Below, one piece after another: positions 1 through 64,000 of a DNA stretch of 64,000 bases. Numbering within the stretch: the first letter of the stretch is position 1; every line of letters begins with the position of its first letter. The notes under the pieces are model-generated. The model was not told where the DNA came from. It saw only the letters and a list, made by a program, of their open reading frames with translations, and ran no database searches. Location of the stretch: positions 2,976,001-3,040,000 of the forward strand of contig NC_008541.1 of NCBI RefSeq assembly GCF_000196235.1, read 5' to 3'. The DNA is from Arthrobacter sp. FB24 (GTDB taxonomy: Bacteria; Actinomycetota; Actinomycetes; Actinomycetales; Micrococcaceae). The position numbers and the translations under genes are program-made.

Positions 1-280
1 CCACGCCGTCCCTAACCAATGTCAAAGCTCCATCTCCGCTCTGTGTCCTTGTAACCGGCCCTGTGTAGCTGTGTCGGCGTCCGCGTTGGGGGCGTGCCGG
101 CGCACCAGGCCGAAGCGTGCGGCGTTCGCCAGCGCCCGAGGCCGCGGACAAGTACCTTCCCCACCCACTGGGACCTGCTTTTCACAACCACGGCCGGCGG
201 GCAAATATTCCGCAAAAGTGCAAGACTAGAACCGGTTCCCCCGCAGAAGTCCAGCGGCTCGTCCACCCAGGAGGAAATTC
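1..280. other. Left-edge stretch with no supported gene
   Basis: No reading frame here has a convincing start, ribosome binding site or recognisable product. Short frames on both strands look like GC-bias shadows. The last part is the 5' region of the DoxX-like gene, ending in a strong Shine-Dalgarno (AGGAGG) just before its ATG. Confidence 0.6.
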
Positions 281-829
281 ATGTCGTTTGTCCGTATTCT
301 CGCCCGCCCCATGCTGGCCTCCAGTTTCGTTCTCGCCGGCCTGGACAAGCTCAAGAACGCGGATGACACTGCGACGCAGCTGTCCCCCCTGCTCCGCCGG
401 GCAGCGGAGTCCCTTCCCTTCGCCACGAACGAAAAGGTCCTGGCCCGCGTCATCGGCGGCACCCAGGTGGGTGCAGGAGTGCTTTTCGCCCTTGGCAAGT
501 CGGCACGGCTCGCCGCGTCCGTCCTTGCGGTCATTTCCGCACTGAACGCCTTTGTCGAGTGGCGCAGCGCGGACATCACCACCAAGGAAGGCCGGGATGC
601 GCGACGCACCCAGCTGCTGAAGAATGTCACCCTCACGGGCGGGGTGCTGCTTGCATCCGTGGACACCGCGGGCAAGCCGAGCCTTGCCTGGCGGGCCGAG
701 CACCTGGCTGCCGATGCCCGCAAGGGTGCCAGCCACCTGGCCGCTGACGCACGGAAGACCACCACCAAGAAGCTCAAGAAAGCCGACAAGGCGGTCCGCA
801 AGGCCGTGGACCACGCAGTGAAAGCATAG
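281..829 (+). CDS. DoxX family membrane protein
   Basis: A 182-residue protein with hydrophobic segments in its first about 135 residues and a DoxX-like N-terminus (SFVLAGLDKLKN at about residues 14-25). DoxX proteins are small four-helix membrane proteins. Some are linked to redox balance, but the substrate of this one cannot be read from sequence. The tail from about residue 140 is unusual: rich in Ala and Lys (repeats of the type HLAADARK, then KKLKKADK), which suggests a cytoplasmic, basic, possibly nucleic-acid- or membrane-binding extension. The start is fixed by a strong AGGAGG 6-7 nt upstream of ATG. The gene lies 6 nt before aroA in the same direction and may be co-transcribed with it. 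The family call is fairly sure; function is open. Confidence 0.75.
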   Translation: MSFVRILARPMLASSFVLAGLDKLKNADDTATQLSPLLRRAAESLPFATNEKVLARVIGGTQVGAGVLFALGKSARLAASVLAVISALNAFVEWRSADITTKEGRDARRTQLLKNVTLTGGVLLASVDTAGKPSLAWRAEHLAADARKGASHLAADARKTTTKKLKKADKAVRKAVDHAVKA

Positions 830-835
830 GCACGA

Positions 836-2218
836 ATGACAGGCACCGCCCCCACCGAGTCAGCTACTTCAGGACCCGTTGCCGACGTGCCGCACTGGCC
901 GGCACCGTTCGCCGAAGCGCCCGTCGACGCCACGGTCACCGTCCCGGGCTCCAAGTCCCTCACCAACAGGTATCTGGTTCTTGCGGCCCTGGCCGATGGG
1001 CCGTCCCGTCTGCGGGCACCCCTGCATTCGCGCGACTCGGCCCTCATGATCGAGGCCCTCCGGCAACTGGGAGCCGGTATCAGGGAAGTTCATAGCGACG
1101 GCGCGTTCGGGCCCGACCTTGAGGTCACCCCCCTCCGTGCCGACGCCGCGGCGACCGATGCCGCCATCGACTGCGGACTCGCCGGAACAGTCATGCGCTT
1201 TGTTCCGCCGGTGGCTGCGCTCCGCAACGGGGCGACAGTCTTCGACGGCGATCCGCACGCCCGCAAGCGGCCGATGGGCACCATCATCGAGGCACTGGCC
1301 GCCCTCGGCGTCGACGTCCGCGCTGCGGACGGGACCCCGCCGTCGGCTCTTCCCTTCACAGTGGCGGGCAGTGGCCACGTACGGGGCGGCCATCTGGTGA
1401 TCGACGCAAGCGCCTCTTCGCAGTTCGTGTCGGCGCTGCTCCTGGTGGGCGCGCGTTTCACCGAGGGCCTGCACCTTGAGCACGTGGGCAAGCCGGTCCC
1501 CAGCCTGGACCACATCAACATGACCGTCGCCGTGCTGAGGGAAGTCGGCGTGTCCGTCGACGATTCCGTCCCGAATCACTGGGTTGTAGCGCCGGGCCGC
1601 ATCCGGGCCTTCGATCGCCGCATCGAGCAGGACCTGTCGAATGCCGGGCCGTTCCTCGCCGCCGCGCTGGCGACCCGCGGCACGGTCCGCATTCCCAACT
1701 GGCCCTCCCCCACCACGCAGGTCGGCGACCTTTGGCGCAGCATCCTGACCGCGATGGGCGCCACGGTCACGCTGGACAACGGCACACTCACCGTCACGGG
1801 CGGCCCCGAAATCACGGGGGCGGACTTTGCCGACACCAGCGAACTTGCACCGACAGTGGCCGCGCTGTGCGCACTGGCCACGGGTCCGTCGCGGCTGACC
1901 GGCATCGCGCACCTCCGCGGCCACGAAACGGACAGGCTAGCCGCACTCGTCACGGAGATCAACCGCCTCGGCGGCGATGCCGAGGAAACTTCCGACGGCC
2001 TGGTGATCCGGCCCGCGAAGCTCCATGGCGGCGTCGTGCACAGCTACGCGGACCACCGCATGGCCACCGCAGGGGCCATCCTGGGCCTCGCCGTTCCCGG
2101 CGTGGAAGTGGAAGACATCGGCACTACGTCCAAGACCATGCCGGACTTTCCGCAACTTTGGGAATCCATGCTGACACAACAGCCGGGCCGGCAGACGGAA
2201 CAGGCCCGTGGGGCGTAG
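836..2218 (+). CDS. aroA: 3-phosphoshikimate 1-carboxyvinyltransferase (EPSP synthase)
   Basis: Catalyses transfer of enolpyruvate from PEP to shikimate 3-phosphate, the sixth step of the shikimate pathway, in the cytoplasm. The 460-residue length fits the family. Visible motifs are GSKSLTNR (about residue 38), LAGTVMR (about 116), the Arg/Lys-rich [10 protein letters not shown] (about 138), SSQFVSALL (about 193), GHETDRL (about 361) and YADHRMATA (about 403). These are the residues that bind both substrates in characterised EPSP synthases. The stop codon overlaps the downstream rsgA start by 11 nt, so the two genes are translationally coupled. I recall the same aroA-rsgA neighbourhood in Mycobacterium (Rv3227-Rv3228). 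No clear Shine-Dalgarno precedes the ATG. Confidence 0.97.
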
Positions 2219-3323
2219 CACCGGTTCCTGGGACGAGTCCGATATCCGGATCCGCCCCAACAAGAAAGGCTCGCGTCCCCGGACCAAGGACCGGCCCAGC
2301 CATGACGACGCCGTGACCGGCCGGATCATCACGGTGGACCGCGGGCGCTATACGGCGGTGGTGGGCGAGGACAGCGGGAACGAGCGCACGGTGATTGCCG
2401 CGCGCGCCCGTGAACTGCGCCGTTCGCCCGTGGTCGCGGGGGACTTCGTGTCCCTGGTGGGAGATGTTTCGGGGGCACCGGACACGCTTGCGCGGCTCGT
2501 GAAGATCCAGGACCGCCGCACGCTGCTGCGGCGCAGCGCCGATGACACGGACCCCATCGAGCGGGCAGTGGTGGCGAACGCTGACCAGCTTGTGGTGGTG
2601 GTTGCCGCCGCCAATCCGGAACCGCGCACCGGCTTTATTGACCGCGCCCTGGTGGCGGCATACGACGCCGGGATTGAGCCGTTGCTGCTGGTCACCAAGG
2701 CGGACGTCAAGGATCCCACGGAGCTCCTGTCCAACTACCGGCACCTTGATTTCCCCGTGATCATCAGCCGGACAGCCGACGCCGCGGCCTCCGGAATCGA
2801 TGCACGCTCCGATGACGGACTCTCGGCACGCCTGGACAGCGACGCTGTCTCGCAGCTGCGGGCGCACCTCAACGGCAAGGTCACCGTGATGCTCGGGCAT
2901 TCCGGCGTAGGGAAGTCCACCATGGTCAATGCCCTGACGGGTGCTGAGCGGGCCACGGGAGGCGTCAACGCCGTCACCGGCCGGGGGCGGCACACGTCGT
3001 CGTCGGCGCTTGCCCTGCGGATCAGTGACGCGCCCGCCGGAAGCTGGATCATTGATACGCCCGGCATCCGCTCCTTCGGCCTTGCCCACGTGGATCCCGA
3101 CCGGATCCTGCGCTCGTTCCCCGATCTGGAACCCGGCACGGATGCCTGCGAACGCGGCTGCAAGCACGATGCCTCCGCCGTCAACTGCGGTGTGGACGCC
3201 TGGGTGGCCCAAGGACACGCGGGCCCGTCCGGTGCAGCGCGCCTGGCGTCCCTGCGTCGGTTGCTCGGCACAGACCCCCGGATGGAAGCACAGGATGCCA
3301 AGGAACTCGGCATCGTTTCGTGA
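2208..3323 (+). CDS. rsgA: Ribosome small-subunit-dependent GTPase A
   Basis: Circularly permuted GTPase that helps late 30S subunit maturation. The 371 residues show the permuted order expected of RsgA/YjeQ: TKAD (G4, about residue 163) comes before GHSGVGKS (G1, P-loop, about 229) and DTPG (G3, about 283). These are followed by a C-terminal zinc knuckle (CERGCKH at about 314, then a further Cys in NCGV). An OB-fold-like segment (GDFVSLVGD) precedes the G domain. The start is GTG inside the end of aroA, with GGAAC a few bases upstream. The hydrophilic, charged N-terminal extension of about 40 residues seems usual for actinobacterial RsgA. Confidence 0.95.
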
Positions 3324-3351
3324 CATCCCGGCCGGCCGGCCACAGAGACGG

Positions 3352-3357
3352 TAGTTT
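3352..3357 (+). promoter_or_regulatory. -10 element of a leaderless hisN promoter
   Basis: TAGTTT fits the actinobacterial TANNNT -10 consensus. Its end lies 6 nt before the hisN ATG, so a start site 6-7 nt downstream would fall on the initiation codon. No Shine-Dalgarno is present between rsgA and hisN, which supports a leaderless transcript. Confidence 0.5.
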
Positions 3358-3363
3358 GGAACC

Positions 3364-4176
3364 ATGACCCAACCCGCTTCGAGCTACAACGATGACCTGC
3401 GCCTCGCCCATGTCCTGGCCGACTCTGTTGACTCCCAGACCATGAGCCGCTTCAAGGCGCTGGACCTTCAGATTGAAACCAAACCGGATCTGACGCCGGT
3501 AACGGATGCTGACAAGGCCGCTGAAGAATCCATCCGCGGCCAGCTCTCCCGTTCCCGTCCGCGAGATGCCGTCCTCGGTGAAGAGTTCGGCAGTTCCGGG
3601 CATGGTTCCCGCCGCTGGATCATCGACCCGATCGACGGCACCAAGAACTTCGTCCGCGGCGTGCCGGTGTGGGCTACCCTGATCGCCCTCGTGGATGAGG
3701 GCGAGCCGGTGGTGGGCCTGGTCAGCGCGCCCGCCCTGGGCAAGCGCTGGTGGGCCGCGAAGGGGGCGGGTGCCTACATGGGACGGTCGCTTGCGGCTGC
3801 CACCAGGCTGAAGGTTTCGAACGTCTCCAGGCTGTCTGACGCGTCCCTCTCCTATTCGAGCCTGGGCGGCTGGAAGGAACGCGGCAACCTGGACGAATTC
3901 CTGGGGCTCACTGAAGAGGTCTGGCGGACCCGCGCCTACGGTGACTTCTGGTCCTACTGCATGGTGGCCGAGGGATCGGTGGACATCGCCTGCGAGCCGG
4001 AGCTGAACCTGTATGACATGGCGGCGCTGGTGCCGATCGTCACCGAAGCCGGCGGACGCTTCACCTCACTTGAGGGAGTGGACGGCCCCTTCGGCGGCAA
4101 CGCCCTGGCCACCAATTCAATCCTTCATTCAGAGGTCCTCAAGCGGCTGAACCCGGAACTGGACGACCTCCTCTAA
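3364..4176 (+). CDS. hisN: Histidinol-phosphatase (inositol monophosphatase family)
   Basis: A 270-residue Mg-dependent phosphatase of the IMPase fold. Metal-binding motifs are visible: GEEFG (about residue 73), DPIDGTKNF (about 89) and LNLYDMAAL (about 215, the WDxAA-type box). In actinobacteria this subfamily is the HisN histidinol-phosphatase, which removes phosphate from histidinol phosphate in histidine biosynthesis. Closely related family members act on inositol phosphates or PAP, so the exact substrate is an inference from family resemblance. The ATG has no Shine-Dalgarno and is placed for leaderless expression. The gene ends before a large hairpin. Confidence 0.88.
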
Positions 4177-4257
4177 CGCGCGCCCCGCCCCCGGCGTCGG
4201 GCCCGGAGCCAAGAGGTTCCGTCGCGGGCGCACCCCGGCAGGCACATTCAAGAGCGT

Positions 4258-4316
4258 GCCGAATAAACAACGGCGGATGCCCTCCTTAGGGGGTGTCCGC
4301 CGTCGTTATATTCGGC
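4258..4316 (+). terminator. Large imperfect hairpin after hisN
   Basis: Arms beginning GCCGAATA and AACAACGGCGGA pair with TCCGCCGTCGTT and TATTCGGC around a TTA-centred loop, giving a stem of more than 20 bp with a few mismatches. The 3' tail is only moderately T-rich (GTTATATTC). It most likely ends the hisN transcript and insulates the riboswitch promoter. Confidence 0.65.
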
Positions 4317-4393
4317 GCCGGCCCCCTTCTTCCGCCGCGCGTAACAAAGAGCTTAACAATCGCCCTGACTTTCCCGCGGCGCGGTGAATGTCC

Positions 4394-4399
4394 TAATCT
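4394..4399 (+). promoter_or_regulatory. Putative -10 element of the riboswitch promoter
   Basis: TAATCT matches TANNNT. A start site about 7 nt downstream would place the 5' end of the RNA at the first bases of the aptamer (GGTC at 4407). The -35 region is not convincing. Confidence 0.45.
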
Positions 4400-4405
4400 C
4401 GAAAC

Positions 4406-4510
4406 AGGTCACGAGTGCCAGCGCTAAACCCCGGTTTGCTGGCCGGCAACCCTCCATTCGCGGTGGGGTGCCCCGGGTGACGACCAGGCCGGTCCGGAAC
4501 GGACCCGGCA
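4406..4510 (+). ncRNA. SAM-IV-like (SAM-I/IV clan) riboswitch aptamer
   Basis: The segment begins GGTCACGAGTGCCAGCG, continues with the conserved CCGGCAACCCTCC block and GGTGGGGTGCCCCGGGTGA, and closes with GACC. This is the core of the SAM-I/SAM-IV clan. The actinobacterial distribution and the extra hairpin right after the core (GGTCCG-GAA-CGGACC) fit SAM-IV or the SAM-I/IV variant better than SAM-I. It binds S-adenosylmethionine. A further GC-rich segment (CCCCGGAGTGCGGGG, to about 4535) lies between aptamer and the GTGAGG ribosome binding site and may be the expression platform. Aptamer identity is strong; subclass and mechanism are inferred. Confidence 0.85.
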
Positions 4511-4555
4511 AGCGCGGATCCCCGGAGTGCGGGGTCCCTTTACAGTGAGGTCCCC

Positions 4556-5968
4556 ATGACTACTGCCACTTTCCCCGCAAACACCGCAACCACGTCCACT
4601 GCAGGCCTTCTGGACCCGCGGTTCACCGTCGCCCAGCGCCCCCTCTCCGCCGTTACCGGCGCGGAGATCCAGGCTCCGCTGATCCAGGGCGGCCACGTCC
4701 GCTACGCGAACCTGGACTACGGCGCATCGGCCCCGGCGCTGTCCGTTGTCTCGGCCTACCTCAACGAGATCCTGCCGTACTACGCCAGCGTGCACCGCGG
4801 CGCGGGCTATGCCTCGCAGATCAGCACGTCGGTGTACGAAAATGCCCGGGACATCGTCCGCGGGTTCGTGGGCGGCAGGGCGGACGATTCCGTCATCTTC
4901 ACCCGGAACACCACGGACTCACTGAACCTGCTGGCCGGATGCCTGCCGGTGGCCGACGGCCGCCACATCGGCGAAGTGCTGTACCTCGACATCGAACACC
5001 ACGCCAACCTGCTCCCCTGGCAGGGCGTCCCGCACCGGAGTGTTGTGGCCGCCCCGACGCTCAGGGCCACCCTGGAGAACCTGCGTTCCGAGCTCCGGCA
5101 CGGTGACATCAGCCTGCTGGCCGTTACGGGCGCCTCCAACGTCACCGGCGAAATCCTCCCCATCCGCGAGCTGGCCGCACTGGCTCACGAACACGGCGCA
5201 AGGATCGTTGTGGACGCGGCGCAGCTGGCCCCGCACCGCCGCATCGACATCGCCGCGGACGACGTCGACTACCTCGCCTTCTCAGGCCACAAGCTGTACG
5301 CGCCGTTTGGCAGCGGAGTCCTCGTGGGCCGGCCGGACTGGCTCGACGCCGGGACGCCCCACCTCGCAGGCGGCGGAGCCGTACGTGAGGCGCGGCTGGA
5401 CTCCGTTAGCTGGACCACCGGGCCGGCACGTCATGAAGGCGGCTCACCGAACGTCCTCGGGGCCGCCACCCTGGCCCGGGCCACCCAGGTTATCGGCGCC
5501 CTGGACCAGGAACTGTGGCACGCCCATGAGACGGCCATCCGGTCCTTCCTCGTTGAGGGACTGCGGAAGATCGACGGCGTCGCTGTCCACCAGATCTTCA
5601 GCGACACGGATGACACCATCGGGGTGGTCAACTTCTCCGTCGCCGGCTACGACGCCGGCCTCGTCGCGGCCTACCTGTCCGCCGAACATGGCGTGGGCCT
5701 CCGGGACGGCCGCTTCTGCGCCCACCCGCTGCTGAAGCGGCTGGGACTGCCGTCAGGCTCATTGCGGGCAAGCTTCGGCGTCGGCTCCCGCTTGGAGGAT
5801 GCCCAGCGCCTGCTCGCCGGGATCGAGGAACTTCGCCGGACCGGCCTCGGCTGGGACTATGTCGTGGACTCGGGCCGCTGGGTGCCTGCCAACGACACCC
5901 GCAGCTACCCGGACTGGGCACCCAACACTCCAGGCACCGCCGGCGCAGCGCCCTGCACCGAAGACTGA
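4556..5968 (+). CDS. Class V aminotransferase, cysteine-desulfurase-like
   Basis: A 470-residue PLP enzyme of the aminotransferase class V / NifS-SufS fold. The cofactor lysine is in FSGHKLYAPFG (about residue 247), preceded by VVDAAQLAPH, whose Asp and Gln contact PLP in this fold. A Cys lies in GRFCAHPL (about 387), where SufS-type enzymes keep their catalytic cysteine. This makes sulfur mobilisation from cysteine or a related sulfur amino acid plausible. The SAM riboswitch upstream ties expression to sulfur amino acid status: the gene should be repressed when SAM is abundant. The first about 45 residues are an extra, low-complexity Thr/Ala-rich lead. Translation starts at ATG 5 nt after GTGAGG. 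Alternative: an isopenicillin-epimerase-like or selenocysteine-lyase-like activity. Confidence 0.85.
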   Translation: MTTATFPANTATTSTAGLLDPRFTVAQRPLSAVTGAEIQAPLIQGGHVRYANLDYGASAPALSVVSAYLNEILPYYASVHRGAGYASQISTSVYENARDIVRGFVGGRADDSVIFTRNTTDSLNLLAGCLPVADGRHIGEVLYLDIEHHANLLPWQGVPHRSVVAAPTLRATLENLRSELRHGDISLLAVTGASNVTGEILPIRELAALAHEHGARIVVDAAQLAPHRRIDIAADDVDYLAFSGHKLYAPFGSGVLVGRPDWLDAGTPHLAGGGAVREARLDSVSWTTGPARHEGGSPNVLGAATLARATQVIGALDQELWHAHETAIRSFLVEGLRKIDGVAVHQIFSDTDDTIGVVNFSVAGYDAGLVAAYLSAEHGVGLRDGRFCAHPLLKRLGLPSGSLRASFGVGSRLEDAQRLLAGIEELRRTGLGWDYVVDSGRWVPANDTRSYPDWAPNTPGTAGAAPCTED

Positions 5969-6031
5969 GGGTGCGGCGTGTGCGGTAAATTCGAGGGGTA
6001 AGAATTCCAGCCTGCCCGAAGGAGACTGCAC

Positions 6032-6805
6032 GTGGCACGGGGAGGCCCCAAACTGCACCACCAGCGCCGCTACGAGCTCGGCCGGAGTTTCCAGGACGGC
6101 GGCGAACACTATGACCGGGTCCGTCCCGGCTATCCCGCCGATTCCGCGGACTGGCTGCTCCGAAGCGTCGGCACGGTAGCCGGCGCGTCCAGCGCCGCTG
6201 ACATCGGCGCCGGGACGGGAAAGTACACCGCTTTACTGGTGCAGCGCGGCCTGGCTGTCACCGCAGTGGATCCGTCACCGGACATGCTCGCCCAACTCCG
6301 GCTGGCCCTTCCGGGGGTTCCTGCGACCGAGGGCACCGCGGAGGCCACCGGACTCCCGGACTCCGCGTTCGACGTCGTCACCGTTGCCCAGGCATGGCAC
6401 TGGTGCGATCCCCGCCTGGCCAGCACCGAACTGTCCCGCATTCTCCGTCCGGGAGGCGTGCTGGGGCTGATCTGGAACCAGCTGGATACGTCGGTCCCGT
6501 GGGTCCACCGGCTTTCCCGGATCATGCATGCCGGCGATGTGCACAAGCCGGACTTCCGCCCCGCGGTCGGGCCGGAGTTCGCCGGACTTGAGAGCCACCT
6601 GACGCGCTGGGAAGACCCCGTGACCACTGAGGACATCGTCGAACTGACAAAGTCCCGCAGCTACTACCTCGCCGCCGGAGAAAGCATCCGGGCCAAAGTC
6701 CGCGCCAACCTGGACTGGTACCTGCACGAGCACCTGGCACACTCCGCCGCGGACGTAATCGGACTCCCCTACCTGACCCAGACCTGGCGGGCGTTCAAGG
6801 CATGA
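6032..6805 (+). CDS. Class I SAM-dependent methyltransferase
   Basis: A 257-residue methyltransferase of the type-11 (UbiE/COQ5-like) group. Motif I is ADIGAGTGKYT (about residue 56), the acidic ribose-binding residue is in AVDPSPDML (about 77), and the post-motif region has FDVVTVAQAWHW and ILRPGGVLGLIWN. The N-terminal segment YELGRSFQDGGEHYDRVRPGYP is typical of small-molecule methyltransferases of unknown substrate. GTG start with AAGGAG 6 nt upstream. It follows the SAM-riboswitch-controlled aminotransferase by 63 nt with no terminator in between, so the two genes may share SAM control. Substrate unknown. Confidence 0.85.
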   Translation: MARGGPKLHHQRRYELGRSFQDGGEHYDRVRPGYPADSADWLLRSVGTVAGASSAADIGAGTGKYTALLVQRGLAVTAVDPSPDMLAQLRLALPGVPATEGTAEATGLPDSAFDVVTVAQAWHWCDPRLASTELSRILRPGGVLGLIWNQLDTSVPWVHRLSRIMHAGDVHKPDFRPAVGPEFAGLESHLTRWEDPVTTEDIVELTKSRSYYLAAGESIRAKVRANLDWYLHEHLAHSAADVIGLPYLTQTWRAFKA

Positions 6806-6823
6806 GTCCCGTAGCCAAAGCGG

Positions 6824-6829
6824 TAGGCT
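6824..6829 (+). promoter_or_regulatory. -10 element of a leaderless mntR promoter
   Basis: TAGGCT (TANNNT) ends 7 nt before the mntR GTG, and no Shine-Dalgarno lies between. Transcription would start at or next to the initiation codon. Confidence 0.5.
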
Positions 6830-6836
6830 TGGACTC

Positions 6837-7550
6837 GTGAAGACCGGCGCACCCTCCTCCTCGATCGAGGACTACGTCAAGGTCATCTACTCCTTCACGG
6901 AGTGGCAGGACAAACCCATCACATCCTCGCAGTTGGCCCTGCGGCTCGGCGTCGCCAACTCCTCGGTCTCGGAAATGGTCCGCAAACTCAAGGACCAGGG
7001 CCTCGTTGACCACAAGCCCTACAGTGCCATTACGCTCACGGCCGACGGCGTCCGGCTCGCGCTCTCCATGGTGCGTCGCCACCGCCTCATTGAGACCTAC
7101 CTCGTGCAGGAGCTCGGCTACAGCTGGGACGAGGTCCATGACGAGGCCGAGCTCCTGGAGCACGCGGTGTCTGACACGTTCATCGAACGGATGGCCGGAA
7201 AGCTGGGCAATCCACTACGAGACCCGCACGGTGATCCAATCCCGGCGGCCGACGGTACGGTCCACATGCCGCACGCGCACCGGATGAGCGAACTCGACGA
7301 GGGTCATACAGGCCGCATTACCCGGATCAGCGACGACAATCCCGAGCTCCTGCGCTATCTATCCGCGCAGGAAATCGACCTGGACGCCGACATCGAAGTG
7401 CTGGGCCGGAAACCGTTTGGCGGAGCCCTCGTAGTCAGGATCGGCTCCGCAGGCGCAGACCGCGAGTTCGATCTCGCCGACGAGGTGTCGTCAGCGCTGT
7501 GGGTGTACAGCGAATCCCGCCACGCCGGATGCCGGCTGGCGGATGTCTGA
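6837..7550 (+). CDS. mntR: Mn-responsive DtxR-family repressor (MntR type)
   Basis: A 237-residue metal-dependent repressor. Residues about 8-65 form the winged helix (SSQLALRLGVANSSVSEMVRKL). The dimerisation and metal-binding domain follows, with RRHRLIETYLV and EVHDEAELLEHAVSD carrying the His/Glu ligands. A C-terminal FeoA/SH3-like domain begins at about 155 (GHTGRITRISDD). The stretch VRRHRL..LVQELGY.WDEVHDEAE..EHAVSD closely resembles what I remember of Mycobacterium Rv2788 (MntR) rather than IdeR/DtxR, so manganese is the likely co-repressor. The GTG start is chosen because the fold begins at once and a -10 box sits at leaderless distance. No Mn transporter gene lies nearby. Confidence 0.85.
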   Translation: MKTGAPSSSIEDYVKVIYSFTEWQDKPITSSQLALRLGVANSSVSEMVRKLKDQGLVDHKPYSAITLTADGVRLALSMVRRHRLIETYLVQELGYSWDEVHDEAELLEHAVSDTFIERMAGKLGNPLRDPHGDPIPAADGTVHMPHAHRMSELDEGHTGRITRISDDNPELLRYLSAQEIDLDADIEVLGRKPFGGALVVRIGSAGADREFDLADEVSSALWVYSESRHAGCRLADV

Positions 7551-7565
7551 AGGGGCGCCGCCTGA

Positions 7566-7985
7566 ATGAGTGCTGCCAGTATCCCGGGCTGGCGGGCGTG
7601 GGCGGCGGTGGCTGTCGGGGCGCTGGCAGGCACAGAACTCCGCTATGGCCTGGGCGTCCTCTTTCCGGACGCTGCCGGCGCGATCCCCTGGACCACGTTG
7701 GCAATCAACGTGTGCGGAAGCTTCGTCCTGGCCGCCCTCACCACGTTGTGGATTGCCCGCCCCCGGACAGCCTTCTGGCTCAGGGCGGGGATCGGTCCGG
7801 GGCTGCTGGGATCCTTCACGACCTTCTCGGCCGTGGTCTTTTCCATTGACCAGCAGGCACGTGCCGGACAGCACGTAACCTGGCTGATCTACCTCGCACT
7901 CTCCCTGGTGCTGGGGCTTGCCGCGGCCGCTGCAGGCTGGAAAGCCGGCAAGGCCCTGAGCGACCGGACGGCAGGAGCCTCATGA
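7566..7985 (+). CDS. crcB: Fluoride exporter, first CrcB/FluC subunit
   Basis: A 139-residue membrane protein with four hydrophobic helices and Fluc signatures: GTELRYGLG (helix 1), TTLAINVCGSF (helix 2, with the channel Asn) and GLLGSFTTFSAVV (helix 3 break, including the TTFS Phe-box). Fluc proteins form dual-topology dimeric F- channels; when two genes occur in tandem they usually make a heterodimer. ATG with GAAGGGG upstream. The last four bases form an ATGA overlap with the second crcB gene. No fluoride riboswitch is visible upstream; the gene follows mntR by 15 nt. Confidence 0.9.
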   Translation: MSAASIPGWRAWAAVAVGALAGTELRYGLGVLFPDAAGAIPWTTLAINVCGSFVLAALTTLWIARPRTAFWLRAGIGPGLLGSFTTFSAVVFSIDQQARAGQHVTWLIYLALSLVLGLAAAAAGWKAGKALSDRTAGAS

Positions 7986-8350
7986 CGGCGCTTCTGGTGG
8001 GCATCTTCGGCGTTGCGGGGGGCCTGCTCAGGTTTGCCATCGACACCTGGTTCGCGCATCGGGCGGGGACCCGCCGGCACTGGCCCTGGGCAACGCTGGT
8101 GGTCAATGTCACCGGTTCACTGGTCATCGGCCTGTCCGTCGGTGTTACCGGCCGGCTTGGGCTCGGCGAAGAATGGCATGCGGCCATCGCCACCGGACTG
8201 GCCGGCGGGCTCACCACGTTCAGTTCCTGGACCACCGCCACCATCCGGCTCGTCAGTGAGGTGCGGTACCAGGCTGCGGCCCTCAACGTTGCCGTCAATC
8301 TCGTGGCCGGGCTCTCCGCCGCAGCCGTGGGAATCGCCCTCACCGGCTGA
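7982..8350 (+). CDS. crcB: Fluoride exporter, second CrcB/FluC subunit
   Basis: A 122-residue partner of the preceding gene with the same features: GGLLRFAID (helix 1), WATLVVNVTGSLVIG (helix 2) and GLAGGLTTFSSWTTAT (helix 3). It starts within the stop of the first crcB (ATGA), so the two are translated as a coupled pair, as expected for a heterodimeric antiparallel Fluc channel. Confidence 0.9.
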   Translation: MTALLVGIFGVAGGLLRFAIDTWFAHRAGTRRHWPWATLVVNVTGSLVIGLSVGVTGRLGLGEEWHAAIATGLAGGLTTFSSWTTATIRLVSEVRYQAAALNVAVNLVAGLSAAAVGIALTG

Positions 8351-8420
8351 GGGCGCATGGCTGACTGTGGGTGGATGCCGCACCCCCGCCGTCGTGAATC
8401 TGAGGCGGCCCGGCGTCCCG

Positions 8421-8426
8421 TATCGT
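8421..8426 (+). promoter_or_regulatory. -10 element of a leaderless promoter
   Basis: TATCGT (TANNNT), followed by exactly 6 nt (TAAACG) and then the ATG of the next gene. No ribosome binding site is present. Confidence 0.5.
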
Positions 8427-8432
8427 TAAACG

Positions 8433-8804
8433 ATGGTTACGCGACGTGAAGCAGCTCAGATCCTCGACATTCCCCTGGAAATGGCGCACCGTCACGGTAT
8501 TCCCGCCCGGCTGTCGGACGCCGAACTGACCGAACTGTTGGACAACCCTCCGGCCTGGCTCATCCAATCAAAGGCCAACCGGACCGGCAAGCGGCCTGTC
8601 TGGGTCCAGCTGACCTGTGCCGTGTGCGGTTTCTCGGAGGCTGCCCGGCCGAAGAAGTGGTGGCCGCCGTTCACGTACGTCTGCTGCGTCCATCACGCAG
8701 CGGCCGACCTTCCGCCGGTGCTTCCGGGGCTTGTGCGCAGTGAGTACGAGGGAATCGGCAGCCGGTTTGTCGGCATAGTTGACGTTGAAGTGCCCGTTTC
8801 GTAG
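8433..8804 (+). CDS. Hypothetical 123-residue Cys-containing protein
   Basis: I do not recognise a named family. The N-terminal half (REAAQILDIPLEMAHRHGIP, about residues 5-24) looks like a helix-turn-helix or DNA-end motif. The middle has TCAVCG (about 70-75) and a later YVCCVHH (about 88), a C-x2-C plus CC/H set that could bind zinc. A Trp-rich KKWWPPF lies between. The ATG has no Shine-Dalgarno but a -10 box at leaderless distance, and codon use matches the neighbours, so it is probably a real gene. It stands alone between crcB and a small basic protein. Confidence 0.7.
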   Translation: MVTRREAAQILDIPLEMAHRHGIPARLSDAELTELLDNPPAWLIQSKANRTGKRPVWVQLTCAVCGFSEAARPKKWWPPFTYVCCVHHAAADLPPVLPGLVRSEYEGIGSRFVGIVDVEVPVS

Positions 8805-8884
8805 GCCAGTTACATTCGTGGCAAAACAGGCGTACCTTACAAGCACGGGGCTTATTCAAGGCCCCGAGGTAAGGGAGGGGCGAC

Positions 8885-9019
8885 ATGCCTGACAAATCGC
8901 CGCACCGGCAGGTCACCAAGAAATCGGACAAGACCATCAAGCAAAAGAGGGCCGACAAGAAGTCCAAGCATGATCTGGACACCCACGTGGACCCCGTGGC
9001 GCACATCAAGAAGCGCTGA
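8885..9019 (+). CDS. Small 44-residue lysine-rich protein
   Basis: Begins MPDKSPHRQVTKKSDKT and ends HVDPVAHIKKR; about a third of residues are Lys or Arg. A strong GGGAGGGG ribosome binding site sits 4 nt before ATG, and the frame ends before a 14-bp terminator hairpin. Together these make a short real gene likely. Function unknown; the composition suggests nucleic acid or ribosome association. I believe similar tiny basic proteins are found in related Micrococcaceae. Confidence 0.65.
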   Translation: MPDKSPHRQVTKKSDKTIKQKRADKKSKHDLDTHVDPVAHIKKR

Positions 9020-9068
9020 CCCCGAGGCCACGGACGGCCGCTGGAGAATGCAGTAACGGTGCAAAAAC

Positions 9069-9100
9069 AAAAGGCCGGAAGCTTTCGCTTCCGGCCTTTT
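9069..9100. terminator. Bidirectional intrinsic terminator
   Basis: Perfect 14-bp stem (AAAAGGCCGGAAGC with GCTTCCGGCCTTTT) around a TTTC loop. A-run on one side and T-run on the other allow it to work on both strands. It sits between the small basic gene (+) and ssrA (-). Confidence 0.9.
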
Positions 9101-9133
9101 GCACGGGGTGGAACTGCGTTGCCGCCGTCCCGA

Positions 9134-9502
9134 TGGTGGAGATGGGGGGAATTGAACCCCCGTCCGATGTCGTGTTGTCAGGGCTTCTCCGGGCGCAGTT
9201 TGCGTCGGATTTTCTCGGCCCCAGCTATCCTGCAAACAAGTAGCTGATCCGGGCCCAGTCATCTAAGAGTCCCGTTCACCCCAATGACGAAGGTAAACAG
9301 CAGTGGCTATCTTAATGACGCCAGGAACCGGGACGATAGCAATCCCGGGCTGACGGACTGTCTTACTGCTTAGGCAGCGAGAGCGAAGTCAGTGCGCGTT
9401 TGTTTGGCACTTATTGTTTTGCAGACAGCGTTTACGAGATAATTCTGCATCCTCGGCCCGCTTCACCTGTCGCGACTAACATCGTCGAAACCGATCATCC
9501 CC
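9134..9502 (-). ncRNA. ssrA: Transfer-messenger RNA (tmRNA)
   Basis: The minus-strand 5' end is GGGGATGATCGGTTTCGACG and the 3' end is GTTCAATTCCCCCATCTCC followed by an encoded ACCA. The two ends form the alanyl-tRNA-like acceptor stem. The tag frame runs from GCC (9408-9406) to TAA (9372-9370) and encodes AKQTRTDFALAA, the tag type I recall from Arthrobacter. The RNA rescues stalled ribosomes and tags the nascent chain for proteolysis. Its protein partner smpB lies just upstream on the same strand. Confidence 0.97.
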
Positions 9503-9636
9503 GTATTTTGTTACCAAACCGGTGAGGCTCGTTGCCGAATCCTTGCGGATTCCGCGCCGTTCCTTCCCGGACACCAATCATAACGCACTGCGGTCCGGAT
9601 TCATTCCCGGCGGCCCGCAGGCGGCCCGCGGCAGGT

Positions 9637-10107
9637 TCAGCCGCGGTTCCTTTCGCGCATGACGCGCAGCGCTTCGCGCTTGTCCTGCTGCTCGCGTAGG
9701 GTCTGCCGCTTGTCGTATTCCTTCTTACCGCGGGCGACGCCGATCTCCACTTTCGCCTTGCCGTCCAGGAAATACAGCTGGAGCGGAACGATGGTGAAGC
9801 CGGATTCACGGATCTTGTGGGAGATCTTGGTCAGTTCCTCACGGTGCAGGAGCAGCTTGCGCCGCCGGCGGGCGGAATGGTTCGTCCAACTCCCCTGGTT
9901 GTACTCGGGGATATGGATTCCCTCCATCCACAGTTCGTCGTTGTAGAACGTACAGAACCCGTCGACCATGGAGGCATGGCCCTCTCGCAGGGACTTCACT
10001 TCCGTCCCCATCAGGGCGATGCCGGCCTCGTAGGTGTCGAGGACATGGTAGTCATGCCGGGCCTTCCGGTTGGTGGCCACTACCTTACGGCCACTTTCTT
10101 TCGGCAC
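9637..10107 (-). CDS. smpB: SsrA-binding protein SmpB
   Basis: A 156-residue RNA-binding beta-barrel protein that delivers tmRNA to stalled ribosomes. Diagnostic segments are NRKARHDYHVLDTYEAGIAL, LREGHASMVDGF and GIHIPEYNQGSW, and the C-terminal basic tail KREALRVMRERNRG enters the decoding path. GTG start with GGAG 8-9 nt upstream. It sits between the M23 peptidase and ssrA, an order shared with other actinobacteria. Confidence 0.97.
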   Translation of the reverse strand: MPKESGRKVVATNRKARHDYHVLDTYEAGIALMGTEVKSLREGHASMVDGFCTFYNDELWMEGIHIPEYNQGSWTNHSARRRRKLLLHREELTKISHKIRESGFTIVPLQLYFLDGKAKVEIGVARGKKEYDKRQTLREQQDKREALRVMRERNRG

Positions 10108-10245
10108 GGTGGAACTCCTCAGCTCTTAGTCTGGATGGTTGCCCCCGGCCGTGGCGGCCTGGGGCTATTCAATTCTACGGCAGGCCCGGTCCTGCCGTCG
10201 GTACCGGCCAGCGCCCGACCACGCCGGCCCGTTAGAGCCGGCCTG

Positions 10246-11634
10246 TCAGAGCAGGACCATGGGGTCGACGGCCTGGCCATTGAGCCACGTCTCGAAGTGC
10301 GAATGGCAGCCGGTGGAGTTGCCGGTTGTTCCGGAGTACGCAATGAGCTGTCCCTGGCTGACCTGCTGGCCCACAGAAACCACCACGCTGCTGTTGTGGT
10401 AATAGATGGTGGTCAACGAGTTCCCCTGGACCACGCCATGCGAAATCTTGACGTTATTGCCGCCGCCGTCGTTGCTCCATCCGGCTGAAACAATAGTTCC
10501 GGCCGCCGGGGCGTAGACGGGGGTCCCGCAACTGGCACCGAAGTCGATGCCCGTGTGCATGTATCCGCCGGAGCCGTAGAAGTCGACGGTGCCGGGCGGG
10601 GTGGCGCGCCACCCGAACCCCGAGGTGATCGGGACGTCGGCCGAGAACGGGTGCCGCAGCCCGAAAGCCGAGGGCGGCCCGACCTGGGGGACGTAGGGCT
10701 GGGCTGCCTGACCGGCGGCCCTTGCCGCGGCCGCGGCTGCTTCAGCGATACGGCGCTGTTCGGCTTCCCACGCTTCACGCAGTTTCCGGTCACGTTCGAC
10801 GATTTCAGCGGCCACGGCGTCCTGGGCGGCCTGGACCTTGGAGAGCTGGTTCTGGATGCCCGGCTTGGCAGCCTGGAGCTCGTTGTTGATACGGGTGGTG
10901 TCAGCGATCAGCTTGTCCACCTGTTCCTTCTTGGCGGCGGCTTCGTCCCGGGCCGCCTTCTCCTTGGCCAGCGCGGCATCTGCCTTAGCTTTAAGATCCT
11001 TGATCTCCGCCTCAACCGCCTGAAGGCGCGCCTGCGAATTGACGTTGGTTGCATTCTGCTGGGAGAGCTTGTCCATCGCGGAGTTCTGGCTTCGCATGGC
11101 CTGGTCTGCGAGGTCCATGGTGTCCGTCAGGCTGCCGCCGCTTTTGGATCCAAAGAAGAGCGTGAGGTTCGAGGGGACGCCGCCGGACTTGTAGGCCTGG
11201 GTGGCGATTTGGCCGATGAGCTTCTTGGTGTCAGCGATCTTCTGTTTGTCGGTTTCAAGCTGCTGCGTAATCTTGGCTTTGTTCTGCTGCGCCAGATCCA
11301 CACGTGCCGCGAGTGCTTCGACTTCCTTCACTGCACTCGCAACCCGGCCCTGCGCCTCGAGCAATGCCTGCTGCGCGGCAGGTAGCTGGCCTTGGTAGAT
11401 CACCAGGTCCCCGGCGGCCTTGGCAATCTTGGCGTCCACAAACTCAAGGGACTGCTGTACGCGGGCCGCCTCAGCTTCAAGTGCAGCCTGTTTGTCTTCC
11501 AGCTCGTCCGCGAAGGCCACAGGGGTGGAGGCGCCCAGGCTCGCGGCAAGGATCAGTGCCAGGGCGGCGCTGACAATGCGGCTGCCCTTCCCCGCGGTCC
11601 GGTGCCGGCGGGCCTTGCGGTCCAGTTCTGTCAT
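10246..11634 (-). CDS. Secreted M23 metallopeptidase with N-terminal coiled coil
   Basis: A 462-residue cell-wall hydrolase candidate. A signal peptide (hydrophobic ALALILAASLGAS, then AFADE) is followed by a long coiled coil (about residues 45-270: KQAALEAEAARVQQSLEFVD and later LEAV..IKDLKAKADAALAKEKAARDE). The C-terminal LytM/M23 domain (about 340-462) keeps the zinc motifs HTGIDFG and HSHFE, so it looks catalytically competent, unlike E. coli EnvC. It lies directly downstream of ftsX, matching the theme of FtsEX-controlled peptidoglycan hydrolases (EnvC, PcsB, RipC). I chose the ATG 6 nt after AAGGA; an ATG 6 nt earlier and a GTG at 11658 are possible. Confidence 0.9.
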   Translation of the reverse strand: MTELDRKARRHRTAGKGSRIVSAALALILAASLGASTPVAFADELEDKQAALEAEAARVQQSLEFVDAKIAKAAGDLVIYQGQLPAAQQALLEAQGRVASAVKEVEALAARVDLAQQNKAKITQQLETDKQKIADTKKLIGQIATQAYKSGGVPSNLTLFFGSKSGGSLTDTMDLADQAMRSQNSAMDKLSQQNATNVNSQARLQAVEAEIKDLKAKADAALAKEKAARDEAAAKKEQVDKLIADTTRINNELQAAKPGIQNQLSKVQAAQDAVAAEIVERDRKLREAWEAEQRRIAEAAAAAARAAGQAAQPYVPQVGPPSAFGLRHPFSADVPITSGFGWRATPPGTVDFYGSGGYMHTGIDFGASCGTPVYAPAAGTIVSAGWSNDGGGNNVKISHGVVQGNSLTTIYYHNSSVVVSVGQQVSQGQLIAYSGTTGNSTGCHSHFETWLNGQAVDPMVLL

Positions 11635-11661
11635 GGTCATTCCTTCGTTGGTATGCACAGC

Positions 11662-12576
11662 CTAGACCCGCAAATATCTACGTAAGGTCAAGAGAGACGA
11701 AATTCCAGCCAAAGTTGCGCCCAGCCCGATCAGCGCCGGCGCGAGGATGAGAGTCTGCGCCGGAGAAATGAATGCCGTGTCGGGGTACTGCTTTGACATG
11801 TACTCGCCAAGGAAGAAATGGGCCACGGCCCAGAGCGTGCCCGAGGCCAGCGCCGCACCGATCACGGCGGCAATGACACCCTCAAGAATGAACGGCAACT
11901 GAATGACCGTCTTGGAAGCCCCGACCAATCGCATGATCCCGGTCTCCCGACGCCGGCTGAACGCAGAGAGGCGGATGGTGGTGGCAATGAGCAAGATGGC
12001 GCAGACAATCATGACGCCGGCAATGATGACTGCTACCAGGGACGCCGCGTTCATCACCGAGAAGAGCCGTTCCAGGACCTGGCGCTGGTCAATCACGGTC
12101 TCGACGCCGGGCTGTGAGGAGAACGTCTCACTGATGATCTGGTACTTTTCCGGATCCTTCATATTGATGCGGAAAGAGGCGGGCAGCTGGTCCGGCGTCA
12201 CCGAGTCGACGATCGGTGAGTTGGAGAACTGCTCCTTGAAGTGCCTGTAGGCATCGTCTTTGGACTCGAACTGGAAGTCATTGATGTATTGCGCCACGGC
12301 GGGCGATTCAAGCAGCGTGCGGAGGTTTTCCTGCTGCTCCGGTGTCGCCGTCCCGGTGGCACAGCCGGCCGCGGTCGAGCCGTCGCCGCAGAGGAAGATG
12401 GCCACCTGGACTTTGTCGTACCAGTAGCCCTTCATCTGGTTGATCTGAAGCTGCAGCATCCCGGCTGCACCGACGAATGTCAGCGACACGAAGGTCACCA
12501 GGATGACCGACACCACCATGGACAGGTTGCGCCTCAGGCCGCTGCCGATCTCGCTGAGGATGAAAGCCAGCCTCAC
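11662..12576 (-). CDS. ftsX: Cell-division ABC transporter permease FtsX
   Basis: A 304-residue membrane protein with FtsX topology: one N-terminal helix ([20 protein letters not shown]), an extracellular domain of about 140 residues, then three helices at the C-terminus. The cytoplasmic [18 protein letters not shown] loop is the usual contact with the FtsE ATPase. The extracellular domain contains two Cys (FLCGDG and GCATG) that may form a disulfide. The start overlaps the ftsE stop (ATGA). FtsEX passes ATP-driven conformational change to peptidoglycan hydrolases outside; the M23 gene immediately downstream is the obvious client. Confidence 0.95.
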
Positions 12577-13370
12577 AGTGCCTCCCCCGCCTGGGAGGAG
12601 GCGGATCCGTCGCCGGTGTCCGCAGCGGAGCCATCCGGACGCCCGCTGGCGTCCTTGAAACGCCGCGACTGCCCGACCACCGGAATCATAGAGGTGTACA
12701 GGGCCCGTGCTTCGTCACGGATGACAACACCGTTCCGGAGTTCCACCACACGCTTGCGCATTTCATTGACGATGTCATCGTCGTGAGTGGCCATGACAAC
12801 CGTGGTGCCATTCTGGTTGATCTTGTCCAGGACGCCCATGATGCCCATCGACGTCGTGGGGTCAAGGTTTCCGGTGGGCTCGTCCGCCAGGAGGATCCCT
12901 GGCCGGTTCACCACGGCGCGGGCGATCGCCACACGCTGCTGCTCACCGCCGGAAAGTTCATGCGGCATACGGTGTTCCTTGCCTTCAAGGCCTACGGTCT
13001 TGAGGACTTCCGGGACCGTATCCCGGATGATGCTGCGGCTCTTGCCGATGACCTGCATGGCGAACGCAACGTTCGCGAAGACATTCTTCTGCGGCAGCAG
13101 CCGGAAGTCCTGAAACACGACGCCGATGCCCCGGCGCAGCCGCGGCACACGCCAGCTTGAAATGTTCGCAACGTTCTGGCCGGCAACGTAGACGGCGCCG
13201 GATGTGGCCCGGTCTTCCTTGAGTACCAGGCGAAGGAAAGTTGATTTACCGGAACCGGAGGCGCCCACGAGGAACGCAAACTCACCACGGTCGATTTCAA
13301 GGTTGACAGAGTCCAGCGCAGGCCGGGCTTTCTGGTCATAGACCTTGGTGACATTCTCGAAACGGATCAT
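12573..13370 (-). CDS. ftsE: Cell-division ATP-binding protein FtsE
   Basis: A 265-residue ABC ATPase with Walker [10 protein letters not shown] (about residue 37), signature LSGGEQQR (about 138), Walker B ILLADEPT (about 157) and the FtsE-typical start [13 protein letters not shown] placed the start at this ATG rather than an upstream in-frame one because the family fold begins here. It carries a C-terminal extension of about 40 hydrophilic residues ([20 protein letters not shown]) beyond the usual length, a feature of some actinobacterial FtsE. Coupled to ftsX by a four-base overlap. Confidence 0.95.
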
Positions 13371-13465
13371 TGCCCTAAGAACCCTGCAGGACATGGCTGA
13401 TGGAGCCCCGTACTGCAGCCGGCGCACGGGCTTTCTTTTGGGGGAAGTAGAGCTCCGGCTCCTCG

Positions 13466-13471
13466 ACTATA
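13466..13471 (-). promoter_or_regulatory. Putative -10 element for ftsEX
   Basis: TATAGT on the minus strand about 95 nt before the ftsE ATG, in the 188-nt gap after prfB. No convincing -35 box was found. Nothing else of note lies in this gap. Confidence 0.35.
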
Positions 13472-13558
13472 CGCACGGACACCTGCAGAAAAGCTGGAGT
13501 CCCGGGGCGTGTCGCAGGATTTCAGCCACCGAATGGACGTCCTGGCGGGGTGGCAGCC

Positions 13559-14674
13559 CTAGTTGGCGGCGTTCCGGTTGTCTGTGCGCCAGCGGATGCC
13601 GGCATCAATGAAGTCATCGATTTCACCGTCAAACACGGCCGAGGTGTTGCCGACTTCGTGCTCGGTCCGGAGGTCCTTGACCATCTGGTACGGGTTCAGC
13701 ACGTAGGAGCGCATCTGGTCGCCCCACGATGCCTTGACGTCACCGGCGAAGGCCTTCTTTTCCGCGTCTTCCTGCTCCTTCTTGAGAAGAAGGAGCCTGG
13801 ACTGGAGTACGCGCAGGGCAGCGGCCCGGTTCTGGAGCTGGGATTTTTCGTTCTGCATCGACACGACTGTCCCGGTGGGAATGTGGGTCAGGCGCACCGC
13901 GGAGTCAGTGGTGTTAACCGACTGGCCGCCGGGGCCGGAGGACCGGAAAACATCCACGCGGATTTCGTTGTCCGGGATGTCGATGGAGTCCGTCTGCTCG
14001 ATCAGCGGAATGACTTCCACGGCCGCGAACGACGTCTGGCGGCGCCCCTGGTTGTCGAAGGGACTGATCCGGACAAGACGGTGAGTACCGGCTTCGACAC
14101 TCAGCGTGCCGTAGGCGTAGGGGGCGTTGACCTCGAAGGTGGCGGACTTGAGTCCCGCTTCTTCGGCATAGGAGGTGTCCATGATGGTGGTCGGGTAGCC
14201 GTGGCGTTCCGCCCAGCGCAGGTACATCCGGAGCAGCATCTCGGCGAAGTCCGCGGCATCCACTCCGCCGGCGCCGGCACGGATGGTCACCACCGCTTCA
14301 CGTTCGTCAAACTCACCGGATAGCAGCGTCACCACTTCAAGGTCCTTCAGCGATTTACGGATGGACTCCAGCTCCGCTGCGGCTTCGCCCATGGAATCGG
14401 CGTCGTCCTCGTCCTGTCCGAGTTCCACCAGGACTTCGAGGTCGTCAATCCGGGAGACCAGCGTGTTGAGGCGTTCGAGTTCGCTCTGCCGGTGGGAGAG
14501 CCTGGAGGTAATCTTCTGCGCGGCTGCCGGGTCGTCCCAGAGGTTGGGCTCCCCTGCCCGCTCGCTCAGTTCGGCGATGTCTTCCTTCAGCTCCTCAACA
14601 TTCGAGACGTTTTCGATGGAGGAGTAGGTGGCGCGCAATGCGCGGATTTCTGCGGAAAAATCTATTTGAGCCAT
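13559..14674 (-). CDS. prfB: Peptide chain release factor 2
   Basis: A 371-residue class I release factor that reads UGA and UAA. The RF2-specific anticodon-like tripeptide SPF is visible in [11 protein letters not shown] (about residue 200), and the peptidyl-transferase GGQ is in [15 protein letters not shown] (about 248). The frame is continuous from [10 protein letters not shown], so the programmed +1 frameshift of E. coli prfB is absent here, as in many actinobacteria. It lies upstream of ftsEX, smpB and ssrA, the order I recall from Mycobacterium Rv3105c-Rv3100c. Confidence 0.97.
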
Positions 14675-14717
14675 GGTTGTTAAAGCCTACGCCATCCTTC
14701 CAAGCCGCCCCGCACCG

Positions 14718-15179
14718 CTACCGGACGAGCCTGGAGCGTGCTGTGGATGTCGCCTCGATCCTGATTCCGTCCGGGATAAGGAAGTTCACGATCGGAGGAT
14801 GCACCTCGGCACTGAGTACAACGACGGCGGTGGAACCGTCCGGACTCCCGGTCTCGGGTGCGACGGCAAGACCGTCGAACCTGCCGTAGGTGCCGTTCCT
14901 GCTCAGATAGTCCGCGGCAATGCTGCGCACCCGCCCGCCGCTAAGCACCGCGGACGGGCCGCCGCCGTCCGTCTCGACCTGGCCCAGTGTGTAGCTGTCC
15001 GCCGCGGCTACGGACGCCCCGTCCGCCGCGGACAACAGCTTCTTGTGTTCCAGGTACAGGGAGGACGCCGCCAGCACTGCGGAGGTGACCAGAAGCGCCA
15101 GGAGAATGTAGCCGATGATCAGGACCATCATCTGTCCGTCCTCGCCGCCCTGATCACCGTCCCGGTACTGATTTCTCAC
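14718..15179 (-). CDS. TadG-like pilus-assembly protein (Tad_N type)
   Basis: A 153-residue protein with one N-terminal hydrophobic helix in GQMMVLIIGYILLALLVTSA. It is followed by LYLEHKKLLSAADGASVAAAD, the motif typical of the N-terminus of TadE/TadG pseudopilin-like proteins. Start is GTG in a GTGA overlap with the stop of the upstream TadE-like gene; the frame stays open further upstream, but that part overlaps the TadE gene. It is the last gene of the tad operon and lacks the long von Willebrand domain of Gram-negative TadG. Probable role: minor pilin or envelope component of the Tad apparatus. Confidence 0.75.
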   Translation of the reverse strand: MRNQYRDGDQGGEDGQMMVLIIGYILLALLVTSAVLAASSLYLEHKKLLSAADGASVAAADSYTLGQVETDGGGPSAVLSGGRVRSIAADYLSRNGTYGRFDGLAVAPETGSPDGSTAVVVLSAEVHPPIVNFLIPDGIRIEATSTARSRLVR

Positions 15180-15682
15180 CGGAATCGCCCCACAACTTGG
15201 GTGGCCGAGGCGTCCAGCCGGCTTGCGTTGAGCTGAAACGAGTCGCTGAAGGGTACAAAGGGCAAGGGGACTGTCAGGTGGACAGTAACCGTGACGGCAG
15301 ACCCCGGGGCGAGGCAGTCCGAGGGCTGGCAACTCGTTTCCATGCGCGCATTGTCCGCCGGATGCCCGTAGTCCGCGAGCGCGAGCATGACTGCCTGTTC
15401 CGCTGCCGCGCGGCCGCTTTCTGCATCGGGCTGTGCCACGTAAACCTTTGCGGCCTGGTCGGCCGCACCGACCACGGCGAAGGCACCGCCCTGGATCTGC
15501 CCCACGGTAATGATGAAGTACACGAGCGGGACCATCAGGAGAAGGGCGAGGAACGTGAATTCGACGACGGCACTCCCCCGCTCCCCGGGAGTAGCATTCG
15601 TGCATGAGGCCTCGTCCGTGCATGAGGCCTCGCGGAATCGGCGTGTCAGGAAGGCGTGAGCCTTACGGCTGGATGGCAGCAT
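15176..15682 (-). CDS. TadE-like minor pseudopilin, second copy
   Basis: A 168-residue protein. After a hydrophilic lead it has the TadE signature ERGSAVVEFTFLALLLMVPLVYF (about residues 34-56; Glu in the E-F pair as in type IV prepilins). A soluble domain follows with two Cys (SCQPSDC) that may pair. The DNA of the lead contains an 18-bp direct duplication (GTGCATGAGGCCTCGTCC, then GTGCATGAGGCCTCG, + strand 15599-15631), giving the repeated peptide EASCTDEASCT. It overlaps its upstream neighbour by 20 nt and its downstream one by 4 nt. The exact start is uncertain. Confidence 0.75.
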   Translation of the reverse strand: MLPSSRKAHAFLTRRFREASCTDEASCTNATPGERGSAVVEFTFLALLLMVPLVYFIITVGQIQGGAFAVVGAADQAAKVYVAQPDAESGRAAAEQAVMLALADYGHPADNARMETSCQPSDCLAPGSAVTVTVHLTVPLPFVPFSDSFQLNASRLDASATQVVGRFR

Positions 15683-16133
15683 GGCCTTTGACCTCCAGTG
15701 CCTCCCGGGGACCGATCAGGCCGATCACGGGCAGAGGGGCCCTGACTGTCACTTCGAGGGCCCGGACGCCCTGGTACGTAACTTCGGAGGTGCTCACCTC
15801 CTGGGCGAAGTCTGCGTTGAGCGCGATTCCGATTAGTTCGCCCGTGCGGTCCTTGGCATCTGCCGCATTCCGGTCGGCGAGTGTGCCGTACCTCGCGCCC
15901 GACGCCGCAGCGTCGATCAGGGTGTTGCGTACGTGCAGCACGAGCGTCAGCTGGATCACCGCCAGGAAGAACATCGTGAGGAGCCCGCCGACCAGGACGA
16001 AATCCACAACGGCGGAGCCCCGTTCCCTCACGGATGGGTCACCGCGCCCCATCGGCTTTTCCGCCGCCCGGCAAGGCGCAGGCTCCCCTGCCCGGCAAAG
16101 CGCATCGTCCGCCGCCCGGAGCCCTGCGCTCAT
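15663..16133 (-). CDS. TadE-like minor pseudopilin, first copy
   Basis: A 156-residue protein with ERGSAVVDFVLVGGLLTMFF (about residues 37-56), the TadE-family N-terminal helix in which the usual Glu is Asp, then NTLIDAAASGARYG and a soluble domain. The first about 35 residues are Ala/Arg/Cys-rich and encoded by imperfect repeats of GCCCGGCAA; a later start near the ERGS motif is possible. Part of the tad operon, 3 nt after the pilin-like gene. Confidence 0.75.
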   Translation of the reverse strand: MSAGLRAADDALCRAGEPAPCRAAEKPMGRGDPSVRERGSAVVDFVLVGGLLTMFFLAVIQLTLVLHVRNTLIDAAASGARYGTLADRNAADAKDRTGELIGIALNADFAQEVSTSEVTYQGVRALEVTVRAPLPVIGLIGPREALEVKGHAAIQP

Positions 16134-16136
16134 GTG

Positions 16137-16454
16137 CTAATTTCCGACCTTGTCCATGGCCTGATTGAACAGCCCCTCCAGGGCTGGTCCGGCCAGGGCC
16201 AGCAGCGCAGCCACCAGCACTGCCGACATAAGCGTGATCATCACCCAGCCCGGCACATCCCCTCTTTCCGGATGGTCCGTGCTCCGGTGCAGCTTCCCGC
16301 CGCCACTGCCGATGAACACGGCCGTTGACCGGACCAACAGTGCGATGGTGTGGATCACAACCAGGGCGCGGATTCCGAGGTGTTTCATCGAGCTTCCATT
16401 CTGTAGTTCTGGCTGGTATTTTCCCGGCAGTCCGGGTGGTCTGGACTCGGTCAT
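16137..16454 (-). CDS. Flp-pilin-like small membrane protein
   Basis: A 105-residue protein (83 if started at the internal ATG at 16388, which has GGAAG upstream). The C-terminal part has a prepilin-like stretch ERGDVPGWVMITLMSA followed by a hydrophobic helix and a short tail ending FNQAMDKVGN. This arrangement matches Flp-type major pilins of actinobacterial tad loci, with processing likely near the Gly before DVPG. The longer start overlaps the tadC stop (ATGA). No prepilin peptidase gene (TadV) is in the window. Confidence 0.7.
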   Translation of the reverse strand: MTESRPPGLPGKYQPELQNGSSMKHLGIRALVVIHTIALLVRSTAVFIGSGGGKLHRSTDHPERGDVPGWVMITLMSAVLVAALLALAGPALEGLFNQAMDKVGN

Positions 16455-17392
16455 AGTCCCAGGCTGATGGCGGCGAGTCCGGGAAACACTGCAAAAATGA
16501 CGGTCAACGGCAGGACACCAAACACCAGCGGCACCATCATGGCGATTTCTTTCTTTCCGGCCGATTCCATCAGGTCGCGTTTGGCGGTGTCACGGACATC
16601 CTGCGCCTGGGCGCGAAGGACGTCCGCCAGAGGTGTCCCCCGTTCAACTGCCACGATGATCCCATCGACGAACCGCACCAAGGGTCCCAGGTCGGTCCGT
16701 GCGGAGAATCGCTGCAGCGCTTCGACGAGCGGCTTTCCGGCCCGGGTTTCGCCAAGCACCAGCTCAAATTCCCTGGCGAGTTCGCCGTGTGAGCTGCGGC
16801 AGACGCGGTCCAGCGCTCCCGTGGCACTTTCCCCTGCGCTGACGGCGAGTGCCATCAACTCCGCGAGGCTCGGGAACTCTGCCATCATGAGCTTTTCCCG
16901 CCTCTTGATCTGGGAGCCCAGGCAGTAATCCCGGAAAAGGAACCCTCCGAGGGCACTGCCCAGAACGGCGACAACGGCGAAGAAAGGATTGAACTGTCCT
17001 GATGCGGCTCCTACCAGGATCAGACCGGTGGCGAGCACGAACCCCAGCACTGCCCAGAGCAGTTGCTCGGCCCTGAAGTCGACGACAGACTTTCGGACGC
17101 CGGCCTGGGCCAGCCTGCGGCTCAGCGCCGACGAGCCCAGGTTGAATCGCGCCAGGACCGAGAGCCCCTCCTTCAGCATTGGGCGCAGTATGAGCTCCAG
17201 AGGCCCGAAGGGGGTGAGGTTGTCTGTGGAGGCCAACAGCAGCTTGGATTCCAGGTTTTGCGACTTCAGTTGCGGTTCGATACGTTCGGCAAAGCTCATT
17301 GGCCTCATGAACGGCAACCTCGCAATCAGGAGCCAGAGGCCGGCTCCGAGCAGGAGTCCGCAGATCACGGCAACAGCGGCGGGCGACGTCAT
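16451..17392 (-). CDS. tadC: Tad pilus membrane platform protein TadC
   Basis: A 313-residue type II secretion F-domain protein. It has hydrophobic helices at the N-terminus, in the middle (AVLGFVLATGLILVGAA) and at the C-terminus (MVPLVFGVLPLTVIFAVFPGLAAI). The cytoplasmic T2SSF domain contains the region LAELMALAVSAGESATGALDRV. Together with TadB it forms the inner-membrane platform on which the TadA ATPase acts. It overlaps the genes on both sides by four bases, consistent with one operon. Confidence 0.88.
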   Translation of the reverse strand: MTSPAAVAVICGLLLGAGLWLLIARLPFMRPMSFAERIEPQLKSQNLESKLLLASTDNLTPFGPLELILRPMLKEGLSVLARFNLGSSALSRRLAQAGVRKSVVDFRAEQLLWAVLGFVLATGLILVGAASGQFNPFFAVVAVLGSALGGFLFRDYCLGSQIKRREKLMMAEFPSLAELMALAVSAGESATGALDRVCRSSHGELAREFELVLGETRAGKPLVEALQRFSARTDLGPLVRFVDGIIVAVERGTPLADVLRAQAQDVRDTAKRDLMESAGKKEIAMMVPLVFGVLPLTVIFAVFPGLAAISLGL

Positions 17393-18243
17393 CTCAGGAC
17401 CCGTTGGTCCTCAGGCAGCGCACCGATCCGCAACATAACGGAGTAGCAGATGGTGGAAACCACCAGTCCGCCGAGAAGCACTGCCGCCCCGGTCGCGGTG
17501 TTGTAGGCGGCGACCGCTTCGGGCCGGGTGGCTAACAGCACCATGACGATCCAGGGTGCAGCTACTGCAAGCCGTGCTGCATTCACCGTCCAGGACTGCC
17601 GGGCCTCCAGCTCGCTTCTGGTCCGCGCGCTTTCCCGCAGGAACTCGCCCAGGGTTCCCAACAGGCGGCCCAGGTCGGAGCCGCCCACCTCCCTCGTGAG
17701 CCTGAGGGCTTCCACAATCCGGTCGGCGACGGGGTCTGCAAGCCGTTCCTTGAGCCTGTTGAGGGCTGGATCGAACTGGCCGCCGGCGCGGTAGTCGGCC
17801 CCAAAATCCCGAAATACGTGCCGCAGCTCCTCGGGCCCCTTCTCACCCAGTTGGATCAGCGCCTCCGGCAGGGACAGCCCTGCCCTGATCGCGGACCGAA
17901 GATGGTCAACGACGTCAGGCCACAACTGACGCAGGGTGGCCGTGCGTTTGCGGGCCCGCCATCTGACGACGGCCATTGGGAGCCATCCTCCAAACAGGCC
18001 GAAGCAGGCGGAGATGGGCCAGGACCTGGTCACCGCGAAGAAAACGATGCTGACGAACGCCGCCACGCCTACGCAAGTGGATACCAGGCCGAGCCCGGAC
18101 ACGTTCTCAATCCCGGCAGCGCGCAGCAGGTCCTGCAACCGGCTGGACTGCGGACGCCGCTTAGCGGCCTGGGGCTGTTCCCAGGCCGACCACCAGATGA
18201 GGAACAAACCCGCGCCCAAAACCACCCCCAGCATCGGCGCCAT
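17389..18243 (-). CDS. tadB: Tad pilus membrane platform protein TadB
   Basis: A 284-residue T2SSF-domain membrane protein. The cytoplasmic domain shows RAGLSLPEALIQLGEKGPEE and a second half ending FLRESARTRSELEARQSW, with helices at about 4-18, 55-90, 225-245 and 250-270. It starts within the tadA stop (TAATG) and overlaps tadC. Partner of TadC in the pilus export platform. Confidence 0.88.
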   Translation of the reverse strand: MAPMLGVVLGAGLFLIWWSAWEQPQAAKRRPQSSRLQDLLRAAGIENVSGLGLVSTCVGVAAFVSIVFFAVTRSWPISACFGLFGGWLPMAVVRWRARKRTATLRQLWPDVVDHLRSAIRAGLSLPEALIQLGEKGPEELRHVFRDFGADYRAGGQFDPALNRLKERLADPVADRIVEALRLTREVGGSDLGRLLGTLGEFLRESARTRSELEARQSWTVNAARLAVAAPWIVMVLLATRPEAVAAYNTATGAAVLLGGLVVSTICYSVMLRIGALPEDQRVLR

Positions 18244-19466
18244 TAGCGGACCTCCAGCAGGGCTGCAACGTCAAATCCTGCACCGGCAAACTTCTCGACG
18301 GCAGGCATGGAGTTTGCTTTGGGTTGCAGCTGGCCGTCGGTCATCGCAAAGACCATGGACGATTCGATGATGCCGTTTTCCACGCGCCGTCCGAGTGACA
18401 GAATTTCCGTCACCTGGCGCCGGCCGTCCCCCTGTCGGCTGCAGTGGACCACCAGGTCAATGCACGAAGCGACGGTCGGCACCACAAAAGCACTTGAGAT
18501 GTTGTCGCCGGCCAGGAGCGGAAGGGTGCACAGCTTGGTGACGGCGTCATGTGCCGAGTTGGCGTGGACTGTGCACATGCCGGGAAGCCCCGAATTAAGC
18601 GCGATCAGCATGTCCAGGCTTTCCGCCTCACGGACCTCTCCCACCACCAGGCGGTCCGGCCGCATCCTGAGGGCTTCCTTGACGAGCCTTCGCAGCGGAA
18701 TCTCGCCTTCCCCCTCCAGATTGGGCTGCCTGCACTGCAATCCGACGACATCGCGCAACGGAAACTGCAGTTCGAAGATCTCCTCGACCGTAATGACGCG
18801 CTCCCGGGCACCGATGCTGGCAGCCAGGCAGTTCAGCATGGTGGTCTTCCCGGCCTGCGTCGCCCCGGAGACCAGGATATTGAGTCCGCTGGCCACTGCA
18901 GCGCCAAGGAACCGGGCCGCCTGCGGAGTCAGGGTGCCCAGCTCCACGAGATGTTCGAGCCGGCTCGCCTTGACCACGAACTTGCGGATGTTGACCGCCC
19001 AGTGTCGCCGCGTCACATCAGGAATGACGACGTGCAGCCGGGATCCGTCCGGGAGGGCCGCATCCACAAACGGCGAAGACATATCAAGCCGGCGCCCCGA
19101 GCTTTTCAGCATGCGTTCCACCAGGTCCCGCACCTGCTGGTCCGAGAGACTAAGCGAGGTGAGTTCGGATTCGCCGTTGCGTGCCACGTAGATTTCGTTG
19201 GGTGCGTTGAGCCAAATTTCTTCGATGGTAGGGTCATCCAACAGAGGCTGCAACGCACCGAAACCGGCCACGGCGTCGTAGACATGCCGACGGGCGGACT
19301 CCAGCGGGCCGATCGGCGGAAGCGGCCCCATCAATGCGCGTTCGTCATAGTCGCTGACGGCTGCCTCGACCAGGCGCCTGACCTCGCCGGCCTGCCGCAA
19401 AGGGTCCAGACCGCGCCGCCGGATCAGCTCGCGAACCTCGTCCTCCACGATTCGAACAGCATCCAT
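18243..19466 (-). CDS. tadA: Tad pilus assembly ATPase TadA/CpaF
   Basis: A 407-residue secretion ATPase of the PilT/VirB11 superfamily, the motor for pilin assembly. Walker A is SGATQAGKTTML (about residue 198), the Asp box follows in RVITVEEIFELQ, Walker B is in RPDRLVVGEVREAESLD, and the His box is GMCTVHANS. The N-terminal domain RDLVERMLKSSGRRLD matches CpaF. I start at the ATG preceded by GGGGGAA; an upstream start adds only four residues. First gene of the tad operon. A perfect TTATCCACA box lies 97 nt upstream of the start. Confidence 0.93.
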   Translation of the reverse strand: MDAVRIVEDEVRELIRRRGLDPLRQAGEVRRLVEAAVSDYDERALMGPLPPIGPLESARRHVYDAVAGFGALQPLLDDPTIEEIWLNAPNEIYVARNGESELTSLSLSDQQVRDLVERMLKSSGRRLDMSSPFVDAALPDGSRLHVVIPDVTRRHWAVNIRKFVVKASRLEHLVELGTLTPQAARFLGAAVASGLNILVSGATQAGKTTMLNCLAASIGARERVITVEEIFELQFPLRDVVGLQCRQPNLEGEGEIPLRRLVKEALRMRPDRLVVGEVREAESLDMLIALNSGLPGMCTVHANSAHDAVTKLCTLPLLAGDNISSAFVVPTVASCIDLVVHCSRQGDGRRQVTEILSLGRRVENGIIESSMVFAMTDGQLQPKANSMPAVEKFAGAGFDVAALLEVR

Positions 19467-19563
19467 GCGTTCCCCCAAACGACTGCCGCCCCCGGCTGAG
19501 GCAGTACAACTGCGTTAAAGCTAAAGGAGCATACACATGTCGGCCAAGTCACAGGAACAAAGC

Positions 19564-19572
19564 TGTGGATAA
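19564..19572 (-). promoter_or_regulatory. TTATCCACA box upstream of tadA (DnaA-box-like)
   Basis: Perfect match to the classic 9-mer DnaA box, read 5'-3' toward tadA. It is followed 15 nt further on by CTTGGCC; the same pair of elements occurs upstream of the cpaB-like gene. It lies in the 296-nt gap between tadA and the lysozyme gene. Confidence 0.55.
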
Positions 19573-19606
19573 GCGGGGAATGCCCGCCAAATTTGATTCA
19601 CACTGG

Positions 19607-19647
19607 TAACACCAGAATCACTAGTCGCTCCATGCACAGTGGTGTTA
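19607..19647. promoter_or_regulatory. Inverted repeat upstream of the lysozyme gene
   Basis: Arms TAACACCA and TGGTGTTA separated by 25 nt. The right arm overlaps a candidate -10 box TATGGT (19646-19651). Could be an operator pair; the factor is unknown. Confidence 0.4.
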
Positions 19648-19719
19648 TGGTAGGCGCGTTAAGTCAGACATATCTCACAGTTCAGTTCGTCCTGCGGGAT
19701 TCAGCTGTAGATGCGACCT

Positions 19720-19747
19720 AGTGGCCTGCTCCTGGGAGCAGGCCACT
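19720..19747 (+). promoter_or_regulatory. Strong hairpin in the lysozyme mRNA leader
   Basis: Arms AGTGGCCTGCTCC and GGAGCAGGCCACT are perfectly complementary with a TG centre (12 bp plus a 4-nt loop in practice). The hairpin ends 5 nt before the GGAG ribosome binding site and is not followed by a T-run, so it is not a normal terminator. It may stabilise the transcript or control ribosome access. Confidence 0.55.
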
Positions 19748-19762
19748 ATTCCGGAGCGAAAA

Positions 19763-22252
19763 ATGAAGCGGAATTCAGAGCCCTCCCGACCCAAGCGATG
19801 CAGCCGGCTGGGGTCGCTTTTCCTGGCTGTGGCCCTGTTTGCGGGTCCGGGGCTGGCGCTTCCGGCCAGCGCCGCTGAACCGGAACCGACGGCAACGTCG
19901 ACTGCTTCTGCCGGATCCGCATCCCCGGCATCGGCAACAGCGGCCCCGGTGACGTCGGGCCCTGCTCCGGCGGACGCATCGACGGCCCCTGCTGCCGTTA
20001 CTACCGAATCCGCCGCACCGGTCGGGGCGCCCACCGCTGCTGCGGTTCCGGACCCGAACTCCGACGCCGACCGCGCAGCGATGGCGAAGGCTGTCGGTCC
20101 CGGCGGTGCGGAGATGGGCCAGCGGTCGGCGCGCGTCACAAGCTCCGCCAAACTGTTGCAGGGCAGCAAGTCCCTGACGACGCAGTCACTCGAAACCCAG
20201 GGCACGTGGTCCCCGACGTTCGGCGTGAAGGGACTGGACGTCAGCGCCTACCAGTCAACCGTTGACTGGCTGCAGCAATGGAACATGGGAGCCCGGTTCG
20301 CTTACGTCAAAGCATCCGAAGGCAACTACTACACCAACCCTTCGTACAGCTCCCAGTACAACGGCTCCCGGAACGTCGGAATGATCCGCGGCGCTTACCA
20401 CTTCGCCATCCCGAACTGGTCCTCCGGGGCGGACCAGGCCCGCTACTTTGTGCAGAACGGTGGCGGCTGGACGCCTGACGGATACACCCTGCCTCCCGTC
20501 CTGGACTTCGAATTCAACCCTTACGAGGGTCGGACCATCAACGGGTTCTACTTCGGCAATACGTGCTATGGAATGTCACCGGCACAGCTGACCAGCTGGG
20601 TGCGTGACTTCGGCAACACCATGCTGGCCATGACCGGGCGGCTGCCCATGATTTATACGAACACCTCGTGGTGGAAACTGTGCACCGCGGACGCAGCCGG
20701 TTTCGGCGATTACCCACTGTGGGTCGCCGCTTACCCGAGCTCAGCCACAAACGATGCCGGACCGGTTCCGTCCAGCTGGGACACCTACAGCATGTGGCAG
20801 TACAGCAGCACAGGTCCTTATGCCGGGGATTCGAATGTCTGGAACGGCGACTACGCCTCGCTGGCGCTGTTCACGGGCACACGCCCCCAGGGCTCTTTCG
20901 ATTCGGCAGGCATTGAGCGCACCGGCACTACCACCTCACTGAGGATCCGAGGCTGGGCTTTGGACCGGGCATTGCCCGGCGCTACCACCGAGGTACACGC
21001 CTATGTCACGGCACCAAACGGCACGAAGACCCTCTATAAGTTTCCGGCAACAACCTACCGGCCCGACGTCAACAAGGTCCTGGGATTGGGCGACTATCAC
21101 GGATTCGACAACCAAATTCGTATCAACATTTCCGGAAACTACACCATCTGCGTCTTCGCCATCGGCAAGTTCATCAACCCCGGCATAGGCTGCAAGTCGC
21201 TCACGGTGGACGGAGCCGAACCGCCGATCGGCAGCCTGGACGAAGTTTCCGAACAGCGGTCTGCGGACAAGGAATCACTGAAAGTACGCGGTTGGGCCGT
21301 CGACATGAGCCGGCCGTCCGTCACCGCCGAAGTCCACGCCTACCTCTACGGTCCGGACGGAAGCAGCACGCTCTACAAGATCGCGGCCAACACCTCGCGA
21401 CCGGACGTGGACCGGATATATTCCGTCGGCTCCAACCACGGCTTCGAAACCAGCATCGACATCAAGAAAGCCGGAAACTACAAGCTCTGCGTGTATGCGA
21501 TCGGCCTGTACCTCCATTCGGAACTTGGCTGCAGGTCCGTCAACATTGCACCAGGCACGACGCCCGTAGGCACCCTGGATTCGGTGAGCGTCAAGAAGAC
21601 CAGCACTCAGGCGTCGCTGAACGTTCGTGGGTGGGCCATCGACTACGGAAATACTTCCGCCCAGATCCGGGTACACGCCTATGTCCTGGCACCCGACGGC
21701 ACTACCACCGTTCACGAAATCATCGCGTCAAAGCCCCGCCCTGACCTAAACCGGGTGCTCGGCGTGCCGGGCGACCACGGCTATGAAACTGACCTTGCGA
21801 TCAGCCAGCCGGGCAAATACCGAGTGTGCACCTACGCCATCGCCCTCAGCCCGGTCTCCCCCGGCAATCCCCTCCTCGGCTGCACATATATAGACGCCGG
21901 ATTCAGAGGCAGCCCCATCGGCTACCTCGACTCTGTGAAAATCGAATCCGCGAACGGCGTTGCCTCGGTGATTGCCGCCGGCTGGACTGTGGATCAAGAC
22001 GTCCCTAGCGAATCCCTCAGCGTCCACACTAACGTGACGGCACCCGACGGTAGCCTCACGAGCTTTGCCGTTACGGCAAACCAGCCCCGTCCAGACGTCA
22101 ATCAAATGCTGAAGATTAGCGGCGACCACGGTTATACGTCAAAGAAAACCATCTCCCTGCGCGGAACATACAAAGTCTGCACCTATGGAATTGCGGCATC
22201 ACCATTTACAGCGGGAAACTCGCTGTTGGGGTGTCAGTCCGTAACGTACTGA
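19763..22252 (+). CDS. Secreted GH25 lysozyme with four C-terminal repeats
   Basis: An 829-residue exported muramidase. The signal peptide has a basic start, the hydrophobic LGSLFLAVALFAGPGLAL and PASAAEP. A Ser/Thr/Ala/Pro-rich linker runs to about residue 150. The GH25 domain (about 155-375) has GLDVSAYQ, AYVKASEG, IRGAYHFA and the catalytic LDFEFNP. Four tandem repeats of about 110 residues follow (from about 377, 487, 599 and 717). Each contains a LRIRGWALD-like strand, HAY/HTN with APDG, RPDVN or RPDLN, HGF/HGY, and YxxCxYAI with a second Cys; they are probably cell-wall-binding beta domains. I chose the ATG after GGAGCGAAAA over an upstream GTG, because the signal peptide then begins properly. 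Confidence 0.9.
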   Translation: MKRNSEPSRPKRCSRLGSLFLAVALFAGPGLALPASAAEPEPTATSTASAGSASPASATAAPVTSGPAPADASTAPAAVTTESAAPVGAPTAAAVPDPNSDADRAAMAKAVGPGGAEMGQRSARVTSSAKLLQGSKSLTTQSLETQGTWSPTFGVKGLDVSAYQSTVDWLQQWNMGARFAYVKASEGNYYTNPSYSSQYNGSRNVGMIRGAYHFAIPNWSSGADQARYFVQNGGGWTPDGYTLPPVLDFEFNPYEGRTINGFYFGNTCYGMSPAQLTSWVRDFGNTMLAMTGRLPMIYTNTSWWKLCTADAAGFGDYPLWVAAYPSSATNDAGPVPSSWDTYSMWQYSSTGPYAGDSNVWNGDYASLALFTGTRPQGSFDSAGIERTGTTTSLRIRGWALDRALPGATTEVHAYVTAPNGTKTLYKFPATTYRPDVNKVLGLGDYHGFDNQIRINISGNYTICVFAIGKFINPGIGCKSLTVDGAEPPIGSLDEVSEQRSADKESLKVRGWAVDMSRPSVTAEVHAYLYGPDGSSTLYKIAANTSRPDVDRIYSVGSNHGFETSIDIKKAGNYKLCVYAIGLYLHSELGCRSVNIAPGTTPVGTLDSVSVKKTSTQASLNVRGWAIDYGNTSAQIRVHAYVLAPDGTTTVHEIIASKPRPDLNRVLGVPGDHGYETDLAISQPGKYRVCTYAIALSPVSPGNPLLGCTYIDAGFRGSPIGYLDSVKIESANGVASVIAAGWTVDQDVPSESLSVHTNVTAPDGSLTSFAVTANQPRPDVNQMLKISGDHGYTSKKTISLRGTYKVCTYGIAASPFTAGNSLLGCQSVTY

Positions 22253-22415
22253 CGCTCCACGAGAGATCGACTGTGACGACCTGCGCTTTCCGTCAGGCCC
22301 GACCAGCGGACATCGAGCGGAAAGCCAGTGCTCGCCGCAGTTGTTTTCCGCACCACCGACGACGCTGGTGCCCGGCGGGGGAACGGACGGCGCGGAACGT
22401 GTCTGGCAAATTCGG

Positions 22416-22434
22416 AAAAAACGGCTGGAGCCGT
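22416..22434 (-). terminator. Intrinsic terminator of the minus-strand glycan operon
   Basis: On the minus strand ACGGC-TCCA-GCCGT is followed by TTTTT. It lies about 50 nt after the flippase stop. The rest of the 230-nt gap between the lysozyme and flippase genes shows nothing else. Confidence 0.6.
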
Positions 22435-22482
22435 CCCGTTCCTCGTAATACCCGCGCCCCTCGAAAGCCGCGTCCAGCAGGC

Positions 22483-23763
22483 TTACAGAGCGTGGGAACC
22501 TGAGGCCTTTTCCTTGTTTCGCAAGGACAAGAGATGACGGATTGCTGCCGGGCTAATGATAATCAACAGAGCCACTTCGCTCAGCATGAATCCGGCCGCG
22601 ACGCCGTCGGGGCCGGCAGCCAGGCCCAAAAAGTACATGGCAAAAACGCCTGTTATGGCACCGATAGCGGTACCAGCGAGAACGAACCGGGTTTTCAAAG
22701 CCGGGACCAGCAGGTTTCTGATCAATGGCGTAGAGCAGGAGACTGCAAGAAAGGCGCCCCCATAAAACCACATCGATGAAGCTGTGGCTTTGACAGCCGA
22801 ACCAAAGAGCAGCGAAGTTGCAAACTCGCCAAAGATGCCGAGTGCCACCATGCCAACAACACCCAGAACGGCATGGGCAACAATTGCGCCTACGTGCCGC
22901 CTTGTGGCGTTCGGTGCAGTTCGATCCAGTGTCCATGCTTGGAGCGTGTTTCCAAGCGTCGTGACGGTGATCAGTCCGAATCTATAAAGTTTGTCAGCAG
23001 AAGCTATAATTCCTGCCTCGGCGGCAGTCCCAGTGGCCCCGGCCAGGGGAACCGGGGCTGAGATGTAGACGCCACCCAGTCCGTCAACCAGGGCCACTCC
23101 GAGCCTTTTTCTGAGTCCTGCCAACGTTTCGCTCCAGTTCCATCCCCTGAATATTCTTGGATGTCCGAGGCTGCGCTGAACGGCAACGAGACCCGCCACC
23201 GTTGCAAGGATCCACAACATCGGATAAGACCACAGGGACTGCGTCAAGAATATGACCAGCGCGGTGAGCAACGTGGCAGCGAGCCTTGGCAGCATGTCGA
23301 ACCAAGCAATGCTCTTCGGGTCGCCCGCACCGACAAAAAACCAGTTAGGAGTCAACCCGCCAAGGCTGAAGGCAATTGCCATAGCCATGGTGAATATTTC
23401 GAAGCCTGGTCCCGCCAAGAAACCGGAAGTCACAGCGCAGACGGGAACAACTACGGCCGCCAGCAAGAGGCGCTCCCGTAGCGATTCGCCCCACAGTTGA
23501 CGTCGATCCGACTGAGACTCTGCCGTGGCCACGAGCGCGGGACCAAGGACGTTCCAGCCGTAACTAATGACAATGCTGCCGAAGGTTCCCACCGCTTGGC
23601 CCACGGAGAGGCTGTACCACCCGTCAACGCCGCCAACGCGTGCTGCGATCGGAAGCAGGAACAACGGGGCCACCGTTCCCACAAGCGGGATTACCGTGAA
23701 TCCAGCCAGCCTCTTTAGGAGCGGAGACTTCTGTAATCCCTTGTTCCTGGATTTCGAAGTCAC
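22483..23763 (-). CDS. Polysaccharide flippase-like membrane protein
   Basis: A 426-residue protein with about 12 hydrophobic segments and the N-terminal layout of MATE/PST-type lipid-linked oligosaccharide flippases (Wzx-like: FTVIPLVGTVAPLFLLPIAARV at the start). It likely moves undecaprenyl-linked sugar units across the membrane. It overlaps the stop of the upstream glycosyltransferase by one base. The DNA of this gene and the next is visibly more A+T-rich than its flanks, suggesting later acquisition. The locus also has a Wzm/Wzt exporter, so two export routes coexist. Confidence 0.8.
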   Translation of the reverse strand: MTSKSRNKGLQKSPLLKRLAGFTVIPLVGTVAPLFLLPIAARVGGVDGWYSLSVGQAVGTFGSIVISYGWNVLGPALVATAESQSDRRQLWGESLRERLLLAAVVVPVCAVTSGFLAGPGFEIFTMAMAIAFSLGGLTPNWFFVGAGDPKSIAWFDMLPRLAATLLTALVIFLTQSLWSYPMLWILATVAGLVAVQRSLGHPRIFRGWNWSETLAGLRKRLGVALVDGLGGVYISAPVPLAGATGTAAEAGIIASADKLYRFGLITVTTLGNTLQAWTLDRTAPNATRRHVGAIVAHAVLGVVGMVALGIFGEFATSLLFGSAVKATASSMWFYGGAFLAVSCSTPLIRNLLVPALKTRFVLAGTAIGAITGVFAMYFLGLAAGPDGVAAGFMLSEVALLIIISPAAIRHLLSLRNKEKASGSHAL

Positions 23764-24881
23764 TATCGGCCCAGAATAGCGGCTTCGAAGCGCGAGGCCG
23801 CTTTGGCTGGAGTGTTTTCACGCATTGCTGCCATGCCTCGGGTGGCCAAGGAGTCGCACAATTCTACGTCCTCCATGAGCCGCTCCACATTGAGTTGAAG
23901 GGCTACAGCGTCCCCCACGGCCGAGAAGAGCGCTGTTCCGTCGGCATAAGCCCTGACGCCTCCTATGTCGGTTGACACCACGGCACAACCGCTGGACATG
24001 GCCTCAGCGGGCGGAAGATGCCATCCTTCTGCGTCGCTCGCGCAAAGGTAAATCTTCGACGATTGATATGAGTCACGAATTTCTGATTTGGAAGGGTTCT
24101 TAACATGTTTGACATGTGCGCCCAGTGATTCGGGCCGATCACAGGTGCCAAACGTTACTGCACGAAAATTTGGGTATTTTTCGCCCAAAGCGTTAAGTAC
24201 CTTAACGATGAGATCCGCCCTCTTCCACGGCACATCCGACACCATGGCGCAAACGTCGTTAACGCGGACAGAAGCTCTCGGACCGGATGGGAATTCGACA
24301 GGGTCGATTCCGTTGGGAATAAGTTTGCAGTCCTCGCCGAGTTGATGCATATGCTTTTCCAGCCATGGGGCGATAACTATCTTGGTAAGCGGGAGTTTCC
24401 AAGTTGCATCTATGAAATCCGGGGTGGCCGACCAGTCTTCGTAGTGCTGGATAAAATAAGAACCAGGAATCTTTGTTTTCTCGACGACTGAAGCGACCAA
24501 TGTTGCCGTCTGCACTTCCGTTGCCACGATATAGTCTGTGGGGGGAACAAGACTCGGAGTGAGGAACGGCAAGGTCAGGCATTTGATGCGTTCATCAAGA
24601 GCAAACCAATCAGGTTTTCTATGGGGTCGCAGGCCTGAAAGGATTGAAGCGATTGGTCGACGGAAGTCCTTCACCTTATGCTGCGCACCTTTTAGGAGCA
24701 ACGCATGCAAGAGAACGACATCGTGACCCTGCCCGGCCAAAAAATTTGCATATGAATAAACTACTTTGTAGCCGCCAATTGGATACTTACTGAAACCAGG
24801 CAGAACTATGGTTATTTTCGACCGTTGATTATGACTGACCGAAGGCATAGCCGATTTTGAATCCTGCTTCTTGCTAAACAC
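23763..24881 (-). CDS. Glycosyltransferase family 4
   Basis: A 372-residue GT-B enzyme. The N-terminal domain has VLPGFSKYPIGGYKVVYSYA (Gly-rich acceptor loop). The C-terminal domain has CAMVSDVPWKRADL and YLCASDAEGWHLPPAEAMSS, where the family's E-x7-E-like motif reads EGWHLPPAE. It transfers a sugar from a nucleotide donor to a cell-surface glycan; sugar unknown. Base composition is lower in GC than in the surrounding rml genes. No strong Shine-Dalgarno is visible before the ATG. Confidence 0.85.
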   Translation of the reverse strand: MFSKKQDSKSAMPSVSHNQRSKITIVLPGFSKYPIGGYKVVYSYANFLAGQGHDVVLLHALLLKGAQHKVKDFRRPIASILSGLRPHRKPDWFALDERIKCLTLPFLTPSLVPPTDYIVATEVQTATLVASVVEKTKIPGSYFIQHYEDWSATPDFIDATWKLPLTKIVIAPWLEKHMHQLGEDCKLIPNGIDPVEFPSGPRASVRVNDVCAMVSDVPWKRADLIVKVLNALGEKYPNFRAVTFGTCDRPESLGAHVKHVKNPSKSEIRDSYQSSKIYLCASDAEGWHLPPAEAMSSGCAVVSTDIGGVRAYADGTALFSAVGDAVALQLNVERLMEDVELCDSLATRGMAAMRENTPAKAASRFEAAILGR

Positions 24882-24900
24882 ATTACTCCCGAGACACTAA

Positions 24901-25935
24901 TTAAGAGACTTGGCTGGAACGGGCTTTGGAGGACCTTCTGCGACTCGTTTCGCGTCCCTTGGTGAAGAGTTCAACCGGAACGCCGGCCACAAACTCGACG
25001 AAGCACGGCAAGGCAACGTCGCCGCTGCGCAAGCCGGAAACGAGTGCTCGCGAGGTGGGCAGCCAGCCGTGGCCGGTTTCGAAGGCGGCCACCCCGCCTT
25101 CCAAACCAGGAGTGCCGGCAGGTACGCGTTCCCGCAGGGCGTCAGCCATGACCCGGCGCCACCCGAAGCTCAGGTCGTTGGCGGTCCGGAGCATGGCGAG
25201 CGGGCTGCTGCTTCCCTGAAATTTTCTGGACAGTGCGGTCACATGCTCAAAGGACTTGACGATGCTCTTCCTGCCACCGACCTCACCGAGGACGTTGCCG
25301 CCGTGCTGGACATAGTCCTGGACAACGTCGTCAACTACGAGCGCACCGCCGGTGGCTTCGGCGCAGACGGCCAGCCAATGGTCGTGTACCTGCGAGATCG
25401 TGTTCAAACGGGGAAAGGGCAGCGCCAGGTCCAGAAGTTCCCGCCGGAAGACGCACAGGCTTCCGGTCACCTGGTTCTGGGCAAGGAGGGCATCCAGATC
25501 AACGTTCTTCCGTTGCGTTGATTCAGTCACCACCTCATTGCCGGGAAGCCGGACAACGCGTGCCTGTCCGGCTACCAGACTGACGTTGTTAAGGTGCGGC
25601 AGCAGCACCTCAAGCTTCGACGGATACCAGGAGTCGTCCTGGTCCGACAACGCGATCCACGCCGCTTCGGCCGGCACGTGCTGAAGGACACGTTCAAAGT
25701 TGCCGTAGAAACCCAGCCTCTCCTCGAAGCCGAGTACCCGAAACCGCTCGTCACCGCCGAGTTCACGGTCCACGAAGTCACGTATTTCGGCGAAGCTCCC
25801 GTCAGCCGTAATGAGGCATTGGAACTGCGAGTGCGTCTGGTTCTGGATGGACCGAAGCTGGGTCCTGAACAGCTCCCAGTCCGGCTGGTACGCCGCGAGG
25901 GCGACCACACCGAACGTCGTCGAATCGAAGCGCAT
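24901..25935 (-). CDS. Glycosyltransferase family 2 (rhamnosyltransferase-like)
   Basis: A 344-residue GT-A enzyme with LAAYQPDWELFRTQLRSIQN at the start, the metal/nucleotide motif ALSDQDDSWYP (about residue 96) and VHDHWLAVCA near residue 183. It belongs to the WaaE/RfbF-like group that often uses dTDP-rhamnose, and the dTDP-rhamnose genes lie next door. The C-terminus is very basic (RRRSSKARSSQ). It is separated by 11 nt from the rmlCD stop and probably co-transcribed. Confidence 0.85.
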   Translation of the reverse strand: MRFDSTTFGVVALAAYQPDWELFRTQLRSIQNQTHSQFQCLITADGSFAEIRDFVDRELGGDERFRVLGFEERLGFYGNFERVLQHVPAEAAWIALSDQDDSWYPSKLEVLLPHLNNVSLVAGQARVVRLPGNEVVTESTQRKNVDLDALLAQNQVTGSLCVFRRELLDLALPFPRLNTISQVHDHWLAVCAEATGGALVVDDVVQDYVQHGGNVLGEVGGRKSIVKSFEHVTALSRKFQGSSSPLAMLRTANDLSFGWRRVMADALRERVPAGTPGLEGGVAAFETGHGWLPTSRALVSGLRSGDVALPCFVEFVAGVPVELFTKGRETSRRRSSKARSSQVS

Positions 25936-25946
25936 GGATCGGACCG

Positions 25947-27371
25947 CTATTCCGCGGCGGCCCGCCGGCCGAGGTACGTTTCCAGAACGTCCCGGGAAGC
26001 CCGCGGTTTGAAGCCCGAGTTCTTGAGCTTGGTCAGATCCAGCACGCTGTTCAGCGGCCGGGGAGCGGCAGCCTTGCCCTTGAAGTATTCCTCAGTGCTC
26101 ACACCGGTGACGGCAGTCCTCGGCTGTCCAGAGAGCTCGTAGACATCAGCGGCGATGTCGGCCCACGACTGCGGTTCGCCGTCGTTGCTCAGGTTGTAGG
26201 TGCCGTAGTCCGCGCCGGAGTCCAGGAGGTGCTGGATGCCTGCCGCGATGTCTTCGGTGAAGCTGAGCCGGCCGATCTGGTCGTTGACCACGGACGGCTC
26301 GATGCCGCGGCCGGCGAGGGAAGCCATGGTCCGCACGAAGTTGTTGCCCTCACCGATGACCCAGCTGGTCCGCACGATGTAGTGGCGGGGAACCACGCTG
26401 ACGACGGCGTCGCCGGCGGCCTTGGTCTGCCCGTACACACCCAGCGGGGTGAAGGGTTCAGTTTCGTCGTGGCTCTCGCGGACACCGTCAAAGACATAGT
26501 CGGAGGAAACGTGCACCAGGGTGAGGCCATGTTCGACGGCGGTGCGGGCCAGCCTTGCGACCGCGGCAACGTTGACAGCCCAGGCTGCTGCCCGGCCTTC
26601 CGCGGTTTCCGCGGTGTCGACCGCGGTGTATGCGGCGGCATTGATGATTGTCGAGTAGTTCTTCCAGTTCCGCTCCGTGAAGGACGCTTCGCTGCCCAGA
26701 TCAAAGCCGGACCGGCCGGCGAACTCAACTGTTGCGTCGCCGTCGTACAGTTCCCGCAGCGCCTTGCCCAGCTGTCCGTCGGCACCTACTACCAGGATCT
26801 TCTTGGCCGGCATCGGCACAACGTCCGCGAGGCGGGGGTGCGCCTTGTCCTTGTCGGACAGTTCTGCTTCCTCCAGCGGCACCGGCCAGCTGATCGCCGC
26901 CGTCTCGTCCGCGAGGTTCAGGAACGTGTATTGGCCCTGGGCGTCCGCCGACCAGTGGTCGTTGACCAGGTAGGTGTAGGCCGTGTTGTCTTCCAGGGTC
27001 TGAAAGGCGTTGCCCACGCCGCGCGGAATGAAGATCGCCTGGCTGGGGTCCAGTTCAGCGGTGAAGACGGCCCCGAAGGACGGACCTTCGCGCAGGTCCA
27101 CCCAGGCACCGAAGATTTTACCGGTGGCCACCGAGATGAACTTGTCCCACGGTTCGGCGTGGATACCGCGGGTGGTGCCGGCCTTCTCGTTGAACGAAAT
27201 GTTGTTCTGCACCGGACGGAAGTCCGGCAGCCCCAGGGCCACCATCTTCTCCCGCTGCCAGTTTTCCTTGAACCAGCCACGGTTATCACCGTGGACCGGG
27301 AGGTCGTAGAGGACGACGCCGGGGATCGGCGTTTCGTGCGCGGTCAGCTTCTTGGAGAACTCGATCGACAT
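25947..27371 (-). CDS. rmlCD: Fused dTDP-4-dehydrorhamnose 3,5-epimerase / reductase (RmlC-RmlD)
   Basis: A 474-residue bifunctional enzyme for the last two steps of dTDP-L-rhamnose synthesis. Residues about 1-190 are the RmlC cupin (HGDNRGWFKENWQ, TTRGIHAEPWDKF with the active-site His, IPRGVGNAFQ). Residues about 200-474 are the RmlD short-chain dehydrogenase (VVGADGQLGKAL, SSDYVFDG, catalytic YGQTKAAGD). The fusion occurs in some Micrococcales; other organisms use two separate proteins. It follows rmlB by 3 nt in the same operon. Confidence 0.93.
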   Translation of the reverse strand: MSIEFSKKLTAHETPIPGVVLYDLPVHGDNRGWFKENWQREKMVALGLPDFRPVQNNISFNEKAGTTRGIHAEPWDKFISVATGKIFGAWVDLREGPSFGAVFTAELDPSQAIFIPRGVGNAFQTLEDNTAYTYLVNDHWSADAQGQYTFLNLADETAAISWPVPLEEAELSDKDKAHPRLADVVPMPAKKILVVGADGQLGKALRELYDGDATVEFAGRSGFDLGSEASFTERNWKNYSTIINAAAYTAVDTAETAEGRAAAWAVNVAAVARLARTAVEHGLTLVHVSSDYVFDGVRESHDETEPFTPLGVYGQTKAAGDAVVSVVPRHYIVRTSWVIGEGNNFVRTMASLAGRGIEPSVVNDQIGRLSFTEDIAAGIQHLLDSGADYGTYNLSNDGEPQSWADIAADVYELSGQPRTAVTGVSTEEYFKGKAAAPRPLNSVLDLTKLKNSGFKPRASRDVLETYLGRRAAAE

Positions 27372-27374
27372 CGT

Positions 27375-28373
<999 letters not shown>

Positions 28374-28424
28374 TCAGCCAGCTTACCGGCTGAGCCTTCC
28401 CGTTTCTCATCAGCAGCGCTTGTG

Positions 28425-29195
28425 TCAGGACAGGCGACGAACGCGGCGCCATGCCAGCCCGATGCAGCGGAGCAGCATGACGCGCGCACGAAGGATGACG
28501 GACAGTGAGCGCCAGCTCCTGGGCGTGGCGTTGTCGTCATGGATCCTGCGCAGCAATGTTGCCTCGTCCAGATGCCGCATGGAGCCTGCCAGATTCCCGC
28601 AGATCGCCAGCCACAGGTCGTGGGACTCGTTCAGGAAGCGGGGAACGGGGGTGAAGACGGGCAGCATGTCGCGCCGGAAAGCCATGCCGCAGCCGTAATA
28701 GGCCCGGTATCCCACGAGGATTCCAAGGATGTTTGCGGCGTGACGCCGGCTGTCCTTGGCCCGGAGCCGCGGGATGTTGGGACGGGGCCCGCCCCCGAGC
28801 ACATCGAAGTTGGAGGCCACGACCCTTGTTGCCTGCAAGGCATCGAGCATCAGCTCCAGCCTCCCCGGCACCCAGACGTCATCCTGGTCGGCGAGCAATA
28901 TGTATTGCCCCTTCGAGGCCAGGACCGCCTGTTCGAATGACCGGACGTACCCCTGGTTCACGGCCGCTTCAATCAGGCGGATCCGTCCGTCGTGGAAGCC
29001 CCTGATCTGTTCGACGGTGTCGTCAGGCGAGGCGTCGTCCACGATGACCAGCTCATCGTCCGGGCCGAGCTGGGCGAGGACGGACTCGAGTTGCTCCTTG
29101 ATGAAGCGCCCGCCGCGGTAGCTGGCAAGGCAGACGCTCGCCCTCGTGTCCCGGCCACTTACAGGGCCCGGGACGTCCGTAGGATCTGTTTTCAA
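28425..29195 (-). CDS. Glycosyltransferase family 2
   Basis: A 256-residue GT-A transferase with VCLASYRGGRFIKEQLESVL, the nucleotide-binding VIVDDASPDDT (about residue 51), the DxD-like LLADQDDVWVP (about 96) and NESHDLWLAICG (about 190). It resembles rhamnosyltransferases that use dTDP-rhamnose, which fits its position just upstream of rmlB. The basic C-terminus (AWRRVRRLS) may contact the membrane. The acceptor cannot be told. Confidence 0.85.
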   Translation of the reverse strand: MKTDPTDVPGPVSGRDTRASVCLASYRGGRFIKEQLESVLAQLGPDDELVIVDDASPDDTVEQIRGFHDGRIRLIEAAVNQGYVRSFEQAVLASKGQYILLADQDDVWVPGRLELMLDALQATRVVASNFDVLGGGPRPNIPRLRAKDSRRHAANILGILVGYRAYYGCGMAFRRDMLPVFTPVPRFLNESHDLWLAICGNLAGSMRHLDEATLLRRIHDDNATPRSWRSLSVILRARVMLLRCIGLAWRRVRRLS

Positions 29196-29331
29196 TCTGG
29201 TCCTTCCGCCTGCGCGAGATAGTTCCGGGGCTCGCCGGCTGACGTCCGGAGGGCCCGTCCCATCTTAGGGTGTACTGCTTGGGCCTCTCCCCCGCGGCGC
29301 CGCGCCGCCGACCCGAATCATGGAATTGATA

Positions 29332-29337
29332 TAGTTT
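29332..29337 (+). promoter_or_regulatory. -10 element of a leaderless promoter
   Basis: TAGTTT, 7 nt before the ATG of the next gene; TAGTTTGGA is identical to the element in front of hisN. The alternative hexamer TATAGT lies 2 nt upstream. No Shine-Dalgarno. The 149-nt gap holds divergent promoters and a GC-rich palindromic stretch (GGCGCCGCGCCGCC). Confidence 0.5.
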
Positions 29338-29344
29338 GGACACC

Positions 29345-30094
29345 ATGGAATCCACCCCCAATCCGCGCGTTCTGGTCATCATGCCTGCCTGGAATGAATC
29401 GGAAGCCGTCGGCAATACCGTGCGGGAAGTACTGAACACAGACTCCCGTTACGACGTCCTCGTCGTCAACGACGGGTCCACCGACAACACTGCAGCCGTT
29501 GCCGCCGAGGCTGGAGCCACGGTGCTCAATCTTCCTTTTAACCTCGGTGTGGGCGGGGCTATGCGCGCGGGCTTCAAGTACGCGCGCCGCTGCGGTTACC
29601 GGCAGGTGATCCAGGTGGATTCCGACGGCCAGCACGATCCACGAAGCATCGACGAAGTCCTTGCAGGGCTTGCCCATGCGGACATCTCTATCGGTGCGCG
29701 CTTCGCGGACCGCGGGGACTACAAAGTCACAGGCCCGCGGAAGTGGGCCATGCAGCTGCTGGCCAGGGTGATTTCGGGGCTTGCCAAAACGCGCCTCACG
29801 GACGTGACCAGCGGGTTCCGTGCAGCCAACGTGCGGGCCGTGGACCAATACCTTGACCACTACCCGGCCGAATACCTCGGTGACACCATCGATTCCCTTG
29901 TGGTGGCCATCCGCTCCGGGTGCACTGTGACGCAGGTGCCCGTGGAAATGCGTGCCCGCCAAGGCGGAAAACCCAGCCACAATCCGGCCAAGGCCGCCAT
30001 ATACCTCGGAAGATCGGTGTTTGCCCTGTTGTTCGCCCTGACCAGGAAGCGGTCCCACCTGGCCGTCCCGGCTCCGCAAGCAACGGGAGCCTAA
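29345..30094 (+). CDS. Glycosyltransferase family 2, DPM1-like
   Basis: A 249-residue soluble GT-A enzyme with VLVIMPAWNESEAVGNTV, VVNDGSTDNTA, the metal motif VDSDGQHDP (about residue 95) and TDVTSGFRAANVRAVD. This matches polyprenyl-phosphate sugar synthases of the dolichol-phosphate-mannose synthase type. They load a sugar onto a lipid carrier at the inner membrane face. A DUF2304 membrane protein follows 4 nt downstream, a pairing common in surface glycan loci. I start at ATG, the codon placed at leaderless distance from the -10 box. Confidence 0.87.
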   Translation: MESTPNPRVLVIMPAWNESEAVGNTVREVLNTDSRYDVLVVNDGSTDNTAAVAAEAGATVLNLPFNLGVGGAMRAGFKYARRCGYRQVIQVDSDGQHDPRSIDEVLAGLAHADISIGARFADRGDYKVTGPRKWAMQLLARVISGLAKTRLTDVTSGFRAANVRAVDQYLDHYPAEYLGDTIDSLVVAIRSGCTVTQVPVEMRARQGGKPSHNPAKAAIYLGRSVFALLFALTRKRSHLAVPAPQATGA

Positions 30095-30098
30095 GAGT

Positions 30099-30542
30099 AT
30101 GGGAAACATTGCCGCGTTCCTGCTTGCCCTGGCCATTGTTGGCCTGGTTATCGAGATGCTCCGCCGGAAGAAACTCCGGGAGAAGTACGCTGTCCTCTGG
30201 CTGATTGTTGGCGTTGCCACGCTCATATTGGCGGCCTTCCCCCGGCTGCTGAATATCGTGGCGGAGTACGTCGGCGTGCAGCTTCCTTCCAACCTGCTCT
30301 TCGCGATGAGCATCCTTATGCTGCTTGGCGTCTGCCTCCATCTATCGTGGGAAATCTCCGTGGTTGAAGACGAGACGCGTACCCTCGCGGAGGAAGTGGC
30401 GATTCTGCGGGTTCAGGTGGAGGCCCTCAGCACTGCGGGCAGCACCGATTCACCGCTACCGCCCGACTCGCTGGCAACAACGCCAGATACCGCCGGCCCG
30501 CACGCTGCGAAGCCAGATACACAACCCAAAGGTTCGGATTAA
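30099..30542 (+). CDS. DUF2304 membrane protein
   Basis: A 147-residue protein with three hydrophobic segments (about 3-18, 32-50 and 67-85), the basic RRKKLREKYAVLWL between the first two, and an acidic coiled tail (VEDETRTLAEEVAILRVQVE) ending in a Pro/Thr/Ser-rich stretch. DUF2304 proteins commonly accompany DPM1-like glycosyltransferases and may anchor or activate them. It sits between two glycosyltransferase genes with minimal spacing. Confidence 0.85.
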   Translation: MGNIAAFLLALAIVGLVIEMLRRKKLREKYAVLWLIVGVATLILAAFPRLLNIVAEYVGVQLPSNLLFAMSILMLLGVCLHLSWEISVVEDETRTLAEEVAILRVQVEALSTAGSTDSPLPPDSLATTPDTAGPHAAKPDTQPKGSD

Positions 30543-30543
30543 T

Positions 30544-31431
30544 ATGCCGCTGGACATTTTCATCCCCTACTGGGGCGATCCCGAATACATGAAGGAAACG
30601 GTCAACAGTGTCCTGTCCCAGGACAGCGATGACTGGCTCCTCACCGTCGTGGACGATGCCTACCCCGGCCACGAAATCAGGGACTTCATGTCCGGAATCA
30701 GCGATCCTCGCGTCAAGTACATCCGCAAGGAGCAGAACGCCGGGATCACCGAAAACTACCGGACCTGCGTGGCCATGGCCACGCAGGAAGTCCTAGTGAT
30801 CCTCGGCTGCGATGACGTCCTGCTGCCGAATTACGTCTCCACTATCCTTGAGGCCCACAAGCGGTATCCCGATGCTGCCCTGATCCAGCCCGGCGTCCAG
30901 GTCATCGACGAGGCCGGCCAGGTGGTGGTCACCCTCGTGGACACCGTGAAGCAGAAGCTGATCAAGCCCCGCGGCGGCGGGCGCCAACTGCTCTCCGGCG
31001 AGGCCATTGCGTCCAACCTGATGCACGGTGACTGGCTCTACTGGCCGTCACTGGCCTTTCGGACGGACAAGATCCGCCAGGTGGACTTCCGGGACGGCTT
31101 CCCCATCATCCAGGATCTCGCCCTGATCATGGACATGATCTACAACGGTGACCAGCTCCTGATCGAGCCCACCGTCTGCTTCCAGTACCGCCGGCACTCC
31201 AACAGCGCCTCGTCCACCAAACTGGTGGACGGCTCGCGGTTCGCCGGCGAGCGGGAGTATTTCGCCGTTGCCGCCTCGCAGGCAGAGGAACTGGGATGGA
31301 ACCGGGCCGCCCGGTCCGCACGGCTGAGGTTCACGTCGCGTGCGCACGCGGCGTCCCTGCTGCCCAAAGCAGTGCTCAGCAAAAACTCCCCCGCCGTCAA
31401 GGCCCTGGTCCGCCACACCTTCGGCAAGTAA
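30544..31431 (+). CDS. Glycosyltransferase family 2
   Basis: A 295-residue GT-A transferase. IFIPYWGDPEYMKETVNSVL opens the fold, VVDDAYPG binds the nucleotide, and VILGCDDVLLP (about residue 84) is the DxD-type motif. The start is the ATG two bases after the DUF2304 stop, where the fold begins; the frame remains open upstream but that part overlaps DUF2304. The C-terminal region resembles GTs acting on exopolysaccharides; the donor sugar is unknown. Confidence 0.85.
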   Translation: MPLDIFIPYWGDPEYMKETVNSVLSQDSDDWLLTVVDDAYPGHEIRDFMSGISDPRVKYIRKEQNAGITENYRTCVAMATQEVLVILGCDDVLLPNYVSTILEAHKRYPDAALIQPGVQVIDEAGQVVVTLVDTVKQKLIKPRGGGRQLLSGEAIASNLMHGDWLYWPSLAFRTDKIRQVDFRDGFPIIQDLALIMDMIYNGDQLLIEPTVCFQYRRHSNSASSTKLVDGSRFAGEREYFAVAASQAEELGWNRAARSARLRFTSRAHAASLLPKAVLSKNSPAVKALVRHTFGK

Positions 31432-31457
31432 ACGCCGTTCGCTACGAAAGGTCCCAA

Positions 31458-32552
31458 GTGACTTCCTCTTCATCTTCCACCCGTCCCGGAGGTACCGTCC
31501 TGGTCACGGGCGGCGCCGGGTTCATCGGCTGTGCGATCTCCGATGCCCTGGTCAATGAGTTCGACCGCGTGGTCGTCGTCGACAATCTCCACCCGCAGAT
31601 TCATGCCACGGGCCAGCGGCCCGAGCAGCTTAACGCGGCAGCGGAACTGGTGGTTGCGGATGTGACGGAAGCGAAGACCTGGGACACCGTCCTCCAGGAC
31701 GTAACTCCCGACGTCGTTATCCACCTGGCGGCGGAAACCGGCACCGGCCAGTCTCTGGAGGAGTCCACCCGGCACGCGCACGTCAATGTCGTCGGCACCT
31801 CCCAGCTCCTCGACGGCCTCAACCGCCACGGCAAGCTGCCCCGACGGATCGTCTTGTCCTCCAGCCGTGCCGTGTATGGCGAAGGCGCCTGGAAGGATGC
31901 TCACGGCCGGGTCTTTTACCCCGGTCAGCGGACAAGCGAAACCCTCGACAAGGCACAGTGGGATTTCCCGGATGCCTCGCCCGTCGCGATGAAGGCGTCG
32001 GAGACGTTCCCGGCGCCCGTGAGCGTCTACGGTGCCACGAAGCTCGCCCAGGAAAATGTCCTCCAGGCATGGGCGAAGTCCTACGGCGTGGAGACCGTGA
32101 TCCTCCGCCTGCAGAATGTCTATGGTCCGGGCCAGTCCCTGATCAACCCGTACACCGGCATCATGAGCCTCTTTTGCCGGATGGCCATGGGCGGCAAGTC
32201 GATACCCCTTTATGAGGACGGCGAAGTTCGCCGCGACTTCATCCTGATCGACGATGTCGCGTCGGCCATTGTTGCCGGGGCGGTCTCCACCACCGTCCAG
32301 GCCGAACCGATGGACATCGGATCTGGCGAGTTCCAGACCATCGGCACCGCTGCAAAGCTGATCGCCGAACACTACAAAGCTCCTGCGTCGCACGTCACCG
32401 GCCAGTACAGGCAGGGCGACGTTCGTCATGCCTGGGCTGACATCACGGCCGCCGAGAAGGTGCTGGGATGGACCCCGAAGTACAACCTTGCCCAGGGAAT
32501 CGAACGACTGGCCACGTGGATTGACGCGCAGCCGGATGTCAAGCCTGCCTGA
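31458..32552 (+). CDS. NAD-dependent sugar epimerase/dehydratase
   Basis: A 364-residue extended short-chain dehydrogenase with [18 protein letters not shown] (NAD-binding), HLAAETGTGQSL, LSSSRAVYGEG and the catalytic YGATKLAQEN. It acts on a nucleotide sugar (epimerase, dehydratase or reductase of the GalE/WbnF group); which one cannot be decided. GTG start with GAAAGG 7 nt upstream. It lies between two glycosyltransferases and probably supplies their donor. Confidence 0.85.
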   Translation: MTSSSSSTRPGGTVLVTGGAGFIGCAISDALVNEFDRVVVVDNLHPQIHATGQRPEQLNAAAELVVADVTEAKTWDTVLQDVTPDVVIHLAAETGTGQSLEESTRHAHVNVVGTSQLLDGLNRHGKLPRRIVLSSSRAVYGEGAWKDAHGRVFYPGQRTSETLDKAQWDFPDASPVAMKASETFPAPVSVYGATKLAQENVLQAWAKSYGVETVILRLQNVYGPGQSLINPYTGIMSLFCRMAMGGKSIPLYEDGEVRRDFILIDDVASAIVAGAVSTTVQAEPMDIGSGEFQTIGTAAKLIAEHYKAPASHVTGQYRQGDVRHAWADITAAEKVLGWTPKYNLAQGIERLATWIDAQPDVKPA

Positions 32553-32564
32553 TCCGGCAAGCGA

Positions 32565-33464
32565 ATGACGTCCAACGCGACCACTGCGGTCGTCAGCCTG
32601 TTCAACGCCGACGAGCACGTCCTGTCCAACGCGGCGGCGCTGCTTGCCCAGGTCGGGCACGTGGTGGTTGTTGACGACGGTAGTTCCCGGGACCCTGCGC
32701 CGGTCCTTCGCCAGCTCCAGGACCTGGGTTGCACGGTCGAGCGGCTCGCGGAAAACTCTGGCATCGCTTCAGCGCTAAACGCCGGCATTGCCGTAGCACT
32801 GTCCTCTGGGAACCGGCCGGCTTTTATCCTCACCATGGATCAGGACAGCCTGCTCGAGGGCGGCTACGTTAGCGCCCTTGAGGAGGCCGCACGTGCCGCT
32901 GAACAGGCAGGAGTCAGGGTCGGCATGGTCGCTCCCGCCTCCATCCGGGGGCTTCCGACCCGGCGCGCCGGCATCGTGAACGGCGTGCAGCTGGGGGGCG
33001 AGCCGATCCAATCGGGACTGCTCCTGCCGGTTCCTGTCATCGAAGAACTGGGTCCGTTCCAAAGCGATCTGTTCATCGACGGCGTTGACACCGAATATTT
33101 CCTGCGGACCCAGGCGGCCGGGTTTAAGACCGTGATCGCCCCTCAGGCGGCTCTTGGCCACTCGCTGGGAACAATGACGCAGGCCCGCATCTTCGGTACG
33201 GACCTTGCCCTGCGGGGCCGGCCGATCAAGGTACGGACCGCAGCCTCGTGGCGCTACTATTACCTGTTCAGGAACCGCATCCTGCTGGCCGCAAAATACG
33301 GGCGCCAACACCCGTGGTGGGCCGTCAAAGGCTTCCTGGCAGACTACCGGCACCTGGCGATCGTGACGTTGCTGGCGCCGCGCCGTTTAGAACGACTGTC
33401 CTCCGCCGTTGCCGGGGTTGTCGACGGACTGGCGGGGCGCGCCGGCAGGCGCAGCGTCAGCTAA
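32565..33464 (+). CDS. Rhamnosyltransferase-like glycosyltransferase family 2
   Basis: A 299-residue GT-A protein: VVVDDGSSRDPAPVL, ENSGIASALNAGI, LTMDQDSLLEGG (DxD, about residue 88) and FIDGVDTEYFLRTQAAGF. The combination NSGIASALN...MDQDS...F.D.VD.E resembles the rhamnosyltransferase group (TIGR01556-like, as I recall). It probably uses the dTDP-rhamnose made by the rml genes. It begins 12 nt after the epimerase stop. Confidence 0.87.
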   Translation: MTSNATTAVVSLFNADEHVLSNAAALLAQVGHVVVVDDGSSRDPAPVLRQLQDLGCTVERLAENSGIASALNAGIAVALSSGNRPAFILTMDQDSLLEGGYVSALEEAARAAEQAGVRVGMVAPASIRGLPTRRAGIVNGVQLGGEPIQSGLLLPVPVIEELGPFQSDLFIDGVDTEYFLRTQAAGFKTVIAPQAALGHSLGTMTQARIFGTDLALRGRPIKVRTAASWRYYYLFRNRILLAAKYGRQHPWWAVKGFLADYRHLAIVTLLAPRRLERLSSAVAGVVDGLAGRAGRRSVS

Positions 33465-33498
33465 GTTCACCGATACTGGTGAACGCGGAATAACTACG

Positions 33499-35544
33499 AT
33501 GGGGGGGTCCGTGAGGCCAGCTTTGAAGCAGGACCCTTCGCCTCTACGCCGGGCCGCACGGGAGTACGAGCGGAGCGCTCACCAGAAGCGGCGAACGATG
33601 ATTCGGTCACTCCGTGGACCGGCCGCTTTTGCGGCAGCGTCCCTGTTGATTATTGTTCTCCGCCTGAACGGCCTGCTGGACGGCACCCTGGGCCTGTTAT
33701 TCGCAGCCGTGCTCTTGCTTCTCCTTCCTACCGCGAAGCCCCTCTCCCTGCGACTGCTCTTGAATGGCCTGCTGGCGACGGGCTTCGCGCCGTTGACGTG
33801 GTGGGTCCCGCAGCGCATCCTGGGAACCGACCACGGCACTCTCCTGATGGCGTTGTCCGCCGGATTTCTTTCATGGTGGGTCCTTTCGTCTAGGCCGGTG
33901 CTGCCGAGACTCCGTCGCCTGATGCCGAGGGTGAAGTGGATCGATGCCGTCCCGTTCCTGGCCGGAGGGCTTGCCGCCAGTTCACTCGGGACCATGCTGT
34001 CGGTCAGGTTGCCCCAGGATGCCTTGTCGATCATGACATCCAAATGGGATTACCAATCGCACTTCAACATTTATTTCATGATCCGCAGCCACGGCGGTGT
34101 CATACCGACGACTCCCCCTCCTCATTCCGGGGGAGCATGGGGGTTCGCAGAGTATCCGCAGGGCTTCCATGCCCTGCTTGCAACGCTCGCGGACCTTAGC
34201 CGGCCGGATGGCAGCTCGCTGGACGCCGAGTTGGTTTCCTTCGTGAATCTCCAGGCCGCTGTCTGCGCCGCGACGGTTGTGCTGGTTATGGCCGGCCTAT
34301 GTGCCCTGCCCGGGGTCCGGCGGCGGCCGGCGGCGATGGTTCCGGTCATCGCCGTGGCTGCAAGCGCATGGATCTACGGTCCGGGTTCGCTGCCCATCTA
34401 TGACGGCTTCGCCAACTTTTACTTTGCCTGCGGTCTGGCCACTGCCACGGTGCTGGCGCTACTGAACTTCACGCGCAGGATCCCGCTCTGGGGACTGGCT
34501 GCCGTTGGCGCAGGTCTCGTCGGCGTGGCCAATAACTGGGTGTTGCTGATCAGTCTGGTTGCAGCGGTCTGCGTGGGCACGTTCTGGCGTGTAATTCGAC
34601 GGCCTGGGACTTATGACGGGGTCTGGTGGCGGCGGGCAATCGCCGTGGTGGCATTCACGGCCGCCGGAGTGCTGCTGCCGATAATCCAGCTGTCCCCGCT
34701 GGTACAGCAGAGCCAGCAGATACTCGGCCTCACCGGAGGAATCGATCTTCCCGACTTCGGGATTGCCATCGCTGTCATCACTCTCGCCATAGCCCTCGGC
34801 TTCGCCAACGCCGCGATGCCGGCGGAGAACCCCTCGCTCGGAGCCGAACGGCGTGGAAGTGCAATGGCATCATTCGGGCTCGTCATTCCCGTCGGCCTCT
34901 GTCTCTGGCTCGCCATCTCGCAAAGTGCGAGGGGCGGCTCAGTGTCCTACTACTTCTACAAGTACTTGATTGCCGTGCTGCTTTTTGCATGGCCTGTGGC
35001 GGTGGCTGCAGTGGCTTCCGTCCTGCCACTACCCGTTCCCGGGCCCACCGCGGGAACGGGTAGGGCCCTGACGGCAGCCTTGGGCGTTCTTGCTCTGGCG
35101 GCAACCCAGGTCTTTGGTTTCTCGGCGACGGTCCTGGCCGATGCCGGACTTCCGCCAACGGCGCGGGCGGTAACCGAAATGGAAAAACAGGCAGCACGGC
35201 TGCAAGCAACGCCGGAATACGTTGCCCGGCTCCTGACCAGTGCACGCCAGCCACAACCGGAAGAAACCATCTACGTCGTGGCCCAGGGCACGATGGACAG
35301 GGTACTTGCGGCCCGGTGGCACTGGACCTTGCGTGGAAACTCCACGTCAAAGACGACGGCATTGAGCCCGGCGATCGGCGAAATCTACAAGGACTACAGC
35401 CGCGCCCCGGACATCATTGCCCGACTCCTCGCGGAGGATCCAACAGTCTCAGTGATCGTGGATCCCGAGCTCTACGACACTGTCCGGCAACACCTGATCC
35501 TGAAGGGCCTCGAAGGGCGGCTGATACGGCTGGCCGGTTTCTAG
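33499..35544 (+). CDS. Large polytopic membrane protein, DUF6541-like
   Basis: A 681-residue protein with about 13 membrane helices and a soluble C-terminal part (from about residue 560). A conserved-looking loop after the fourth or fifth helix (WDYQSHFNIYFMIRSHGG, then EYPQGFHALLATLADL) has the same layout as the loop of the 38815 gene (TFDNVFHLNAIRYI...YPAAWHGLASLLVQL). Both look like GT-C-type lipid-linked sugar transferases or polymerases. The ATG at 33499 is chosen because it clears the preceding gene; a start at 33598, nearer the first helix, is possible. Function inferred only from topology and neighbours. Confidence 0.7.
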   Translation: MGGSVRPALKQDPSPLRRAAREYERSAHQKRRTMIRSLRGPAAFAAASLLIIVLRLNGLLDGTLGLLFAAVLLLLLPTAKPLSLRLLLNGLLATGFAPLTWWVPQRILGTDHGTLLMALSAGFLSWWVLSSRPVLPRLRRLMPRVKWIDAVPFLAGGLAASSLGTMLSVRLPQDALSIMTSKWDYQSHFNIYFMIRSHGGVIPTTPPPHSGGAWGFAEYPQGFHALLATLADLSRPDGSSLDAELVSFVNLQAAVCAATVVLVMAGLCALPGVRRRPAAMVPVIAVAASAWIYGPGSLPIYDGFANFYFACGLATATVLALLNFTRRIPLWGLAAVGAGLVGVANNWVLLISLVAAVCVGTFWRVIRRPGTYDGVWWRRAIAVVAFTAAGVLLPIIQLSPLVQQSQQILGLTGGIDLPDFGIAIAVITLAIALGFANAAMPAENPSLGAERRGSAMASFGLVIPVGLCLWLAISQSARGGSVSYYFYKYLIAVLLFAWPVAVAAVASVLPLPVPGPTAGTGRALTAALGVLALAATQVFGFSATVLADAGLPPTARAVTEMEKQAARLQATPEYVARLLTSARQPQPEETIYVVAQGTMDRVLAARWHWTLRGNSTSKTTALSPAIGEIYKDYSRAPDIIARLLAEDPTVSVIVDPELYDTVRQHLILKGLEGRLIRLAGF

Positions 35545-35606
35545 CGGAATGACGATTCCGAGGAACCTCGCCCGCCAAGGAAACCTCCGAGAACGGCCGG
35601 TACAGA

Positions 35607-37811
35607 TCAGCCCCGGATGCCCTTCAGCAGTGCACTGGCCATTAGCGGCGCCAGTTCCTCCGAGGCCCGGGCACTGATGTGGTTGATGTCTGCATAAAGT
35701 GCCGTGTTCCCAATGAAGGCCGGGCACCGGCCATCGACACAGAACCAGTCCTTGGTTGGCACATAGAGAGCGCCCTGTCCTACGCTGGCAAGCGCTCGGT
35801 TCTCCACATCGCTCTGGTTGTCGAACGTGGGTGCTCGATCAGTGACACAGTCATCTGGCGCGCTGAACCGCGTAATGCACAGGCTCGGTTCTGCCTTTGC
35901 CGGCGCCGGCGCCTCAAGCAAGACGTAGCGCGCCCCGTTGCGGGTCACGTATTCGGCCATCGACGCAATGTTTCGCTGCCACTCGGCATCGGCCTCGGCT
36001 CCAACTGCTTTGCTCGCAAGATGCCCGTCATTACGAAGGAAAGATGACACGACCGTGGTCGGCTCCAGCCTTCGGATCTCGTCCTGGACCCAAGCTTTGA
36101 AGCGGATGCACTCCTCAGCAGAGGCATCTTGGCCGGCTGGTACTAACGTCGGGGAACACGCGGCGACAGTGTAAACGTAGATCTTGACGTCTTGGTCCTC
36201 TAGAGCCTTGCGGATGCCCGGAACGAAGCTCATCGTTGTTGAGTCGCCGAAAACTATCACCGACTTCGACGCAGTCTCGCTTCCGTAGATGCACCGGGCG
36301 GCGTTAGCAGTGACTTCCTCTTCGTGCGCCAAAGGTGAGAGCTCACCACCAAGGCAGCCATCTTGCACCCACTCGAGAGGCTTGGCCAGAGCGCCATCGG
36401 CGCCCATCGTCGCAGGGTCGGGGACCAGCCCGGGCCATTCTTCCGCACCTAATGCCGAACTTAACTGCTCCTGCCGCCCTTCAACCGTTGTGGCTGTGGT
36501 CGATGCCTGGCTACCCGTCCCATCTGGCGAACCACCTGTGTCAGCCGTCCGCTGCTGCCCTAGAGTCGCAGACGCAGTCAGGGGTGCAGCAATGAGCAGC
36601 GCTGCGAAGATCCCTACAACCGCAATCGACCTTCTCCGGCGTTGTTGCAGGCCCGGTTCCCCGACCCGAGCGTTGCCCAGACTGCTCCGACGAATCGGAT
36701 CTTCGACCAGCTTGAATGACCCGATCGAGAGGACCAACATCAGTACTACGGCAAAAACGTAGAAACGCTTCGAATCCGCAGGGACGAACGTGGAGAGGAA
36801 GATTATTACCGGAAAATGCCAGAGATAAAGGGAATATGAAATCTTACCGATGTATCTGCTTACGGGATTTGTCAGGGTCCAAGCCATCCGATTGTAGGCT
36901 GCGGACTGCTTCCCGGTTCCTGCGAGGATGACAAAGCAGGTCCCAAGCACCGGGTACAAGGCATTCGGAGCTGGAAAGGGTGTTTCAGGACTGATCAGCA
37001 GGGCGGAGGCAGCCAACAATCCAAGACCAAGCCAGAGGAGGGCCACACGCAGAGGATAGACCAAGCCCTTAAAGGACACCGTCAGCACGGCCAAAAGCGC
37101 ACCCGCCCCCAGTTCCCAGCTTCTGGAGAAGGTGGAGAAGTAGGCGACTGTGTGATTTGTCTGGGTCTCCCAAAGCGCGAAAGCAAACGACAGCAAGAGT
37201 GAAAATCCAACGGCAGACGCAAGGATTGCTACCGCGCCACGCGGATTGGAGCGGAGCCGCCGAGCAAGGTACAACGCGCCAAGAATGATCCAAGGCCAGA
37301 AGATGTAGAACTGCTCCTCCACCCCCAACGACCAATAGTGCTGGAGCGGCGAGACGGAAGAGCCAGAATTCATGTAGTCAGTCCCGAGCACAGCAAAACG
37401 CCAGTTTGCCGAGAACAGGAGTGCCCAAAACGCGTCGCCTGCTATGGATGAAGCACGTCCCCCGTAAAAGACCACGTAAGCAACGGTCACCGTGACAGAT
37501 AGCACCAGGGCCGCTGCTGGCAGGATGCGTTTCATCCGTCTGATATAGAACTGGCGGAATGAGATGCGGCCAGTCGCCGTGGCTTCCCGGAGGAGAATAC
37601 CTGAGATCAAATAGCCGGAAATGACAAAGAAGATGTCAACGCCCACGAACCCGCCATGAGGCCAATGCACGAGGTGGTCAAGAACAACGGCTACGACGGC
37701 GATCGCCCGAAGGCCCTCGATGTCCAGACGCCGTTGGTGACCGGTTGGAGGGTTGGTCGCCTCGGATCGCGCCCCGACAGCCAGTGCTGAAGACATAGTT
37801 ATTCCGCTCAT
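35607..37811 (-). CDS. Membrane O-acyltransferase with C-terminal SGNH domain
   Basis: A 734-residue OafA/YrhL-type protein. The first about 390 residues are the acyltransferase-3 membrane domain with GFVGVDIFFVISGYLISGIL and SPLQHYWSLGVEEQFYIFWP. A linker leads to a periplasm-side SGNH hydrolase-like domain with SVIVFGDSTTMSF (block I Ser) and ALYADINHISARA (Asp-x2-His). Such proteins O-acetylate surface polysaccharides using acyl groups moved across the membrane. It converges with the DUF6541-like gene and diverges from rmlA. Base composition is lower in GC than its surroundings. It is paralogous to the 40816 gene. Confidence 0.9.
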   Translation of the reverse strand: MSGITMSSALAVGARSEATNPPTGHQRRLDIEGLRAIAVVAVVLDHLVHWPHGGFVGVDIFFVISGYLISGILLREATATGRISFRQFYIRRMKRILPAAALVLSVTVTVAYVVFYGGRASSIAGDAFWALLFSANWRFAVLGTDYMNSGSSVSPLQHYWSLGVEEQFYIFWPWIILGALYLARRLRSNPRGAVAILASAVGFSLLLSFAFALWETQTNHTVAYFSTFSRSWELGAGALLAVLTVSFKGLVYPLRVALLWLGLGLLAASALLISPETPFPAPNALYPVLGTCFVILAGTGKQSAAYNRMAWTLTNPVSRYIGKISYSLYLWHFPVIIFLSTFVPADSKRFYVFAVVLMLVLSIGSFKLVEDPIRRSSLGNARVGEPGLQQRRRRSIAVVGIFAALLIAAPLTASATLGQQRTADTGGSPDGTGSQASTTATTVEGRQEQLSSALGAEEWPGLVPDPATMGADGALAKPLEWVQDGCLGGELSPLAHEEEVTANAARCIYGSETASKSVIVFGDSTTMSFVPGIRKALEDQDVKIYVYTVAACSPTLVPAGQDASAEECIRFKAWVQDEIRRLEPTTVVSSFLRNDGHLASKAVGAEADAEWQRNIASMAEYVTRNGARYVLLEAPAPAKAEPSLCITRFSAPDDCVTDRAPTFDNQSDVENRALASVGQGALYVPTKDWFCVDGRCPAFIGNTALYADINHISARASEELAPLMASALLKGIRG

Positions 37812-37832
37812 ATTGGGTCTCTGGGTCAGTCC

Positions 37833-37838
37833 AGCCTA
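37833..37838 (-). promoter_or_regulatory. Putative -10 element of the acyltransferase promoter
   Basis: TAGGCT on the minus strand, 21 nt before the acyltransferase ATG; the same hexamer precedes mntR and glf. It lies in the 83-nt divergent gap with rmlA. Confidence 0.35.
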
Positions 37839-37894
37839 CCAAGCCGTCCTAACTGGTTTGGCGTCTCGGCCCTCGGTACGGGAGGATGGGGAGC

Positions 37895-38758
37895 ATGCGT
37901 GGAATTATTTTGGCTGGCGGAACTGGGTCCCGGCTGCACCCGATTACTCTCGGCATCAGCAAGCAGCTCGTTCCTGTTTACGACAAGCCGATGATCTACT
38001 ATCCGCTCTCCACGCTCATACTTGCCGGCATTCGCGACATCCTCATCATCACCACTCCCCACGACGCAGATCAGTTCAAACGACTGCTTGGCGACGGTTC
38101 GCAGTTCGGCATCAACCTTACCTACGTGCAGCAGCCCTCTCCTGACGGCCTGGCGCAGGCGTTTATTTTGGGCGCGGACCACATCGGCGACGAGACTGTC
38201 GCCCTGGTGCTCGGTGACAACATCTTCTACGGCCAGGGCATGGGCACCCAGCTCCGGCGCCACGCCGACATCAAAGGCGGCGCGGTCTTCGGTTATTGGG
38301 TCAATGATCCGAAAGCCTACGGTGTCGTTGAGTTCGACGACGATGGCAAAGCCCTCTCGCTGGAGGAGAAGCCGGAAAAGCCGCGCAGCCACTATGCCGT
38401 TCCCGGACTGTACTTCTATGACAACGACGTCATCGAGATTGCCCGGAACCTCAAGCCTTCCCCGCGCGGCGAGCTCGAGATCACCGATGTGAACCGCGCC
38501 TACCTGCAGCGCGGCGATCTTCAGGTGGAGATCCTCCCGCGCGGCACAGCCTGGCTGGACACCGGGACATTCAATGACCTCAGCGACGCCTCGAACTTCA
38601 TCCGTACAGTTGAGAATCGACAGGGACTCAAGATCGGCGCTCCCGAGGAAATCGCTTGGCGTCAGGGATTCCTGACTGACGACGAACTCCGCGAACGTGC
38701 TGAACCGCTGGTCAAGAGCGGCTACGGAAGCTACCTTCTGGGCCTCTTGGAGAACTAG
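37895..38758 (+). CDS. rmlA: Glucose-1-phosphate thymidylyltransferase
   Basis: A 287-residue nucleotidyltransferase making dTDP-glucose, the first step to dTDP-rhamnose. [16 protein letters not shown] is the signature loop; [28 protein letters not shown] and [20 protein letters not shown] follow as in RmlA. I start at the second ATG (MRGIILAGG), which has GGAGG about 9 nt upstream; an ATG 9 nt earlier would overlap that ribosome site. Together with rmlB and rmlCD it completes the pathway. Confidence 0.95.
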
Positions 38759-38814
38759 GGCATCTCCGGCCAGCTGGCGGGACTACCGCCGTCGTATTTT
38801 CGAGTGGAGTCTCA

Positions 38815-40812
38815 ATGAGTTGGTTTGCTACCGTGCCCGTCGTTCTGGCGTGCCTGGTTTTGCTGTTTGCACCGGGCACGCTGGTGCTTGCCGGACTCGG
38901 GCTGCAGCGTTGGTCCTACCTCGCCGTTGCGCCGGTTCTGACGGTGAGCATCGTAGCGGTCACTGCGATTGTGGCGCCCTATCTGGGCATTAGCTGGTCC
39001 GTCCTTCCGGTCGCGGTCGCCACTGTCCTTGTCGCAGGCGTGCTTTTCGGAGTCCGCAAGCTCCGGGCTCGCCGCGCTGGGGCCAGCGAATCGCCCCGCG
39101 CGCGTTGGGCACTGCGTAGGCCGGGAAAGTCGGACGTAATCTCCGCCGCGGGCTTCCTCGCGGGCTCGGCAGCAATCGCCCTGCAACTCCACCGGGCTTT
39201 CGGCAGGCCGGAGAACATCTCCCAAACGTTCGACAACGTATTTCACCTCAACGCGATCCGGTACATTCTGGACACGGGCAACGCGTCGTCCCTGACACTC
39301 TCTGGCATGACCAGCGGAGACAGCCCGCCCTACTTCTACCCGGCCGCGTGGCACGGGCTGGCCTCCCTCCTGGTCCAACTGACCGGGACCCCCATCAGTG
39401 TGGCAGTCAATGTCGTCAACCTTTCCGTTGCGGCTGCTGTATGGACCGCTGGCTGCATGTTCCTGGCCCGGACAGTCATCGGGCCAAACGCCTACGCAGT
39501 CGCCGCCGCGGGCGTGCTGGCCGCAGGTTTTGGATCATTCCCGTTGCTGTTGCTGGACTTTGGGGTGCTGTACCCGAACTTCCTGTCCGTCAGCATGATT
39601 CCGGCCGCCCTTGCATGCGTCAGCATTTTTTTCGGCGTCAGCGACGCTCCCGGGCTCATGGGCATAGCCCGGTACATCCTGGCCCCGGTAGCCGCAATCG
39701 GAGTTGCCCTGGCACATCCAAACGGGCTCATGTCCCTGCTGGCGCTGTCAATCCCTATCCTGCTGGTGTCGTTTGCCGCGTCCTCGGTGGCAAGATACAG
39801 GAACGGCCACGGCCACCGTGGAACCCTCCTTATGGGAGCCGGTCTGCTCGGGATTCTCGGCGTGGTCGCTGTGATGTGGAAGTACATTCGTCCGCCTGCC
39901 GCGGCGGCAACCTGGTTGCCCTTCCAGACGCCGGGCCAGGCCGTGGGCGAAATCCTCACCAACTCTGCAATGCAGCGTCCGCCTGCCTGGGCGGTAAGCA
40001 TCCTGCTGATCACCGGCGTCGTGGTCCTGTGCCGCCGCCACAAGCGGATCTGGCTCCTTGGTTCGTTTGCCGTCATCGCTGCCCTCTTCATTGTGGTCTC
40101 TGCCGGTCCGACCGGATGGCTGCGCAATACGCTGACCGGAGTTTGGTACAACGACAGTTACCGCCTCGCGGCTCTCCTGCCTGTTGCCGCGGTCCCGCTG
40201 GCAGCCGCCGGTGCAGGCTGGCTCGTCGGAAGACTCCAGCACGTCTGGGTGACGCACCGCGACTCGCTGCGGTTCCTAACTGCCGGGATCCGGAAGTCCC
40301 GCCTCATGGTCTCCGCTGTTGTGCCGCTCGCAGTCCTCGGCCTGGTTCTGGTCACCCAAACTGTCCCGCTCGCCGCTTCCATACAGTCAGCAAAGGTCAA
40401 CTACTCGACGACGCCGGACTCCGCCCTGGTCAGTTCAGACGAGATGACACTGATCGACGAGCTGGACGAGTATGTTCCAGCCGACGCAACCATCGCTGTG
40501 AACCCGTGGACCGGAGGTGCAATGGCCTTCGCCATGGCCGACCGCAACACCACGTCCAAGCACACGCTCACTACGTATACAAAGGCCACGGAGCTGCTAA
40601 ATGACAAGTTGCGGGAGGCCGGCACCGATCCTTCCGTCTGCGAAGCCGCCCGCGCGGACAACGTCCGCTATGTGCTTGATTTCGGTACGCGCGAAGTCCA
40701 CGGCGGAAACCACGGCTTTGTAGGGCTGCAAATTCCTGACGCGACGCCCGGCTTTGAACTGCTTGCCCGCCACGGTGACGCCAAGCTCTTCAAAGTAACC
40801 GCCTGCTACTGA
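38815..40812 (+). CDS. DUF6541 family polytopic membrane protein
   Basis: A 665-residue protein with about 13 membrane helices. It opens with VVLACLVLLFAPGTLVLAGLGL, which matches what I remember of DUF6541, and has a soluble C-terminal domain of about 130 residues. It is probably a GT-C-like enzyme of surface glycan assembly; catalytic acidic residues would be expected in the first loops (TFDNVFHLN). ATG with TGGAGT upstream. It ends 3 nt from the convergent second acyltransferase, repeating the gene arrangement at 33499-37811. Confidence 0.78.
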   Translation: MSWFATVPVVLACLVLLFAPGTLVLAGLGLQRWSYLAVAPVLTVSIVAVTAIVAPYLGISWSVLPVAVATVLVAGVLFGVRKLRARRAGASESPRARWALRRPGKSDVISAAGFLAGSAAIALQLHRAFGRPENISQTFDNVFHLNAIRYILDTGNASSLTLSGMTSGDSPPYFYPAAWHGLASLLVQLTGTPISVAVNVVNLSVAAAVWTAGCMFLARTVIGPNAYAVAAAGVLAAGFGSFPLLLLDFGVLYPNFLSVSMIPAALACVSIFFGVSDAPGLMGIARYILAPVAAIGVALAHPNGLMSLLALSIPILLVSFAASSVARYRNGHGHRGTLLMGAGLLGILGVVAVMWKYIRPPAAAATWLPFQTPGQAVGEILTNSAMQRPPAWAVSILLITGVVVLCRRHKRIWLLGSFAVIAALFIVVSAGPTGWLRNTLTGVWYNDSYRLAALLPVAAVPLAAAGAGWLVGRLQHVWVTHRDSLRFLTAGIRKSRLMVSAVVPLAVLGLVLVTQTVPLAASIQSAKVNYSTTPDSALVSSDEMTLIDELDEYVPADATIAVNPWTGGAMAFAMADRNTTSKHTLTTYTKATELLNDKLREAGTDPSVCEAARADNVRYVLDFGTREVHGGNHGFVGLQIPDATPGFELLARHGDAKLFKVTACY

Positions 40813-40815
40813 GTT

Positions 40816-42963
40816 TTAGAGTTGGAGCATCCTCGCCAACGGTGACGCCAGCGTCTTGGCGTAGCTGTTAGTCATATGGTTGTCCCGATAGACCATCACA
40901 TTGCCGATGACAGAGGGGCACCGGCCATCGGTGCAAAAGTACGGGTAAAGGTCGATCACGTCCACACCGGGCACCCTCGCCGCAGCCGCAGGCAGTGGAT
41001 CATCCGGGCGGTCGCCCGCCTGCTGCAGGAGAACGCAGGCATCGGAGCCGCTCCCGTTGGCCTGCACACAGTCAGGGGCGGCAAAGTCGGGATACGGAAT
41101 ATCCATTACGACGGCGACCCTGATTCCCGCGTCGCGGAGCGGCTTCAGAAGACCCGCGTATCCCGAGACCAGCGCGTCCGGGTCCTTCCATCCCCACTGC
41201 AGGGCGCGGTCGTAGCCTGACGGCGTCATGCCCGAGACCACTACCAGGTCAGGCTTGATGCGCAGGATACGGCCCAGCGTCTCCCGGTTCTGATTGGAAC
41301 AGTTATGGAAGACCGTGTCTGCGGATTCAGGCGGAGCGAGGGAAAACGGGCAGCCGTTCCTGACCATCGCACGGACGTTCCATCCGGCCTGTTCCCCCAC
41401 CAGCAGCAACGGATCCACCAGTTGCCCCGCGTGCGAGTCACCAACAACGATCATGGTCTTCCCGGCATCCGGGCGGCCGTAGCGGCATTTGTCCTCCCCC
41501 ATCTTCGCGGGGTCGAACGCTCCGCACTCGTTCCCGCCCGTCACGGGAACGTCCTTCATCGCCACGGCAGGTTCCGGCCGCACGTCAAGTCCCGAGGGAA
41601 CCGACGCCGGCCGCTCGCGGTCGAGCGCCATCGCTCCCGGATACTCGCGAAGGTTGAGGGCACCGTTAAGTTGCTGGGATTTCGCCTCAACGATGCCCCA
41701 CGGAGCAAGCGCCGTCAGCGTGGTTGCCGCCACCAGCCCGGCGGCCAGCACGAAGGACTTGCGGTGGCCACGCGGCGTCCGAACTCCCTCAGCAACCACA
41801 ACGGCCCGCTGCCGGCCAACATGGCGGAACCTTTGCTCGACCAGGTAGTACGACGCCACTGCCGCAAGCAGGCTGATGACGGCTATCGCGGAGCCATGCA
41901 GGACCCCCGGTTCCCGTCCCAGTAGAAAGACGTACAAAACGACCACCGGCCAGTGCCACAGATAAAGGGAATAGGAGATGTCACCGAGGTACTTCGCCGG
42001 GCCGGTAGAGAGCAGCGATGAGGCACTAAACCAGCTGCAGACCTTCGTCGGGATCGAGTGGACAGCGGCCGGCGCGGCTCCAGTTGCCAGGGGTGTTCCC
42101 GCCGTGAGGACCAGGACAGTGGCCAGGACGGGAAGCAGTGCAACATAACCCGGGAACGCCATGGTGGTAGAGAACGTCGCAGCACACCCGAAAACAGCCA
42201 GCAGTCCGGCCCAGCCAAGGAGCGCCCGTAAGCGCTCCCCCGGCTGGAACCGAGGCAGGACGAGCGCGAAGATACCGCCGAGCCCGAGTTCCCACACGCG
42301 CGTAGTAGTGGCAAAATAGGCAACGTCGTGGTCCGATGCCGAGAACAAGACGCTGTGCAGAAATGACGCCGCGGACAGTGCAATGAGCACAAAGAGGCAC
42401 AGCTGCTTCTTTGACACTCGAGTCCTTGTTGCCCAGGATGCAGCTGCAATCAAGCACAGCGGAATGAAAATGTAGAACTGCTCTTCCACGGCCAGTGACC
42501 AGTAGTGCTGGACCGGAGAGACCAGGGCCGTGGCCCCCTCGTAGCTGCCGGAGCCGAAAGCCTGGTTCCAGTTCTGGACCTGCAGGGCGGCCATGACCAC
42601 GTCAAAAGAGATTGATTGCCATCGGCTCTGCGGGAGCAGCAGCACCGTCCCTGCGAGCGTTGCCACCAGGACCAGGCTTGCGGCCGGGAGCAGACGCCTG
42701 ATTCGTTTCGCGTAGAAACTCCAGAGAGCGATCCGTCCTGTGGCTTCAATTTCGCGGACGAGTGATCCCACAATCAGGAACCCTGAGATTACAAAGAAGA
42801 CGTCCACGCCTACGAAACCGCCGGGCATCACCGACGGCCAGATGTGGTAGATGATGACCAGACCCACCGCCACCGTTCGAAGGCCCTGGATGTCGCGTCT
42901 GGGCGCTGGGCGGGTTGGGGCAAGCGGTGCCGCGTTGGGGACGGCCGCGGGTAGAGATGGCAC
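40816..42963 (-). CDS. Membrane O-acyltransferase with C-terminal SGNH domain, second copy
   Basis: A 715-residue OafA-like protein paralogous to the 35607 gene: GGFVGVDVFFVISGFLIVGS and SPVQHYWSLAVEEQFYIFIP in the acyltransferase-3 domain. After about 10 helices the C-terminal SGNH domain has MIVVGDSHAGQLVDP and YRDNHMTNSYA. It is likely an O-acetylase of the glycan made here. GTG start with GGAAGG 6-7 nt upstream; the start codon lies at the end of a 9-bp inverted repeat that could hide it in the mRNA. GC content matches neighbours, unlike the first copy. Confidence 0.9.
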   Translation of the reverse strand: MPSLPAAVPNAAPLAPTRPAPRRDIQGLRTVAVGLVIIYHIWPSVMPGGFVGVDVFFVISGFLIVGSLVREIEATGRIALWSFYAKRIRRLLPAASLVLVATLAGTVLLLPQSRWQSISFDVVMAALQVQNWNQAFGSGSYEGATALVSPVQHYWSLAVEEQFYIFIPLCLIAAASWATRTRVSKKQLCLFVLIALSAASFLHSVLFSASDHDVAYFATTTRVWELGLGGIFALVLPRFQPGERLRALLGWAGLLAVFGCAATFSTTMAFPGYVALLPVLATVLVLTAGTPLATGAAPAAVHSIPTKVCSWFSASSLLSTGPAKYLGDISYSLYLWHWPVVVLYVFLLGREPGVLHGSAIAVISLLAAVASYYLVEQRFRHVGRQRAVVVAEGVRTPRGHRKSFVLAAGLVAATTLTALAPWGIVEAKSQQLNGALNLREYPGAMALDRERPASVPSGLDVRPEPAVAMKDVPVTGGNECGAFDPAKMGEDKCRYGRPDAGKTMIVVGDSHAGQLVDPLLLVGEQAGWNVRAMVRNGCPFSLAPPESADTVFHNCSNQNRETLGRILRIKPDLVVVSGMTPSGYDRALQWGWKDPDALVSGYAGLLKPLRDAGIRVAVVMDIPYPDFAAPDCVQANGSGSDACVLLQQAGDRPDDPLPAAAARVPGVDVIDLYPYFCTDGRCPSVIGNVMVYRDNHMTNSYAKTLASPLARMLQL

Positions 42964-42994
42964 AACTATCCTTCCGGGTAAGAGCGATAGTTGT
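42962..42994 (-). promoter_or_regulatory. Inverted repeat covering the acyltransferase start codon
   Basis: Arms ACAACTATC and GATAGTTGT (9 bp, perfect) separated by 15 nt. In the mRNA the second arm includes the first two bases of the GUG start, and the ribosome binding site GGAAGG spans the loop and the stem base. Either an operator or a translation-control hairpin. Confidence 0.5.
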
Positions 42995-43073
42995 CCGCTC
43001 CGTTGCTGGACGCTCCGTCAGGGACGGATGATTAACCGATACTGCTCAGGCGACGGCGCCGCCGGCCTGTTGC

Positions 43074-43799
43074 CTAGGCGCGCAGCAACGCGACGGCGTC
43101 GTGAATTGAACCGTCGAACTTCACGTTGCCATGCTCCAGCAGGATTCCACGGGCGCAGATGCGGGACACGAGGTCCAGGTCGTGGCTGACCACCACGAGG
43201 GTTTTTCCGTTACGTGCGAGTTCCTGGATCTTGTCAATGCATTTCCGCTGGAAAGGCTCGTCACCCACGGCCAGGATCTCGTCGATGAGGAACACTTCAG
43301 GGTCCGTGTGGACCGCAACGGAGAATGCCAGTCTCAGATACATGCCCGAGGAGTAGAACTTAACCTCGGTGTCGATGAACTGGCCAGTCTCGGAGAACTC
43401 AACGATGTCGTCGAAGCGGTCGTTGACCTGCTGCTCGGTCATCCCCAGGATGGCGCCGTTGAGGTAGACGTTGTCACGGCCGGAAAGATCGGGGTGAAAT
43501 CCCGCACCCACTTCGATGAGTCCAGCTACGCGGCCCCGAGTCCGTACGGTGCCGGAGTCCGGAAGCATGACCCCGGAAATGTGCTTAAGCAGAGTAGATT
43601 TGCCTGAGCCGTTCAGTCCCAGGAGGGCAACGGTCTCGCCGGTCTTTACCTCCAGCGTGACGTTCTTCAATGCATGGAACTTCTCCGACAGGTCACCCTT
43701 CCGTCCCTTGGCGAGCCAGACGACCGCTTCCTTGATGGACCGCGTATGGCGCAGCACGAACTGCTTGCTGATGTCAGAGACTTCGATTGCGTTGACCAC
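43074..43799 (-). CDS. wzt: Polysaccharide ABC exporter ATPase (Wzt/TagH type)
   Basis: A 241-residue ABC ATPase: Walker A LLGLNGSGKSTL (about residue 58), FHPDLSGRDNVYLNG and KFYSSGMYLRLAFS (signature region of the Wzt/TagH/RfbE subfamily), Walker B EVFLIDEILAVGD. It lacks the C-terminal carbohydrate-binding domain of Wzt proteins that recognise capped O-antigens, like the mycobacterial galactan exporter RfbE (Rv3781). GTG start immediately after the permease stop. With the permease it exports a finished lipid-linked glycan. Confidence 0.92.
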   Translation of the reverse strand: MVNAIEVSDISKQFVLRHTRSIKEAVVWLAKGRKGDLSEKFHALKNVTLEVKTGETVALLGLNGSGKSTLLKHISGVMLPDSGTVRTRGRVAGLIEVGAGFHPDLSGRDNVYLNGAILGMTEQQVNDRFDDIVEFSETGQFIDTEVKFYSSGMYLRLAFSVAVHTDPEVFLIDEILAVGDEPFQRKCIDKIQELARNGKTLVVVSHDLDLVSRICARGILLEHGNVKFDGSIHDAVALLRA

Positions 43800-44677
43800 T
43801 CACAGCTCCTGCGCGAAGCGGCCCTCGAGCCGCCGAAAGGTGAATTGGCCCAGGACCAGGACCAACAGGGCAATGCCCAGTCCCACCGGCGTCCAAAGGC
43901 TGAAGAGATTCGGAGGGACGGCAGCGGAGCCGTCCGTCGTCGGGAACCAGAAGGCATAGTGGAAGAGTTCCACGCCGATGGTCACCGGGTTGGCCTGGTA
44001 AACAGCGAAAGCCGCTGCGCCGAGCTTCTCCTGCACCATCGTCCACGCGTACATCACCGGTGAAGCCCAGGTGGCCACCATCAGCAGCATGTCCACCAGG
44101 TTCTCGGAGTCGCGGAAATACACGTTGGCGGCGCCGAACAACAGCCCCAGACCCGTAGCCAGCAGGCCGACAATTACAAAGCCTGCGACGGCGGCAAGGA
44201 GCTGAAACACGTCCGGGTGCCACCCCGCGAAGAGGCAGCCAACCACCAGCACCACGAGTTGCGGGAAAAAGTGGACGCCGGACACCCACACCGACGCCAC
44301 GGGGAACAGCTCGCGGGGAAGGTAGATCTTCTTGATCAGGTTCCCGTTGTTGACTATCGACCGGGCCGCGTTACCCAACGCCTCCGAAAAGAAGTTAATC
44401 AGGACAATGCCCGAAAACAGGTACACGGCGTAATTGGACAGCCCCTCAGGGTTCCTCGGACTGCGTTCCAGTCCGAGGAAGACACCCAGGGCCACATAGA
44501 AAACTATGAACTGCACGCCCGGCTTCACATAGGACCAGAGGAGTCCAAGCACCGATCCGCGGTAGCGGACTTTGAGTTCCTTCCGTACCAGGAGTTTGAG
44601 CAGGAAGCTCGACTGGCGAAGGTCCCGCAGGCCGCCGCCCAGTCCGGGCGTGGTTAGTTCTCCTGGACTGGTTGCGC

Positions 44678-44681
<4 letters not shown>
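43800..44681 (-). CDS. wzm: Polysaccharide ABC exporter permease (Wzm/TagG type)
   Basis: A 293-residue ABC-2 permease with six hydrophobic segments and the family start LRQSSFLLKLLVRKELKVRYRGSVLGLLWSYVKP. NLIKKIYLPRELFPVASV is the conserved loop of Wzm/TagG/RfbD proteins. GTG start overlapping the glycosyltransferase stop (GTGA). It pairs with the adjacent ATPase; the galactofuranosyltransferase and mutase genes upstream suggest a galactan-type cargo. Confidence 0.92.
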
Positions 44682-52128
<7,447 letters not shown>

Positions 52129-52546
52129 TCACTCTCTTGTTGAACAACAACACCACTGCAGTGACTGCCGGAATGACCATGGCGGTTCCCGCGGCAATGT
52201 AGCCGCCGCTAAGCGTCGGAAATCCAATCGTCAAGACAAACAACTGGGCCACCAGGGCCCCTGCCCTGGGCCACCGGAATCCCCGGAAGAGGAAATATCC
52301 AACAGCGTAGAGCCAGGCGGCAAAGGACAGCAGGAGCGCCAAGGTAAACACAGCTCCCCAAAACGAAAGCACCGGCGCCCCTGTGACCAACTGAATGGCG
52401 TACCAGCCCGCTGCCACGAGGAGCGCCGTGGCTTCCACGGCCACGATCAGGGACAGCACGGTGACCGCCGGGGGCCGCGCGGCCCGGGCTCCCGGGGAGA
52501 CGGAATCGGGGCCGGCGTGGTTCTCTGGGGCTCTTGACACACTGGC

Positions 52547-52552
52547 ACCATA
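52547..52552 (-). promoter_or_regulatory. -10 element of a leaderless promoter
   Basis: TATGGT on the minus strand followed by GCCAGT and the GTG start, the same 6-nt geometry as hisN and the 8433 gene. Confidence 0.45.
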
Positions 52553-52683
52553 CCGGACATAGTCGGTTAGCGGGGAGGGCGCTGGCGACCTATGTGACGT
52601 ATCGCTCACGCTTAAGAGGCACTTCTTAGACGATTACCCCTTGTTTACACAGCGTTAACATGACACGCTTAATTCAGATGACC

Positions 52684-52710
52684 AAGGGGACCCGGCAGGG
52701 TCCCTTTCTT
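52684..52710 (+). terminator. Terminator-like hairpin in the whiB1 leader
   Basis: AAGGGGACCC and GGGTCCCTTT form a 10-bp stem (one G-U) with a GGCA loop, followed by CTT. It stands 71 nt upstream of the whiB1 ATG. No + strand gene ends here, which points to an attenuator in the whiB1 leader if transcription starts upstream of it; no promoter could be assigned. Confidence 0.5.
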
Positions 52711-52780
52711 ATGTAGCCTCTAGTGAATATTTTCACAAGATGCTTCCAACGAGTTCCCAGGAATGGAGTGACTGATCAGC

Positions 52781-53029
52781 ATGGATTGGCGTAACCGCGC
52801 AGCGTGCCTCGACAAGGACCCGGAGCTTTTCTTCCCAGTAGGAAACACCGGGCCTGCTCTCCTCCAGATCGAGGAAGCGAAAAGTGTGTGCCGCCGCTGC
52901 CCTGTGGTGGACACCTGCCTCCAGTGGGCACTCGAATCGGGACAGGACGCCGGCGTCTGGGGCGGAATGAGCGAAGACGAGCGCCGGGCCCTCAAGCGCC
53001 GCGCTGCACGCGCCCGTCGGGCTTCCTGA
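52781..53029 (+). CDS. whiB1: WhiB-family Fe-S regulator, WhiB1 type
   Basis: An 82-residue iron-sulfur transcription factor. Four Cys ligands are visible: AACLD (about residue 9), then CRRCPVVDTC (about 37-46), the Wbl pattern C-x(n)-C-x2-C-x5-C. The motif GVWGGMSEDERRALKRR and a basic tail (RRAARARRAS) form the DNA-binding part. Length and sequence fit WhiB1, an essential NO-sensitive regulator in mycobacteria. Convergent with pdtaS, the order I recall for Mycobacterium Rv3219-Rv3220c. The ribosome site (GGAG) is rather distant, 12-13 nt from ATG. Its transcript ends at a 20-bp terminator. Confidence 0.93.
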   Translation: MDWRNRAACLDKDPELFFPVGNTGPALLQIEEAKSVCRRCPVVDTCLQWALESGQDAGVWGGMSEDERRALKRRAARARRAS

Positions 53030-53054
53030 CCACCGGGATTTCGGCCTCCGGGCC

Positions 53055-53100
53055 AAAAGGGAGGGGCCGCGGACTTCACAGTCCGCGGCCCCTCCCTTTT
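53055..53100. terminator. Bidirectional 20-bp terminator
   Basis: AAAAGGGAGGGGCCGCGGAC is perfectly complementary to the downstream arm ending CCTCCCTTTT, around a TTCACA loop. It separates the convergent whiB1 and pdtaS genes. Confidence 0.92.
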
Positions 53101-53112
53101 AAGGGTCTTGCC

Positions 53113-54582
53113 TCATCGATTCTGCAGGTTTAAGACAATCTGCACGGCAGTGCCCCCGCCCTCACGGGGTTTCCACTGGATGCTCCCGCCGAGCTCGCTC
53201 GTGACAAGGGTCCGGACGATCTGCAATCCCAGGCCTTCGACGTGCGGTGTCTCCGGCAGGCCGACTCCGTCATCGGCAACAGTAACTGTCAGGAACTCGT
53301 CTCCGTCATCACCCTCCGAGCGGTCGGCCAGCAGCCAGACAGTTCCGGTCCTTCCCTCCAAGCCATGTTCGACGGCGTTCGTCACCAGCTCGTTGATCAC
53401 CAGGGCAAGCGGGGTGGCGAAATCGCTGGGGAGCTCACCGAACAGCCCGGATCTTGCTGTCTTGACCTGCTGCGAGGGTGAAGCGACTTCAGCCGAAAGA
53501 CGGAACTGGCGGCCAATCAGCTCATCGAAGTCGACACTTTGCGTCAGCCCCTGGGAAAGCGTCTCGTGGACAAGGGCAATCGTTGCGACTCGTCGCATGG
53601 CCTGCTCGAGGCCCTGCTTGGCCTCATCACTGACCATCCGGCGCGACTGCATCCGCAACAGCGCCGCCACGGTCTGCAGGTTGTTTTTCACCCGGTGATG
53701 GATCTCGCGGATGGTGGCGTCCTTGGTGACGAGTTCCATTTCCCGGCGCCGAAGTTCAGAAACGTCACGGCAGAGCACCAGAGCCCCGAACCGCTGCTGC
53801 TCATCCCGCAACGGAATGGCCCGAAGCGACAGGCTGACTCCCCGGGATTCGATTTCGCTGCGCCACGGCATCCTGCCGGTCACGACGAGCGGCAGGGTTT
53901 CGTCCACCATGCGACGGTCCCGCAGCAATCCTGCTGTGACTTCTGCCAGGGACCTGCCTTCGAGGGATTCACCGTCACCAAGGCGCCGGAACGCCGAGAC
54001 CCCGTTAGGGCTGGCATATTGCACGATTCCGTCCGCGTCGAGCCGAATCAGGCCGTCGCCCACCCGCGGGGCGCCGCGGCGGGATCCGGTCGGCGAAGCA
54101 AAGTCGGGCCACAGGCCGAGGGTACCCATCCGCAGCAGGTCGTAAGCGCACTGCCGGTAGGTCAGTTCGAGCCTTGACGGCATCCGTGAACTGGACAAGT
54201 CCATGTGCGTGGTCACCACAGCGAGCGTCCGGCCGTTTCTGACCATGGGAACTGCTTCAACCCGGAGAGCCATGTCGCTGCTCCAGTTGGTCTCGCTGGA
54301 GCGCTCAATGGTCCGGCTGCTCCAGGCCTTGTCAACCAAGGGCTGCAGATCCGACCTGATCCCCTCCCCCACGAAGTCGGTGTGGAACACCGTATGCGTG
54401 GTGGAGGGGCGGACGTGGGCCAGAGCCACGTAACCAAACTCAGGATGCGGAAACCACAAGGCAAGGTCAGCGAATGCGAGGTCGGCGACCATCTGCCAGT
54501 CGCCCACCAGGAGGTGCAGCCACTCGGCATCCCCCGGCCCGAAATCAGCATGTTCCCTGATGGGGTCCGTAAAGATTGCCAC
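53113..54582 (-). CDS. pdtaS: Sensor histidine kinase, PdtaS type
   Basis: A 489-residue soluble kinase. The N-terminal GAF-like sensor domain (about 1-150) is followed by a PAS domain (about 165-280: GDGLIRLDADGIVQYASPNG) and a HisKA_2 dimerisation domain with the phospho-acceptor in REIHHRVKNNLQTVAALLR (about 290). The catalytic ATPase domain has LVINELVTNAVEHGL and VADDGVGLPE. No transmembrane helix is seen. PdtaS phosphorylates PdtaR, an RNA-binding ANTAR regulator that is not in this window. GTG start with GGAGG 4 nt upstream. Confidence 0.92.
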   Translation of the reverse strand: MAIFTDPIREHADFGPGDAEWLHLLVGDWQMVADLAFADLALWFPHPEFGYVALAHVRPSTTHTVFHTDFVGEGIRSDLQPLVDKAWSSRTIERSSETNWSSDMALRVEAVPMVRNGRTLAVVTTHMDLSSSRMPSRLELTYRQCAYDLLRMGTLGLWPDFASPTGSRRGAPRVGDGLIRLDADGIVQYASPNGVSAFRRLGDGESLEGRSLAEVTAGLLRDRRMVDETLPLVVTGRMPWRSEIESRGVSLSLRAIPLRDEQQRFGALVLCRDVSELRRREMELVTKDATIREIHHRVKNNLQTVAALLRMQSRRMVSDEAKQGLEQAMRRVATIALVHETLSQGLTQSVDFDELIGRQFRLSAEVASPSQQVKTARSGLFGELPSDFATPLALVINELVTNAVEHGLEGRTGTVWLLADRSEGDDGDEFLTVTVADDGVGLPETPHVEGLGLQIVRTLVTSELGGSIQWKPREGGGTAVQIVLNLQNR

Positions 54583-54616
54583 TACACCTCCAGTTTCGAC
54601 GCTTGGAACGGGGTCC

Positions 54617-57600
54617 CTAGCGTCGGACGATTGACCTCAAGAGCCTCAATGCTACCGACAGTGACGCCATATCGTCCGCTTCGAGTGAGTTGACCTCGTC
54701 AAACATGCTCCTGGCACGGTTGAGCTGCTCGGCATTCAGGCCTTCCCAGTCCAGTACCCGGTCCTCCGCGGGGGCTCCGGCCGACGTGGACTCAAGGACC
54801 GACGTCGTAATGTCCGAAATCGTGGAGTAAAGGTCGTCGCGCAAGGCGGCGCGGGCAAGTGCCTGCCAGCGGTCCCGCCTCGGAAGCTTGGTGATCCTTT
54901 CCAGGAGGGAGTCCACATGGAACCGGTCAAACACCGTGTAGTACACGTGCGCGATGCCCTCCACCGGCTCCGGACTGATGTGGGCAATCTTGGCGATGTC
55001 GAGCAGCACGAAGCTTTCGAACAGCTCGGCCCAGCGGTGGGCAAGATCCTCCGGAAGTTCCCAGCTTCGGGCCTTTTCCAGCCACGCGGCGACGCGGGCA
55101 CGGTCCTCACCACGCAGGTAATCGAGGAGACGGGCACGCATCGGATCCATCAGCGGCTTGAATTCGTCCACGATTTCCGAAATCGGCCGGGAACCGCTGC
55201 CCTGGCCCAGCACCCACCGGACCGCGCGGTCCAGAAGCCGCCGAATGTCCAAGTGGACGGTGCTCCAGTGCTCTGTCGGGAAGGAGGCCGGCAGTTCGTT
55301 GAGCTCCGCCACCATGACGTCCAGCTCGTAGATCTCGCGGAGCGCAACGAATGCTTTGGCTACGGCCGCTTCATTGGCGGACGTCTCCTCAATGGTGCGG
55401 AACGCAAACGTAATGCCACCGAGGTTGATCATGTCGTTGGCCACGACAGTGGCGATGATCTCCCGACGCAGCGGATGGGTATCGAGCTCGGCGTCGAACC
55501 TTTCCCGAAGCTGCTTGGGGAAGTACGCACGCAGGGTCTGCCTGAACCACGGATCGTCCGCGAGATCGCTCTCACGCAGTGCCGTTGCGAGTTCGATCTT
55601 CGCGTAAGCCGCGAGTACCGAAAGCTCGGGCGAGGTCAGCCCTTGCCCCTGTTCCAGGCGTTCCCGGAGCGTCGCCGTTGTCGGTAGGGCTTCAAGCTCT
55701 CGTTTGAGGTCAGCGGATTTCTCCAGCCAGTCCATGAGGCGCTCATAGCTGGGGCTCCACTCCGCAACACGGATGCGGTCGTTGAGAAGCAGGATGTTCT
55801 GGTCGATGTTATCTTCCAGGACGAGCCGCCCGACTTCATCCGTCATCGACGCCAGGAAGTCCGCCCTCTCCGCAGCGTCGAGCTTTCCGGCGGCAACCAT
55901 GCGGTCAACGAAGATCTTGATGTTCACCTCGTGGTCCGAGCAGTCGACGCCGGCCGAGTTGTCGATGGCGTCGGTGTTCAGGATGACTCCCTGAAGCGCT
56001 GCTTCAATACGTCCGCGCTGAGTCATGCCCAGGTTTCCGCCTTCTCCGACCACTTTGACGCGAAGGTCGCGGCCGTCGACGCGGATGGCGTCGTTCGCTT
56101 TGTCTCCCACCTCGGCATGCGTTTCGGTACTTGCCTTCACGTATGTTCCGATGCCGCCGTTGTACAGCAGGTCCGCGGGCGCCAGGAGAATGGCTCGTAG
56201 GAGTTCCGGCGGGCTCAGTTCGGTGGTGCCGTCCGGCAGTCCGAGGGCGACGCGCACCTGATCAGAGACCGGAATGGACTTTGCCTGCCGTCCGAAGACG
56301 CCGCCGCCTTCGCTGATGAGGGATTTGTCGTAATCGTCCCAGGAGGACCGGGGCAGGTCGAACAGCCTCTGCCGTTCTGCGTAGGACGTGGCCTCATCCG
56401 GATTCGGATCCAGGAAGATGTGGCGGTGGTCGAATGCCGCCAGCAGCCGGATGTGCTGCGAAAGCAGCATTCCATTGCCAAAGACGTCCCCGGACATATC
56501 GCCCACGCCCACCACTGTGAACGGCTCAGACTGTGTATCCAGGTCCAGTTCGCTGAAGTGGCGCTTGACCGATTCCCACGCGCCCCGCGCCGTGATCCCC
56601 ATGGCTTTGTGGTCGTAGCCCACGGAGCCGCCGGAGGCGAACGCATCGCCAAGCCAAAAGCCGTACTCGGCCGAGAGACCGTTAGCGATGTCCGAAAATG
56701 TTGCGGTTCCCTTGTCGGCAGCGACGACGAGGTAGTTGTCGTTGTCGTCATGGCGGACGACGTCGGCCGGCGGAACCACAGCTTCGCCCTCCGGAGTGGT
56801 GATCAGGTTGTCCGTAAGGTCCAGAAGCCCGCGGATGAACGTCTTGTAGCTTTCCACGCCCTCCGCCATCCACGCCGTCCGGTCGACGGCAGGGTCCGGG
56901 AGTTGCTTGGCGAAGAATCCGCCCTTGGCGCCGGTGGGAACGATGACGGCATTCTTGACGGTCTGTGCTTTAACAAGGCCAAGGATTTCGGTGCGGAAGT
57001 CCTCGCGCCGGTCGGACCAGCGCAGCCCGCCACGGGCCACCTTGCCGAAGCGCAGGTGCACGCCCTCCACCCTGGGCGAGTACACCCAGATTTCATACAT
57101 CGGGCGCGGGAAGGCCAGGCCGTCGATCGCGGCCGGATTGAGTTTGAAGCTTAGGTACGGCTTCTGCTGGTAGAAGTTCGTTCGGAGTGTGGCCTCGATG
57201 AGGTTCGCAAACGTCCGGAGAACACGGTCGGCGTCCAACGTGGCGACTTGTTCGATGGCGGCTGCCAGTTCCGCGCGGACGGTCGTCTGGCGCTGCGTCC
57301 GGACATCGTCCTCGACGGCGGGGTCAAAGCGCGCCGCGAACAGGGCGCTCAGGGAGCGGGTCACGTCCGGATTGGCCAGCAGCGTGTCGGCAATGAATCC
57401 AAACGAGTTCGTGTTGCCCATCTGGCGCATGTATTTCGCATAAGCGCGGAGGACCACGATCTGGCGCCAGTGCATGCCCTCGCGCAGGACCAGCCGGTCG
57501 AAACTGTCCGACTCGACATCACCGGAAACGGCGGCGCCGAAAGCGTCCGCCAACAACTGGCCGGTCGCGAGGGGGGCCACCCCGGCGGGGTATTTGAGGC

Positions 57601-59470
57601 CGAGGTCGTACAGGAAGAAATCCCGCTTGTCGGCCGTCTCGATCTCGAAAGGCCGTTCATCGAGCACTTCAAGACCAAGATTATGGAAGTACGGCAGAAT
57701 CTGGCTAAGGCTCTTCGGCTCAAGCATGTAGAGCTTGACCCGGGCGTCCTCTTCGAGCGTGGCTCCGGCCCCCTCCGGCAGGTACACGTGGACCCCGGGC
57801 CGTTCCTGCGTGCCCTTTTCAGCCAGCTCAGCAGCCGACCCGTACTTCTCGAACCGCGCGATGTCCGTAAGAGCGTCCTCAACCTCGTAGTCAACGCGGT
57901 AGCTGGCGGGGAAGGCCTCGGCCCAGGCCGAGGCAAGCCCTTTGTTGTCGTCATCGGTGGCGCTGGCACGCAGCACTTCGGTGATGCCTTCGCTCCACGA
58001 ACGCGCAGCCCGGACGAGCCTCTTCTCAAGCTCCTCAACATTGACGTCGCTGACGTCGGCATCCTTGGGCAACCGGATACGGAAAAACAACCGGGCCAAC
58101 GCGGACTCGGTCATCCTGGCTTCGTAGTCAATGGAGACTGCGTGGAAGGTCTCGCGGAGTTCCTGCTCAATGCGGAGGCGGACGTTGGTCGTGTAGCGGT
58201 CGCGGGGAAGATACACCAGTGCGGACATGAACCGGCCGTAGATATCAGGCCTCAGGAACAGCCGGGTGCGCCGCCGTTCCTGAAGCCGCTGGATCCCGGT
58301 TGCCGTCGCGGCAAGGTCCGAAATCTCGATCTGGAACAGCTCGTCGCGGGGGTAAGTTTCAAGAATGCCCAGCAAGTCCTTGCCGGAGTGCGAGTGCGGC
58401 GGGAACCCGGCACTGCGGAGGACAGCTTCTACCTTCTCGCGGACAATCGGAATGTTCCTGACGGAGCCAGCGTAGGCGCTGGTGGCGAAAAGGCCGATGA
58501 ACCGCTGCTCGCCGTTGACGTTTCCGGCGGCGTCAAAGCTCTTGACTCCGATGTAGTCCAGGTATGCCGGCCGGTGCACTGTGGACCGGGAATTGGCTTT
58601 GGTAATGACCAGGGCGCGCTTTTCGCGCGCCTTCTTGCGGCCCGCGACCGTGAGGTGCTGGACGTGGTGTCCGTCGGCGCCGCTGCGCAGCAGCCCGAGG
58701 CCGCTCTCCTCCCGCAGTTCCAGCACGTCCTCGCCGGACTCGGTGACGAGGTCGTATTCGCGGTACCCAAGGAAGGTGAAGTTGCCGTCGTCCAGCCACC
58801 GAAGGAGGTCCTGGGCCTGGCGCAATTCCTCGATCTGCGAGGGGTTGGCTACGTTGTCCAGGTCCTGGGCGATCTGAAGCGCCTTGTTGCGCATCTTCGG
58901 CCAGTCTTCCACAGCGGCCCGGACATCCCCGAGGACGCGTTCGATGCCTTCGATGAGCCGCACATGCGCTTCCTCGCTGGCAAGTCCGATTTCGACAGCG
59001 ATCCACGACTCCATATGCGAGGCGTTATCCCCCTGGGCAATAAGGTGTGACAGGCTCGGCATGGCTGCAGTGTCGCCGCTGGAAATGCCGATGCTGGACG
59101 GGACCCTGTCCACTTTTGTGAGTCGAGCGGTTTCCCGGTTACGCGTCACAACAAAAAGCGGGTGGAGTACGAGATGGATGGCCGAGTTCTGGCGAACGAG
59201 CTCCGCGTTTACGGAGTCCACCAGGAACGGCATATCGTCCGTGACGATGTACACCACGCTGCAATCGGGTTCGTCCACAATCCGGACGTTGGCCGTGCCG
59301 GGGACGCGGACAGCAGCCACTTCTCGGTGGGTTTCGGCGCGGGCGGCGAGGACATCGGGTGAATACGCCCGGGAGTCCTCCTCCGCAAGGTGCTCGTAGT
59401 AGTCTCCGAAGTACCCCTCACGGGCTCCGAGCAAAACGGACTGATCCTCCACGCTGGACCCAGACGACAT
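54617..59470 (-). CDS. gdh: NAD-dependent glutamate dehydrogenase, large (180 kDa) type
   Basis: A 1617-residue enzyme of the GDH2 large class, which oxidatively deaminates glutamate to 2-oxoglutarate in the catabolic direction. The N-terminal half holds regulatory ACT-like regions (DCSVVYIVTDDMPFLVDSVN at about 70). The catalytic centre is around residue 800-870 (VARGGLRWSDRREDFRTE; PTGAKGGFFAKQLPDP). The NAD fold has VGVGDMSGDVFGNGML (about 985). I start at the ATG 9 nt after GGAGG; a TTG 6 nt upstream is also possible. It takes up about 4.9 kb as a single gene. Confidence 0.95.
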   Translation of the reverse strand: MSSGSSVEDQSVLLGAREGYFGDYYEHLAEEDSRAYSPDVLAARAETHREVAAVRVPGTANVRIVDEPDCSVVYIVTDDMPFLVDSVNAELVRQNSAIHLVLHPLFVVTRNRETARLTKVDRVPSSIGISSGDTAAMPSLSHLIAQGDNASHMESWIAVEIGLASEEAHVRLIEGIERVLGDVRAAVEDWPKMRNKALQIAQDLDNVANPSQIEELRQAQDLLRWLDDGNFTFLGYREYDLVTESGEDVLELREESGLGLLRSGADGHHVQHLTVAGRKKAREKRALVITKANSRSTVHRPAYLDYIGVKSFDAAGNVNGEQRFIGLFATSAYAGSVRNIPIVREKVEAVLRSAGFPPHSHSGKDLLGILETYPRDELFQIEISDLAATATGIQRLQERRRTRLFLRPDIYGRFMSALVYLPRDRYTTNVRLRIEQELRETFHAVSIDYEARMTESALARLFFRIRLPKDADVSDVNVEELEKRLVRAARSWSEGITEVLRASATDDDNKGLASAWAEAFPASYRVDYEVEDALTDIARFEKYGSAAELAEKGTQERPGVHVYLPEGAGATLEEDARVKLYMLEPKSLSQILPYFHNLGLEVLDERPFEIETADKRDFFLYDLGLKYPAGVAPLATGQLLADAFGAAVSGDVESDSFDRLVLREGMHWRQIVVLRAYAKYMRQMGNTNSFGFIADTLLANPDVTRSLSALFAARFDPAVEDDVRTQRQTTVRAELAAAIEQVATLDADRVLRTFANLIEATLRTNFYQQKPYLSFKLNPAAIDGLAFPRPMYEIWVYSPRVEGVHLRFGKVARGGLRWSDRREDFRTEILGLVKAQTVKNAVIVPTGAKGGFFAKQLPDPAVDRTAWMAEGVESYKTFIRGLLDLTDNLITTPEGEAVVPPADVVRHDDNDNYLVVAADKGTATFSDIANGLSAEYGFWLGDAFASGGSVGYDHKAMGITARGAWESVKRHFSELDLDTQSEPFTVVGVGDMSGDVFGNGMLLSQHIRLLAAFDHRHIFLDPNPDEATSYAERQRLFDLPRSSWDDYDKSLISEGGGVFGRQAKSIPVSDQVRVALGLPDGTTELSPPELLRAILLAPADLLYNGGIGTYVKASTETHAEVGDKANDAIRVDGRDLRVKVVGEGGNLGMTQRGRIEAALQGVILNTDAIDNSAGVDCSDHEVNIKIFVDRMVAAGKLDAAERADFLASMTDEVGRLVLEDNIDQNILLLNDRIRVAEWSPSYERLMDWLEKSADLKRELEALPTTATLRERLEQGQGLTSPELSVLAAYAKIELATALRESDLADDPWFRQTLRAYFPKQLRERFDAELDTHPLRREIIATVVANDMINLGGITFAFRTIEETSANEAAVAKAFVALREIYELDVMVAELNELPASFPTEHWSTVHLDIRRLLDRAVRWVLGQGSGSRPISEIVDEFKPLMDPMRARLLDYLRGEDRARVAAWLEKARSWELPEDLAHRWAELFESFVLLDIAKIAHISPEPVEGIAHVYYTVFDRFHVDSLLERITKLPRRDRWQALARAALRDDLYSTISDITTSVLESTSAGAPAEDRVLDWEGLNAEQLNRARSMFDEVNSLEADDMASLSVALRLLRSIVRR

Positions 59471-59527
59471 CGACAAACGCCTCCATCACAAGTTCATAGT
59501 TGCCTCTTTGCAACCCTTATGGCGAGC

Positions 59528-60838
59528 CTAACCCTTTAGAAGGCGCTTCGCTGTGGAAGAAAAGACAGAGGATCGGCGTTTTTGCTGGGCGGGTGCACAA
59601 ACGATTTCTGCGATCGCTTGCCGGAGTCCTGATTCGGGTGCGGCCTCGAGCAGAAGGTTGCCGGACAAGAGTGCCGTGTCGCAGGCGGCGATGTCTGATG
59701 GAAGGAAAGCGGAAATCCCTTCCGCCGGCCCGTACCTTTCCCACGCGTCCCGCAGCTGGCGCTCGGGGAAGCGTCCGGCGGCGGAAGCGCGGACTTTGTT
59801 CAGAAGCACCTGCGGCGACGCCTGGGGAACCGCAGCTTCAAGCTCAGAAAGGCCCCGGACCAGCCGCGGCACACCAATGGAGTCGGCTGACCCCACAGCG
59901 TAAACGGTGTCCGCGAGTTCAAGGCTCCGAAGCGTGGCGGCATTCCTGCGCGGGGCCATGGTGTCAAAACTGAGTTCCTCGTCTGCCTCGAGGCAGAATC
60001 CTGTGTCCACAACCGTATAGTCCGCTACTTCACGGGCTTTCTCGAAGACAACGCCAAGGGCGGATGCGCGCAACTCCGTCCAGCGATCCGCGCGTGTGAT
60101 CCCGGTCAGAACCTGCAGCGTACCCGTCTTCAGGGCGACTGGGGTTGCGACCTTCAGCAGGGCGTCGGCATCCAGTTGGCCCAGATCGGCCAACCGGCAG
60201 GCCTGCGCCAACCCCGCAGATTCGTCCAGCAGTCCCAGGACCCCCGCAACACTCGCTCCATAGCTGTCAGCGTCGACCAGGAGGACTGAGTTCCCCGCAG
60301 CGGCCAATTCGCCGGCCATGTTGGCTGCCACCAGCGTCCGGCCCGGTGACCCCGCCGGACCCCAGACGCTGATGATCCGGCCTGCACCGGACGGCTCTGC
60401 CTGGAAATCATCTCCCGCCCCCGGCAGGGTCCGGATGGCGGCACCAGGGTCAGCGAAACCGCGGTCATCCGCCTGAAACGAGCCGGGAGGGGCCCACTGG
60501 GCAACTGCGCCCGAGATCCTGCCTGCCAGTGCCGCCGAGTCCACGCCCGCCGGCGCAACCGTAACGCCGATCGCTGTCAGGCGAGCCGCCTCCGATGCGC
60601 TGTCGGTCAACGCAACGATCACGACGCCCACGGCAGTGAGCCGGTCAACAAGCGAAGCCGTCAGTTCGTCGCTTCCTTCGGCGACGACGGCCGCCCGTGC
60701 AAGTCCGCTCTGGCAGGCGGCCAGAAGCTCAGTCAGTTCCGAGCACCTCCTCACGACGGTGACCGGTCCATGAAGGCGCTCCAAGCCACCGACCAGGTCC
60801 TCGCGGGATTGCCCGACCGTGACTACCGGAATGCTCAT
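59528..60838 (-). CDS. TadZ/CpaE-like ParA-family protein
   Basis: A 436-residue protein with a receiver-like N-terminal domain (about 1-130) and a MinD/ParA-like domain (about 155-436: IISVWGPAGSPGRTLVAANMAG; VLLVDADSYGASVAGVLGLL; YTVVDTGFCLE). This is the layout of CpaE/TadZ, which place the Tad pilus machine. The P-loop is deviant: GPAGSPGRT in place of KGGxGKT, so both the signature Lys and the P-loop Lys are lost and ATP hydrolysis is doubtful. It overlaps the cpaB-like gene by four bases. The main tad operon lies about 40 kb away. Confidence 0.8.
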   Translation of the reverse strand: MSIPVVTVGQSREDLVGGLERLHGPVTVVRRCSELTELLAACQSGLARAAVVAEGSDELTASLVDRLTAVGVVIVALTDSASEAARLTAIGVTVAPAGVDSAALAGRISGAVAQWAPPGSFQADDRGFADPGAAIRTLPGAGDDFQAEPSGAGRIISVWGPAGSPGRTLVAANMAGELAAAGNSVLLVDADSYGASVAGVLGLLDESAGLAQACRLADLGQLDADALLKVATPVALKTGTLQVLTGITRADRWTELRASALGVVFEKAREVADYTVVDTGFCLEADEELSFDTMAPRRNAATLRSLELADTVYAVGSADSIGVPRLVRGLSELEAAVPQASPQVLLNKVRASAAGRFPERQLRDAWERYGPAEGISAFLPSDIAACDTALLSGNLLLEAAPESGLRQAIAEIVCAPAQQKRRSSVFSSTAKRLLKG

Positions 60839-61479
60839 GAGGTTCCACCGCCCGGGTTCCAGACGACCGATATCTTGGCCTTGTTCGCCTGCGCTCCCAA
60901 CAGCCTCGGCATCTGCTCGTCAGTGACGAGCACCATGACCACGGTAGACCGGGAAGACCCCAGCGCCGTCGAGCCGGGAGTGACCTCGGCGATCTCGGCG
61001 CCGGGAAGCAGTAGCTTCGGCTCGCTGAACCCGTTTCGCGCATCCGGAAGCGCCACCCAGGCGTCCACCCGCGAGCCGGCAGCCACTTGCTCCGGCAGGG
61101 CTTCGTCGATGGTGATTGCGACCGGCTTGCGGTTTAGTGCATCGGGCTTGCCGAGGCTGTCCCGCGGGACCAACTGGTCCGGGCCGATCCGCTGTACCGC
61201 AACCATGCCGTCGGGAAGCCCGGCTTCCGCAGTGACGTAGTGCCCTTCGACGTCACCGAGCCTGACTTTTACCCGGTTGACGTTCTCAGCCGTGAGTCTC
61301 TCCCCCACGGCGATCGGCCCTTTTGCCGCATAGACCTCGGTGGTCTGGTCGGCCGCGCCCACCAACGACACAACACCGGCCACGGACGCCAGAACCAGCA
61401 GGAGTCCGAGCAGGAGCCGGGGATCCTTCCAGGAAGGCTTCTTCAGCCTGACTGCCGTCGTCGTCGTGCTTGCGCTCAC
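60835..61479 (-). CDS. CpaB/RcpC-like SAF-domain protein
   Basis: A 214-residue protein with one N-terminal helix (LLLGLLLVLASVAGVVSLV). A SAF domain follows (about residues 50-125: VYAAKGPIAVGERLTAENVN ... VPRDSLG), then a C-terminal domain. CpaB/RcpC proteins belong to Flp/Tad pilus systems; in Gram-positives they act at the outer membrane face without a secretin. GTG start. Coupled to the TadZ-like gene. A TTATCCACA box lies 108 nt upstream in the same orientation as the one upstream of tadA. Confidence 0.82.
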   Translation of the reverse strand: MSASTTTTAVRLKKPSWKDPRLLLGLLLVLASVAGVVSLVGAADQTTEVYAAKGPIAVGERLTAENVNRVKVRLGDVEGHYVTAEAGLPDGMVAVQRIGPDQLVPRDSLGKPDALNRKPVAITIDEALPEQVAAGSRVDAWVALPDARNGFSEPKLLLPGAEIAEVTPGSTALGSSRSTVVMVLVTDEQMPRLLGAQANKAKISVVWNPGGGTS

Positions 61480-61587
61480 GTACTGCTCCCCCCATCGTTG
61501 CCGGCCGGGCTGGTTCGTGCGCCGGACTCCCTCATTGTTACGGCAAAACGGCCGGATCGAAAGTCATAAGGCCAAGCAACGCCAAAC

Positions 61588-61596
61588 TGTGGATAA
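61588..61596 (-). promoter_or_regulatory. TTATCCACA box upstream of the cpaB-like gene
   Basis: Perfect DnaA-box 9-mer on the minus strand. It extends to TTATCCACAG, with CTTGGCC 10 nt further downstream, as upstream of tadA (where the gap is 14-15 nt). It is also only 37 nt from the divergent bldC start, so either gene could be the target. Confidence 0.55.
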
Positions 61597-61633
61597 CCGC
61601 ATCATTCGGCACCAATAGTGGCAAAATGGTGGC

Positions 61634-61849
61634 ATGCCCCGATTCCTGACCCTCGCAGACGTAGCCGAACAGCTGCAGATCAACTCCCCGGCAGCCTATG
61701 CGCTCGTGCGAAGCGGCGAACTCAAGGCCATCCAGGTGGGCGGGCGCGGACAGTGGCGTGTCGAAGAAAAGATGCTGGAACAGTACATTGAAGAGCGCTA
61801 CGCCGAGGCGGACCGGATGATCCAGCAGGCCAAGTCCAAGTCCGTCTGA
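61634..61849 (+). CDS. bldC: BldC-type MerR-like DNA-binding protein
   Basis: A 71-residue helix-turn-helix protein: LTLADVAEQLQINSPAAYALV then RSGELKAIQVGGRGQWRVEE, the excisionase/MerR-like fold, and an acidic-basic C-terminal helix. Length and sequence match BldC, which in Streptomyces binds direct repeats as head-to-tail oligomers to time development. The LysM gene about 780 nt downstream has 10-bp direct repeats in its promoter region. The ATG has no clear Shine-Dalgarno; the bases before it contain two GTGGCA copies 11 nt apart. Confidence 0.85.
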   Translation: MPRFLTLADVAEQLQINSPAAYALVRSGELKAIQVGGRGQWRVEEKMLEQYIEERYAEADRMIQQAKSKSV

Positions 61850-61892
61850 GCCAGGAGCTGACGCGTAGGCATCCTACGGCCGCGGATGCATC

Positions 61893-62471
61893 TCAATGAT
61901 CACGATCCGCGCCGCGGACGGACCGTAGCGCAGCAAGGGACGAAAACGGTACCGACGCAATCTGGCTGACGTTGGCGGCGCGGCGGGCTTCTCCGGGCCG
62001 GGTTAAGGCCAGATCGAAATAGTCCCGGCCCACGCGGTCTATGACCCCGCTTAGCCCCGCCGCTTCCGTGGTGCCGCCGACCAAGACAACTGCTACATCC
62101 GCCCTGTCACGTGCCAGGCCTCGAAGTGCGCTGGCCAGTCCCAGTTTCCGCCTGACGGATGACGGCTCCGACACTGCGAGCCTGCCCAGGCCGTGGTAGC
62201 GGGACGCCGCTGCAAACGGAATCAACACTTGGTGATGATGGTCGTTGAGGAGCAGGCTCTCTGCCCCGACGTGGCTCAACGTTCCCTCGAACGCGTTGCC
62301 GGAAGCCAGATGGACCGCCACCCTGAGCCCAAGGGATCCGCGAAGTCTGTCCGCCAACTCTATGCCCGCGACGTCCGCCCGCGACCGCTCGGCGATTTCC
62401 GATTCAAGCTCCAAGCGGTCAACTGAGGCCAGCTGCGCCTCCATGTCCTCAAACAAGGCATCCCATCGCAT
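61893..62471 (-). CDS. Hypothetical 192-residue protein
   Basis: I do not recognise a named family. The N-terminus is an acidic helix (WDALFEDMEAQLASVDRLELESE). The middle (about residues 48-80) has GLRVAVHLASGNAFEGTLSHVGAESLLLNDHHHQVLI, which reads like a small beta-barrel of the Sm/LSM or RimM kind, and a second similar unit follows at about 125-165 (VAVVLVGGTTEAAGLSGVIDRVGRDYFDLAL). Duplicate barrels could bind RNA or act as a scaffold. Codon use is normal for the window. It lies convergent to bldC and divergent from the LysM gene. Confidence 0.7.
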   Translation of the reverse strand: MRWDALFEDMEAQLASVDRLELESEIAERSRADVAGIELADRLRGSLGLRVAVHLASGNAFEGTLSHVGAESLLLNDHHHQVLIPFAAASRYHGLGRLAVSEPSSVRRKLGLASALRGLARDRADVAVVLVGGTTEAAGLSGVIDRVGRDYFDLALTRPGEARRAANVSQIASVPFSSLAALRSVRGADRDH

Positions 62472-62564
62472 GCCGCAAATCTAGGCCGGTGCCGCCCAGC
62501 GGTCAATTCAGGGCCAGCCCGGACACCAAAAAAACAAATCACTGGACAAAAATCGAAACTCAGG

Positions 62565-62614
62565 GTCAAACTAGATTTATTGACATCAAACAGTATCAAA
62601 CAGCATCAAACAAA
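62565..62614 (+). repeat. 10-bp tandem direct repeats before the LysM gene
   Basis: Units ATCAAACAGT (62585), ATCAAACAGC (62595) and ATCAAACAAA (62605) are contiguous, and a fourth copy (GTCAAACTAG, 62565) is in the same 10-nt register. A perfect -35 box TTGACA (62580-62585) adjoins the array. The pattern suits cooperative binding by a head-to-tail regulator such as BldC. Confidence 0.7.
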
Positions 62615-62629
62615 GTTGGGAGCGAGGTC

Positions 62630-63424
62630 ATGGTGGTTTCACGCGGCAGGGTGCTGGGCTCGGACGCAACCCTCGCGGTGGCGATTCTGCTCCTTGGCTT
62701 CTTTCTGGCGGCAACCGGGGCCTCGCTTATGGAGCGCTGGCAGCGGTCATCTGCAAAAGCCCAGTCCCTGGGCTTCGAAGACCTGCTCGGATTTGTCGTC
62801 AACGCCGCAGGACTCATCGTCGTCACCTGGTGGGTCCTGTCCATGCTGTCAGCATTTGCGTCCGCCGCCCTCGAGCGTGCCGGACGCAACCGGGCTGCGG
62901 CGGTCACCGGAAAGTTCAGTCCGGCCTTCATGCGCAGACTCGCCCTCGCCGCAGTCGGAGTACAACTATTGGGCGCGCCGCTTGCCCATGCAGCGGCGGA
63001 TCCGGCGGACCCTCGGTGGAGTCCAACGTCCAATCCGGCCACCGCAGCGGTTTGGACCCCTACCGGACAGCCGGCTGAAGGCCGCGCCGCCGTTATGTCC
63101 GCCTTGTCTGCAGTCTCCACATCCGTTGAGGGCGTGGATCCACGCTGGAAACCGAATGCACCCCACGTGTCCCCGGGCCCCCTGGCGGCACAACCTTCTA
63201 GGTCCGCCCGCCAGCAACCTGTCGATGACCGCGGGCACGTCACCGTGGTGGCCGGGGACTCTCTGTGGAGCATTGCAGCCAGGCAGCTGGGCGGGTCCCA
63301 GGCATCCGATCTCGAAATCGCCTTGGAATGGCCGCGATGGTATGAGGCCAACAGGGCTGCCATAGGAGACAACCCCAATTCACTTCTCCCGGGACAGGTC
63401 CTCCGGCCTCCATCCGGATCGTAG
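62630..63424 (+). CDS. Membrane-anchored LysM-domain protein
   Basis: A 264-residue protein. Two hydrophobic helices (LAVAILLLGFFLAATGASLM; GFVVNAAGLIVVTWWVLSML) are followed by a third segment with a possible signal-like LLGAPLAHAAADPA. A Pro/Ser-rich linker leads to one LysM domain at the C-terminus (about residues 204-260: HVTVVAGDSLWSIAARQLG...NPNSLLPGQVL). LysM binds peptidoglycan N-acetylglucosamine. The ATG has GCGAGG just upstream; a longer frame from 62489 would run through the repeat array and is not likely. Followed after 53 nt by an Rv3235-like gene. Confidence 0.82.
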   Translation: MVVSRGRVLGSDATLAVAILLLGFFLAATGASLMERWQRSSAKAQSLGFEDLLGFVVNAAGLIVVTWWVLSMLSAFASAALERAGRNRAAAVTGKFSPAFMRRLALAAVGVQLLGAPLAHAAADPADPRWSPTSNPATAAVWTPTGQPAEGRAAVMSALSAVSTSVEGVDPRWKPNAPHVSPGPLAAQPSRSARQQPVDDRGHVTVVAGDSLWSIAARQLGGSQASDLEIALEWPRWYEANRAAIGDNPNSLLPGQVLRPPSGS

Positions 63425-63477
63425 ATCCGCAGCCGGCCACAGCTATCAGATATCCGTCATCAATCAGAGGAAGCATC

Positions 63478-64000
63478 ATGAGCGCATTGCACCTGGTCCC
63501 CACATCTCCCGCGTTGGAACGACCGGCGGCCGGTGACCAGCCAGCCCGCCGGCTGGCAGCAGTCCCGGCCGCCGGCAGCCCTGCCCCGCGTCAGCACACG
63601 GCCGGCACGCCGCCAACGCCTCGGCCGGGTGACCCGGGTGACGCCACCAAGAACGGGCGGGCCCTGCAGATAGTGAGCGAGAACAAGGAGGTCTGCGCAA
63701 TTACCCGCGGTACCGTCCAGGCCGCCATCGAAGTGCTGGCAGGAACACGTCCCATCCAGCAACTCTCCCGAAGGCTTGATCAGCGGTGCCTGGCCTCACT
63801 CCAGCACCGCGCGGCGCTGACCCGTCGGCTGGCGGCGGGACCCTCACCCACGGCAGGACGCCTGCACCGTAATCCCGCAGTCAGATCGGTCCGCGCCTGC
63901 GAAGTCGCGTCCGGAGTCTACGAGGCAAGTGCCGTAGTAGTGGATGAACTAAGGGTCCGCGCAGTCGCCGTGCGGCTTGAGCGCAGCAATCAGGTATGGC
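63478..64000 (+). CDS. Rv3235-family protein, cut by the window end
   Basis: An open frame of 174 codons running off the right edge. After a Pro/Ala-rich N-terminus the segment GTVQAAIEVLAGTRPIQQLSRRLD and, later, SVRACEVASGVYEASAVVVDE with RVRAVAVRLE matches what I remember of the actinobacterial Rv3235 family (unknown function, usually near secA and hpf). ATG with AGAGGAAG 4-6 nt upstream. The C-terminus is missing. Confidence 0.75.
   Translation, partial: MSALHLVPTSPALERPAAGDQPARRLAAVPAAGSPAPRQHTAGTPPTPRPGDPGDATKNGRALQIVSENKEVCAITRGTVQAAIEVLAGTRPIQQLSRRLDQRCLASLQHRAALTRRLAAGPSPTAGRLHRNPAVRSVRACEVASGVYEASAVVVDELRVRAVAVRLERSNQVW

Follow-up and report, generated by a model that had tools for sequence, protein, structure and literature searches.

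A conserved box as a predicted activator site of natural-competence genes in Arthrobacter sp. FB24 and other Micrococcaceae

The genome of Arthrobacter sp. FB24 carries one type of site, best represented by the box TTATCCACA, at several unlinked promoters of competence genes (tadA, an essC-like gene, cpaB, comEA, comF, recA and rpsF-ssb), and we predict with good confidence that this box is the activator site of an actinobacterial natural-competence regulon. Natural competence is taken as the theme because the set consists of comEA-comEC, comF, tad, cpaB-tadZ, recA and ssb. The preliminary description of this DNA had proposed an undescribed regulon of surface machines from three of these sites; what stands of this is a single shared, conserved site in the same orientation, whereas the theme is natural competence and not surface machines generally. 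That the regulon is undescribed agrees with the literature searched, mainly freely accessible papers, in which we did not find it.

The window (the whole stretch of DNA that was analysed, 64 kb in length) contains the following promoter elements and genes:

19564 to 19572, minus strand: TTATCCACA box at the tadA promoter; the -10 TAGCTT follows 49 nt after its 5' end (letters checked)
19542 to 19548, minus strand: CTTGGCC, -35-like element of tadA, about 17 nt before the -10 (putative promoter assignment from sequence)
19518 to 19523, minus strand: TAGCTT, putative -10 of tadA (by pattern, letters checked)
18243 to 19478, minus strand: tadA, a TadA/CpaF-type ATPase (Pfam T2SSE; best NCBIfam match TIGR03819, below its cut-off)
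16451 to 18243, minus strand: tadB and tadC (T2SSF domains in 17389-18243 and 16451-17392)
14718 to 16133, minus strand: TadE/TadG-like genes downstream of tadA on the same strand (TadE, 15663-16133; Tad, 14718-15623)
47984 to 47992, plus strand: TTATCCACA(TAC) box at the essC-like promoter; the putative -10 begins 49 nt after the box start (letters checked)
48033 to 48038, plus strand: TAGCTT, putative -10 of the essC-like gene
48076 to 52128, plus strand: essC-like FtsK/SpoIIIE ATPase with an FHA domain (FtsK_SpoIIIE and FHA profiles)
61588 to 61596, minus strand: TTATCCACA box between cpaB and a divergent HTH_17 gene
61534 to 61540, minus strand: TAACAAT, putative -10 of cpaB (NA[CG]AAT pattern)
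60835 to 61479, minus strand: cpaB/rcpC-like SAF-domain gene (SAF profile), like Mlut_14650 of Micrococcus luteus
59528 to 60838, minus strand: tadZ/cpaE-like MinD/ParA-type gene (CbiA/ParA, below cut-off), like Mlut_14640
61634 to 61849, plus strand: gene for a small DNA-binding protein of the HTH_17 excisionase type, divergent from cpaB (HTH_17, 1.8e-12; TIGR01764), like Mlut_14660

Exactly three copies of TTATCCACA occur in the window, at the places and on the strands first reported, and 100 dinucleotide shuffles gave a mean of 0.07 and a maximum of 1; a box followed by a suitably spaced -10 occurs twice, compared with 0.02 per shuffle. All three boxes are intergenic and each is oriented towards tadA, the essC-like gene or cpaB, and the gaps of 97, 83 and 108 nt are correct with starts at ATG 19466, ATG 48076 and GTG 61479, respectively (codons checked). 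The preliminary description had judged such a placement unlikely to be chance, and we concur: the reading in which three 9-mers merely happen to lie in GC-rich DNA has nothing in its favour except the small number of sites in a single window, it is refuted by the conservation described below, the shuffles and the counts of the spaced module speak against it as well, and we give it almost no weight.

Across the 5.07 Mb genome (4.70 Mb of it in contig C4) there are 30 copies of TTATCCACA, compared with four of the backward-read pattern. Fourteen of these are no more than 70 kb away from a contig end, in the origin region, where a 474-codon frame taken for dnaA is followed by a dnaN-like gene (dnaN by eye), and clustering at this place is as expected of DnaA boxes. 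Among the 16 copies away from the origin, four precede tadA, essC, cpaB and comF, all inside 51 kb, and the other 12 lie elsewhere in the genome, several of them inside coding sequence; the genome-wide count that had been suggested as a check, with these 12 sites neither origin-proximal nor at the four promoters, is small but not nil. The share of copies near the origin, together with the chromosomal titration of DnaA that is discussed in the accessible part of PMC12371093, could be read to mean that the boxes are titration or replication-timing sites which affect transcription only incidentally. Such sites, however, would not need the fixed distance to the -10 and the prevailing orientation that are seen at tadA over 26 genera, and we regard this reading as improbable.

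Within the genus the tadA promoter could be compared in 22 of 25 genomes (G012, G014 and G018 are omitted since the gene start is on a separate piece). TTNTCCACA is present in 21/22 and ATATCCACA in the other one, and in all 22 the distance from the box start to a downstream TANNNT -10 is 47-49 nt. This fixed distance was absent from the preliminary description. In G012 and G018 a box with CTTG lies about 100 nt ahead of the separate tadA piece. A wider set of 80 named tadA loci (Arthrobacter, Pseudarthrobacter, Paenarthrobacter and Sinomonas) comprises 58 with the exact box, 19 with one mismatch and three with more, while 1600 random windows from the same 80 loci gave 12 exact and 13 one-mismatch boxes. 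All 22 genus tadA promoters have CTTG no more than 25 nt away from the box, and a CTTG-anchored pattern recovers the tadA promoter repeatedly in relatives, its other matches being mostly single; as judged from the promoter's layout, CTTGGCC at tadA is its putative -35 element. The proposal that CTTGGCC is common to tadA and cpaB holds in the FB24 genome only: CTTG lies near the box in just 3 of 25 genus cpaB promoters, so that its occurrence at cpaB is a coincidence and CTTGGCC was rejected as a second shared element.

At the essC-like gene, counted in 23 of the 25 genus genomes (G005 and G012 omitted), TTNTCCACA is found in 20/23 promoters, the TCCACA core in 22/23 and TTATCCACA in 14/23, with the 47-49 nt spacing between box and TANNNT -10 in 21/23. 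The best NCBIfam match of the protein is the curated EssC model TIGR03928, with 270 bits against a cut-off of 778, and by these profiles the product of 48076-52128 is EssC-like and not assignable as EssC proper. From its family and neighbourhood we take the gene to be the probable counterpart of M. luteus Mlut_07490; among the matches listed, the essC-like gene of G028 adjoins tadA. A GTG-extended open reading frame (46690-48468) overlaps the essC box and is in our judgement the divergent galactopyranose mutase gene with its start placed too far upstream.

The cpaB promoters of the genus carry TTNTCCACA in 25/25 genomes and TTATCCACA in 23/25, so that, with the counts for tadA and essC given above, the box is clearly kept in all three sets of orthologous promoters, the comparison which the preliminary description had called for. 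Here the distance is different: in 25/25 the likely -10, NA[CG]AAT, begins 57-60 nt downstream of the start of the box (57 nt in 16, 58 in four, 59 in three and 60 in two), these figures being a recount with a pattern that replaced an earlier -10 pattern fitting 7/25. In five distant cpaB regions, the box points at the HTH_17 gene in G025, G028 and G037, whereas G029 has one box in each direction and G036 has none.

Domains of ComEA and ComEC were found in the FB24 genome, and the comEA-comEC promoter has a variant of the box, mostly [C/G]TTTCCACATAG. Among all 19 genus genomes for which comEA was collected, TCCACA is present in 19/19, the box starts with C or G in 17/19 and TTNTCCACA occurs in just 2/19; all 19 again show the 47-49 nt distance between box and TANNNT -10. 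The comEA start codon follows about six bases after the -10 hexamer, from which a leaderless messenger may be expected. A further TTATCCACA is found before comF, 8.5 kb past the window (best match TIGR00201, below cut-off), and among 20 relatives comF has TCCACA upstream in 18, TTNTCCACA in 15 and a spaced T/CANNNT in eight. Some comEA and comF promoters contain tandem boxes.

The spaced module TCCACA-N38-40-TAGSBT was counted 112 times compared with 48 for the backward pattern in ten genus genomes (table sums), and five times compared with four in three genomes outside the genus; several of its locations recur among genus genomes. In FB24 the following sites, given as positions in the genome, belong to this group:

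1619407: spaced module before recA (gene read in FB24 alone; similar upstream sequence in nine other genomes)
4637494: spaced module before rpsF-ssb (rpsF downstream also in relatives: L330 and L334)
3222176: spaced module before a second rcpC/cpaB gene (downstream gene also in relatives: L326, L329 and L332)
847240: spaced module before a WXG100 gene (downstream gene also in a relative: L335)
4552230: spaced module before a T7SS_signal-like gene (weak, below cut-off)

The core set excludes site 567042, which looks coding by eye, and the sites before two Hpt-like genes. The module also precedes genes with no evident role in competence, namely a DUF2461 gene, these two Hpt-like genes, a Phd-type gene and one gene without any family.

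The PafBC motif is TGTC(A/G). As a candidate for control of the whole set, PafBC was rejected since this motif, 10-19 nt before the -10, was found in 0/22 tadA, 0/21 essC, 0/19 comEA and 0/25 cpaB promoters; the recA promoter does carry one such element. Background for this comparison is given in the accessible part of PMC11804915.

At the level of the family, for which 70 genomes were taken, TCCACA lies 47-49 nt before TANNNT at tadA in 48/61 genomes and 26 of 30 genera (61 of 63 matched genomes, with G042 and G098 omitted as the gene start is absent), where the 47-49 nt range had been set on genus sequences and was then applied to a family set that includes four genus genomes, and the -10 elements were assigned by eye and by pattern. 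The spaced box is weaker at comEA (21/59 genomes and 11 genera, from 59 of 69 matched genomes), with positions 1-3 free. When 59 letter-permuted hexamers were put through the same count, the top two gave 18 and 7 at tadA and 13 and 8 at comEA, and represent the same box one base off; after this pair the permuted hexamers reached at most 3 at tadA and 2 at comEA. At any spacing, TTNTCCACA is present before family tadA in the sense direction in 52/61 genomes (29/30 genera), antisense in 15/61 (8 genera) and with its letters reversed in 1/61. In other families of the order a 48-nt spacing was found at 2/9 comEA (G028 and G029) and 1/5 tadA (G028) promoters.

Taken together, the fixed distance from box to -10 points to an activator site at about -60. 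We propose that the candidate activator binds a non-palindromic site with TTATCCACA as its best form and TCCACA as its core. Relative to the transcription start, this site would occupy about -60 to -52, where class I activators bind, and the activator would assist RNA polymerase where the -35 is poor. In the genus, the box and a weak TANNNT -10 downstream of it are 47-49 nt apart (start to start) at tadA, the essC-like gene and comEA-comEC, while at cpaB the site would be moved up by one helical turn and so keep to the same face of the DNA. A class I distance is expected to shift by whole helical turns, and the distances to the assigned -10s are of this kind (47-49 compared with 57-60 nt), with the spaced element present at comF in 8/20. 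In nutrient-limited cells that contain such an activator, or its active form, the EssC-like ATPase would be produced together with the uptake pilus, the membrane channel and recombination proteins.

Which protein would bind the box can be approached from the form of the site at tadA. Among the 48 spaced tadA boxes, position 1 is T in 45, position 2 is T in 48 and position 3 is A in 27 and G in 15, positions 4-9 being fixed by choice as TCCACA was the search key. The actinobacterial DnaA box has the form TT(A/G)TCCACA, which occurs at tadA in 45/61 and at comEA in 5/59 family genomes. Since the conserved unit at tadA is this 9-mer and nothing is conserved just outside it, DnaA is the most likely single binder, and that DnaA itself is the activator, as a special case of the competence regulon, seems to us a little less than an even proposition. 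Single boxes at about -60 would then be used, replication state would set competence through the level or the ATP form of DnaA, and some of the boxes at comEA would be weak. Of the 48 spaced tadA sites, which come from 26 genera, 42 carry A or G in position 3, the site is single and asymmetric, the identical 9-mer is the one that clusters at the FB24 origin, and recA and ssb are among the set, all of which argues for DnaA; origins for a comparison of position 3 were few, with dnaA at only 5/20 contig starts. DnaA is also a known activator and repressor with the 9-mer consensus TTATCCACA, according to the accessible part of the review PMC8203912. Against it, positions 1-3 are degenerate at comEA and one genus has GAATCCACA; a 3' TA(G/C) extension that is not part of the DnaA box is present at comEA in 18/19, at essC in 17/23 and at comF in 11/20; and no paper linking DnaA boxes to competence promoters was found in the literature searched.

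Given the TAG extension and the degenerate boxes at comEA, the binder may instead be a dedicated factor, an undescribed competence activator whose site, TTNTCCACATAG, is longer and DnaA-like. Candidates may be a two-component regulator or the HTH_17 protein whose gene adjoins the cpaB box, and we regard a dedicated factor as a serious if tentative possibility. The extension, written TCCACATA[GC], would be explained in this way, yet it is missing at tadA (0/22) and cpaB (0/25). To our knowledge no DNA motif is recorded for the HTH_17 group, and no solved structural relative of the protein was found. In favour of this protein, its gene is divergent from cpaB, and in M. luteus comEA/EC expression rises upon changes in the counterpart of this gene, as reported in the accessible text of PMC8467076.

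The shared site at a fixed position makes competence control in high-GC Gram-positives directly testable, as it supplies a bait for the regulator as well as a predicted regulon with its promoters; it names DnaA as a candidate competence regulator and places the EssC-like ATPase and the WXG100 protein in the gene set of DNA uptake. In its boldest form the proposal would be that natural competence in all Micrococcaceae has DnaA as its direct master activator, acting via single boxes at about -60 at the promoters for the uptake pilus, ComEA/ComEC, ComF, RecA, SSB and EssC-like/WXG100 proteins, and this we consider conceivable but short of an even chance. If it were true, DNA uptake and a type VII-like ATPase module would be coupled to replication state.

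One of the closest known systems is the transformation machinery of M. luteus, whose loci (tad-1 with Mlut_07490/07500; Mlut_14650/14640/14660; comEA-comEC) contain the same kinds of genes as those driven by the three window promoters, as matched by family and neighbourhood. In the accessible part of PMC8467076, a point change in Mlut_07490 (FtsK/SpoIIIE), which adjoins tadA1 (Mlut_07500), cuts transformation at least 1000-fold, and alone did not repress comEA/EC; deletion of the cpaB-like Mlut_14650 lowers transformation 10000-fold, while another change in this gene left it unaffected. The same source places Mlut_14660, an excisionase-like gene, divergently beside Mlut_14650 (cpaB) and Mlut_14640 (tadZ), finds that a change in Mlut_14660 restored the com-up phenotype, and reports that com-down mutants are affected in tadA1 and a TadG-like gene. 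Homologues of typical competence master regulators were not identified in M. luteus (PMC6667448, accessible part), and in January 2026 the upstream competence cascade or regulator was still stated to be unidentified for high-GC Gram-positives and M. luteus (PMC12849477, accessible part). A common promoter site was not seen in the accessible parts of PMC8467076, PMC4322843, PMC6667448 and PMC12849477.

With a DnaA transcription regulon the set shares the canonical 9-mer at tadA, single asymmetric sites and the fact that DnaA can activate (PMC8203912); the word competence is absent from the accessible part of that review. It differs in that the boxes keep to a class I-like position in front of competence genes and that some members carry the TA(G/C) extension. 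Competence sites elsewhere are the K-box of ComK in Bacillus subtilis, the cin-box of ComX/SigX in streptococci and the CRP-S sites of Sxy in gamma-proteobacteria, and rpsF-ssb and recA are ComK targets too. While the sequence and geometry of these sites differ from those of the Micrococcaceae box, the ComK, ComX/SigX and CRP-S regulons resemble the predicted regulon in having one site type before the uptake pilus, comEA-comEC, comF, recA and ssb.

Two further genes of Arthrobacter sp. FB24, a WXG100 gene (G000:C4:847240, on the 4.70 Mb contig) and a T7SS_signal-like gene, the latter a weak match (G000:C4:4552230), share their promoter module with the EssC-like gene (window 48076-52128), a hint that a type VII-like module is regulated together with DNA uptake. 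Other genes near the EssC-like and tadZ-like genes are as follows.

52781-53029, plus strand: small WhiB-like gene (a candidate, recognised by eye), between the EssC-like gene and the histidine kinase
53113-54582: PdtaS-type histidine kinase
54617-59476, minus strand: large NAD-glutamate dehydrogenase, immediately downstream of the tadZ-like gene

The tadA gene of the window itself is whole. Among the matches listed, tadA is split into two or three pieces in at least six of the 24 genus relatives (G006, G007, G012, G014, G018 and G024), with short overlaps and separations of 8-30 kb; in G014 the pieces lie on two separate contigs. Five further family genomes (G042, G052, G061, G095 and G098) gave a partial match, for which contig ends are a possible cause. 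From these sequences, it looks as though mobile elements have repeatedly inserted into this competence gene.

One genome, G046, has at least seven near-identical promoter copies (TCCACA...AATGTC(A/G)GTG...TAGCGT), spread over five contigs. Finally, the recA promoter of FB24 (G000:C4:1619407, locus L317) combines the DnaA-like box with a AATGTCGGTGG element immediately 5' of the -10, which is similar to the PafBC-dependent promoter motif.
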